From an uncultured Paraglaciecola sp. (GTDB lineage: Bacteria > Pseudomonadota > Gammaproteobacteria > Enterobacterales > Alteromonadaceae), in contig NZ_CAJWCF010000033.1 of the NCBI RefSeq assembly GCF_913020055.1, positions 1 through 41,167 on the forward strand: 41,167 nt of DNA, written 5' to 3'. Shown here piece after piece: positions 1-41,167 of the stretch (position 1 is its first letter; every line of letters starts with the position of its first letter). Under the pieces are notes generated by a model, which did no database searches, had not been told where the DNA came from, and was given only the letters and a program-made list of their open reading frames with translations. The translations under genes and the position numbers were made by a program.

Positions 1-306
1 ACAATACAAGCGCTCACCGAGCAAGGTCAATTAGTAGACAAAAAGGTATTTTGGCAGTTATGTATGCACGCCAGTCTTGTACACGATGCCCTTTACCAAT
101 ATTTAGATACTATACCGTTAACCAAAGTACAAGTAGATCAACTGTTTCACGATATGTTGCTTGAAGCTGGCATGCCTAAATTAATGGCTAAAGCTTACCA
201 TTGGTCAGTAGCTAAATTTGGTGCCAACGATGTCTACCCTGACGAAGCGCAAGCTAATAGTGACTTTAGTTGTGAAAACTTTAAACAACTAAACAAACCC
301 AATTAG
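1..306 (+). CDS. DUF1353-like protein, C-terminal part (5' end outside window)
   Basis: The reading frame is open from base 1 to the stop at 304-306, so the gene enters from the left and only about 101 C-terminal residues are visible. The ATG at 64 is internal, because the frame upstream of it is also open. The visible part has an LVHDALYQY segment followed by a helical stretch ending in KAYHWSVAKFGA. This resembles the C-terminal half of DUF1353, a small family of unknown function often found near phage or cell-wall genes. There is no signal peptide or membrane segment in the visible part. It converges on the membrane gene ending at 324, with only 17 bases between them. Family assignment is from motif memory and is moderate; no function can be given. 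Confidence 0.6.
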   Translation, partial: TIQALTEQGQLVDKKVFWQLCMHASLVHDALYQYLDTIPLTKVQVDQLFHDMLLEAGMPKLMAKAYHWSVAKFGANDVYPDEAQANSDFSCENFKQLNKPN

Positions 307-323
307 ATTGTAAAAAAGGGGAG

Positions 324-1001
324 TTATACATCCTCATTTACGATAGCCAATATCAATACAAAAAAGCATAACACCAGATTAAACAACGGAATTTGTAAGT
401 TGCTTGGCATCATATAAATAAGACTAACCGCGGGGATCCAAATAATCCATGTAGTCACCACAGTAGTGGGAATTTGTACTTTGATGAGATCAGCAAACTG
501 CATTTTTGCTTTCTGCCAATTGAACTGCTGATCCTTCCATAAAAACGCCAGAGCAATAAAGGGCCCAGTCAAAAAAGTAGAAAATACAAACTGATCAAAA
601 GCGTTTTTTTTGACTATGGTCAGCCAGTCATTTCCGTCGCCAAACAACACTACCTGAAAATTATAAAATGCATTTATTATACTGCCTAGTAAGGCCCAAA
701 TTAGCACATAAAAAATCAGTTGTTGAATAGGCAAAAATCGGATCTTGCCACTCAAATACATATAAATAAAAGGCAGCAGACCACCAAACAATGCAGTTGA
801 AATTGCCGCATAGACCACACCGTACTCAGCCTTTAAATCGGCAAAAAATTGAAAAGTCGGTTGTGAAGCAGGCCAATAGAAATAACTTAAGCCAATCGTT
901 AAGGCAAACAACTGTAAACATAGGCCTGGTAATAAATTAGCCCCTATCGCACTTTTTATATTACTGATCAAGCGAGCACTACTGGATGGCTTGGATGTCA
1001 T
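324..1001 (-). CDS. Mpv17/PMP22-like integral membrane protein
   Basis: 225-residue protein with about five to six hydrophobic segments and no enzyme motif. The C-terminal third resembles the eukaryotic Mpv17/PMP22 peroxisomal and mitochondrial membrane family: an FDQFVFSTFLTGP segment, then TWIIWIPAVSLIYMMPSNLQ, which matches the family pattern of a W..W.P block followed by a proline-bearing loop and a last helix. This is a motif resemblance only. Its ATG overlaps the stop of the DUF2177 gene (998-1417) in an ATGA junction, so the two are probably co-translated. Function in bacteria is unknown; a small-molecule channel or membrane-stress role would be a guess. The existence of the gene is secure, the family call is moderate. 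Confidence 0.75.
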   Translation of the reverse strand: MTSKPSSSARLISNIKSAIGANLLPGLCLQLFALTIGLSYFYWPASQPTFQFFADLKAEYGVVYAAISTALFGGLLPFIYMYLSGKIRFLPIQQLIFYVLIWALLGSIINAFYNFQVVLFGDGNDWLTIVKKNAFDQFVFSTFLTGPFIALAFLWKDQQFNWQKAKMQFADLIKVQIPTTVVTTWIIWIPAVSLIYMMPSNLQIPLFNLVLCFFVLILAIVNEDV

Positions 1002-1417
1002 TTAGTTTTTTCCTGAATAGATATTTTTAACCACACCCGTCCGCCTGTCCAAGCGCAGCATGACGTCAATATAACTCCCCAAAGCCAGTCTTTAACCGTA
1101 ATTGAAAGAGGCCAATCAACTACCAATGCATAGTTGGTTAAGTTGTAAGTACCATACGCAGCAGCGCCTAAAACAACACCTCGCCAAATGAAATGAAAAC
1201 CAGTTTGTGTAGGTAATTGAACCTTAATGGCTAAAACTAAAATCGCTATTGGGTACAACAGATAGAAAGTAATCCAAGGCCAAATGATCGGCTGCTCGCG
1301 CATAATGTGCCCCATTGCCAGCTGATAACCATCCTTTGCAACCAAACCTAACCAAATACCATCAAGGATCAGTAGGCTAAGTAATATAGTGAAATAAGTC
1401 ATTAAATTGGTTTTCAT
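998..1417 (-). CDS. DUF2177 family membrane protein
   Basis: 139-residue protein with four predicted hydrophobic helices. Recognisable DUF2177 blocks are LLILDGIWLGLV near the N-terminus, the FYLLYPIAILVLAI helix, and GAAAYGTYNLTNYALV followed by a W-P pair near residue 100. The family is uncharacterised. It is first in a two-gene unit: its TGA overlaps the ATG of the Mpv17-like gene by four bases. The start codon at 1417 lies only about 10 bases from the left end of a 268-bp MITE, so the element occupies the whole shared upstream region between this gene and the divergent glycosyltransferase. Its promoter must therefore lie inside or beyond the element. Confidence 0.8.
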   Translation of the reverse strand: MKTNLMTYFTILLSLLILDGIWLGLVAKDGYQLAMGHIMREQPIIWPWITFYLLYPIAILVLAIKVQLPTQTGFHFIWRGVVLGAAAYGTYNLTNYALVVDWPLSITVKDWLWGVILTSCCAWTGGRVWLKISIQEKTK

Positions 1418-1427
1418 CTAGTTCCTA

Positions 1428-1695
1428 TTAAGGGCTATTGATCTTTCATATGTCACCGATATTTTCCTCAAAATGTGCTTAATCAAGGCGAAATCTGTGA
1501 AGTTTGGTCACCCAAATAAACAGGTTTCAACGCCGAGTAAGTGCGTTTTGAGGAAAACCCTCGGGCTGGGCCATTTATTCGCCTACCTTCGTTGTTTACC
1601 TCTCGTTTAGAATGACTAAACTTCAAGGCAAACGCCTCGGTATCCAAATAAATGACCTCAGTCTCGAGGACGTATGAAAGATCAACAGCCCCTAG
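1428..1695. mobile_element. MITE-like element, full-length copy 1 (268 bp)
   Basis: Aligns over its whole length with 24808-25075 at well over 90% identity by eye, with single-base indels near 1561 and 1626 that cancel. The ends are terminal inverted repeats of about 23 bases with core GGGGCTGTTGATCTTTCATA. The left end is decayed (TTAAGGGCTATTGATC) and the right end is intact, finishing CAGCCCCTAG at 1695. An internal imperfect inverted repeat pairs TTTTCCTCAAAATG (about 1461) with GTTTTGAGGAAAA (about 1545). A second arm, GTTTACCTCTCGTTTAG, has lost its perfect partner here. There is no transposase, so movement would require one from elsewhere. It fills the divergent gap between the DUF2177 gene and the glycosyltransferase. 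Confidence 0.88.
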
Positions 1696-1705
1696 AGGAG
1701 TAAGT

Positions 1706-2437
1706 TTGTTAACTATTGTTATTCCCACTTTGAATGAATCCAAATCAGGTTATCTAGCTAAGATCCTTAGTGCCTATAATGGCGTTGCAGGTATAGAAAT
1801 TATCTGTGTGGATGGTGGTAGTGCTGATGACACTGAATCGTTAATCAAGCAGTCAAAAGCCAAGTTAATTTGCACTGACATTTGTTCGAGGGCAGGTCGA
1901 TTGAATGAGGGTATCAAACAAGCCAAATTTGATATGGTGCTGCTTCATCACCCACGCAGTATTTTAGATGTTGAGGGGATTAAAGCCTTAACGAATGAAG
2001 CATCTAAAATACCCTGGGGGGCATTTACTCATCAGTTTAATATTCAACACTCATTGTTGAAATTTACTTCTTGGTATTCAAATCGAATACGCGGTGATAG
2101 ACGTGGGATCTATTATTTGGACCATTGCTTGTTTGCTCAAAAACAGTTGTTGTTTGATGTAGGGCTTATTCCAGAAATTGATATTTTCGAAGATACAGAA
2201 ATCTGCTTAAAGTTGAATAAGAAAGTTAAACCGATTAGGTTGCCATATATTAGTCAAACCTCTGCCATTAGGTTTCAAACTAATGGGGTATACAGTCAGG
2301 CACTTAAAAACCAAATTCTTAAATGTATGTACTACCTAAAGCGTTCTGACAAAGAGATGAACAAAACCTATGAACAGCAACTAGAGCTCAATAGCCACTA
2401 CCCAGATAACAAGGTAGCTAAAAAGCCACAAGATTAA
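1706..2437 (+). CDS. GT2-type glycosyltransferase
   Basis: Cytoplasmic family-2 glycosyltransferase of about 243 residues. It begins LTIVIPTLNES, the usual first strand and nucleotide loop, followed by CVDGGSADDTESLI with the nucleotide-binding aspartate. AGRLNEGIKQAKFDMVLLHH replaces the usual 'LD' donor-site block, and IFEDTEICLKL supplies the ED-type catalytic region. The acceptor is unknown; the fold resembles small GT2 enzymes that modify lipid or small-molecule acceptors. I chose the TTG at 1706 because AGGAG at 1696-1700 lies five bases upstream. The longer frame from ATG 1652 would make the first 15 or so residues out of MITE terminal sequence. The Shine-Dalgarno directly abuts the MITE's right end, so the insertion displaced the native promoter region. 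Confidence 0.82.
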   Translation: MLTIVIPTLNESKSGYLAKILSAYNGVAGIEIICVDGGSADDTESLIKQSKAKLICTDICSRAGRLNEGIKQAKFDMVLLHHPRSILDVEGIKALTNEASKIPWGAFTHQFNIQHSLLKFTSWYSNRIRGDRRGIYYLDHCLFAQKQLLFDVGLIPEIDIFEDTEICLKLNKKVKPIRLPYISQTSAIRFQTNGVYSQALKNQILKCMYYLKRSDKEMNKTYEQQLELNSHYPDNKVAKKPQD

Positions 2438-2702
2438 TTTAGCAATAATTCGTTTGTCAGTAGTCATTTCTAGTAGAGGGCTACCGGGCAGATTAAACTG
2501 TAATATTGTTATTTCGGCAAACATCCAAAATGAATTCGATTAGAATTAGGCCGACTCACTAATCAGTGGTGTATGGGCAACTGCAATGCAAAGGTGTTTA
2601 ATTTTTTATTACTAATAGAGTATTTATTGAGTATATTGCTCATAAATCGCCTTTGAAGACGAATTTTCCTCCTAATAAGTTAATAAGGATCGCATTCATT
2701 TC

Positions 2703-4580
2703 ATGTCAATCTTAAATCAAAGTCGGATGACCTTGTTATCAAGGTTGATGGCTGTCTTGATGTTTTTGGTTTGTGTAGCCGTTTTTATGCCTATTATTAT
2801 GCACTTTGGCAACGCATTAACGCCGGTAAAAAAATCAGCGGAAAATGGACAAGTATTCCTTCAATCGACAGATTTTTCTTCAGATAACAAAGTGGCTTTA
2901 TCTGATGGCTGGCTATTTTTTGAAAGTAAACTTGTTCAGCCTCAAGATGTGCAAAAGTTGCTCAATGAAGCGCGTATTGTTCGAGGTATAAGTGGCTGGC
3001 AGTTAACTGCCCAAGATGGTAACCAAGTGAATGGTTTTGGCACCTATCATATCACTGTCAACTTGCCACTTGATAAGCTCGATTTAGCCATACAAATCCC
3101 ACAAATTGAATCTGCTTATCGGCTGTATATTAATGACAATCTTGTGGCAACAGGTGGCGAAGTTTCAGAATCAAAGTCCACAGCCAAGCCCGGTTATAAC
3201 GCCAAGATTGTGTTAGTCCCGAATGAGCAAAATAGTTTCACGTTAACGTTGCAGGTTTCAAGCTACCACACTGCCTGGGGCGGATTGTGGTCGCCTGTTG
3301 TGATTGGTGCGGCGGACGAGATTTTTGCGACACAACGCGATTTAGTAGCACTTAGCATGTTTATTCTTGGGGTATTAACTATTACCGCCGCGTTTTACTT
3401 AATTCAATTTTACTTACGGCCTAATGAAAAACTTCCTTTGGTGTTTGGTTGTTTATGTATGTTGTTATTTCTTAAGGAATTTACGAACGAACATATGTTG
3501 TTTGTTTTACAGTTTTTAGGCATTAATTTTAGTATAGGTCTGAAAATAAATTATTTAACCTTCTACCTAGGCGTACCTACGCTGTTGTATTTTATGCAGC
3601 TTTGTTTCCCACAAACATTCAAAGCAAAAATCACTAGGGTGTGTTATCTGATTGCTGCGGTGTATTCGGTATTTGTTTTAGTTAGCCCAACACAGATAAT
3701 TGGTTATTCTCTGCTGAGTTATCAAATTTTTTGTTTAATAGTCACTCTTTATCTTATAACTTGTCTAGTCATTTCCAGTGTAAAAAAATTGCCAGCGGCA
3801 AAGATGATGATTCTTGGTTGCCTTATTCTGAGTATATTTGCCATAAACGATATTCTTTTTATGTTAGATGTTGTGTCTACTGGTCGCTTTTTTAGTTTAG
3901 GTATTGTGGGATTTATCATTTGCCAAGGTTATGTCATTAATAACCATTTTAACAACGTGCGAAGTCGCAATGAATCATTATCTTTGCAACTGCAACAACG
4001 TAACCTTGAGTTACAGGAGCTCGGAGCTGGCCTTGAAACAAAAGTCGAACAGCGCACCCAAGAGTTAGAACAAGTTAACCGCGAACTGCAGACGTTAGCC
4101 GAAGTTGATAAATTAACCGGGGCGCTTAATCGCCATGGATTGCAGAAATACTTACAAACTTCCTTTGAAAGACTGCGCCGCTCAGGTCAGCCAAGCAGTA
4201 TAGTGTTATTCGACTTTGATAATTTTAAGAACATTAATGACTCTTATGGACATGATAGCGGTGACAAAATATTAATGTCTGTGGTTAAAATAGTGAACGA
4301 TTTGATTCGAGAACAAGATAAAATAACAAGATGGGGGGGAGAAGAGTTTTTGCTGTTGTTACCTGATACTGAAATACAGGGCGCACTAGCCATCGCAGAA
4401 AAATTACGTTTGGCAGTGAGTGAACAACTGTCTAATACTGTCGCCCCTGAAGTACCCGTTACTATTACTGCTGGGGTGGCGCAATTTCAACAAGACGAAA
4501 TATTTGAGATACTGTTTAAACGAGCAGACAACGCGCTGTATAGGGGTAAACGTATGGGCCGCAACTGTATTCAGAGCTAA
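2703..4580 (+). CDS. 7TM-sensor diguanylate cyclase (7TMR-DISM + GGDEF)
   Basis: 625-residue inner-membrane signalling protein. In order: an N-terminal hydrophobic anchor (residues about 12-35); a periplasmic beta-rich sensor of the 7TMR-DISM extracellular type (about 45-200); a run of seven hydrophobic helices (about 210-415); a coiled coil rich in Q, E and L (about 418-458); and a C-terminal GGDEF domain starting at DKLTGALNRHGL. The active-site loop is GGEEF at about 545-549, compatible with cyclic-di-GMP synthesis from two GTP. An RxxD inhibitory site (REQD, about 536-539) sits at the normal spacing before it, so product inhibition is expected. Probably a ligand-sensing cyclase; the ligand is unknown. 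Transcribed alone, with about 265 bases of non-coding DNA upstream in which I see no clear structure. Confidence 0.9.
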   Translation: MSILNQSRMTLLSRLMAVLMFLVCVAVFMPIIMHFGNALTPVKKSAENGQVFLQSTDFSSDNKVALSDGWLFFESKLVQPQDVQKLLNEARIVRGISGWQLTAQDGNQVNGFGTYHITVNLPLDKLDLAIQIPQIESAYRLYINDNLVATGGEVSESKSTAKPGYNAKIVLVPNEQNSFTLTLQVSSYHTAWGGLWSPVVIGAADEIFATQRDLVALSMFILGVLTITAAFYLIQFYLRPNEKLPLVFGCLCMLLFLKEFTNEHMLFVLQFLGINFSIGLKINYLTFYLGVPTLLYFMQLCFPQTFKAKITRVCYLIAAVYSVFVLVSPTQIIGYSLLSYQIFCLIVTLYLITCLVISSVKKLPAAKMMILGCLILSIFAINDILFMLDVVSTGRFFSLGIVGFIICQGYVINNHFNNVRSRNESLSLQLQQRNLELQELGAGLETKVEQRTQELEQVNRELQTLAEVDKLTGALNRHGLQKYLQTSFERLRRSGQPSSIVLFDFDNFKNINDSYGHDSGDKILMSVVKIVNDLIREQDKITRWGGEEFLLLLPDTEIQGALAIAEKLRLAVSEQLSNTVAPEVPVTITAGVAQFQQDEIFEILFKRADNALYRGKRMGRNCIQS

Positions 4581-4606
4581 AGGCAATTTTTGATGCTTTA
4601 GCTGAA

Positions 4607-4981
4607 TTAGCCATTTAATAATTCTCTTAGTTTTTTTTCAGCTAGTTCTGCAGGTGTTAATCCTAGGTCGCTAGTATCGTCCTCTGGAATAGGATCACCA
4701 AATAGCTCAGCTAATTGAGCTTTTGCTTGAGCAGATTTTTGTTTATCAGTGGGTTTGAATTCGCCGTCACTGGGTTTGAAATAATCACAAAAGTTTGCAC
4801 GCTCAGTATCGCTTATATGTTCTGCTCTTTCTTCTTCACAACGGCCCCTGACATAGTACACACACATTTTGCACACATGTTGATCGGTACCACATTTATC
4901 GCACTCCTCACGCCGTGACATAGGCATAATGACGTCGACTAATGTGCTGTTACATTTCCAGCAAGAAAACTCATTAGACAT
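4607..4981 (-). CDS. zinc-ribbon protein of unknown function
   Basis: 124-residue soluble protein if started at ATG 4981, which follows AAGGGAC at good spacing; a longer frame reaches 5047 but has no better ribosome site and would overlap the VOC gene. It carries several cysteine pairs in the first 70 residues: CWKC, then CDKC about 25 residues later, CKMC, and further single cysteines in GRCEEE and ANFCDYF. This suggests one or two zinc-binding ribbons. The C-terminal half is charged and ends in a LTPAELAEKKLRELLNG helix. No catalytic motif is visible. It is the last gene of a short minus-strand unit (DUF4199, VOC, this gene), 14 bases after the VOC stop. The function is not recognisable. 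Confidence 0.82.
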   Translation of the reverse strand: MSNEFSCWKCNSTLVDVIMPMSRREECDKCGTDQHVCKMCVYYVRGRCEEERAEHISDTERANFCDYFKPSDGEFKPTDKQKSAQAKAQLAELFGDPIPEDDTSDLGLTPAELAEKKLRELLNG

Positions 4982-4995
4982 AGTGTTAAGTCCCT

Positions 4996-5331
4996 TTAAA
5001 ATTGATCGAACATAATGGAATTGCCGTCTGGATCTTTTAATACACAATGGGTTGGGCCAGATTCACCTTTAGTAGGGGTATCTATAGCAACGCCATTGTT
5101 TTTCAAGTGTTTCTCAATGGTTCTGACATCAGTTGGATTAAAGGTAAGGATATTGGACTCGAACATACCTTCAAATAAACCAATTACAGTGCTGTCTTTT
5201 TGCAAAATAAGCCATTTATCTTTGATTGAACCACACTCAGGGTGAGCTTTAAAACCTAAGGTTTCATAAAAGGCTTTTGATTTAGCGATATCTTTTACTG
5301 TAAGACTGACCGAAAACTGACCTAAATCCAC
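4996..5331 (-). CDS. VOC (glyoxalase/bleomycin-resistance fold) protein
   Basis: 111-residue single-domain VOC protein. It starts with FSVSLTVKDIAKSKAFYETLGF and ends with HCVLKDPDGNSIMFDQF, the paired beta-alpha-beta modules typical of the glyoxalase/dioxygenase superfamily. Metal-ligand positions cannot be fixed without alignment, so whether it is a lyase, isomerase, dioxygenase or binding protein is open. The start codon is GTG at 5331, preceded by AGGAG (AGGAGAGTAAC before the GTG). It sits 24 bases after the DUF4199 gene and 14 bases before the zinc-ribbon gene on the same strand, so the three likely share a transcript. Confidence 0.85.
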   Translation of the reverse strand: MDLGQFSVSLTVKDIAKSKAFYETLGFKAHPECGSIKDKWLILQKDSTVIGLFEGMFESNILTFNPTDVRTIEKHLKNNGVAIDTPTKGESGPTHCVLKDPDGNSIMFDQF

Positions 5332-5355
5332 GTTACTCTCCTAAAAAAATCGTTG

Positions 5356-5874
5356 TTATGTTCGAGGTGTACGAAGCAGTAATGCACTAATTAATGAAAA
5401 TAGAAATCCGATAGAAAAGACGGTAGCAAACATGACCATAGACTGAGTAAAGTTGTTACTCATTAAATCTGCGTAGTGGGCCAACTCCTTTAGCTGTTGC
5501 TCCATCACCATAGGTTCTAAGTTGCTTGAGCGAATTTTTTGTTCGGAATATTGCACGTAAGTAGCAGTAAATGTAGGGTTGATAAATTCTAAATAAAACC
5601 AATTATACAAAGCAAATATATGTGATGCGATCAAACTAATACCCAGCCCAACACCCAAAGCACCAACGAGGCCTAGAGGCGATGGGGCGCGTTTTTGCTT
5701 AAAGTCTTTTATACCCATAATCACCGCAAATGAGCTGATGATCATCATGCTGTATCCAACAATCTCACCTTTAGTGAAATTGTCTGGGTTAGTGCCTAAA
5801 ACTAAATGGGACACATAAAAACTAGTCACTAACGCTAGGCCATATATACAGCCAAAGTGAAGTATAGAGTTCAT
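5356..5874 (-). CDS. DUF4199 family membrane protein
   Basis: 172-residue protein with four hydrophobic helices: about residues 5-25, 38-56, 66-90 and 145-167. A polar segment of about 50 residues (FINPTFTATYVQYSEQKIRS and onward) separates helices three and four. This arrangement, with GYSMMIISSFAVIMGIKDF in helix two, matches DUF4199, a family of unknown function common in Bacteroidetes and marine gammaproteobacteria. It is the first gene of the minus-strand unit with the VOC and zinc-ribbon genes. No signal peptide cleavage site is evident; it is probably an inner-membrane protein. Confidence 0.8.
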   Translation of the reverse strand: MNSILHFGCIYGLALVTSFYVSHLVLGTNPDNFTKGEIVGYSMMIISSFAVIMGIKDFKQKRAPSPLGLVGALGVGLGISLIASHIFALYNWFYLEFINPTFTATYVQYSEQKIRSSNLEPMVMEQQLKELAHYADLMSNNFTQSMVMFATVFSIGFLFSLISALLLRTPRT

Positions 5875-5982
5875 TGGGTAATCATCCGAAATTTATTGAG
5901 ATACTTACTTTATGTTATTTATTCGAAAAATAAAATTTTCAGGGGAAAAACGGGTGAGAGTAACGTTTTGAACCACCAACAC

Positions 5983-6013
5983 TGAAAAAGAGACTTCATT
6001 CCTGAAGTCTCTT
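5983..6013 (-). terminator. Rho-independent terminator of amtB
   Basis: An 11-bp perfect stem (AAGAGACTTCA / TGAAGTCTCTT, 5988-5998 with 6003-6013, loop TTCC). Read on the minus strand it is followed by a run of T's and lies 16 bases after the amtB stop. It fits termination of the glnK-amtB transcript before the DUF4199 gene. Confidence 0.85.
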
Positions 6014-6028
6014 GAATGCTTAATTAAG

Positions 6029-7237
6029 TTAGTCGTGATTAACCGAACCAATACTATGAATACTCAAATCGGCGCCTTTAAACTCCTCTTCTTCAGTGAG
6101 TCGAATGGCGGTCACTTTACTGACAAGACCATACACAAGCACACCACCTACTAGCGCAACAAGTATACCTGCAACGGTACCTATTAATTGTGCGGTGAAA
6201 GATACGCCGCCCAATCCACCTAGCGACTCAAGACCAAATATACCAGCGGCAATTCCGCCCCAAGCGCCACATACGCCATGTAATGGCCAGACACCCAATA
6301 CGTCATCAATTTTCTTGGTTTGCTGCATAATGGTAAACAGTTTGACAAAAATCCAACCGGCTATGAGTCCTACAAACAATGAACCTATGGGATGCATTAC
6401 ATCTGAACCCGCACACACCGCGACTAAACCTGCCAGTGGTCCATTATGAATAAAACCAGGGTCATTTTTGCCGAACCACAACGCTGCTAAAATACCGCCA
6501 ACCATCGCCATCAGTGAATTCATTGCGACTAATCCGCTTATTCCGTCCATGCTTTGTGCGGACATAACATTAAAGCCGAACCAACCAATACATAGGATCC
6601 AAGTACCTAAGGCCAAAAAGGGGATGTTGGAAGGAGCGAAGGCAATCAGTCTGTTGTCTTTTTCGCGGCCTTTACGTAAACCCAAGAAATATACGGCAAC
6701 TAAGGCTAACCACCCACCCATTCCGTGTACTACAACAGAGCCAGCAAAGTCATGGAAACTGGCGCCTGTGGTTTTTTCTAGCCATGCTTGAAAGCCATAG
6801 TTGCCGTTCCAAATAATCCCTTCAAAGAAGGGATATACCACTGCAACAATCAACGCTGATGCAATTAAGAATGGATAAAATTTGGCTCTTTCAGCAATAC
6901 CTCCTGAGATGATGGCTGGGATGGCTGCAGCGAAAGTCATTAGAAAAAAGAATTTCACTAAATCATAACCATTATTGGACGCTAGCTCTTGTGCGGAGCT
7001 AAAAAAGGTAACGTCGTATGCTATCCAATAACCCACGAAAAAATAGGCGATACATGACACTGCAAAGTCAGTGATAATTTTGACCAGCGCATTCACTTGG
7101 TTTTTGTGCCTAACGGTGCCCACTTCTAAAAAGGCAAATCCTGCATGCATGGCAAACACCATGATCGCACCTATGAGTAAAAAGTAGGTGTTGGAGCTTT
7201 GCACCAATGTTTCAACGGCGCTGTTAATATCTTGCAT
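6029..7237 (-). CDS. amtB: ammonium transporter AmtB
   Basis: 402-residue Amt/Rh family channel of the inner membrane, which moves ammonium into the cell. About eleven hydrophobic helices are visible. Diagnostic blocks are DFAGSVVVHGMGGW with pore histidine about 171, and GVWPLHGVCGAWGG with the second pore histidine about 320, giving the twin-His motif. FAFLEVGTVR and AAIPAIISGGIAER are also family blocks. There is no cleavable leader and the protein begins close to the first helix, shorter at the N-terminus than E. coli AmtB. It lies 61 bases downstream of glnK on the same strand, the classical pairing in which trimeric GlnK blocks the cytoplasmic pore when nitrogen is plentiful. Confidence 0.96.
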   Translation of the reverse strand: MQDINSAVETLVQSSNTYFLLIGAIMVFAMHAGFAFLEVGTVRHKNQVNALVKIITDFAVSCIAYFFVGYWIAYDVTFFSSAQELASNNGYDLVKFFFLMTFAAAIPAIISGGIAERAKFYPFLIASALIVAVVYPFFEGIIWNGNYGFQAWLEKTTGASFHDFAGSVVVHGMGGWLALVAVYFLGLRKGREKDNRLIAFAPSNIPFLALGTWILCIGWFGFNVMSAQSMDGISGLVAMNSLMAMVGGILAALWFGKNDPGFIHNGPLAGLVAVCAGSDVMHPIGSLFVGLIAGWIFVKLFTIMQQTKKIDDVLGVWPLHGVCGAWGGIAAGIFGLESLGGLGGVSFTAQLIGTVAGILVALVGGVLVYGLVSKVTAIRLTEEEEFKGADLSIHSIGSVNHD

Positions 7238-7298
7238 TTTGACTCTCAGTTTAAAATTAGAATTATGCTAGGGAAATTTGTGGTTAACAGGTTATCTG

Positions 7299-7673
<375 letters not shown>

Positions 7674-7929
7674 TTACAGAAGCTTGAGGAGCAGGCGAGG
7701 AGAGTCTTTAGAACTAAACATGATAATTAAGTCTATTTTTTTAACGCTTGATTAACATTTGCTGAATGCCTATCGCTGAGTGTATTTTTGCTGACGTCTT
7801 TTCATATCTTGATTTTCTTTTATCCGAACGTATAAACCACACTGGTCAAGATAGACTGTCACTAGAGTACGTGGAATAATTGCCGCGTATTGATAATGGC
7901 GTTACAAAATAAAGGTCAAATAAAAATAG

Positions 7930-8427
7930 ATGAGCATACTAAAACGAGTACAAATGTTGTTGGTTATTTGTTTAATCAGTGTCGGAATTGACCAAGGTAC
8001 TAAGTGGTATGCCGCTGAATATCTTCCAAAGTTTGAGATGACCAGTTACTGGGGGGATTTGTTACGTATTGGTTACGCTGAAAATACCGGGGCATTTTTA
8101 GGTTTAGGCAGTGGTATGTCAGACTCTGCTAAATTTTGGATATTCGTTTGTGCGGTAGGTTTGATCCTTTCTGCTCTGTTTATTTACATCCTAAGAACTA
8201 AGACACAAACTGCATATGCATTAGCTTCTTTGGCGCTTATTTTTTCCGGTGGTATCAGTAATTTTTACGACAGAGCTACCAATAACGGCGCAGTGATCGA
8301 CTTTCTAAATCTAGGTTTTGGCTCTTTACGCACAGGCATTTTTAACGTGGCTGATATGGCAATTATGTTAGGTGTGTTCTTATTGTTGTTTGCGAAAGAG
8401 CAAAAGGTCGACACCAAGGACGTTTGA
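7930..8427 (+). CDS. signal peptidase II-like aspartic protease (LspA paralogue)
   Basis: 165-residue inner-membrane protein with four hydrophobic helices, typical length for LspA. It has the family blocks DQGTKWYA, YAENTGAFLGLG, NFYDRATNNGAVIDFLNLG and FNVADMAIMLG. The aspartates of NFYDR and FNVAD are the catalytic pair of prolipoprotein signal peptidase. The gene is not in the usual ileS-lspA-fkpB cluster, so it is probably a second copy; the principal lspA would be elsewhere. A 59-residue protein starts four bases after it, so the two are likely translated together. Whether it processes the general lipoprotein pool or a special partner cannot be told from sequence. Confidence 0.85.
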   Translation: MSILKRVQMLLVICLISVGIDQGTKWYAAEYLPKFEMTSYWGDLLRIGYAENTGAFLGLGSGMSDSAKFWIFVCAVGLILSALFIYILRTKTQTAYALASLALIFSGGISNFYDRATNNGAVIDFLNLGFGSLRTGIFNVADMAIMLGVFLLLFAKEQKVDTKDV

Positions 8428-8431
8428 TCCT

Positions 8432-8611
8432 ATGGCAAACAGTGATAAATCAGGTATCTATCAGTCACCTTTAAGTAAACTGTTTGCCCGGCAACAACCC
8501 AAAGTAAAAGCCAAAAAGGGTATGGCTAACTTGTTGCTTGTTTATGCAGAAAATGACAGTGAGCGAATTGCGCTTTTACTTAAAAAGTGGATTGAGGAAG
8601 AAACTCAATAA
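8432..8611 (+). CDS. 59-residue conserved-looking protein downstream of the LspA paralogue
   Basis: Starts at ATG 8432, four bases after the lspA-like stop. A longer frame from 8372 would overlap the peptidase gene and is less likely. The protein has a polar, basic N-terminal half (LFARQQPKVKAKKG) and a C-terminal amphipathic helix (SERIALLLKKWIEEE). No signal peptide or lipobox is present, so it is not itself a lipoprotein substrate. It ends nine bases before the convergent HopJ-family gene. I do not recognise the family. Confidence 0.65.
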   Translation: MANSDKSGIYQSPLSKLFARQQPKVKAKKGMANLLLVYAENDSERIALLLKKWIEEETQ

Positions 8612-8620
8612 CCTCATTAT

Positions 8621-8977
8621 CTACTCGTTATTCTTTAATTTAGTTAGGGCTGCGCTATCAAATTTTATCCCCTTCCACCCGTGTAACATAAAATTTCTAA
8701 TATTACCGTGGTCTGTGCCAGTAGGGTTTGCCAATACATCATTGCGGTAATAGCTGCCAAATAGACTAAGCGTTTCGGATTCACTTAATTGATGTAATTG
8801 AGCAAAGTAAAAAATCTTGCAGGAACCCCCATTACTGCCTGCATGGTTCAGTAATTTGCCATTGCTAAAATCAGTTGCTGTGTAAACATAAAATTGATTA
8901 ATCACCTGCATCACTTGGTTAAAGTCAATGGCCTTTGGGTCGTGACGCAGAATGCTAAGCAAATCATCAATAATCAT
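8621..8977 (-). CDS. HopJ type III effector family protein
   Basis: 118-residue soluble protein. The blocks TDFSNGKLLNHAGSNGGSCK, IFYFAQLHQLSESETLSLFG and YYRNDVLANPTGTDHGNIRNF match the HopJ family, named after a Pseudomonas syringae effector. Members are widespread in free-living marine and soil bacteria with no type III secretion, so a role as an effector should not be assumed; no secretion genes are nearby. Its ATG overlaps the TGA of the upstream gene (ATGA at 8974-8977), indicating translational coupling. Confidence 0.88.
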   Translation of the reverse strand: MIIDDLLSILRHDPKAIDFNQVMQVINQFYVYTATDFSNGKLLNHAGSNGGSCKIFYFAQLHQLSESETLSLFGSYYRNDVLANPTGTDHGNIRNFMLHGWKGIKFDSAALTKLKNNE

Positions 8978-9309
8978 ACTATTTCCTTTATTACGTCAAA
9001 TGAAAACGTTATTTGGCAGTCAATATGTTTGAGTACTTTATTAACAAAGACTGGTGTTGTAATGGTATCGGCCATATTTTTTGATGTGGCTGAAATAAGA
9101 ATGTCACAGTCTTGCAAAGGTATTTGTTGGCGCACACAAAATATATTCAGGTCGTCCAAATTATCTAAACTTTCATTCAAATGCACTGTACCAACAAAAC
9201 AGGCTTTTTCTGGATGCTTATCGTATGTCGTACCTGCTACTTCCCTGTTTAGGGTGATGGCTTGGAATTTGTCTATTTGTAATAAACGAAAAGTGACTTC
9301 AATAGTGAT
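8974..9309 (-). CDS. hypothetical protein with apparent ATC start, coupled to HopJ gene
   Basis: Open frame whose TGA overlaps the HopJ ATG. The frame is open back to a TAG near 9371 but contains no ATG, GTG or TTG at a plausible start; the first GTG (9186) lies in mid-protein with no ribosome site. AGGAG at 9318-9322 is eight bases upstream of an ATC codon at 9307-9309, followed by ACT ATT GAA GTC. Starting there gives about 111 residues, beginning [M]TIEVTFRLLQIDKFQAI and continuing through CFVGTVHLNESLDNLDDLN. Either ATC is the real initiator, or an ATG has mutated or been miscalled. Family not recognised; no membrane segments. Confidence 0.6.
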   Translation of the reverse strand: MTIEVTFRLLQIDKFQAITLNREVAGTTYDKHPEKACFVGTVHLNESLDNLDDLNIFCVRQQIPLQDCDILISATSKNMADTITTPVFVNKVLKHIDCQITFSFDVIKEIV

Positions 9310-9597
9310 GTGGGAAACTCCTAAATGGATGAAAATAGAAATAAAAAACTTAGTCAGAGAGACAACAAGCTAGGGCGCTTATCTTTATTCTATCTTTTTG
9401 CTGCTTTGGTTGTTAACTATTTATTCGTCTTTACGCCCTTCGAATAACCTAAGCTGAGTAATCTTGTTAAAGATGCAGGGCAAATGTTTGAAAGCTCTAT
9501 TTCCACGTTTTTTAGGATTTATCTGCGCTCATTTATGATTGGCATTAACGCTTAGAAAATGTAGTGTGGGTGCCTAAAAATAATATCGAGATTTGAG

Positions 9598-11976
9598 ATG
9601 CAGTCAAACAATTCAAGTGGTTCTTCAGAGCAAAATCCACAGTTTAATATTAAACCTTTGTTGCTCACCTTATTGGTACTTGGTGTTTTAGCCGTTTTTG
9701 TTAAGTTTCAATATTCAACGACTATTTCTCCTGTCAACGCTGATGCTCCTGTTGATGTATTTTCAAGTGAACGTGCCTTTAATTTTTTACAGAATCTTAC
9801 TAAAGAACAAGTGCCGCATCCGGTTGATAGCCCTGCCAATCGAATTGTAGAACAGCGTATTGTTAGTTCATTAGAAAAGATGGGATATCAAGCTGAAATT
9901 CAAGCGACATTTATATGCCACGACTCAACACTTGGCTATGCTCGATGTACTTACGTAAGAAACATTATTGTGCATATTCAAGGTTCAAGTACAGATAAAG
10001 GCATTTTATTAGCGGCTCACTATGACTCGGTTCCTGCAGGTCCTGGGGGCAGTGATGCTGGCGCAGCCGTTGGCACCTTACTTGAAACGGCACGTTTGTT
10101 GTCGTTAACCAAGCAACCAGTAAACACTATTGTTTTACTATTCAATGAAGGTGAAGAATTCGGCTTATTTGGTGCACGAGCTTTTATGGAGCAACATCCC
10201 CTTGCCAAACAATTAAAGCTTGCGATCAATGTTGAAGCGCGAGGTAGTTCCGGTAAAAGTGTGATGTTTGAAACTGGCGAAGACAGTGGTTGGCTTGTTA
10301 GTTTATATAGCAACTCAACACCAGCACCTTTAAGTAGTTCTTTATTTTATGAGGTGTATAAGTTCTTACCTAACGACACCGACCTAACCGTTTTCAAACA
10401 ACATGGCTTACAAGGTTTAAACTTTGCCCATGCCGATCGTTTGGCTCATTACCATACACCCTTAGACAACCTTAAAAATCTCGACCGTGGCAGCCTGCAG
10501 CATCATGGAGATAACGTGTGGGGTGTTGTTAAACAAATTAAAGATCTCAATTTGAGTCAGGTCAATTTAGGTAATATCGTTTACAGCGATATCTTAGGTT
10601 TATTTATTGTGCAGTGGAGTGAAAGTGGCAGTTTAGTCGCTTCCATATTTTCATTAGTGTTATTTGTTTTGTTGAGTTTCTATTTTCGAAAGTTGCCACA
10701 GCTAAATCTAAAACAACAAGTTAAGAGCTTTTTCGGTCTAATTTTCGTTTTAGTTACCTCAGCTGCCGCCGGTTTCTTGGTCTTACAAAGTGTGCAATAT
10801 TTCAGCGGGCATGGTTCACCGTGGCACACAAACCCTGTACCAATGCAGTTTTCTGTGTGGTTTGGTGTTCTGTTACTGGGATTAATAGCAGGCAAGTGGT
10901 TAGTCAAAAACTTGTCCGCAACAAACGTTTTGAGTTCGGCTGTGTTGCTATCGGCATTGTTAAGTCTAGTGAGCAGTATTTGGCTTACTGGAGTCAGTTT
11001 TTTATTCTTAATACCAACTGGTTGTGGGCTTGTAGGACTAGCGGTTTTGACTCAATTAGCCGCGTCGTCTAAACAACCTTCTGGTCTAGTCTACAGCTCA
11101 ATATTTATAATCAATGCCGTTGTTATGGCCATTATGTTTATGCCTATTGCCTACATTTTGGAACTAATGGTTGGCTTCGGCATGTCACTAGCAATAGGTT
11201 TGATGTTAGGTTTTGTGATGGTTGCGTTATTGCCCCTGTTAAGCATAAAAACAGAGCATGCGTTTCACTTTAAACAATTAGTTTTTGGCATAGGGATTCT
11301 AACCCTAGGAATGCTAATTTGGACTAGCTTGCTGCCTGCTTATAGCGCTTGGATGCCGCAAAGATTAAATGTAAATTATGTGCAAAATGAACAAAATAAA
11401 GCTTTTATTACTTCAGGCTACAGTAATAATAAATTATCAAAGTCGCAGATTGATTTTTTGCCAGAATCGACAGCAGATTTAACCGTTTTACCTTGGAGTA
11501 GAGCGTCATTTCGTACGACTAAGGTCGCTTCACAACAACAATTTACATCTGAAATTCAAGTGAAAAATAAGCAGCTAGTTAAAAGTGAAATGCAAATTAG
11601 TGCCCATATATCGACACCACAAGTTAACGTTGAAAACGCTCAACTAAGTGACGTAAAAGTATTTGTACCAATCGAACTAGGGTTAATTTCAATAAAAGTA
11701 GGCGATGAAAGTATTCAATACCAAAATGATGAAAGTAATCGTAATGGGTTTTATGAGTACCATTGCCGGGGTGTGAGTTGTAAAAGCATCGATATAACTA
11801 TGAATTTCATCTCGTTACCCAAAGTTGACAATGATAGAGACAGAAGCATTATCGTCATGGCGGCTTATCCTGGCGTACCTAAAGAATTTGACAGGTTTTT
11901 GCTAGCACGAGGTGAAACATCGGTTCCATCTCAGTCTGGCGACCAATCGTTAATTTACGCAAAATTCGAACTTTAA
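9598..11976 (+). CDS. M28 family zinc aminopeptidase with C-terminal membrane domain
   Basis: 792-residue membrane-anchored peptidase. After an N-terminal hydrophobic anchor (about residues 20-38) comes an M28 catalytic domain facing the periplasm. AAHYDSVPAGPGGSDAGAAV carries the first zinc histidine (about 141) and bridging aspartate (about 153). LFNEGEEFGLFGARAF has the catalytic and ligand glutamates (about 186-187). NVEARGSSG and LAHYHTPLDN supply the remaining ligands. Residues about 330-590 form roughly eight to nine hydrophobic helices, and the last 200 residues are a beta-rich periplasmic tail. This resembles the Fxna/ERMP1-like layout, in which a peptidase is fused to a multi-helix bundle. 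It cuts amino-terminal residues from peptides by family inference. Single gene, with a weak ribosome site. Confidence 0.9.
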   Translation: MQSNNSSGSSEQNPQFNIKPLLLTLLVLGVLAVFVKFQYSTTISPVNADAPVDVFSSERAFNFLQNLTKEQVPHPVDSPANRIVEQRIVSSLEKMGYQAEIQATFICHDSTLGYARCTYVRNIIVHIQGSSTDKGILLAAHYDSVPAGPGGSDAGAAVGTLLETARLLSLTKQPVNTIVLLFNEGEEFGLFGARAFMEQHPLAKQLKLAINVEARGSSGKSVMFETGEDSGWLVSLYSNSTPAPLSSSLFYEVYKFLPNDTDLTVFKQHGLQGLNFAHADRLAHYHTPLDNLKNLDRGSLQHHGDNVWGVVKQIKDLNLSQVNLGNIVYSDILGLFIVQWSESGSLVASIFSLVLFVLLSFYFRKLPQLNLKQQVKSFFGLIFVLVTSAAAGFLVLQSVQYFSGHGSPWHTNPVPMQFSVWFGVLLLGLIAGKWLVKNLSATNVLSSAVLLSALLSLVSSIWLTGVSFLFLIPTGCGLVGLAVLTQLAASSKQPSGLVYSSIFIINAVVMAIMFMPIAYILELMVGFGMSLAIGLMLGFVMVALLPLLSIKTEHAFHFKQLVFGIGILTLGMLIWTSLLPAYSAWMPQRLNVNYVQNEQNKAFITSGYSNNKLSKSQIDFLPESTADLTVLPWSRASFRTTKVASQQQFTSEIQVKNKQLVKSEMQISAHISTPQVNVENAQLSDVKVFVPIELGLISIKVGDESIQYQNDESNRNGFYEYHCRGVSCKSIDITMNFISLPKVDNDRDRSIIVMAAYPGVPKEFDRFLLARGETSVPSQSGDQSLIYAKFEL

Positions 11977-12053
11977 TAATGTGCAATTATGTACTCTGAT
12001 GCCATGTAAAAAATGAACTATTATTGATTGAAGTTAGAGAATTAGGAGTATAT

Positions 12054-12440
12054 ATGAACGTTGTGATTGGAAAATTTAATAATGAACCTTTTCATGCATT
12101 ATCAAAAAAGGAAATTAGCCTATTACTAAAATTGGTGCCTAGCGAGTGGGAAAGCCAAGTGTCTAGCGTGGTGCTTAGTTCGAAAATAGTGAAGAAAACG
12201 AAAGTAGCAAAGCCGGTTGAATATAATGCCACAAGCAAACAGTTGACTATTTTTTCAAGAGGTTTGGTTCGCGAAGATATCGCCAGAAAGTTTTTGCTCG
12301 AGTTAGCAAGTATTAATACAGAGGAGGCCGCAAACTCTGATTTAGATGGCGACTTAGATAAAGTGATTAAACCGTATCTGGATAAATTTTTGAAGGCGAG
12401 GGTTTATACTAAACGAAGTTTGCTCAGCATATACCAATAG
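12054..12440 (+). CDS. hypothetical protein, 128 residues
   Basis: Started at ATG 12054 because TTAGGAG at 12042-12048 is five bases upstream; a frame from 12024 has no ribosome site. It is a soluble, lysine-rich protein (VVIGKFNNEPFHALSKKEIS at the N-terminus, DLDGDLDKVIKPYLDKFLKA near the end) with no signal peptide or membrane helix. No family recognised. It lies 77 bases after the M28 gene on the same strand and may be co-transcribed with it, but there is no functional hint. It converges on the Sel1-repeat gene. Confidence 0.7.
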   Translation: MNVVIGKFNNEPFHALSKKEISLLLKLVPSEWESQVSSVVLSSKIVKKTKVAKPVEYNATSKQLTIFSRGLVREDIARKFLLELASINTEEAANSDLDGDLDKVIKPYLDKFLKARVYTKRSLLSIYQ

Positions 12441-12474
12441 TTAGCGTATGTGCTGAGCTTATGTACCAATACTT

Positions 12475-13062
12475 TCATTTTGTCCCAGTAGCTTGTATTC
12501 TGCCAGTCTGCCCAGTATTGAGAGTAGACATCAAGTTAGCGAAATGAGTGTTTCCTATTGGCGTATTCATTATCAATTTGACGCAGCTTGTACTACCACT
12601 GCCACATCCTTTTCCTCTAATTCGTGAGCCGGTATTATTTTTGCGTCCATATCCCATCGAACTTAAGTAATCTACCAAATCAGTTAAACTAAACTTTTCT
12701 CTGGTGATTGTTATGCGTTCCACATTTTCATCATTGGCAGGCCAGAATATTTTATTTTCTTCTTCTGTTATTTTACCTTCACTACGTAATAATGTAATCG
12801 CTGGTTTATACCCAGCTTTTGCAGATTTCTTTAACCATGACTCACTCTCAACTTGGTCTTCTTTAACTGTGTGGCCTAGTTTGTATAAAATCCCTAAATC
12901 ATACTGAGCAAAAGGCAGGCTATTTTTGGCGGCTCTTTTCATATATTTAAGGCTAAGTTCATTGTCGACTTCGGTGCCGTAACCACTGCGATAAAAAAGA
13001 GCTAATGCTGCTTGTGCATGTGAGCTGGCATTTTTGGCAAACTTTTTAATCTTTTTAAACAA
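12475..13062 (-). CDS. Sel1-repeat protein, main reading frame (5' end probably frameshifted)
   Basis: 195 residues from a TTG at 13062. Residues 10-90 hold two Sel1-like repeats (AQAALALFYRSGYGTEVDNE and AQYDLGILYKLGHTVKEDQ), the SLR/TPR-type helical repeats used for protein contacts. The C-terminal half is a basic, glycine-rich region (GRKNNTGSRIRGKGCGSGST). The TTG is unlikely to be the true start. The same frame continues upstream without a stop to about 13136, encoding an FANSLPEEVAAACGENSCD stretch that looks like the start of a mature secreted protein. A well-placed ribosome site and signal-peptide-like start at 13183 lie in a different frame. See the entry for 13063-13183. Confidence 0.7.
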   Translation of the reverse strand: MFKKIKKFAKNASSHAQAALALFYRSGYGTEVDNELSLKYMKRAAKNSLPFAQYDLGILYKLGHTVKEDQVESESWLKKSAKAGYKPAITLLRSEGKITEEENKIFWPANDENVERITITREKFSLTDLVDYLSSMGYGRKNNTGSRIRGKGCGSGSTSCVKLIMNTPIGNTHFANLMSTLNTGQTGRIQATGTK

Positions 13063-13183
13063 TAGATCGCAAGAATTCTCCCCACAAGCAGCGGCAACTT
13101 CTTCTGGCAGTGAATTAGCGAAAACGATATTTACATTGAATTGTTAATAAAAAAAACAACAGATAATTTCTAACGGAATCCAT
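13063..13183 (-). other. probable 5' end of the Sel1-repeat gene, out of frame
   Basis: ATG at 13183 has AGGAG eight bases upstream (13192-13196) and reads MDSVRNYLLFFLLTIQ, a credible signal peptide. It then hits TAA at 13115-13117. The downstream gene's frame, one base offset, is open from about 13136 and reads NVNIVFANSLPEEVAAACG. Joining the two frames between about 13118 and 13143 would give a complete secreted Sel1 protein of about 235 residues. A tract of eight A's (plus strand, 13149-13156) is nearby but sits before a stop in the other frame, so it alone does not explain the shift. Either a recent inactivating indel or a sequencing error. Confidence 0.55.
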
Positions 13184-13447
13184 GAATAACTCTCCTAGTC
13201 TGTATATTTAAACAAGCCACGATGGAATTGTTTATTTATTATTCAAATCTCAGCATAAGAGGGATCGTTTAGAAAGTAGACTGAAACTCATGCAAAGTCG
13301 ATTGTGCTTCTGAAACTTTTTGAACTCTGCGAGTGATATAAAAATTGCGAAGTCACGGGGTGAATAAATCATCTCGTTGATGCGGACACTATGTAAATAG
13401 CGAATTTATCATTCGAAGTATTAATTGATAGCCGACTGCCGTGCGAT

Positions 13448-13472
13448 AAAAAGCCGGCGTTAGCCGGCTTTT
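13448..13472 (-). terminator. Rho-independent terminator of typA copy 1
   Basis: AAAAGCCGGC (13449-13458), loop GTTA, GCCGGCTTTT (13463-13472). On the minus strand the stem is followed by TTTTTAT, 27 bases after the typA stop. The stem is GC-rich and perfect. Confidence 0.9.
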
Positions 13473-13499
13473 ATGAAATGTTTTAAATGCTAGGAGCAA

Positions 13500-15338
13500 T
13501 TAAGACTTGGGAGTTCTACCGGCTTGTTTACGTAAGTTTTCAGTTAATAACTTCTTACGAATACGTGTACTGATAGGAGTTACTTCAACCAATTCATCAT
13601 TATCGATGAATTCAAGTGCTTGTTCTAACGACATAACAATGGGCGGAACCAAGCTTTGTGCTTCGTCTGTACCTGATGCACGTACGTTAGTTAATTGCTT
13701 ACCTTTAAGGGCGTTAACCGTTAAGTCATTTTCACGGGTGTGAATACCGATAACCATGCCTTCATATATTTCAACACCGTGGCCGATAAATAAACGTCCA
13801 CGTCCTTGTAAGTTAAACAATGCGTTAGTCAGTGCTTTACCAGTTGCGTTAGCAATCAATACACCGTTCTTACGCTGGCCGATTTCTCCGCCTTTGTGGG
13901 GTCCGTAATGATCGAAGGTGTGGTACATCAATCCAGAGCCAGACGTCATAGTCATAAAGTCTGTTTGGAAACCAATTAAGCCACGGCTAGGGATCATAAA
14001 GTCCATACGAATACGGCCTTTACCATCTGGCGACATATTAGTTAATTCACCTTTACGTGTACCAATCTGTTCCATGATAGAACCTTGATGCTGTTCTTCA
14101 ACATCTATGGTCACAGTTTCGAAAGGTTCATGAGTCACACCATCAACTTGCTTCAAAATAACTTCTGGGCGAGAAACGGCTAGTTCGTATCCTTCTCGGC
14201 GCATATTTTCAATCAATATGCCTAAGTGAAGTTCACCACGACCTGATACACGGAACTTGTCCGGATCTTGCGTTTCTTCGACTTTCAGCGCCACATTGTG
14301 GATTAATTCTGTTTGCAATCGTTCATAGATGTTACGTGATGTGACGTATTTACCTTCTTTACCACAGAACGGTGAATTATTGACTTGAAAGGTCATGGTC
14401 ACCGTTGGTTCATCAACAGAAAGAGGCGGTAATGCCACAACTGTATTTGGATCACAAATAGTATCGGAGATCTTAAGTTCACCCACACCTGTTACTGCAA
14501 CAATGTCACCCGCGTCACCAGAATCTACTTCTAGGCGCTGTAGCCCTAAATAACCTTGCACTTGACCAACTTTAGCGTTGCGAGTTTTGCCATCAGCGCC
14601 AATTATCGTCACTTGTTGATTAGGTCTAACCGAACCACTGGTAATACGACCAATGCCGATTACTCCCACGTAAGAGTTGTAATCAAGTTGCGAAATTTGC
14701 ATTTGTAATGGGCCGTGCATATCGGCAACCGGCGGCTTAACATGTTTTATGATTGTTTCAAACAAAGGCGTCATGTTATCGCTAGGTACATCCAAGTCGT
14801 TAGTTGCCCAACCATTTATGGCTGATGCGTAAACGACTTCAAAATCGAGTTGGTCGTCAGTTGCGCCTAAATTATCGAATAAATCAAAGACTTGATCCAT
14901 AACCCAGCTAGGACGAGCGCCCGGCTTATCAATTTTGTTGATAACAACGATTGGTTTCAAACCTTGAGCAAAGGCTTTTTGTGTCACAAAACGTGTTTGT
15001 GGCATAGGGCCTTCTTGTGCATCAACCAATAACAATACTGAATCGGCCATAGACATAACACGCTCTACTTCACCACCGAAATCGGCGTGACCAGGAGTAT
15101 CTACTATATTGATGCGGAATTCGTTCCATTTAATTGCAGTGTTTTTCGCAAGAATGGTAATACCACGTTCTTTTTCAATATCGTTTGAGTCCATCACACG
15201 TTCTTCGGCTACGCCGCGGCTTTCTAAGGTGCCAGACTGTTGTAATAACTTATCAACTAGGGTGGTTTTGCCGTGGTCAACGTGGGCTATAATAGCTATA
15301 TTCCTCAAATTTTCGATTGAGGTATTGGGTGAACTCAT
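13500..15338 (-). CDS. typA: translational GTPase TypA/BipA, copy 1
   Basis: 612-residue ribosome-associated GTPase used in ribosome assembly and in stress and low-temperature growth. GTPase motifs are intact: AHVDHGKTT (G1), ERGIT (G2), DTPGHADF (G3) and NKID (G4). They are followed by EF-G-like domains and a TypA-specific C-terminus ending in [12 protein letters not shown]. The start at 15338 is fixed by an in-frame TAA just upstream and AGAGAG before the ATG. It is a near-identical neighbour of copy 2 (15692-17536), differing mainly by scattered substitutions and two single-residue length differences (LESRG against LEESRG, and the segment before DPDKF). Copy 1 keeps its own terminator and a -10-like promoter, but a MITE remnant lies in its leader. 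Both copies look functional. Confidence 0.96.
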
Positions 15339-15379
15339 TGTTTTTTACTCTCTTAGGGCCACACATGTGTCACTTAAGA

Positions 15380-15437
15380 CTAGGGGCTGTTGATCTTTCA
15401 TATATCCTCGACGACTTATGAAAAACCAACAGCCCCT
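15380..15437. mobile_element. MITE remnant: two terminal inverted repeats with little between
   Basis: 58-bp internally deleted relative of the 268-bp elements. The left end reads CTAGGGGCTGTTGATCTTTC; the right end is ATGAAAAACCAACAGCCCCT, with about a dozen bases (around CCTCGACGAC) left between them. It sits 41 bases upstream of the typA copy 1 start and downstream of its -10 box. In typA copy 2 the matching leader (CACTTAAGAC then TACTCGCTAAAG) is continuous, giving an unoccupied site. As RNA the element would fold into a stem of nearly 20 bp in the typA leader. Confidence 0.85.
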
Positions 15438-15489
15438 TTTACTCGCTAAAGTAATACGTAGCTTAGTTGCTGAAATTTTGTGCGCGCGG

Positions 15490-15495
15490 ATTATA
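15490..15495 (-). promoter_or_regulatory. -10-like element of typA copy 1
   Basis: TATAAT on the minus strand (plus-strand ATTATA), about 150 bases upstream of the typA start. The flanking sequence is conserved at the same place before typA copy 2. No convincing -35 is seen; TTGTCG lies about 19 bases further upstream. It places the MITE remnant inside the transcribed leader. Confidence 0.5.
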
Positions 15496-15633
15496 CATTT
15501 TAAAAGAGTAAAGGCGACAAATCATTTGAACATTAAAACGATATTAAAATTTTACTGGGATTTGTATCTTCGGGTAAATTTTAAAGGTTGCCCGTGTTAG
15601 TTGCTGATAATTCTTAACTTTAGCGTAGATAAT

Positions 15634-15657
15634 AAAAAACCGGCGAAAGCCGGTTTT
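15634..15657 (-). terminator. Rho-independent terminator of typA copy 2
   Basis: AAAACCGGC (15636-15644), loop GAAA, GCCGGTTTT; on the minus strand followed by a TTTTTTATT tract. It lies 35 bases past the typA copy 2 stop and separates the tandem genes, so copy 1 depends on its own promoter. Confidence 0.9.
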
Positions 15658-15691
15658 AATTTAATCTTTTAAAAGCTCGAAGCTCGAAAGT

Positions 15692-17536
15692 TTACCCTTT
15701 AGACGGACGTCCAGCTTGCTTACGCAGGTTTTCAGTCAATAACTTTTTGCGAAGGCGTATGCTGACAGGTGTCACTTCAACCAATTCATCATTGTCGATG
15801 AATTCAAGAGCTTGTTCTAACGTCATAACAATCGGTGGCACTAAGCTTTGCGCTTCGTCGGTACCTGATGAACGTACGTTAGTTAATTGCTTACCTTTTA
15901 GGGCGTTAACGGTTAAGTCATTTTCACGAGCATGAATACCAATAATCATGCCTTCGTATACTTCAAGACCGTGGCCGATAAATAAACGTCCGCGACTTTG
16001 TAAATTAAACAAGGCGTTAGTCAGTGCTTTACCGGTTGCGTTGGCAATCAATACACCATTTTTACGCTGACCAATTACACCACCTTTGTGTGGGCCGTAA
16101 TGATCAAACGTGTGGTACATCAAACCAGATCCTGAGGTCATGGTCATAAAGTCAGTTTGGAAACCAATCAAGCCACGGCTAGGGATCATGAAGTCCATAC
16201 GTATACGGCCTTTACCATCTGGTGCCATATTGGTTAACTCACCTTTACGTGTACCCAACTGCTCCATTACGGAGCCTTGATGTTCTTCTTCCACATCAAT
16301 AGTCACTGACTCGTAAGGTTCGTGTGTCGCACCATCAACGTCTTTTAAAATCACTTCTGGGCGAGAAACGGCTAGTTCGTAGCCTTCACGGCGCATGTTT
16401 TCAATCAAGATGCCTAAGTGAAGTTCACCACGACCTGATACGCGGAATTTATCCGGGTCAGTAGGTATTTCTTCAACTTTCAGTGCCACGTTGTGGATCA
16501 GCTCGTGTTGCAAACGCTCAAGGATATTACGTGACGTAACAAACTTACCTTCTTTACCTGCAAAAGGAGAGTTATTAACTTGGAATGTCATGGTGACTGT
16601 TGGTTCATCAACAGATAGAGGCGGTAACGCTACCACTGTTGCCGGGTCACACACTGTATCTGAGATTTTAAGTTGGCCAACACCAGTAATTGCAACAATA
16701 TCACCCGCGTCAGCAGAATCAACTTCGTGACGTTCTAAACCTAAGTAACCTTGTACTTGTCCAATTTTACCATTACGCGTGTTACCGTCAGCACCAATAA
16801 TAGTCACTGCTTGGTTAGGCTTAACTGAACCACTAGTAATACGACCTATACCAATTACACCTACATAAGAGTTGTAATCAAGTTGCGAAATTTGCATTTG
16901 TAATGGGCTGTTCATGTCGGCAGCTGGTGGCTTAACGTGTTTGATGATTGTTTCAAACAAAGGCGTCATGCTATCGCTTTCTACTTCTAAATCGTTGGTA
17001 GCCCAACCATTTATGGCTGATGCGTAGACTACTTCAAAATCGAGTTGATCGTCAGTTGCGCCTAAGTTATCGAACAAATCAAATACTTGATCCATAACCC
17101 AATCAGGACGTGCACCTGGCTTATCAATTTTGTTGATAACAACGATTGGTTTCAAACCTTGAGCAAAGGCTTTTTGTGTCACAAAACGTGTTTGTGGCAT
17201 AGGGCCTTCTTGTGCATCAACCAATAACAATACTGAATCGGCCATAGACATAACACGCTCTACTTCACCACCGAAATCGGCGTGCCCAGGAGTGTCAACT
17301 ATATTGATGCGGAATTCATTCCATTTAATTGCCGTGTTTTTTGCAAGAATGGTAATGCCACGCTCTTTTTCGATGTCGTTTGAGTCCATCACACGTTCTT
17401 CGGCTTCGCCGCGACTTTCTTCTAATGTACCCGATTGTTGTAACAACTTATCAACTAGGGTGGTTTTGCCGTGGTCAACGTGGGCTATAATAGCTATATT
17501 CCTCAAGTTTTCGATTGAGGTGTTTGATGAACTCAT
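15692..17536 (-). CDS. typA: translational GTPase TypA/BipA, copy 2
   Basis: 614-residue TypA with the same intact GTPase motifs and C-terminal domains as copy 1. The frame extends to an ATG at 17563, but that start would add MCGPNREKT from the conserved leader. I use ATG 17536 by homology to copy 1, where an in-frame stop excludes a longer start. It carries an extra glutamate in LEESRG near switch I, which E. coli TypA lacks, and PTDPDKF where copy 1 has QDPDKF. It is divergent from glnA, with 422 bases between the start codons that hold both control regions. Its leader lacks the MITE remnant and so represents the ancestral arrangement. Which copy is the more active cannot be judged from sequence. 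Confidence 0.95.
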
Positions 17537-17630
17537 TGTCTTTTCTCTGTTAGGGCCGCACATGCGTCACTTAAGACCATTACTCGCTAAAGTAACACGC
17601 AGCTTAGTTACTGAAATTTTATGGGCGCGG

Positions 17631-17636
17631 ATTGTA
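17631..17636 (-). promoter_or_regulatory. -10-like element of typA copy 2
   Basis: TACAAT on the minus strand, at the position equivalent to TATAAT of copy 1, about 95 bases upstream of the start. One mismatch from consensus compared with none in copy 1. Inferred from the alignment of the two leaders; the -35 is unclear. Confidence 0.4.
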
Positions 17637-17755
17637 CAGTTTTATCCTACATTTAGCGAATTTCTAATGCATATAGGTGTAAAAAAAAGAAAGACTCTCA
17701 ATTGGCTAACGTTGCATTAACATTATGGGCACTATTTGGAGTATTTAAGTGCGCC

Positions 17756-17793
17756 TGATCAATTTTGGTGCATAAATGCTCCGCATTGGTGCG
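17756..17793 (+). promoter_or_regulatory. two NtrC-binding dyads (glnA enhancer)
   Basis: The second 17-mer (17777-17793) is TGCTCC, five bases, GGTGCG, closely matching the NtrC consensus TGCACC-N5-GGTGCA. The first (17756-17772) has a perfect right half GGTGCA and a weak left half TGATCA. They start 21 bases apart, two helical turns, and lie about 105-130 bases before the expected start from the sigma-54 promoter. This is the geometry of the E. coli glnA enhancer. Confidence 0.82.
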
Positions 17794-17866
17794 TTCAATG
17801 ATGTTTTTTTCGTTTACTCTATTCTAAAAAGACATAAACAAAAGGCATTCCAATCACTTAGGTATG

Positions 17867-17882
17867 TGGCATGATTATCGCT
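17867..17882 (+). promoter_or_regulatory. sigma-54 (-24/-12) promoter of glnA
   Basis: TGGCATG, four bases, then TCGC: the GG at -24 and GC at -12 are at exact spacing for RpoN promoters, with mismatches to TGGCACG-N4-TTGC at three positions. It is about 77 bases before the glnA ATG and downstream of the NtrC dyads. It should give NtrC-phosphate-dependent transcription under nitrogen limitation. Confidence 0.8.
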
Positions 17883-17958
17883 TTATATAGGCAAGTTTTA
17901 GAATTTGGAGTGAGTTGACTCCGACTAATATATTTATACTTTTAATCTGGAGGACACC

Positions 17959-19368
17959 ATGTCAGCACAAAAGGCCTTAGACCTTATTAAAGAAAGCGAA
18001 GCTAAATTTGTTGATTTACGCTTTACCGATACCAAAGGTAAGGAACAACACGTTTCTATTCCTACTCATCAAGTGAATGAAGACTTCTTCGAAGAAGGCA
18101 AAATGTTTGATGGTTCTTCTATCCTAGGTTGGAAGGGTATTAATGAATCAGACATGATTTTGATGCCTGATGGTGAAACAGCAGTTCTTGATCCCTTTGC
18201 TGAAGAAACGCAAATCAATATCCGTTGCGACATTCTAGAACCTATGACGATGCAAGGTTATGATCGTGACCCACGATCAGTAGCCCGTCGTGCAGAAGAA
18301 TATTTGATATCTACAGGTATCGGTGACACAGCATTGTTTGGTCCTGAGCCAGAGTTTTTCTTGTTTGACGACGTACGTTTCCACACAGATATGTCGGGTT
18401 CGATGTTTAAGATTGATTCAAGCGAAGCTAAATGGAATTCTGGTGCTGAATTCGAAGAAGGCAACATGGCTCACCGTCCTGGTGTTAAAGGCGGTTATTT
18501 CCCTGTTCCTCCTGTTGATTCATCTCATGATACCCGTGCTGCTATGTGTATGGTTATGGAAGAGATGGGTTTAACAGTTGAAGCCCATCACCATGAAGTT
18601 GCGACTGCTGGTCAAAACGAAATTGCATGTCTTTTCAATACTTTAGTTAAGAAAGCTGATGAAGTGCAAATTTATAAGTATGTAGTGCATAACGTTGCAC
18701 ATGCCTACGGACAGACTGCTACCTTTATGCCTAAGCCTTTAGTTGGCGATAACGGTTCAGGTATGCACGTTCACCAATCAATTTCTAAAGATGGTAAAAA
18801 CATCTTTGCTGGTGACAAATATGCCGGAATGTCTGAAGAAGCCTTGTTCTACATTGGCGGTATCATCAAACATGCTCGCGCAATCAATGCTTTCACTAAT
18901 GCTTCTACTAACTCGTACAAACGTTTAGTGCCTGGCTTTGAAGCGCCTGTTATGTTGGCATATTCTGCTCGTAACCGTTCTGCTTCTATCCGTATTCCTT
19001 TTGTAACTAGTGATAGGGCTCGTCGAATTGAAGTGCGTTTCCCTGACCCAACAGGTAACCCTTACCTAGCATTCACTGCTATGTTGATGGCTGGCCTTGA
19101 TGGGATTAAAAACAAAATTCACCCTGGCGATTCAATGGACAAAGACTTGTATGACTTACCTGCAGAAGAAGCAGCAGCCATACCTCAAGTATGTAGTTCA
19201 TTTGAGCAAGCACTAGAAGCTCTTAACAACGACCGTGAGTTCTTAACAGCCGGTGGCGTTATGTCTGATGAGTCTATTGATGCTTATATCGAGCTTAAGA
19301 GTCAGGAAGTTGAAACGCTTAACATGACAACTCACCCAGTTGAGTTTGACATGTACTACAGCGTTTAA
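17959..19368 (+). CDS. glnA: type I glutamine synthetase
   Basis: 469-residue cytoplasmic enzyme that forms glutamine from glutamate, ammonia and ATP, working as a dodecamer. Family signatures are present: [19 protein letters not shown] near residue 45, the metal-binding [10 protein letters not shown], and [26 protein letters not shown] and [10 protein letters not shown] complete the active site. [11 protein letters not shown] holds the adenylylated tyrosine at about 398, so the beta-type GlnE-controlled form is expected. The start ATG follows GGAGG at ideal spacing. Control is by the NtrC dyads and sigma-54 promoter upstream, and a strong terminator follows. DUF4124, ntrB and ntrC continue downstream. 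Confidence 0.98.
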
Positions 19369-19418
19369 TATTTCAAGCTTTTAGCTGGCTATCTCGGATA
19401 GTTATTAAAATAAATAAC

Positions 19419-19445
19419 AAGCCCGCATTTGCGGGCTTTTTTTTA
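19419..19445 (+). terminator. Rho-independent terminator after glnA
   Basis: GCCCGC (19421-19426), short loop, GCGGGC (19431-19436), then eight T's. It lies 50 bases past the glnA stop and should uncouple most glnA transcription from ntrBC, leaving ntrBC on read-through or on its own promoter. Confidence 0.92.
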
Positions 19446-19520
19446 GCTGTAATAAGGCTACACTTGATTTTACTGGTTCAGCGGCAATCGTGCCGATGAT
19501 TTTTGGAGTGAAAACGAACA

Positions 19521-20048
19521 ATGAAATTCAGCGCTGTTATTTGTTTATTGTTTCTGTGCATTAGTGTGTCAGCACAAGTGGTTTACAAAACGGTAAAGGC
19601 TGATGGCACTGCGGTTTACAGTGATGTTCGTAGCGATGGTGCTGTGCCGGTTAGCTTATCATCAATGAATAATGTTGTTGTACCTGCGTTAAATAATGCT
19701 TCAAGCCAGCCGAATAGTAAAAATAATCCAACAAAAAAATTAAAGCCTGAAGTGCAATATCTAGTGTCCATTCGTTCTCCGCAAGCTGAGCAAACATTGC
19801 GTGATAATTCTGGTTTAGTCACTATTAATGCGGATGTTTTACCTAAAAAGGCCGGTAAGTTTCAATTAGTCTTTGATAATCAAGTAGTTAAAACCCAATC
19901 AAATGGGCAGTTTAAGCTGGAAAGTGTCAATCGAGGCGCTCATTCCATTCAAATTCATTTTCTCGACAACTCAGGCAAGATCCTTGCATCGTCTAAGTTG
20001 CAGACCTTTTATCTGCAAAAAGCTTCTGCTCTGATCAATGTCAACTAG
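19521..20048 (+). CDS. DUF4124 domain secreted protein
   Basis: 175-residue exported protein. A signal peptide (MKFSAVICLLFLCISVSA) precedes the DUF4124 motif VVYKTVKADGTAVYSD at about residues 20-35. A low-complexity linker rich in N, S and K follows, then a beta-rich C-terminal region (GKFQLVFDNQVVKTQSNGQF). DUF4124 proteins between glnA and ntrB are a recurrent arrangement in gammaproteobacteria, but their role is unknown. The position suggests nitrogen-linked expression, by inference only. It lies after the glnA terminator and before the ntrB control site. Confidence 0.88.
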   Translation: MKFSAVICLLFLCISVSAQVVYKTVKADGTAVYSDVRSDGAVPVSLSSMNNVVVPALNNASSQPNSKNNPTKKLKPEVQYLVSIRSPQAEQTLRDNSGLVTINADVLPKKAGKFQLVFDNQVVKTQSNGQFKLESVNRGAHSIQIHFLDNSGKILASSKLQTFYLQKASALINVN

Positions 20049-20108
20049 TACTAAATAAGCATATTGTATAAAAATTAGTATCTATATCTAAGCAGCTAAA
20101 TAATACTT

Positions 20109-20125
20109 TGCACCATATGGGTGCG
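20109..20125 (+). promoter_or_regulatory. NtrC-binding dyad before ntrB (autoregulation)
   Basis: TGCACC, ATATG, GGTGCG: 16 of 17 positions agree with an ideal NtrC dyad if the five spacer bases are ignored. It lies 14 bases before the chosen ntrB start. In E. coli a comparable site at glnLp lets NtrC-phosphate repress ntrB-ntrC, so negative autoregulation is the likely role. A TTGTATAAAA stretch upstream, near 20065, may be part of the promoter. Confidence 0.8.
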
Positions 20126-20139
20126 TGAATGTTGAGTTT

Positions 20140-21219
20140 ATGTCTGAGTCTGTTACTACTGAAAATTTATTAGATAACCTGTCAACTGCTGTGCTTGTGT
20201 TGGATGACAACATGATCCTGCAATATGCTAATCATGCGGCACAAGCTGTATTTGAGCGTAGTTTAAATTTGTTAATCGGTTATTCATTCAATCAGTTTAT
20301 TGCATCTTCGAGTCTTGATTTTGTGCGTTTTCAAAATTCCATGCAACATGGCGAAGTGTATTCTGATGGAGAAGTTACCTTTAAATTCACTGATGGTAGA
20401 CATACGCAGGCTGATGTCTCAGTGACCAGAATGTTGGAAGACCAAAATAAACGATTATTGCTCGAAATTAGATTGGTAGAACAACAGAAAAAAATAAGCC
20501 AAGAAAATCACCAATGGGCTCAACAACAGGCCGCTCGAGAGCTTGTACGTGGATTAGCCCACGAAATTAAGAACCCTTTGGGCGGTATCAGAGGGGCAGC
20601 ACAACTGCTTGCTAAACAATTGCCCAGCGAGGAATTACAAGAATTTACCCAAGTTATTATCGAACAATCCGACAGGTTAACTAATTTAGTTGATCGTTTG
20701 TTGGGACCAAATTTACGGCCAAATTTTGATTGGCAAAATATACACAAGGTACTCGAAAAAGTGTGTACTTTGGTGCAACTGGATCCAAGCCATAATATTC
20801 TCATTACAAGGGATTATGACCCGAGCATTCCAGATATATATCTGGACCAGGATATGTTGCAGCAAGCCACATTGAATATAGTGCGAAATAGTGTGCAAGT
20901 GTTATCAGACAATCGAGAAATCGCCGGTGAAATAACCATTGTCACTAGAATAGAGCGCCAAGTAATTATTCACGGGGCGTCTTTTCCGCTTTGTGTAAAA
21001 ATTCAAATTATCGACAACGGACCTGGTATACCTAGCGAACTTAAAAACACACTTTTTTACCCAATGGTTACTAGCAAAAAAGAGGGCAGTGGTTTGGGGT
21101 TATCGATATCTCAAACATTGATTGGTCATCATCGAGGAAAAATTGAAGTTGATAGTTGGCCAGGCAGAACAGAATTTACATTATATTTACCGATTGATAA
21201 AAAGGATCCCCAGAAATGA
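20140..21219 (+). CDS. ntrB: nitrogen sensor histidine kinase NtrB (NRII)
   Basis: 359 residues from ATG 20140; a GTG at 20125 would start inside the NtrC dyad and is less likely. Soluble, with no membrane helix. A PAS domain (about residues 10-110) is followed by the H-box LVRGLAHEIKNPLGGIRGA, with phosphorylated histidine at about 141. The ATPase lobe has an N-box (QATLNIVRNSVQVL), DNGPGIP and GSGLGLSIS. It phosphorylates NtrC when PII is uridylylated and dephosphorylates it when PII is free. Its stop overlaps the ntrC ATG in an ATGA junction, so the pair is translationally coupled. Also called glnL. Confidence 0.96.
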   Translation: MSESVTTENLLDNLSTAVLVLDDNMILQYANHAAQAVFERSLNLLIGYSFNQFIASSSLDFVRFQNSMQHGEVYSDGEVTFKFTDGRHTQADVSVTRMLEDQNKRLLLEIRLVEQQKKISQENHQWAQQQAARELVRGLAHEIKNPLGGIRGAAQLLAKQLPSEELQEFTQVIIEQSDRLTNLVDRLLGPNLRPNFDWQNIHKVLEKVCTLVQLDPSHNILITRDYDPSIPDIYLDQDMLQQATLNIVRNSVQVLSDNREIAGEITIVTRIERQVIIHGASFPLCVKIQIIDNGPGIPSELKNTLFYPMVTSKKEGSGLGLSISQTLIGHHRGKIEVDSWPGRTEFTLYLPIDKKDPQK

Positions 21220-22622
21220 GTGCAGAACCTGTATGGATAGTAGATGACGACAGCTCGATTCGCTGGGTATTACAAAAAGCATTACAGGCGGCAAATATAC
21301 CTTGCTTCAGTTTTGAAAACCCTGAAGATTTATTATTACAATTAGAAACCGGACAACCACCTGAGGTGATAGTGTCGGATATTCGTATGCCACAAATGGA
21401 TGGTATGGTTTTATTGGGTGAAGTGCATAAACGTTTTGAAAACATCCCTGTGATCATTATGACGGCACACTCTGATTTAGACAGTGCGGTAAATGCTTAT
21501 CAAAGTGGTGCATTTGAATACCTACCCAAACCTTTCGATATTGATGAAGCTGTAAATTTGGTACAACGAGCCTTAACTCACTCACGGGAACAGTCTAGTA
21601 AAAACCAACCACCTGAACTGGTCAAGGCGACCGAAATTATTGGTGAAGCACCAGCCATGCAAGAGGTATTTAGGGCCGTTGGACGTCTGTCTCGTTCTAG
21701 TATCAGTGTCTTGATTAATGGTCAGTCTGGTACAGGTAAAGAATTGGTGGCCCATGCGTTACATCGTCACAGCCCTCGCTCGAACAATACGTTTATTGCT
21801 CTGAACATGGCTGCAATACCGGCAGATTTGATTGAGTCTGAATTATTTGGTCATGAAAAAGGTGCATTTACGGGTGCTCAAGCGGCAAGACAAGGACGAT
21901 TTGAACAAGCTAATGGCGGCACATTATTTTTAGATGAAATAGGTGACATGCCACTAGATGTACAAACTAGATTGTTACGAGTTTTAGCTGACGGACAATT
22001 CTACCGAGTTGGCGGGCATAACCCGGTGACAGTCGATGTCAGAATTATTGCTGCAACTCACCAAAATCTGGAACTACGTGTGTCCGAAGGTAAATTTAGA
22101 GAGGATTTGTATCACAGATTAAATGTTATACGTATTCATATCCCCACACTCAGCGAAAGGCGTGAAGATATTCCCTTATTAGCCGGACATTTTTTACAGA
22201 AAGCCGCAGCAGAACTCGCTGTAGAGGTTAAATCTCTTAGCAAAGAAACCAAAAAAATTCTATCTAACTTACCTTGGCCAGGGAATGTACGTCAGCTGGA
22301 GAATATGTGTCGTTGGTTAACGGTAATGGCTAGCGGTCAAGAAGTATTGCCTCACGACTTACCACCAGAAATTCACCAACAACCTGTATCAATCGACAAA
22401 ACGGCGACAACAGGTGATTGGCAAACGCTACTTGCTAACTGGGCAGATACGCAGTTGCAATCTGGGCATAACAATATCTTAGATGATGCGATTATGAGTT
22501 TTGAAAGGATTTTGTTAGAGCGTGCTTTACACTACACTCATGGACACAAACAAGATGCGGCTAAACGTTTAGGTTGGGGCAGAAATACCCTTACCAGAAA
22601 GTTAAAAGAGTTAAATATGTAG
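21216..22622 (+). CDS. ntrC: nitrogen response regulator NtrC (NRI), sigma-54 activator
   Basis: 468-residue enhancer-binding protein. The receiver domain (1-120) has phospho-acceptor aspartate about 55 ([11 protein letters not shown]) and KPFD. The AAA+ domain (about 140-375) carries Walker A GQSGTGKE at 169-176, the sigma-54-contacting GAFTGA loop at 216-221, and [10 protein letters not shown] as Walker B. The C-terminal Fis-type helix-turn-helix is [19 protein letters not shown]. Length and order match E. coli NtrC (469). It should bind the dyads before glnA and ntrB. Also called glnG. It ends eight bases before a convergent gene, with no obvious terminator between. Confidence 0.97.
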
Positions 22623-22629
22623 CTGGCTG

Positions 22630-23430
22630 TCAATGTGATTTAGGTTGGGCAAGGTTTTCCAAGCCGTATTTTTTCAGTAATGCTAGATAACGCCCATCAT
22701 TGTGCATTTGAGTAATACAGCTATCTAAGGAAGTAAGAAACCCAGTAGTGTCAGTGATATTTTTGCTGTTTTTAGAAACTGTAACAAAGTAGTCTCTAAA
22801 AGAGACAGTAAATTTAGGGACTTTTATCTTATCGGCAACCCCCAAGGTTTTTGCTCGCCAATAAAATGTTTGTTTGCTATTAGGCATAATATCAAATCTA
22901 GGGTTACTACTTAATAACTGGGCAAACATAGCGTCAATACTATGTCCTTCGCTAATTTCACCTACAAGACGTTTCTTGTCTATCAATGCTAAAAGTTCAG
23001 GGGTGTAGGTTAAACCTGCCAAATGTCCAATTATTAGAGGGTGTAAATCCTCAATTTTATGAATATCTACCTTGCTGTCTGCGCGCATGGCAAAACCGTA
23101 TTCAGTGGTAAATATGGGCACTTTGCCATATACCACGAATGCCTCACGCTCCTTTTTATAACTATATAGACTAATGTCCAACTCGCCACTTTGCATATAT
23201 AGATGAGTTCGTTTGATTGGCAGTTTGCTGTAGGTGAGTGTGAAATTTTTCTTAGGCAAACATTCATTTAACACATCTTTTCCTAAACCAGATAAATTGT
23301 GTTTAGATTCAGAGAAGAGATAGGGAGGCCAATCAATATCATTTAATACTAGTTTATTGGCATAGACTAAGGGTGCAAGAACCCATAATATTAAGAATAA
23401 TAATATGTTAAGTGAGTAATTTTTTTTCAT
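22630..23430 (-). CDS. periplasmic solute-binding-like protein (SBP family 3)
   Basis: 266 residues. An N-terminal signal peptide (LNILLFLILWVLAPLVYA) is followed by VLNDIDWPPYLFSESKHNLS, typical of the first strand of the amino-acid-binding family-3 fold. LSGLGKDVLNECL and GELDISLYSYKKEREAFVVY are further family landmarks. There are no permease or ATPase genes beside it, so it is an orphan binding protein, a common type in Alteromonadales and Shewanella. It may serve a sensor or be a remnant of a transporter. It is convergent with ntrC and 107 bases downstream of the HD-GYP gene on the same strand. Confidence 0.85.
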   Translation of the reverse strand: MKKNYSLNILLFLILWVLAPLVYANKLVLNDIDWPPYLFSESKHNLSGLGKDVLNECLPKKNFTLTYSKLPIKRTHLYMQSGELDISLYSYKKEREAFVVYGKVPIFTTEYGFAMRADSKVDIHKIEDLHPLIIGHLAGLTYTPELLALIDKKRLVGEISEGHSIDAMFAQLLSSNPRFDIMPNSKQTFYWRAKTLGVADKIKVPKFTVSFRDYFVTVSKNSKNITDTTGFLTSLDSCITQMHNDGRYLALLKKYGLENLAQPKSH

Positions 23431-23537
23431 AGGACTAGAGTATTATCAACACAGTGTCTATAACGTATAACATTATGTTTCTACATTTGACAGTTATGCA
23501 ATAAGGTTAATGGTGAATTTTTGGGTTTCATACTTAA

Positions 23538-24689
23538 TTATTTAGCACGCTCGTTCGTCAGCAGTGCTGCCATACCGCTATTAAATGCTTGCATCCATTT
23601 ACTTGAAAATTGCCCTTTGGCGATACGATTAATTTCGATTACGGCTTTTTTCTTGGGTCGTTGTAAATGACTCTGATGTGCTCGAGCATGGGTGATAGCG
23701 TCAAAGGTGTCTAGTATGGCAAGTAATTTTGCACCTTCACAAATATCGTCTTCTTTGAGTCCCAGAGGGTAACCACTACCATCAATGCGCTCGTGATGCT
23801 GCATTACAATTTTACGTGCTTCATTCCATTGATTTAGATTTTCCAGCAAACGAGCACTTTTATATACATGGGAGCGCATCAGATTAAACTCGACTTCTTC
23901 TAGTTTTTCTTGTTTATGCAGTACAGCAACGGGCATAAAAGCCATGCCAAAATCATGCATATAACAGGCAACGGCAAGCTGGACTTCATTTACTGGGGAA
24001 CCGGCTATTTTATTGATGTAACCCGCTAACTTAGCAATGCGATCACCTCTACCTTCCCAATACATTGAACGTTTTTCTATAGGCTTCATCAATTCTCTGA
24101 AAAAGACCAAGTCTTCGCGTTCTTCATTGTTGATTGTCTTTGGTATACCCGTTGTTGCTATACTGACGGGTGCTTCAGATGACGGAGTTTCACCTTCTTG
24201 CTCGTACTCTTGGCCTAAATCAAGACTGGGATCAAGCAACAATACTGCTTTGGCTAACAATTGTTCATGCTGAGCGCTGTTTTCTGGTGTGATGCGTTTA
24301 ATGGCGATTACCAGTTGCTCAAACAACTCTTTATCATATTCCGCTTGCCCAGTTTGAATACAACTTTGAACGAAGACTTTGACTTTATCCATTATCAATA
24401 ACACCAGATCACTCATATTACTGGTGTATTTAATTTGTCCCTTACGTAAATAATCGAGTAAGTCTTCGGCATACTGTAAAAGAGGGATGAGAGGTGAAAA
24501 GTTAACTAAGCCTAAGTCACCTTTGATGGTGTGGATTGAGCGAAATAATGAACGTTGTAATTCGTTGTCTTCTGGCTTCAATTCCAATTCAATTAAGGTT
24601 TGCTCGCTGGCTTCATATAGTTCGTTAATTTCTTCCAATAAGTCGGTGAGAATATCTTCATCGAGATCTTCATGTTTAAACGTTTGCAT
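23538..24689 (-). CDS. Hpt / HD-GYP domain signalling protein
   Basis: 383 residues, soluble. The first 130 residues are a histidine phosphotransfer (Hpt) domain with SIHTIKGDLGLV, phospho-histidine about 53. After an acidic linker comes an HD-GYP phosphodiesterase domain (about 195-370): YMHDFGMAF with the HD pair at 245-246, SHVYKSARLLE, QHHERIDGSGYPLG with the GYP loop at about 304-308, and DTFDAITHARAHQ. The metal-binding residues I can locate are kept, so cyclic-di-GMP hydrolysis is plausible. Hpt in front suggests that a phosphorelay controls it. No kinase or receiver gene is adjacent. Its start lies about 118 bases from MITE copy 2. Confidence 0.88.
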   Translation of the reverse strand: MQTFKHEDLDEDILTDLLEEINELYEASEQTLIELELKPEDNELQRSLFRSIHTIKGDLGLVNFSPLIPLLQYAEDLLDYLRKGQIKYTSNMSDLVLLIMDKVKVFVQSCIQTGQAEYDKELFEQLVIAIKRITPENSAQHEQLLAKAVLLLDPSLDLGQEYEQEGETPSSEAPVSIATTGIPKTINNEEREDLVFFRELMKPIEKRSMYWEGRGDRIAKLAGYINKIAGSPVNEVQLAVACYMHDFGMAFMPVAVLHKQEKLEEVEFNLMRSHVYKSARLLENLNQWNEARKIVMQHHERIDGSGYPLGLKEDDICEGAKLLAILDTFDAITHARAHQSHLQRPKKKAVIEINRIAKGQFSSKWMQAFNSGMAALLTNERAK

Positions 24690-24807
24690 AGGATGAGTAG
24701 CCTTAATAATTGAAAGTGCTTTGTGCTTGGTTAAGTATCGGCTAATTAGAATTTTTATTCATTTATTTGTGCCGAAACAGAAAACGTTAAAATATATCTA
24801 ATAAATG

Positions 24808-25075
24808 CTAGGGGCCGTTAATCTTTCATATGTCACCGAGATTTTCCTCAAAATGTGCTTGATCAAGGCGAAATCTGTGAAGTTTGGTCACCCAAACAAA
24901 CAGGTTTCAACGCCGAGTAAGTGCGTTTTGAGGAAAACCCTTCGGGCTGGGCCATTTATTCGCCTACCTTCGTTGTTTACCTCTCGTTTAGAATGACTAA
25001 ACGAGAGGTAAACGCCTCGGTATCCAAATAAATGACCTCAGTCTCGAGGAAGTATGAAAGATCAACAGCCCCTAG
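24808..25075. mobile_element. MITE-like element, full-length copy 2 (268 bp)
   Basis: Begins CTAGGGGCCGTTAATCTTTC and ends with the inverted partner, GAAAGATCAACAGCCCCTAG. The outer CTAG at each side may be a 4-bp target duplication (YTAR type) or part of the repeat. Inside is a perfect 17-bp hairpin arm, GTTTACCTCTCGTTTAG, five bases, then its complement at about 24974-25012. A second imperfect arm pairs TTTTCCTCAAAATGTGCTT with AAGTGCGTTTTGAGGAAAA. This copy keeps arm two intact, whereas copy 1 has lost it. No transposase gene. It fills most of the 456-base gap between the HD-GYP and plsC genes; the rest shows nothing further. Confidence 0.9.
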
Positions 25076-25145
25076 GAGTATAATTGTTTTAGCTAGTGGC
25101 TAAAATGAGTATACTCAGCGCCCACTTAATTGATAAGGGTGTGCT

Positions 25146-25856
25146 TTGTTAGCGCTTTTACGCATAGTAGCGATATTCTTTTATTTTTTGTTGATTAATC
25201 TAATACTAATATTAATTTGTTTGCTGCGACCTTTCCATAGGGATAACGTACATGCAGCGGGTATTTTATATAGTTCTGTATCGGCTTTGTTCGGATTGAA
25301 ACTTGATATTCGCGTACCAGATAGCGTCAAACAAGGTGGCCCTTATGTGTTTATTGCTAACCATCAAAATAGTTATGACTTATTGACTATTTGCGCTGCT
25401 GCACAAAAAGGCACAGTGACAGTTGGCAAAAAAAGTCTGAAGTGGATCCCCTTGTTTGGCCAAGTTTACTGGTTAACAGGTAACATTATGATCGACCGGA
25501 AGAACTCAGGACGTGCTCATGATACGTTGCAAGGAACTGTTCAAAAAATTCAAAAAAAGCGTTTGTCAGTGTGGTTTTTCCCAGAAGGAACCCGCAGTTA
25601 TGGTCGAGGCTTGTTACCTTTTAAAACAGGTGCATTTCGCATTGCTAAAGCAACCAATGAACCCATAGTTGTGGTAACAGCCAGCAGACTAAACAATAAA
25701 ATAAAATTAAATAGGTGGAACAACGGCACGTTAATAATTGAACTGTCGGAGCCAGAGTTTATGGATGAAAATAAATCCATTAAACAAAATGCAGAATATT
25801 TTCATCAAAAAATGCAACAACAAATCAAAAATATAGACGCAGAATTAGATAATTAA
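25146..25856 (+). CDS. plsC: 1-acyl-sn-glycerol-3-phosphate acyltransferase (PlsC family)
   Basis: 236-residue inner-membrane enzyme that adds the second acyl chain to lysophosphatidic acid to make phosphatidic acid. An N-terminal hydrophobic segment (about residues 3-27) precedes the catalytic NHQNSYDLL (the H-X4-D box) at about residue 74. WFFPEGTRSYGRGLLPFKTG is the substrate-binding EGTR block. The start codon appears to be TTG at 25146, with AAGGG about ten bases upstream; no ATG fits the conserved N-terminus. It is followed after 18 bases by rraB. The symbol reflects the family; there may be other PlsC paralogues in the genome. Confidence 0.9.
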   Translation: MLALLRIVAIFFYFLLINLILILICLLRPFHRDNVHAAGILYSSVSALFGLKLDIRVPDSVKQGGPYVFIANHQNSYDLLTICAAAQKGTVTVGKKSLKWIPLFGQVYWLTGNIMIDRKNSGRAHDTLQGTVQKIQKKRLSVWFFPEGTRSYGRGLLPFKTGAFRIAKATNEPIVVVTASRLNNKIKLNRWNNGTLIIELSEPEFMDENKSIKQNAEYFHQKMQQQIKNIDAELDN

Positions 25857-25874
25857 ACGCCAGAGGAAAAGTTT

Positions 25875-26252
25875 ATGAATTCAGAAAGTACATCCGAATT
25901 GGCCGAATGGCATGAGTTCAATCAAGAAACAGTCGAAGCATTGATTGAAGACGGCAGTGATGCAAGTCAAGCACATACTATTGAATATCATTTTGCTAGC
26001 GCAGATTTTGACGCGTTAGAAAAAGCGGCTGTTGATGCGTTCAAAGCCGGTTTTGAAGTGGGTGATGCTGAAGAGTTAGAGTTGGAAGATGGTGAAGAAG
26101 TGTTTTGTTTTGATGCTGTGGTCGAACGTATGTTAGATGCCAATTTAATCAATCAAGACACCGATAAGCTTTTTGCAATTGCCGAGAAACATAAAGTGGA
26201 TTACGACGGTTGGGGCACTTATTTCATCGATAAAGATCAGGACAATACTTAG
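25875..26252 (+). CDS. rraB: ribonuclease E activity regulator RraB
   Basis: 125-residue acidic cytoplasmic protein. The blocks ALIEDGSDASQAHTIEYHFA, AFKAGFEVGDAEELELEDG and VDYDGWGTYF align with E. coli RraB, which binds RNase E and dampens mRNA decay. The acidic C-terminal tail of E. coli RraB is much shorter here (ends DKDQDNT). ATG 25875 follows AGAGGAAAAG at good spacing. Lies 18 bases after the plsC-like gene, so they probably share a transcript. Confidence 0.93.
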   Translation: MNSESTSELAEWHEFNQETVEALIEDGSDASQAHTIEYHFASADFDALEKAAVDAFKAGFEVGDAEELELEDGEEVFCFDAVVERMLDANLINQDTDKLFAIAEKHKVDYDGWGTYFIDKDQDNT

Positions 26253-26487
26253 ATAGTGCTTTAATTGTTTTAGGCTACTCTTAGCGCTGTCACGATGAAT
26301 ACAGCGTTAGCATGATTAATTACGATTAGTTTTTAGACGGTAAAATATCAACCCGTGACACAAATGTGTTATTGGTTTGGTTAGAGTTATTACTGTAAAG
26401 TGCTATAAAAGTGTCACAAAACATACATTTAGTTTTCACACGATAAGTGCACAGTGAGCGCACAATAAAAAAGGTTGGGAGAAACCA

Positions 26488-28905
26488 ATGAAGAGCACAA
26501 TATTCAAGTCACAAACAAAACGACCCGTTAAAACAGCGCTAACCATGGCCATTGCCCTGGCATTGAGCAATGGTGCAGTACAAGCCCAAGAAAATACTAA
26601 GCTCGAAGAACAAGAAGCTCAGAGTGAACGTCAACTTGAAAAAATAATCATTACATCAACCCGCCGGTCAGAGAACCAACAAGTTGTGCCGATCGCTGTA
26701 CAGGCGATAAGTGGCGAAAAACTTCAACAACTAGGCATTGATAGCTTTGAAGATTACATCGCATTGCTACCAGGTGTCACCTCTGATGGTCAAGGGCCAG
26801 GCAAACAGGAAACTTATATCCGTGGTGTCTCAGCAGGTCGTGCTGCTGTTAGAATTTCCGGTATAGGCGGTGAGCCAAGTGTAGCCTTTTATCTTGATGA
26901 AGCTCCGATTACCACTCCCGGTCGTAATATTGATTTATATGCAGCTGACTTGCAAAGGGTTGAAGTTTTAAAAGGTCCTCAAGGCACATTGTTTGGGGCC
27001 AGTTCGCAAGCAGGAACAGTACGTCTTATCACCAATAAACCAGATTTAGACCTATTCAGCGCAGGTGGTGAGATAGGTATGTCGTCCACTAAGAACGGCG
27101 GCATGAGCAATAAATCTGAAGGTTTTGTCAATATTCCAATTATAGAGGATACGTTTGCGTTACGTATTGCTGGCTACAATTCTACTGATGGCGGCTTCAT
27201 TGATAACGTGCTTGCCACTGATAGCTTACCGCTGGACAATCCAGGATTGGGAGGGCGCGTTCCTGCCATTCGACAGGAAGTCAGTAACTCCACGTTTGTA
27301 GAAGATGATTATAATGAATCAACACATCGCGGCATGAGAATTAGCGCATTATGGCAAATCAATGACGACTGGGATGTGTTAGTACAGCATACAAGCCAAC
27401 AGCTTGATACTGAAGGTGCGTTTGAATATGACCCGACTATCAGTGACGATGACGACTTAAATGTTGCGACCTTTTCACCCACTAATGGTGATGATAAGGT
27501 GAATCTCACGCAATGGACGGTCAATGGCATGCTTAGTGGGCTTGAAGTGATCTACAACGGCTCGTTTACAGACCGAACGTTTCAAGGTCAGAGCGACTAT
27601 ACCGGTTATGTGAATGTCGGTCCCTACGTCCCTTACTACATTTGTACCTACCCAGCTTATGATGAATGTTTTAGCCCTGTAATGACTACTTCAGAACAAT
27701 TTTCAACGGAACGTAGTGTTCACGAAGTGCGTTTTGCAACCAATGCAGATGATCGTTTTCGGGCAATTGGTGGGGTGTTCTATGATGATCAGCAACTCAA
27801 CTTTTTAACCGACTTCACCTACGCGGGTTCGATTAAAGCGGGTTTCTCACCTAACTTTCCAATACCGGGCGCGTTTACTAATACAGATGGCAGCGCTCGC
27901 CCACCTGGTGTTACATTCGTCAATGATTTCCAATCAGATCGTGAAGAGATTTCGATATTTGGTGAACTGGCTTACGATGTGACTGACGACGTTACCGTTA
28001 CCGTTGGTGCACGTCGGTACGAGATCGATATAGGCTTAATGGGACAGTCGTCATTCGGACAAAGAGCTGCCGGACCGGAAGCTAATGGTGGATCAAATGT
28101 GGATGCAAGACTCGCAGGTTTAACTCCAGCTAAGTTGTCAGGCACCATTTTAAAAGGGAATATTCGCTGGCAAATGAATGCTGACGCGATGTTTTATGGG
28201 ACTTATTCTGAAGGTTTCCGAGGCGGCGGATTCAACCGTGCAGCTGGCATCGGCGGTATTCCTGCGACCTTTGATACTGATGATGTGGTCAGTCTTGAAT
28301 TTGGCTGGAAAACAACATTGCTGGATAACTCTTTACGCTTTAACGGCGCCATATATACTGTTGATTTCAGCGACCTTCAACAAGGGATCCTAGATTTCTC
28401 TATAGCCAACACCTCATTTTTTGACAATGTGGGTGAGGCCGAAATCAATGGTGTTGAATTTGAACTTGAATGGACTGCGAACGACTACTTAGATTTGTTC
28501 GGCTCATTTAGCTATATCGATTCAGAATTGACTGCTATCCCTGAAACGCTTGTGAATATTGCACCTATAGGATCAAACCTGCCTTACGCACCAGAGTTCG
28601 AAGCAGTTTTAGGGGCACGTTTCTTCCAACAGATTGGCGATTTCTCTGCTGTTTACCAAGGCGTATACAAGTGGGTGGATTCAAGGTTTAATAGTCTAGC
28701 TGCTGCTGGTCGTGTCGAGTTGCCGTCTTATAATCAGCTTAACCTGTCAGCTAGTATTTCCAAAGATGACTGGAGAGCAACGTTCTTTATTGACAATGCT
28801 ACCGATTCTCTTGGGCAGGTTGCAGCCGGTTCGGCCGATAATGTTTTCAGAGTTTCTCCAACACGACCTCGCACTGTTGGTGTTAGAGTGAGCTTTGATT
28901 ATTAG
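26488..28905 (+). CDS. TonB-dependent outer-membrane receptor
   Basis: 805-residue outer-membrane transporter. A long signal peptide (MKSTIFKSQTKRPVKTALTM and on, to QAQ) is followed by a TonB-box-like segment (EKIIITSTRR). A plug domain comes next, with LQQLGIDSFEDYIALLPGV, ETYIRGVSAG and LQRVEVLKGPQGTLFGASSQ. The 22-strand barrel has repeating aromatic beta-strands and ends in VSFDY, the terminal aromatic needed for outer-membrane insertion. The substrate is not deducible; a large carbohydrate, peptide or chelate is possible. A terminator follows, then a TPR-sulfotransferase on the same strand. GTGACAC (26355) and GTGTCAC (26411) form a spaced inverted repeat upstream that may or may not be an operator. 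Confidence 0.94.
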   Translation: MKSTIFKSQTKRPVKTALTMAIALALSNGAVQAQENTKLEEQEAQSERQLEKIIITSTRRSENQQVVPIAVQAISGEKLQQLGIDSFEDYIALLPGVTSDGQGPGKQETYIRGVSAGRAAVRISGIGGEPSVAFYLDEAPITTPGRNIDLYAADLQRVEVLKGPQGTLFGASSQAGTVRLITNKPDLDLFSAGGEIGMSSTKNGGMSNKSEGFVNIPIIEDTFALRIAGYNSTDGGFIDNVLATDSLPLDNPGLGGRVPAIRQEVSNSTFVEDDYNESTHRGMRISALWQINDDWDVLVQHTSQQLDTEGAFEYDPTISDDDDLNVATFSPTNGDDKVNLTQWTVNGMLSGLEVIYNGSFTDRTFQGQSDYTGYVNVGPYVPYYICTYPAYDECFSPVMTTSEQFSTERSVHEVRFATNADDRFRAIGGVFYDDQQLNFLTDFTYAGSIKAGFSPNFPIPGAFTNTDGSARPPGVTFVNDFQSDREEISIFGELAYDVTDDVTVTVGARRYEIDIGLMGQSSFGQRAAGPEANGGSNVDARLAGLTPAKLSGTILKGNIRWQMNADAMFYGTYSEGFRGGGFNRAAGIGGIPATFDTDDVVSLEFGWKTTLLDNSLRFNGAIYTVDFSDLQQGILDFSIANTSFFDNVGEAEINGVEFELEWTANDYLDLFGSFSYIDSELTAIPETLVNIAPIGSNLPYAPEFEAVLGARFFQQIGDFSAVYQGVYKWVDSRFNSLAAAGRVELPSYNQLNLSASISKDDWRATFFIDNATDSLGQVAAGSADNVFRVSPTRPRTVGVRVSFDY

Positions 28906-28952
28906 CATTTAAGTGGGTGCTTGTAAGTGATAATTAGTCATTTTAAAGCATA

Positions 28953-28986
28953 AAAGGGTCGGCGTTTAATCACGCCGACCCTTTTT
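28953..28986 (+). terminator. Rho-independent terminator after the TonB receptor
   Basis: AAAGGGTCGGCGT, loop TTAATC, ACGCCGACCC then TTTTT. Ten-bp GC-rich perfect stem, 48 bases past the stop; separates the receptor from the sulfotransferase gene. Confidence 0.93.
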
Positions 28987-29044
28987 ATTTTTGGAGCTGT
29001 ATATACAATATTAAGTATATCCTGATATTTACCGAGATATTATT

Positions 29045-31024
29045 TTGCCAGATCAAGTAGAAAATACCCAACCTGAACACGTTATCAAACAGTGTCAATT
29101 ATTGATTAATAAAGGCCTCTTGAGCGAAGCATCTGAAAACCTTGAAAATATGCTTGCGCAAAATCCGGGGCATATTGAAGGTATTTATTGTCTGGCAGTT
29201 TGCCAGCGTAAACAGCAAAAACATACCCAAGCCATGGACAATCTTGACCAAGTCTTGGTAAAAGTACCTGATCACGGCAGGGCTCATCAAGAGCAAGGTT
29301 TTATTCTCAAAGCTTTAGGAGAAACTTCCAAAGCCATAACGGCATTTGAAACAGCTGTCGGCTTGAACCCAACATTATTTGGAAGTTGGCGTGTGTTAGC
29401 AGATGAGCCTAGCTATTTGAAGCGTCAGGAAGCTAAGCAACATGTTGATTGGCTCTCTAGTTTACCCCCAGCGTTGGTCTCGGTTTCGAGCCTTATATAT
29501 CAAAAACAATTGCACCGCGCAGAACGGCTTTGCCGTCACTTTCTCAAAGAAAATCCCCATCAACCAGAAGCGATGCGGTTACTGGCTGAGTTAGGTAACA
29601 AGTTTCAAATTCTTGACGATGCTGAATTTTTATTAGCCAGTTGCCTTGAATTTGACCCTAACTATAAAAGAGCCCGTCTGGATTACGTGCATGTTTTACA
29701 TAAGCGCCAAAAATATAACAAGGCACTGGCACAAGCAAAAATCCTGCTAGATTCCGATCCGAATAATTCAAATCTAAAAATTGGCCTCGGCAATGCTCAG
29801 CAAGCTACTGGGGATTTCGCAGCGGCTATCAAAACCTTTGAGAGTGTTTTGCATAACGATCCAGACAATTATTCAATATATCTGACACTTGGCCATGCTT
29901 TAAAAACAATGGGCCGTGTTGATGATGCTATTCAAGCGTATCGCAACAGTTATCGTATCAAACCTGATTTTGGGGATGCGTTCTGGAGTCTGGCAAATCT
30001 TAAAACTTATCGATTTTCATCCGAAGAACGCCAGCAAATGCGAGATCAAGAAGCAAGCCCAACAACAGCGATAAACGACAAAATACATTTCTGTTTTGCC
30101 CTTGGCAAAGACCTAGAGGACAGCGAGATTTTTGACGAAGCATTCTCTTTTTATCATCGTGGCAACACCTTAAAAAACCAGCAGGATCGGTACGATAGTC
30201 AACCTCTTGATATATCGTTTGATATTCAGAAAAGCAATTTTGATACTGCGTTTTTTGAACGTAATAAAAAGGCCGGTTGCCCTGCCCAAGACCCCATATT
30301 TATTGTTGGGTTGCCGAGAGCGGGCTCAACACTTTTGGAGCAAATTCTGTCTTCACACTCTCAGGTCGACGGGACCATGGAGCTGGCCAACATCATTGGC
30401 CTAGCGCATCACTTAAATGGTCGACAAGCCGTTCAAGAGACTCCGCGTTACCCTGGGATCCTAAATAAGATATCGGCTGATGAGCTGACTAAAATGGGTG
30501 AGCTTTATATTGAAGAGACCCAACATCATCGCCAGGGCGCCATGTTTTTCATCGACAAGATGCCGAACAACTTCCGACACATTGCACTAATCCAATTGAT
30601 TTTGCCTAATGCTAAAATCATCGATGCGAGACGCGATCCTATGTCCTGTTGTTTTAGCGGTTTTAAACAACTATTCGGTGAGGGTCAGCAGTTTTCTTAT
30701 GATCTTGCCGATATTGGACACTATTATCGCAGTTATGTTGAGATTATGGATCACTGGGACAAGGTATTACCGGACAAGATTTTACGGGTACAGTATGAAG
30801 AGGTGGTAGCGGATCTGGAGACTCAGGTTCGACGTATTTTAGACTATTGTGGCCTTCCTTTTGAGCAAGCCTGTATAGATTTTCATAGTAACAAACGAGC
30901 TGTTCGTACACCAAGCTCCGAGCAAGTTAGGCAACCTATTTATCAAAGTGGTCTTGAACAATGGCGTCATTATGAGTCACATCTAGCGCCACTGAAAGAA
31001 GCACTGAAAGAAGCACTGAAATAA
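29045..31024 (+). CDS. TPR-repeat sulfotransferase family protein
   Basis: 659 residues, probably cytoplasmic. The N-terminal half is tetratricopeptide repeats (for example GNAQQATGDFAAAIKTFESV and YLTLGHALKTMGRVDDAIQA). The C-terminal third is a PAPS-dependent sulfotransferase: FIVGLPRAGSTLLEQILSSH holds the 5'-phosphosulfate-binding loop, and DARRDPMSCCFSGFKQLF the 3'-phosphate-binding region. It should transfer sulfate to an unknown acceptor. The start codon seems to be TTG at 29045, since no ATG precedes the first TPR; the ribosome site is weak. The 3' end is a 12-base direct repeat (CTGAAAGAAGCA, twice, then CTGAAA) giving LKEALKEALK. Neighbouring TonB receptors are a recurrent pairing in marine gammaproteobacteria. 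Confidence 0.9.
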   Translation: MPDQVENTQPEHVIKQCQLLINKGLLSEASENLENMLAQNPGHIEGIYCLAVCQRKQQKHTQAMDNLDQVLVKVPDHGRAHQEQGFILKALGETSKAITAFETAVGLNPTLFGSWRVLADEPSYLKRQEAKQHVDWLSSLPPALVSVSSLIYQKQLHRAERLCRHFLKENPHQPEAMRLLAELGNKFQILDDAEFLLASCLEFDPNYKRARLDYVHVLHKRQKYNKALAQAKILLDSDPNNSNLKIGLGNAQQATGDFAAAIKTFESVLHNDPDNYSIYLTLGHALKTMGRVDDAIQAYRNSYRIKPDFGDAFWSLANLKTYRFSSEERQQMRDQEASPTTAINDKIHFCFALGKDLEDSEIFDEAFSFYHRGNTLKNQQDRYDSQPLDISFDIQKSNFDTAFFERNKKAGCPAQDPIFIVGLPRAGSTLLEQILSSHSQVDGTMELANIIGLAHHLNGRQAVQETPRYPGILNKISADELTKMGELYIEETQHHRQGAMFFIDKMPNNFRHIALIQLILPNAKIIDARRDPMSCCFSGFKQLFGEGQQFSYDLADIGHYYRSYVEIMDHWDKVLPDKILRVQYEEVVADLETQVRRILDYCGLPFEQACIDFHSNKRAVRTPSSEQVRQPIYQSGLEQWRHYESHLAPLKEALKEALK

Positions 31025-31141
31025 TGCATAAATAGGAACAGAGTTGTGTTAAGTCCTCTACCTTGAAACAGAGGGGCGATACTCAGAATTATATTATCCG
31101 TGGTTTGGTAACTACTTCAATTGTGTATAAAGGTAAATAGC

Positions 31142-32182
31142 ATGAAATATCTGTCTACAACTTGGTTTTTGATGTTGTTAGCGTTTGCACCAATAGTCAT
31201 TGCACAGCAGAGCTCATCAACAAAAGTGAAAATTTTATTTGGCTCTTGTTTACACCAAGATGAACCCCAGCCTATTTGGCAGGCAATGAACCAAGAGCAA
31301 GCTGATTTTTTTGTTTTACTTGGTGACAATATTTACGGTGATACCGAAAATATGACTGAACTGAAAGCCAAATATGCCAAGCAGTGGGCAACATCGGGTA
31401 TGCAAACCATGTTAGCCAATACAACTACAATTGGTATGTGGGACGACCACGATTATGGTGAAAATGACGCGGGTGCAGAATACCCACAAAAAGAAGCGTC
31501 TAGGCAGATTATGCTCGATTATTTCAAGGAGCCTAAAAATAGCGCAAGGCGTACTAGACCTGATGGCATCTACACCAGTCATATTTTGACTCAAGCCAAT
31601 ACAAAAGTGCAGATTTTATTGCCTGACTTACGTTGGAATAGAGGCCCACTCGAGTCAGTGGGCCGACTTAAATATATGCTCAGCAAAGCGCCAAACAATT
31701 TGGGGCCTTATTTACCTAGCAAAGATAAATCAACCACTCTGTTGGGCGAAACTCAGTGGCAGTGGTTAGAACAGCAATTACAACAACCTGCTGATATACG
31801 TATTTTTGCGAGCAGTATTCAATTTTTACCAGAATTTTCTGGTTGGGAATCTTGGGCTAATTTACCCCATGAAAGACAACGTTTTTTAGCCTTACTGGAT
31901 AAATATAAAATTGATAACTTAATCATTGTCAGCGGTGATACACACTGGAGTGAGCTAAGCCAAATAACCCGAAAAAACGGCCAAGCTTTATGGGAAATGA
32001 CAACCTCTGGTTTAACCGAAGAATGGAAAAGTGTTAGCCCCAATGATCACCGAGTAGGGCAGAGTTATAGTAAGGCAAACTATGGCGTGATTGAGCTTAC
32101 AGGCAAAAACATAAGTATGACGATTAAGGATGTGGCGGGTAATAAGATAATGACAAAAACACTCTCCTTGGACCAAGATTAG
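31142..32182 (+). CDS. PhoD-like metallophosphatase, secreted
   Basis: 346 residues from ATG 31142 with AAAGG upstream; a longer frame from 31121 adds a non-hydrophobic MCIKVNS. A signal peptide (YLSTTWFLMLLAFAPIVIAQ) is followed by a PhoD-type phosphatase/phosphodiesterase domain. FGSCLHQDE, LLGDNIYGD, TIGMWDDHDYGEND and IVSGDTHWSEL supply the metal-binding Asp, Asn and His residues. PhoD enzymes release phosphate from esters and diesters, often using Ca2+ and Fe3+. At this length it lacks the long N-terminal domain of Bacillus PhoD. Followed after 47 bases by the broken esterase gene, likely in the same transcript. Confidence 0.9.
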   Translation: MKYLSTTWFLMLLAFAPIVIAQQSSSTKVKILFGSCLHQDEPQPIWQAMNQEQADFFVLLGDNIYGDTENMTELKAKYAKQWATSGMQTMLANTTTIGMWDDHDYGENDAGAEYPQKEASRQIMLDYFKEPKNSARRTRPDGIYTSHILTQANTKVQILLPDLRWNRGPLESVGRLKYMLSKAPNNLGPYLPSKDKSTTLLGETQWQWLEQQLQQPADIRIFASSIQFLPEFSGWESWANLPHERQRFLALLDKYKIDNLIIVSGDTHWSELSQITRKNGQALWEMTTSGLTEEWKSVSPNDHRVGQSYSKANYGVIELTGKNISMTIKDVAGNKIMTKTLSLDQD

Positions 32183-32229
32183 TCTGCAAGTGTAGACTGC
32201 AGAATCACTCTCTTTACATGGGAACCTTT

Positions 32230-33318
32230 ATGAAAATATTTTGCTTAGGTTTGGTTTTATTGTTATTGCATGTTGGTAATGCGCAAGCTAAAGATAGCTT
32301 TGCTGAGATGACTATTGCTGGCTCACAAGTACGCACACTCCAGTCTGAAATTGTTGATCAGGAATACCAACTACTGATTCAAACGCCTGCCGGTTATCGG
32401 CAATCAAATAAAACCTACCCAGTTATCTATTTTCTTGATGCTCAGTGGGATTTTCCATTAATGATCTCTACCTTTGGTCAATCCTATTTCGATGGTTTTA
32501 TTCCTGAGGCGATTTTAGTCGGTATTCAATAGGGTGGTGATAACCCTGATCCTAATGTGTTACGTGCCAGAGACTTTACGCCTAGTAACATGCCAAGGGT
32601 GCCTAATTCAGGTGGTGCTGAGAAGTTTTTACAGTTTATCAAACAAGAGCTTATTCCTTTTTTGGGAAAGGAATATCGAACTAACAATGAACGAGTATTG
32701 ATGGGCAGCTCTTATGGTGGTTTATTTACCCTGTATGCTTTGTTTAAACAGCCTGATTTATTTAACGGTTATGTTCCCACGTCATCCGCATCAGCTTGGG
32801 ACAATAATCTTTTATATTCCTACGCCAAAGGTTTTTCCGATAAAAAGCTGACCAGACCCATCAAGCTTTATTCTGCCATAGGTGAGTTTGATAGCTTAAT
32901 GCCAGCATTTGATGACCTTGTTAGCTTTTTCGAGAAACAAAACTTCAAAGATGTGTCTTTCAAGTTTGAACGATTAGCCCGGTTAGGACATGCGAGTGTT
33001 AAAGGGGCTGCCAATACTTGGGGATTACACTACGTTTTTTCCAAACCCAAATTAGCTTTGAGCAATGAAAAACTTAGCCGCTTTGTTGGTCAATACCAAG
33101 ATGAAACATCCAATTCCCTGATTAATGTGTCGCTAAAACAAAGGCAATTACACCTTGAAATTGCCGGTAGAATGCACCCAGTCGTCGCAGCCACTGAGTT
33201 TGATTTTTATCAGTATGGCGCATTTTTACAAGCCAGTTTTGATGTTATAGCCAAGCCACAAAAAATGACGATAGAGAGTTTTTCTGGCGTTGAGCATTAC
33301 TTGCGAGTGCACAAGTAA
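32230..33318 (+). pseudogene. alpha/beta-hydrolase esterase with in-frame amber stop
   Basis: One frame, interrupted only by TAG at 32530-32532. Upstream it encodes a signal peptide (IFCLGLVLLLLHVGNAQA) and a putative-esterase (Esterase D/IroE-like) N-terminus: YPVIYFLDAQWDF, then EAILVGIQ before the stop. Downstream it continues GGDNPDPNVLRARDFTPSNM, the nucleophile elbow GSSYGG, and a C-terminal extra domain to 33318. In the family the position after VGI is usually followed by W or Y and GG, so TGG to TAG is the simplest change. An ATG at 32218 also exists, but 32230 has the better ribosome site. Either a recent nonsense pseudogene or read-through; two fragments of 100 and 253 residues otherwise result. 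Confidence 0.85.
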
Positions 33319-33459
33319 CATTCTTTATCTCATACTTTTCTAAAGAGAAAATAAAAGGAGGGGTAATCATGGGGCAAAAATGCTAACTTTATTTGATTAA
33401 CTCATTGAGTCCTGACTCCTTTTGTTTATTTGAGTATTTAGCAGACTCTATTTATTTGG

Positions 33460-34311
33460 ATGATTAGTTTTTTGCATAAAAATGCACTTCAAATGTGTTG
33501 TATGTCACTAGCATGGATATTTTTTCTATTGCTGTGTTCAAGCACTGTGCTCGCGGAAAACATTACTCAGCCGAATGACAGAAAAATTCTTTATCCGATC
33601 GCAAAAGTCACCACTCAATATCAAGTTCAAAATAATTACTATTTAGATGTGCTTAAGCTCATATTGGCCAGAACTGAAGTTAGTTATGAATTGGAAATTG
33701 TCGAAATTCCCGTCATGCCTCAAAGTCGTACTTCAATGAATATCCAACAAGGTATGTACGATATTCATTGGTTGTCTACCTCTGAAGAGAGAGAAACTTC
33801 GCTCAACCCAATTCGTATTCCATTATTAAAAGGGTTGCTGGGATTACGTATAGCCATAGTTAATTCCAAAAATCCCGATTTATTATCAGGTTTTTCAAGC
33901 GTTGATGGTCTGAAAAAACTTTATGCAGGGCAAGGTCATGATTGGCTAGATAGTAAGTTGTTGCGCCATCATGGCTTCAGAGTGCAAACATCTGCTAATA
34001 CTAAATCGCTGTTTGACCTCTTAATAAAGGGGCGGTTGGATTACTTTCCGCGCTCGGTACTCGAAGTGTGGTTTGAACTCGAGTTTTTCAACGATATGCC
34101 ACTAAGTGTTGATGAGCATATCGCCATCTATTATCCATTAGTTAACTATTTTTTTGTACGTAATGAAGAAGTAGAAATGCATGAACAAATACAGCTGGGA
34201 TTACAACGAGCAATTATAGATGGCTCTTTCCAAAATAATTTTGATGCGTATTTTGCACAATACATAGAAAAAGCAAATTTACAGACTGCAAAATCCATTC
34301 ATTCCAGTTAA
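33460..34311 (+). CDS. periplasmic binding-protein-like protein
   Basis: 283 residues with a signal peptide (MSLAWIFFLLLCSSTVLA). The mature part resembles family-3 solute-binding proteins (LDVLKLILARTEVSYELEIV; QGMYDIHWLSTSEERETSLN; a LFDLLIKGRLDYFPRSVLEV segment), though diverged. The start at 33460 lacks a clear ribosome site and in-frame ATGs follow at about residues 12 and 15, so the N-terminus is uncertain. There is no permease in phase with it; the ABC pair downstream (34527-36208) looks like an exporter and is separated by 215 bases. It probably stands alone. Ligand unknown. Confidence 0.8.
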   Translation: MISFLHKNALQMCCMSLAWIFFLLLCSSTVLAENITQPNDRKILYPIAKVTTQYQVQNNYYLDVLKLILARTEVSYELEIVEIPVMPQSRTSMNIQQGMYDIHWLSTSEERETSLNPIRIPLLKGLLGLRIAIVNSKNPDLLSGFSSVDGLKKLYAGQGHDWLDSKLLRHHGFRVQTSANTKSLFDLLIKGRLDYFPRSVLEVWFELEFFNDMPLSVDEHIAIYYPLVNYFFVRNEEVEMHEQIQLGLQRAIIDGSFQNNFDAYFAQYIEKANLQTAKSIHSS

Positions 34312-34526
34312 AACGCCTATCGATGACCCAACACTTTGGTTTCAGTTACCTCTAGAATAGTTTGAAAAGTGCGGTTAGCTCTCGAGCAAAACACTTCGAC
34401 CAATGGTGCCCACTTGTTTGGTGTTAAATGTTTTTTATCAAATGAATAATGATTGAAGGTAATGTGTAATAAAATCTGGTTATCAAAGACTACCTTCTCA
34501 CTAGCTTTATTTTTAAGGACCGACTG

Positions 34527-35450
34527 ATGTTAGCAGTGAAAGACCTGTGCAAGTCTTATGCAGGTGAATCTGCATTATCCAATGTATCTTTTAGCTTAAA
34601 CCGCGGTGAAGTGGTGGCGTTATTAGGTGCCAATGGTTCAGGTAAAACCACCACCGTTCAATCCATATGTCGATTAATTGAATGGGACCAAGGTGATATT
34701 ACAATTGATAATGTTGATACACGTACTTCGTCTACATTTCTCAAGCAGATTGGCGCGGTATTGGGCGGATGTAGGAATACCAATTGGCGTTTAACCGCCA
34801 AACAAAATGCTGATTATTTTGCGCGATTACGCGGGTTTTCAGGCACCTCTATTCAGCAAAATATTGAGCAATTACATTCTGCCCTTGGATTAGATGAACA
34901 TGCCAAAAAAGAAGTAATGAAGCTGTCTACGGGTAACAAACAGAAAGCGGCGCTGCTAAGTGCCTTAAGTTACTCACCTGACTTTGTGTTATTGGACGAA
35001 CCCACCCTAGGCTTAGATTTTAACACCGTTAACGATCTGCAACTGATCATTAAAGAACGGGCTCAAACGGCAGAGCAGGGTTTTTTAGTCACCAGTCACG
35101 ACTTGGGTTTTATCGACAAAATTTGTGACCGAGTAGTGGTGTTAGATCACGGACAATTATTGTTTGAAGGGTCGCTCGATACCCTCAAAGCACGACTATT
35201 TAAATATGAACTTAACATCGAATTAAATCAGCCAATAGATGTGTCTATCTTAAATGATTTGTGGGCGGGGAGGTTTGATTTACAAACTGACCAGCAAACA
35301 ATCAAAGTGAATTATGAGTCCCCTGAGCAAAGTTTAAAGATGCTGCACTACTTGCATGAAAAAAACATTCAGCCTTTGCTGCTGCAAATTGAAAGTCTAT
35401 CTATGGAAAAAGCCTATCAGACCCTTGTACAACAAAAGGACTCAAAATGA
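34527..35450 (+). CDS. ABC transporter ATP-binding protein (exporter type)
   Basis: 307-residue ATPase that drives the membrane partner encoded immediately downstream. Walker A is GANGSGKTTT, the signature region is KLSTGNKQKAALLSALSYSP (a degenerate LSGGQ), Walker B is FVLLDEPTLGLD, and the switch histidine is in VTSHD. The last 80 residues form a C-terminal domain found in many ABC-2 ATPases (NatA/CcmA-like). ATG 34527 has AAGGA about eight bases upstream. Its stop overlaps the permease ATG (ATGA), so the pair is translationally coupled. Substrate unknown. Confidence 0.93.
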   Translation: MLAVKDLCKSYAGESALSNVSFSLNRGEVVALLGANGSGKTTTVQSICRLIEWDQGDITIDNVDTRTSSTFLKQIGAVLGGCRNTNWRLTAKQNADYFARLRGFSGTSIQQNIEQLHSALGLDEHAKKEVMKLSTGNKQKAALLSALSYSPDFVLLDEPTLGLDFNTVNDLQLIIKERAQTAEQGFLVTSHDLGFIDKICDRVVVLDHGQLLFEGSLDTLKARLFKYELNIELNQPIDVSILNDLWAGRFDLQTDQQTIKVNYESPEQSLKMLHYLHEKNIQPLLLQIESLSMEKAYQTLVQQKDSK

Positions 35451-36208
35451 ATCTACACTTATTCGTTAATGAAATGAGGTTGCAGTGGTATGAGATGCGT
35501 CAATATTGGTTTGAAACCTTCAGTGGCTTAATTTTTATTACTTGTCTCTTTTTGGGCCTTTTTTATGGCATTAAAGGTTTTGCCTTAGAGCAAGGCGATG
35601 GTCAGTCTTTAGACGGCTTACTCTTCGGATTTTTACTTTGGACATTTGCCTCAGGAGCATATGGTTCAGTTACTAAGAGTGTGATTGAAGACACTCAAAA
35701 AGGCTATATAGAACAGTTATTTTTATGCCCAAATGGGTTTATCAGTTTGATGCTTTCCCGCTCTTTGTCAGAGAGTTTTGTTGGCCTTGTTTTACTTACC
35801 GCGATTGCCTATGTTGTTATGGCTATTACCGGAAACTGGTTAGACATTAATTTAGCCTACTTTTATGGGATATTGTTGCTATCAGCACCTTCGCTGGTGG
35901 GCTTTGGACTGATGATAAGTGGTTTGGCGTTGCTGTTTAAACGGGTTGAAACCATAGGCGCATTCCTAACCTTAGGTTTAATGGGCTTGGTGGCACTAGA
36001 CGGTTTACCGTTAAATGTTTTCTCATTTTTACCTTTTGTTCCTGGCGCCTCTCTGGCTAGAGATATTGTATTAGAGCAAAGCCCATTGAGGTTAGATCAT
36101 TTGATGATTGTGATAGCTAATTCATTTGTTTATTTAGTCGGTGGCATTTTTGTGTTCAGAGCATTTGAAAAACAAGCTAAAAAACGAAATTTGATTGGCC
36201 AGTATTAA
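35447..36208 (+). CDS. ABC-2 type permease
   Basis: 253 residues with six hydrophobic helices (first at about 20-42), the usual ABC-2 membrane domain. SVIEDTQKGYIEQLFLCPNG is the coupling region that contacts the ATPase. It overlaps the ATPase gene by four bases. With no periplasmic partner in the unit it is probably an exporter of a drug, lipid or ion. It ends eight bases before the convergent LamG gene. Confidence 0.9.
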   Translation: MNLHLFVNEMRLQWYEMRQYWFETFSGLIFITCLFLGLFYGIKGFALEQGDGQSLDGLLFGFLLWTFASGAYGSVTKSVIEDTQKGYIEQLFLCPNGFISLMLSRSLSESFVGLVLLTAIAYVVMAITGNWLDINLAYFYGILLLSAPSLVGFGLMISGLALLFKRVETIGAFLTLGLMGLVALDGLPLNVFSFLPFVPGASLARDIVLEQSPLRLDHLMIVIANSFVYLVGGIFVFRAFEKQAKKRNLIGQY

Positions 36209-36216
36209 ACGGCACT

Positions 36217-36906
36217 TTATCTCGGTCGCGTTAAAAACTCAGCATGACTAAGCACTTTGTTACTGGCCCGAAGAGTTAATAATTCGCCATGAAAGTAATG
36301 CACTTTATTCATTCTAGCGCCAGCAGAGGTGTTGGCGTGTTTTGTCATAGGGGAAAAATCAAGCTGCGTTGATAATTCAGCATGACCATTGACGTAAGAA
36401 GTAAACCTACTATTGTCATTGTCGTAACTTAAGGCGATGTTCGCCCATTGGTTGAGTGGGTGGGAATACTTGGCGTCAATTAAGGTGTATTTGGAATCAC
36501 CGTCCATTAAAAAGGCATCCAAATACCAGCGGTTTTGCTCGGTAAAACGCATCTCTAGGGTAATTCGGTGTTGACTATTGATTGGGTCTTCAATGTGAAT
36601 AATACGAGGCTCTTGACCCTTAGGTGTGGGTCCATAAGGTTTTAATACTAATTCCAGAGTAAAAGTTCGCATGTTAGCCACAATGTTGCCCTGAATTTGT
36701 AGTCGGTCATTTTCACCATCAAATATTGTTGATGTGAGTTGACTCGCGTTTATTAATTTAGGTTGGCCCTCAATATCAATATGATGACCGGCAATTTTAG
36801 CTAATTGGTTAAAATGCCATGTTTTTTGTTCTAGCTGAGCGCTATTTGCGTTTACGGTTATGACCCAAAGTAAGAGTAATACGCTGCAAGAATTTAAGTT
36901 AGTCAT
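36217..36906 (-). CDS. LamG/concanavalin-A-like domain secreted protein
   Basis: 229 residues from ATG 36906; a TTG at 36918 would overlap the pectate-lyase gene by 20 bases instead of eight. A signal peptide (NSCSVLLLLWVITVNANSA) is followed by a jelly-roll LamG/laminin-like domain: NMRTFTLELVLKPYG, NQWANIALSYDNDNSRFTSY and YFHGELLTLRASNKVLSHA. Such domains bind carbohydrate or protein; no hydrolase residues are apparent. Its start overlaps the stop of the pectate-lyase-like gene, so the two are co-translated and likely act on the same polysaccharide. Confidence 0.85.
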   Translation of the reverse strand: MTNLNSCSVLLLLWVITVNANSAQLEQKTWHFNQLAKIAGHHIDIEGQPKLINASQLTSTIFDGENDRLQIQGNIVANMRTFTLELVLKPYGPTPKGQEPRIIHIEDPINSQHRITLEMRFTEQNRWYLDAFLMDGDSKYTLIDAKYSHPLNQWANIALSYDNDNSRFTSYVNGHAELSTQLDFSPMTKHANTSAGARMNKVHYFHGELLTLRASNKVLSHAEFLTRPR

Positions 36907-38521
36907 TATGTTGCTCAATATAATTTACAAATGTGGCCATATTTTCTAGATATTTTTTCAAGGTGATGGCTGGAATAGCTTGCTTAGGTTTATAAGGGGA
37001 AGTATCGAATTTGTCACCCACTCTACTCGTACTGTAATCGACGCTGGTTTCGGTAGCTTGATCGCCGAGTTTTGCGCCGATGTAAGGGTTGGTAATTCGA
37101 GGTAAAGAGGATGGCCAATAACCTTGTTGGTTAAGTTGATTTATAAGATTAGCGACGGTTTTGTCGCTAATCTTATCTTGTTCGGTAACCTTTCCGGTTT
37201 TTGCATCTTCTGTTATGTACCAAGATGAAATAAAAAAACGTGGAAGAGGATGAGAGATCTTTTCTACCGGTACTAAATTATCCGCTTGGGTCTTCAATTC
37301 ACTGTATTGTGTTCGTAGTGCTTCGATATCCACTCTACCTGTTGAGGGATAATGTGATACTTGTGATGTCGCTTCATAGTCTACGAAGTATTCACCGTTA
37401 TTAACATTCGACCCCCGCCTGTGCACAAATAAGGGTTTATTACTGCCTATTTCAACCATGCGGGGGTGGGTTCTTCCATCGCGTATTAGTGCATCGGGTA
37501 AGCGTAAAGATGCCAACCAACCTAGTGTTTGTTCAATGCCATCAAGGTATTTCTTATCCCCTGTCGATTTATAAAAATGCATCAATAAACTCAGGTTATT
37601 AACTGTTGTGCCTACTGATACTGATACCGGTTCATAACTTCTTGCCGCTGCAGGTTTCAAATCAAGTGAATATTGCAACGCCCATCCAGGTTGTGGGGCA
37701 GGCAGCTTTAAGGTTATAAAAGCATTCATGCCACGCTCAATAGCGACATCGATTCTTTTGTGTAAGGCATTATCATCAAGTGCTTGTGCGCAGAATAACA
37801 AAAAGCGCATATTGGTATTGGCGACACCATCATTAAAGGTGATGAAGCGTGAATAATCCTGTTGTCCTTGCACTGAATGCGCTTCAGCTGGCGGATAACG
37901 TTGTGGCCAGCCGCCCATGTCGTATTGACTATCAAGTACGAAATTGATGACCTTGGTTAATGCAGGTAAATATTGTTTATCGTGTTTTTCTTTATACAAA
38001 CGTAATAAGAAAATACCGGCTTCGAATGTACCTTCGTCATCAAAAGTAGCGTTACCGTAATGGTGATGAAATTCTTCTAATCGCCAGCCATTTTTACCGA
38101 TTGTGTTGTACCAATTTTGTAAAGACTCTTCACCTGCTAAGTCGAACATGTAATTCCAGCCACCGCTTGAATGTTGTCCTTTAATGAGTGCGTCTGCTAC
38201 CTGTTGCGCCGCTTGATAATAAAAAATGTCTTGGGTTGCATGGTAGGCGTCTAGGAATAGATGGCCCATAGTGGCTGTGCCTGGTGGTTGTACCCAGACC
38301 ATAGTGAGCTTAGCTTCCATTTCACCCCATCGCCTAGAAAAGTCGGGTAAATAGGACCACACATATCCCCCTTCATAACTAACCGTGTCAGTCATAACGC
38401 GGGTGGCGCGTTTCATTGTTTCTTTTACTGGTTGCTGCATGGATGTGGCAAAACTGGTAAAGCTAAAAAGTGATAAAAGACACAATATCAAACCAAGCGT
38501 TTTATTCTTTTTATTCAACAT
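36899..38521 (-). CDS. secreted polysaccharide lyase, pectate-lyase (PL10)-like
   Basis: 540 residues. A signal peptide (LGLILCLLSLFSFTSFA) precedes an alpha/alpha-toroid enzyme. DSQYDMGGWPQRYPPAEAHS, YSRFITFNDGVANTNMRFLL and QPGWALQYSLDLKPAAARSY match the core of PL10 pectate lyases, where the aspartate and arginine of such blocks bind calcium-bridged polygalacturonate. The length exceeds the minimal domain (about 330), with N- and C-terminal extensions. It would cleave pectate by beta-elimination; a related polyuronate is possible. ATG 38521 follows AGGA. Its stop overlaps the LamG gene start. This is the only obvious carbohydrate-active unit here; no transporter accompanies it. Confidence 0.86.
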   Translation of the reverse strand: MLNKKNKTLGLILCLLSLFSFTSFATSMQQPVKETMKRATRVMTDTVSYEGGYVWSYLPDFSRRWGEMEAKLTMVWVQPPGTATMGHLFLDAYHATQDIFYYQAAQQVADALIKGQHSSGGWNYMFDLAGEESLQNWYNTIGKNGWRLEEFHHHYGNATFDDEGTFEAGIFLLRLYKEKHDKQYLPALTKVINFVLDSQYDMGGWPQRYPPAEAHSVQGQQDYSRFITFNDGVANTNMRFLLFCAQALDDNALHKRIDVAIERGMNAFITLKLPAPQPGWALQYSLDLKPAAARSYEPVSVSVGTTVNNLSLLMHFYKSTGDKKYLDGIEQTLGWLASLRLPDALIRDGRTHPRMVEIGSNKPLFVHRRGSNVNNGEYFVDYEATSQVSHYPSTGRVDIEALRTQYSELKTQADNLVPVEKISHPLPRFFISSWYITEDAKTGKVTEQDKISDKTVANLINQLNQQGYWPSSLPRITNPYIGAKLGDQATETSVDYSTSRVGDKFDTSPYKPKQAIPAITLKKYLENMATFVNYIEQHND

Positions 38522-38603
38522 AATGACGTTTCCTGATGGCCTATTTTGCTCAATTAATTTTCAATATTTGCAATGCATATTCCTGTGGTAACTGCCATCT
38601 GGT

Positions 38604-38987
38604 TTAAATCATGGGAGTACCACGTTTACATAACTGAATAGAAAACCCCCAAGGGTCTTTGAGCATTTTTAAATGTGAACCATCATTTAGTTTGACCACG
38701 TCTACCACTTTAGCTCCGGCTTCTACCAGTCTGTTTGCATCAAGATCGGGATCTTCTGAAACAAAGGCTAAATGCACAATTAGAGGATCTATATTGTGGT
38801 AGTCAGGCACTTGATCGCTGGGGTTATTATAAATCTCAATCATGACCTGACCTGTCTCATCGGCTAAAAAATGGGTGTCGGGTGCTTTATCAAACTTGTG
38901 TTTAACGGTAAAACCTAAGTGTTGGCAATACCAAGCGGCAATAGCGATAGGGTCAGAGACATTAAAAGCAAAATGTTCGATTTTCAT
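38604..38987 (-). CDS. VOC (glyoxalase-fold) protein
   Basis: 127 residues. FAFNVSDPIAIAAWYCQHLG opens the first module, and the second contains IVHLAFVSEDPDLDANRLV and LKDPWGFSIQLCKRG. This is a glyoxalase/bleomycin-resistance superfamily protein; the reaction is not deducible. It is not closely similar to the VOC protein at 4996-5331. Between its start and dapD lies a 12-bp perfect palindrome (39048-39059). Confidence 0.87.
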   Translation of the reverse strand: MKIEHFAFNVSDPIAIAAWYCQHLGFTVKHKFDKAPDTHFLADETGQVMIEIYNNPSDQVPDYHNIDPLIVHLAFVSEDPDLDANRLVEAGAKVVDVVKLNDGSHLKMLKDPWGFSIQLCKRGTPMI

Positions 38988-39135
38988 AAATTTTCATCAG
39001 TGAAATTAATATATTTAAACCATACCAATAACTGACCAAGGTAAAAGGCCACCGGTGGCACTTTTTGTGAAATATATTTAAATTGTTGTTTTGTAGATAT
39101 ATTTTGAGTGTTTTCTTAAGCTGGTAGGAAAGGGT

Positions 39136-39160
39136 AAGCAACCCATGTTTTGGGTTGCTT
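39136..39160 (-). terminator. probable terminator of dapD
   Basis: Nine-bp perfect stem AAGCAACCC / GGGTTGCTT (39136-39144 and 39152-39160, loop ATGTTTT), 13 bases past the dapD stop. The following minus-strand bases (ACCCTTTCC) are only moderately T-rich, so termination strength is uncertain. Confidence 0.6.
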
Positions 39161-39172
39161 AATGAACAATGT

Positions 39173-40069
39173 TTAATCGTTGCTATGTAAACTGGCGTTT
39201 AAACCGCCCCATTTAGATGAATCTGCAACAACGGCTTCAACAACACCCGTTTGGCTGTTGCGACGAAATAATAGTCCGTTCATGCCTGATAATTGACGAG
39301 CCGCCACTACTTCGCCGTCTGGCGTAGTAACTTTGCTACCAGCCGTTACATACAATCCAGCTTCAACGATACAATCATCGCCTAATGAAATCCCGATGCC
39401 AGCATTCGCACCAACCATACTGTTTTTACCAATAGCATTAATGGATTTTCCACCACCTGATAAGGTACCCATAGTAGAAGCACCGCCACCAATGTCTGAG
39501 CCATCACCGACCACTACACCTTGTGAAATACGCCCTTCAACCATTGAGCTACCTAAAGTACCCGCATTGAAGTTCACAAAACCTTCGTGCATCACGGTTG
39601 TTCCAGATGTTAAGTGAGCCCCCATACGTACACGGTCAGCATCACCAATACGCACGCCTTCTGGAATAACGTAATCGACCATTCTTGGAAATTTGTCAAT
39701 TGAGGTGACCGCTAAGTGATGGTTTTCAGTGGCTATTAATTCTCTTAATTCTTCAACCTTACTGGGTAACACCGGACCAGCTGACGTCCAAGCGACGTTA
39801 GTTAATAAACCAAATACGCCTTCAAGGTTGATTTTGTTTGGTTGCACTGCGCATTCTGACAATAGGTGTAAACGCAAATAGGCGTCTTCAGCAGATTTTG
39901 GCGCGGCGTCTATATCTAGACTTATTTCAACAAACTCGCCTTTAATCAAACCGACTTTGCTGGCTAAGCAGTTACGCTCAATTTTTTTATTGCTACGTGG
40001 AAACCATACATCTAAAGTTTTGCCACTTTCGACATCAATGTATCTGTGGCCATTGCGTGTAATTGTCAT
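39173..40069 (-). CDS. dapD: tetrahydrodipicolinate N-succinyltransferase
   Basis: 298 residues. It catalyses succinyl-CoA-dependent N-succinylation of tetrahydrodipicolinate in the lysine and meso-diaminopimelate pathway. The left-handed beta-helix is evident as hexapeptide repeats (VRIGDADRVRMGAHLTSGTT, GRISQGVVVGDGSDIGGGAS, NSMVGANAGIGISLGDDCIV). MHEGFVNFNAG and STMGTLSGGGK are family blocks. It resembles the Pseudomonas-type DapD more than the 274-residue E. coli form, but with a shorter N-terminal domain. AGGACC precedes ATG 40069. No other dap gene is nearby. The essential pathway makes it a chromosomal core gene. Confidence 0.93.
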   Translation of the reverse strand: MTITRNGHRYIDVESGKTLDVWFPRSNKKIERNCLASKVGLIKGEFVEISLDIDAAPKSAEDAYLRLHLLSECAVQPNKINLEGVFGLLTNVAWTSAGPVLPSKVEELRELIATENHHLAVTSIDKFPRMVDYVIPEGVRIGDADRVRMGAHLTSGTTVMHEGFVNFNAGTLGSSMVEGRISQGVVVGDGSDIGGGASTMGTLSGGGKSINAIGKNSMVGANAGIGISLGDDCIVEAGLYVTAGSKVTTPDGEVVAARQLSGMNGLLFRRNSQTGVVEAVVADSSKWGGLNASLHSND

Positions 40070-40172
40070 TATTAGGTCCTAATTAGGGATTTGATTATTG
40101 GTTGATTATCGCGTGAATTACGCTAAACCGCAGCCAGTATTTGTTTATAGGTTATGCCAAATTAGACGCGGA

Positions 40173-41009
40173 CTACAATGAGATATCTGGTTTGCTGTGA
40201 GGATTGCCAAGCTCTTTAATTATTTGCTTGACTGGAAAATCATGTAAGTCCAACTCTACACCTCTGCTGTTTGGGCTAGCGCCGGTTTTATCAAAAAAGC
40301 AAAAGGTGAGTATTTGCTTAAATGTATTGGAGTTCCATAAATAACAGCGGTCAAAACCACTATGCATAAGGGCATAATTTTGCTCCCCTTTAACCCATTT
40401 AGAACTTCTAGAAATATTACGTTTTTGTAAGTATTCGAGGGCTAAAGGATGTATCTGACTTTTATTTTGTAGTCCTTTAATAAACTTATCTAAATCTATG
40501 TCACCGGCTTTTATTCCACTGAAATCATGAACTTGTTGCATGGTCAAAGGTGGGCCAAATTTTTTCACTGCAGCGCTGAGGGTTTGTTCACGTATGGGCG
40601 TTATGCTGGAATATGCGTCTTGGAGCAAATAAGTAGCGGTGACTTGTTGAATAAAACCGTTGTGTTTATCAAAGTACAATTCAATTTTTTGCTCAAGGTT
40701 TGTATCTCCATATGGCTGATAAAAGCTAAATTTAATTTTGTCACTGCGGGTACCACCACGAATTCTTCCTATCTGCCCCCCTTGTTCTTCTAGTTTAATG
40801 GCTTGCTGCAAAACGTTGTCGCCGATTTTTACACCTTTAATTGTAAATAGGGAAGCGTTAGCATCTAATGAGTCAGGCAAAGATAAGGTATTTGATTTAT
40901 TAAATCGTTCAAGGCCACGCAATGTTTCAAATGGATGTGACTGCGCCGATACAAAAGGTGAAATTAACACAGTCACCATACAACTTATTAACGCGAAACG
41001 TTTAACCAC
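40173..41009 (-). CDS. hypothetical exported protein, 278 residues
   Basis: A clear signal peptide (ALISCMVTVLISPFVSAQ) precedes a soluble, alpha/beta-looking mature part: LFTIKGVKIGDNVLQQAIKL, FDKHNGFIQQVTATYLLQDA and CYLWNSNTFKQILTFCFFDK, the last with paired cysteines that may form a disulfide in the periplasm. No family recognised. It is transcribed toward dapD, with a 103-base gap; nothing suggests a shared role. Confidence 0.82.
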   Translation of the reverse strand: MVKRFALISCMVTVLISPFVSAQSHPFETLRGLERFNKSNTLSLPDSLDANASLFTIKGVKIGDNVLQQAIKLEEQGGQIGRIRGGTRSDKIKFSFYQPYGDTNLEQKIELYFDKHNGFIQQVTATYLLQDAYSSITPIREQTLSAAVKKFGPPLTMQQVHDFSGIKAGDIDLDKFIKGLQNKSQIHPLALEYLQKRNISRSSKWVKGEQNYALMHSGFDRCYLWNSNTFKQILTFCFFDKTGASPNSRGVELDLHDFPVKQIIKELGNPHSKPDISL

Positions 41010-41093
41010 TTTTTAACTCCTACGAATAGATCAGATCTGATGCTGTTGTTATACCACTATATCGCAGATGACGACTTAGTTAACTTATAAGGA

Positions 41094-41167
41094 TTAATGG
41101 TATGGACCCTCTCCTCCCATAACGGCTTCAAATGAGCCAAGATAGTGGTTGTTAAAATCGACTATCA
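41094..41167 (-). CDS. C-terminal end of an unidentified protein (5' end outside window)
   Basis: Frame open from the right edge of the window to TAA at 41094-41096, giving 23 residues: IVDFNNHYLGSFEAVMGG then EGPYH. Composition and absence of earlier stops suggest coding sequence, but the stretch is too short to prove it or to identify a family. Followed on the minus strand by 84 non-coding bases before the hypothetical exported gene. Confidence 0.45.
   Translation of the reverse strand, partial: IVDFNNHYLGSFEAVMGGEGPYH

Follow-up and report, generated by a model that had tools for sequence, protein, structure and literature searches.

RESULTS

The window contains two complete MITE copies and a module-free short form

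The window, the whole stretch of 41,167 nucleotides analysed here from an uncultured Paraglaciecola sp. (contig NZ_CAJWCF010000033.1), carries three related elements at 1428-1695, 15380-15437 and 24808-25075, all located where the sequence-only reading had placed them. The elements and their parts are as follows.

1428..1430: left flank of copy 1, TTA (YTA); the right flank, TAG, is at 1693-1695
1431..1692, + strand: complete two-module MITE copy 1, with ends AGGGCTATTGATC...GATCAACAGCCCC
1476..1541, + strand: hairpin module, arm A of copy 1 (cmsearch models R1, R2, R3)
1558..1565: place of the central small hairpin in copy 1, CCC-TC-GGG, lacking one base relative to copy 2
1581..1647, - strand: hairpin module, arm B of copy 1, second and in opposite orientation (covariance model matches)
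15383..15436, + strand: module-free short form, two terminal inverted repeats nearly back to back
24811..25072, + strand: complete two-module MITE copy 2, with flanks CTA...TAG
24856..24921, + strand: hairpin module, arm A of copy 2 (cmsearch models R1, R2, R3)
24938..24946: central small hairpin of copy 2, CCC-TTC-GGG, read from the sequence and the fold
24962..25027, - strand: hairpin module, arm B of copy 2 (covariance model matches)
24975..25013: perfect 17-bp inverted repeat with a 5-nt loop in copy 2, its right side standing in place of the usual imperfect tract

The full copies (1431-1692 and 24811-25072) are 95% identical. The element at 15380-15437 had been described as an end-only remnant; it has both ends, 54 bp apart from outer GGGG to outer CCCC, and is therefore a complete short form. 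No ORF of at least 100 aa lies wholly within the window copies; an ORF that begins in copy 1 extends beyond it. The expected strong folding of the single strands was borne out against shuffled sequences, with z = -12.4 for the DNA of the 24808 copy and z = -13.0 for the RNA of the 1428 copy. The central small hairpin is absent from the predicted best fold of copy 1, and the narrow model R1 did not list arm B of copy 2 at E<=1.

The 17-bp arm had been assigned to both full copies as perfect or near-perfect. It is indeed perfect in the 24808 copy (24975-24991 pairs with 24997-25013), but of the two window copies only there. Of 25 same-genus loci analysed by script for the 17-bp stem, 15 matched, and 14 of these 15 carry the other, imperfect tract, TTCAAGGC or a variant of it, against GAGAGGT in the 24808 copy. 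A degenerate copy from another species (L056), missed by the stem script, has its own perfect 16-bp stem. The right side of 24975..25013 looks like a quasipalindrome correction.

We have searched for further copies with both the ends and the full element, as the sequence-only reading had proposed, and found them. Within the window, a 20-nt end pattern gave six matches within 3 mismatches (shuffled mean 0.01). Across the organism's own genome, a 19-nt end gave 35 matches within 3 mismatches (reversed control 0) and the full element gave 23, seven of them near-full, each covering at least 258 of the 271 query bases; the rest are fragments, several of which end at contig ends. The family thus shows the many dispersed copies at unrelated sites expected of MITEs, and its members are short, with terminal inverted repeats and no transposase.

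The element ends match those of an intact IS5-family insertion sequence

The search for an insertion sequence with the same termini, also suggested by the earlier reading, succeeded. An end-pattern search of the same genus brought to light an intact IS5-family element of 852 bp with a 249-aa ORF in another genome of the genus (L087:668-1519). Its core ends match those of the MITE at 15/16 and 16/16 positions and its flanks are CTA/TAG. The encoded protein is a DDE transposase of IS5 type, matching NCBIfam IS5 NF033580 with 280.4 bits (cut-off 110) as well as Pfam DDE_Tnp_1 (PF01609) and PF13340, and it is 69% identical to transposases annotated as ISSpu10. A related IS on a Marinomonas plasmid (L228), also of 852 bp and with 86% protein identity, has core ends matching at 16/16 on both sides and the same CTA...TAG flanks. 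An intact IS with the same ends, as expected for ISSpu10-like MITEs, was therefore found in both L087 and L228. The sequence common to MITE and IS is restricted to 16-18 bp at the ends. These matches supported the view that the window elements are non-autonomous, MITE-like and provided with IS5-type ends. A parent of the IS630/TA type had been considered because of the TA flanks, and was abandoned with the discovery of the IS5 parent.

No ISSpu10-like transposase was detected in the organism's own genome at E<=1e-20 (a draft of 185 contigs with 92.31% completeness), and at the same threshold it was missing in 23 of the 27 genomes searched. Inspection by eye of the end-pattern matches listed for 23 genomes revealed no IS-spaced end pairs. 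Whole-MITE searches of plasmids and phages gave no match; on viral contigs, four stretches fitted a transposase peptide pattern and none was confirmed.

Insertion sites mostly follow a YTA...TAR pattern

Among 80 distinct elements, TA flanked the left end in 57, the right end in 58 and both ends in 42; in 40 of these 42, the left TA followed a Y and the right TA preceded an R. Only 10 of the 80 fitted a 4-bp duplication model. The CTAG flanks noted earlier hold for copy 2 (CTA...TAG) but are not constant, as copy 1 has TTA on its left and the short form has CTA on its left and TTT on its right. The site of the short form, GACTA[..]TTTTAC, set against GACTATTTAC in a relative, is one base short of a full duplication. 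This site, like the other same-genus and Providencia sites lacking the element, had diverged too far for a clean TA duplication to be made out. An all-against-all comparison of 74 pattern loci gave eight pairs with 446-1,930 bp in common (65-86% identity); on general inspection, no filled/empty pair was seen among them.

These data bear on the view that an unrelated enzyme (RAYT or other) moves the elements, which would form a REP/REPIN-like or ERIC-like family and share their ends with IS5 by coincidence. Very short palindromic forms of 29-58 bp do exist, and the absence of the IS5 transposase from many genomes would fit. REP/REPIN elements have a fixed tetranucleotide, GTAG/GGAG, beside the hairpin. 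Here, no fixed tetranucleotide such as a GTAG tag was found; the flanks vary and are mostly YTA...TAR. Moreover, the 16-18 bp end identity and the CTA/TAG flanks recur on intact IS5-family elements of two organisms, and we consider such a family highly improbable.

Element size tracks the number of ~66-nt hairpin modules

Each long arm corresponds to a hairpin module of ~66 nt. For 79 distinct elements chosen regardless of the module, those of 28-110 bp had no module in 17/17 cases, those of 111-180 bp had one in 25/30, and those of 241-300 bp had two in 26/31; the two modules were head-to-head in all 26 pairs. Model R3 was trained on matches in 56 loci, many of which were also counted. In pattern-found loci outside that training set (50 loci, 35 elements), the smallest size class had no module in 13 of 13 elements and the middle class had one in 14 of 19, and among three large elements two had two modules and one had none. 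Another 40 stretches were taken by module match, hand-picked among the matches listed, and 34 two-ended ones were counted; a size-class figure of 147/160 is inflated because it includes these, and the recount leaves them out.

Model R1, built from 14 arm-A sequences of the genus and thus from arm A alone, found arm B of several elements as well as arms in Shewanella, Thalassotalea, Colwelliaceae and a MAG (28 of 34 rows, E<0.001). The six rows left out (E 0.12-0.95) were three opposite-strand echoes of modules and three matches elsewhere. The module is present in 18 of 143 genomes of the class, in 17 family groups. In the stretches examined it occurs mostly with other ends, of about eight kinds as grouped by eye, for which the inverted-repeat scores have no shuffled control. 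Model R2 found no module in one genome (G067), though its loci hold 159-bp elements. The "nested hairpins" of the sequence-only reading are copies of a single modular structured unit, which is found also in elements with other ends. Among the open-licence papers listed, we saw none that describes these elements.

By a crude ORF call, 70 of 79 elements were intergenic, one lay inside an ORF and eight lacked a neighbour on one side. The neighbouring genes were convergent in 13 cases, tandem in 35 and divergent in 22, against 71, 192 and 82, again by the crude ORF call. This orientation is unbiased and therefore gives no pointer to a terminator or promoter role. It is relevant to whether the module could be a cis-acting RNA element, such as an mRNA processing or stability hairpin comparable to the RNase III/RNase E sites in Correia and ERIC elements. 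The strong RNA fold (z -13.0) and the insertion in short intergenic gaps would agree with this, as would the RNA processing at Correia and ERIC elements that the review PMC10969869 describes. However, the elements have no preferred direction with respect to genes, two opposite modules read alike on both strands, and no Rfam family was matched in the elements: Rfam 15 gave 0 matches in the window, and the 14 fetched loci matched nothing but a lysine riboswitch, which lay outside the element. We consider a cis-acting RNA role rather unlikely.

The module covaries and keeps a mismatched loop

The stems of the module gave a covariation score of 0.657, compared with 0.234 for shuffled and at most 0.224 for slid alignments; further scores were 0.734 vs 0.231 and 0.762 vs 0.218, all from alignments fitted to the model's own structure. 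For the sequences from other families, just 72.6% of cells were paired in the inner helix, and in 44 of 500 shuffles at least as many pairs carried a change on both sides. Template-switch correction of inverted repeats is another possible source of compensated stem changes, and one such event is visible in the 24808 copy.

The CRMGGC/AAC loop was counted as a plain pattern in elements selected without the model. It occurred on 1.48 strands per element in the 31 elements of 241-300 bp (0.08 shuffled) and 0.73 per element in the 30 elements of 111-180 bp (0.03 shuffled), and was on neither strand in 12 of these 61 end-found elements (4/31 and 8/30, respectively). In sets of 27 and of 23 diverse representatives, the columns of the mismatched loop also rank with the most conserved ones, a conservation that is partly ascertainment in the model-found sets, as most examples came from models favouring the loop. 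The module looks as if it were kept as a folded single strand: changes in the stems are compensated, and there is little variation in the internal loop, where CRMGGC faces AAC, or in the pair that closes it.

One could instead regard the elements as ordinary MITEs whose hairpins arose as by-products when sequence was duplicated in inverted orientation and repaired by template switching, and have no function. Instability and frequent correction are well known for long inverted repeats. In the 24808 copy, a tract has become the exact complement of the one it pairs with, the outcome expected of quasipalindrome correction, and L056 provides a second perfect stem. Correction would, however, remove mismatches, whereas the mismatched loop is at least 18-fold above shuffles in the end-chosen elements and is among the most conserved columns in both sets of representatives. 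Furthermore, the likeness to the parent IS is confined to the ends and does not extend into the interior, and the module is also found in other-ended elements of other family groups. We therefore judge a by-product origin to be unlikely.

DISCUSSION

The elements are, with high probability, MITEs of an ISSpu10-like IS5 element; the interior of the MITEs consists of zero to two modules that look kept as folded single strands and that would be bound by a protein. The ends match those of an intact IS, the copies are multiple and the flanks mostly follow the YTA...TAR pattern. The interior is not derived from the IS and holds 0, 1 or 2 modules of ~66 nt. Where there are two, they are head-to-head, and a tiny GC hairpin usually separates them.

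An IS5-family (ISSpu10-like) transposase made elsewhere would move the MITEs. The enzyme would recognise the GGGGCTGTTGATCTTTC ends and insert the elements at YTAR, most likely duplicating the central TA. The module may fold as an extruded DNA cruciform, on single-stranded DNA during replication or in RNA from read-through transcription, and some protein binding it could aid the persistence or spread of the element. More tentatively, and with rather less than even confidence, we propose that the module is a selected part acting as a single strand and serving many unrelated MITE families. As a structured cassette, it would have been handed on between terminal repeats and transposases, or have outlived their replacement, throughout Gammaproteobacteria; the likeliest means would be a host protein of wide conservation that is recruited to the CRMGGC/AAC loop.

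The inside of a MITE is usually regarded as filler in decay; in the present elements, it is a modular fold whose unpaired loop changes little. The occurrence of 0, 1 or 2 modules per element, with about eight kinds of ends, makes it testable whether non-autonomous elements carry working parts. The covariance model could name many unannotated repeats of Gammaproteobacteria, and a parent IS for the window's element family is now named.

The window elements share with ISSpu10-like elements (IS5 family) the end type (left end GGGCTTGTTGATCTTTC, right end CAAAGATCAACAGGCCC) and the CTAG flanks, but they are without a gene, and their interior bears no relation to the IS. RUP of Streptococcus pneumoniae is a MITE mobilised by IS630-Spn1 at TA; it is likewise small and non-autonomous, shares its ends with a transposon present in its hosts and has TA in its target, but the IS family is another one, and we know of no conserved multi-copy structural module in RUP. 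In BOX of the same species (boxA-boxB(n)-boxC), also a modular repeat with a varying number of internal units, the units are tandem, in contrast to the head-to-head modules described here, which also occur with several other ends; sequence and host differ as well. Integron attC sites have RYYYAAC/GTTRRRY boxes and an integrase. The ends of ERIC and Correia elements differ from those of the window elements. Both are intergenic palindromic MITEs with foldable transcripts (PMC10969869), as are the present elements, whose size classes, by contrast, track the number of modules.

Window copies and their relatives in the same genome

The three elements described in the sequence-only reading, namely two copies of 268 bp and a short one, were all present at the loci reported, with the following limits and neighbours:

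1431-1692, copy 1, between divergent genes for a DUF2177 membrane protein and a family-2 glycosyltransferase
15383-15436, short copy, between two tandem TypA/BipA genes
24811-25072, copy 2, between divergent HD/Hpt and acyltransferase genes

The short copy had been taken for an end-only remnant; this has to be corrected, as both ends are there and it represents a complete small form. A 20-nt end gave 6 matches in the window at ≤3 mismatches (shuffled mean, 0.01). In the own genome (4.6 Mb, 185 contigs, 92.31% complete), the 19-nt end matched 35 times at ≤3 mismatches (reversed control, 0) and a 271-bp query produced 23 matches. Seven of these covered at least 258 bases and several of the others stopped at contig ends, as expected when an assembly is interrupted inside a repeat.

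The tandem TypA/BipA genes around the short MITE (13500-15338 and 15692-17563) shared 87% DNA identity, and two TypA/BipA copies were also seen in G001, G004, G017, G019 and G020. The longest glycosyltransferase ORF (1652-2437) begins within copy 1, the true start being probably downstream of the MITE. Elsewhere in the genome (L037, ~1501-1519; G000:C30:28993-29011), a lone end is followed by a reading frame (ATGAAAGATAAACAGCCCC...) whose ATG and first codons, judged by eye, seem to come from that end.

Distribution and genomic setting

The 268-bp sequence matched 10 of the 60 genomes searched, the own genome included, all from its genus, which had 21 further members in the set. Two of the ten (G005 and G013) gave a single short match each (E about 6e-4), which may correspond to the end alone or to chance. 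The whole element had no match among plasmids and phages. Beyond this set, 74 gammaproteobacterial stretches contained the exact 19-nt end (Thalassotalea, Colwellia, Shewanella, a Kangiellaceae MAG, a Chromatiales and other MAGs, Providencia and Paraglaciecola arctica). In 57 of them an inverted partner was located within 4 kb, with recurring spacings of 33, 48-57, 72-84, 105, 136-140, 158-166 and 253-276 bp. A looser end pattern matched all 23 genomes searched, 2 to 56 times each (reversed control, ≤2).

Providencia alcalifaciens BIGb0506 (L113/G078) ranked second among these 23 genomes, with 26+29 loose-pattern matches, and similar sequence was variable among other Providencia genomes. In Candidatus Colwellia aromaticivorans (L161), a group II intron (Rfam RF02012, E 1.5e-15; 604-733, minus strand) lies near a MITE end (899-917) and seems to interrupt one such element. 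A lysine riboswitch lies near an element in Colwellia chukchiensis (L171, 6885-7073).

From 79 distinct elements, 70 were intergenic, one lay inside an ORF call and eight had no neighbour on one side, the coding fraction of the loci examined being 0.81. The orientations of flanking genes were like the background.

Target site and parent insertion sequence

Regarding the YTAR target, TA flanked 57 (left) and 58 (right) of 80 distinct complete elements. It was present on both sides in 42, with a pyrimidine before and a purine after in 40 of these. Only 10/80 fitted a 4-bp duplication that takes in the element's first base, and flank shuffling is unable to prove duplication because TA is nearly fixed. 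Corresponding sites in relatives lacked the element, with a divergence too great for counting bases.

An insertion sequence with the same termini, which the sequence-only reading had proposed to look for, does exist. An end match from a same-genus pattern search proved to mark the right-hand terminus of an intact element of 852 bp (L087, in G021), ordered as CTA, GGGGTTGTTGATCTTTGTT, a 249-aa ORF, GTGAAAGATCAACAGCCCC and TAG. The encoded protein is an IS5-family transposase (NF033580, 280.4 bits for a cut-off of 110; DDE_Tnp_1). Its best plasmid relative, from Marinomonas algicola (L228), was 86% identical and belonged to an element that is likewise 852 bp long, carries the complete 16-nt core at each end and lies between CTA and TAG; the two elements were identical at 697/852 positions. 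The gene table, which is incomplete, had no entry under the L228 transposase match. Copies annotated as ISSpu10 encoded transposases 69% identical to that of L087 and had the end type in common.

Alignment of MITE and IS was confined to 16-18 bp at the ends, plus one 10-bp match (E 0.5), and hence the interior of the MITE is not an IS interior shortened by deletion. At E ≤1e-20, the L087 transposase matched 4 of 27 genomes, intact in G021 and broken or partial in G062, G063 and G070, with no match in the own draft genome (185 contigs, 92.31% complete).

The interior is built from a hairpin module

Predicted folds of elements >200 bp from several genera mostly showed a terminal stem, a long arm, a tiny GC hairpin and a second long arm. 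Some elements folded differently (e.g., Providencia, L085 and L115 copies), and in copy 1 the tiny hairpin was not formed. In a common orientation, arms chosen with a motif filter read outer stem, CAAGGC, inner stem, tip, inner stem, AACG, outer stem, with a tip such as GTTTAG-TCATT-CTAAAC. This ~66-nt module, with its CRMGGC/AAC internal loop, was modeled by covariance. Model R1, built from 14 arm-A sequences of the window's genus, matched (E <0.001) arm B of several training elements, and it also picked up arms from Shewanella, Thalassotalea, Colwelliaceae and MAG OFTM106. Arm B of copy 2, the 159-bp class and others were missed by R1 and recovered by the broader R2 and R3.

The modules were counted in an unselected set of 79 distinct elements from 98 loci, chosen by ends or MITE similarity and not by module (two loci having been found via flanking DNA or transposase).

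Modules per element by size class, unselected set
28-110 bp: none in 17/17
111-180 bp: one in 25/30, none in 5/30
181-240 bp: none in 1/1
241-300 bp: two in 26/31, one in 4, none in 1

Paired modules were head-to-head in 26/26 cases, and 85/97 R3 matches lay inside two-ended elements. Adding 34 two-ended loci fetched for their module (109 elements) gave none in 17/17 (28-110 bp), one in 26/31 (111-180 bp), two in 50/57 (241-300 bp), head-to-head pairs in 52/52, and 147/160 R3 matches inside two-ended elements; 10 of the 13 outside were in elements with one recognised end. Forty hand-picked module matches from seven genomes comprised 34 in two-ended elements of this type, 2 with one end and 4 with neither. 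The model-free pattern C[AG][AC]GGC-N30-46-AAC occurred on 1.48 strands per element of 241-300 bp (n = 31) versus 0.08 in dinucleotide shuffles, and on 0.73 versus 0.03 for 111-180 bp (n = 30). The unselected counts and the shuffle test agreed with the counts of the enlarged set.

Compensated stems and a conserved loop

In alignments fitted to the structure, the first set had changes on both sides in 20/21 pairs, with 259 such cells versus 88.8 shuffled and a covariation score of 0.657 (0.234 shuffled, ≤0.224 slid). The broader set yielded 507 doubly changed cells versus 178.4 and a score of 0.734 (0.231 shuffled, ≤0.249 slid), its number of doubly changed pairs being reached in 7/500 shuffles. 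A third set of 59 rows, mostly from elements with other ends (49 rows, from 31 loci that took no part in training), gave 395 cells versus 139.6 and a score of 0.762 versus 0.218, with the pair number reached in 44/500 shuffles and the inner helix paired in only 72.6% of cells.

Compensated stems can also result when inverted repeats are repaired by template switching. Copy 2 carries GAGAGGT where the other 14 of 15 matched copies (out of 25 loci given) have a TTCAAGGC-type tract, which looks like one such event. This repair does not by itself explain the kept mismatched loop, since it would remove mismatches. Among 27 representatives with <75% identity, sequence information was almost absent from the centre of the inner stem, and the loop bases were kept in 26, 25 and 26 (GGC) and 26, 27 and 26 (AAC). 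For 23 representatives that training had not included, the values were 23/23 for each base of AAC, 22, 22 and 23 for GGC, and 20/23 for the whole CRMGGC. Part of this conservation is ascertainment, as representatives were found with a model rewarding the loop, and the plain pattern count is the fairer evidence.

The module in elements with other ends

R2 matched 17 of 18 chosen genomes. At E ≤1e-6, R3 matched 18 of 143 genomes of the class (the own genome among them), in 17 family groups, and none of the other 125; with ≤36 candidates scored per genome and stricter filters, these counts are lower bounds. A flanking inverted repeat (score ≥14) was found in 29 of 38 stretches from this survey and not in 9 (18 given as loci and 20 hand-picked, three of the latter in the own genome). 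Grouped by eye, the ends were of about eight kinds:

GGGCGTGTTGATCTTTC, near the window's ends, all G022
GGGCCTGTTAACACT and variants
AGAGCCTATCCGTGAATAAAT
AGAACCTATCTCA
TTACTAAGCCGAACC
GGAACCTCTGATTGGAACGA, one locus
TATAGTCAATTAAA, one locus
TATACCCATACCACCTCAAAAT, own genome, same module inside (L353, L354 and L355, on G000 contigs C111, C108 and C57)

Two further kinds, TAACCTGAACTCGGGATAA and ATACCAATTTGATTAA, were also read by eye. The ends may have been exchanged or may have diverged together with their transposases; a graded series is suggested by the GGG-CTGTT kinds and not by the remaining ones. Seven other-ended elements refolded into the two-arm plan, though R3 detected both modules in just some loci of this sort. 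In another kind of MITE, whose ends resemble TAACCTGAACTCGGGATAA (L066, L071, L074 and L077 in G015; L280 in G003), a single module was recognised.

Comparison with known families

Rfam had no family matching the window or the elements of 14 loci, and no description of these elements was found in the portions consulted of the open-licence literature, including PMC10969869 and PMC4853749. We conclude that the window elements are a new modular MITE family. Their parent is an IS5 element of ISSpu10-like type, and the unit inside them is a hairpin that is widespread and conserved in structure.
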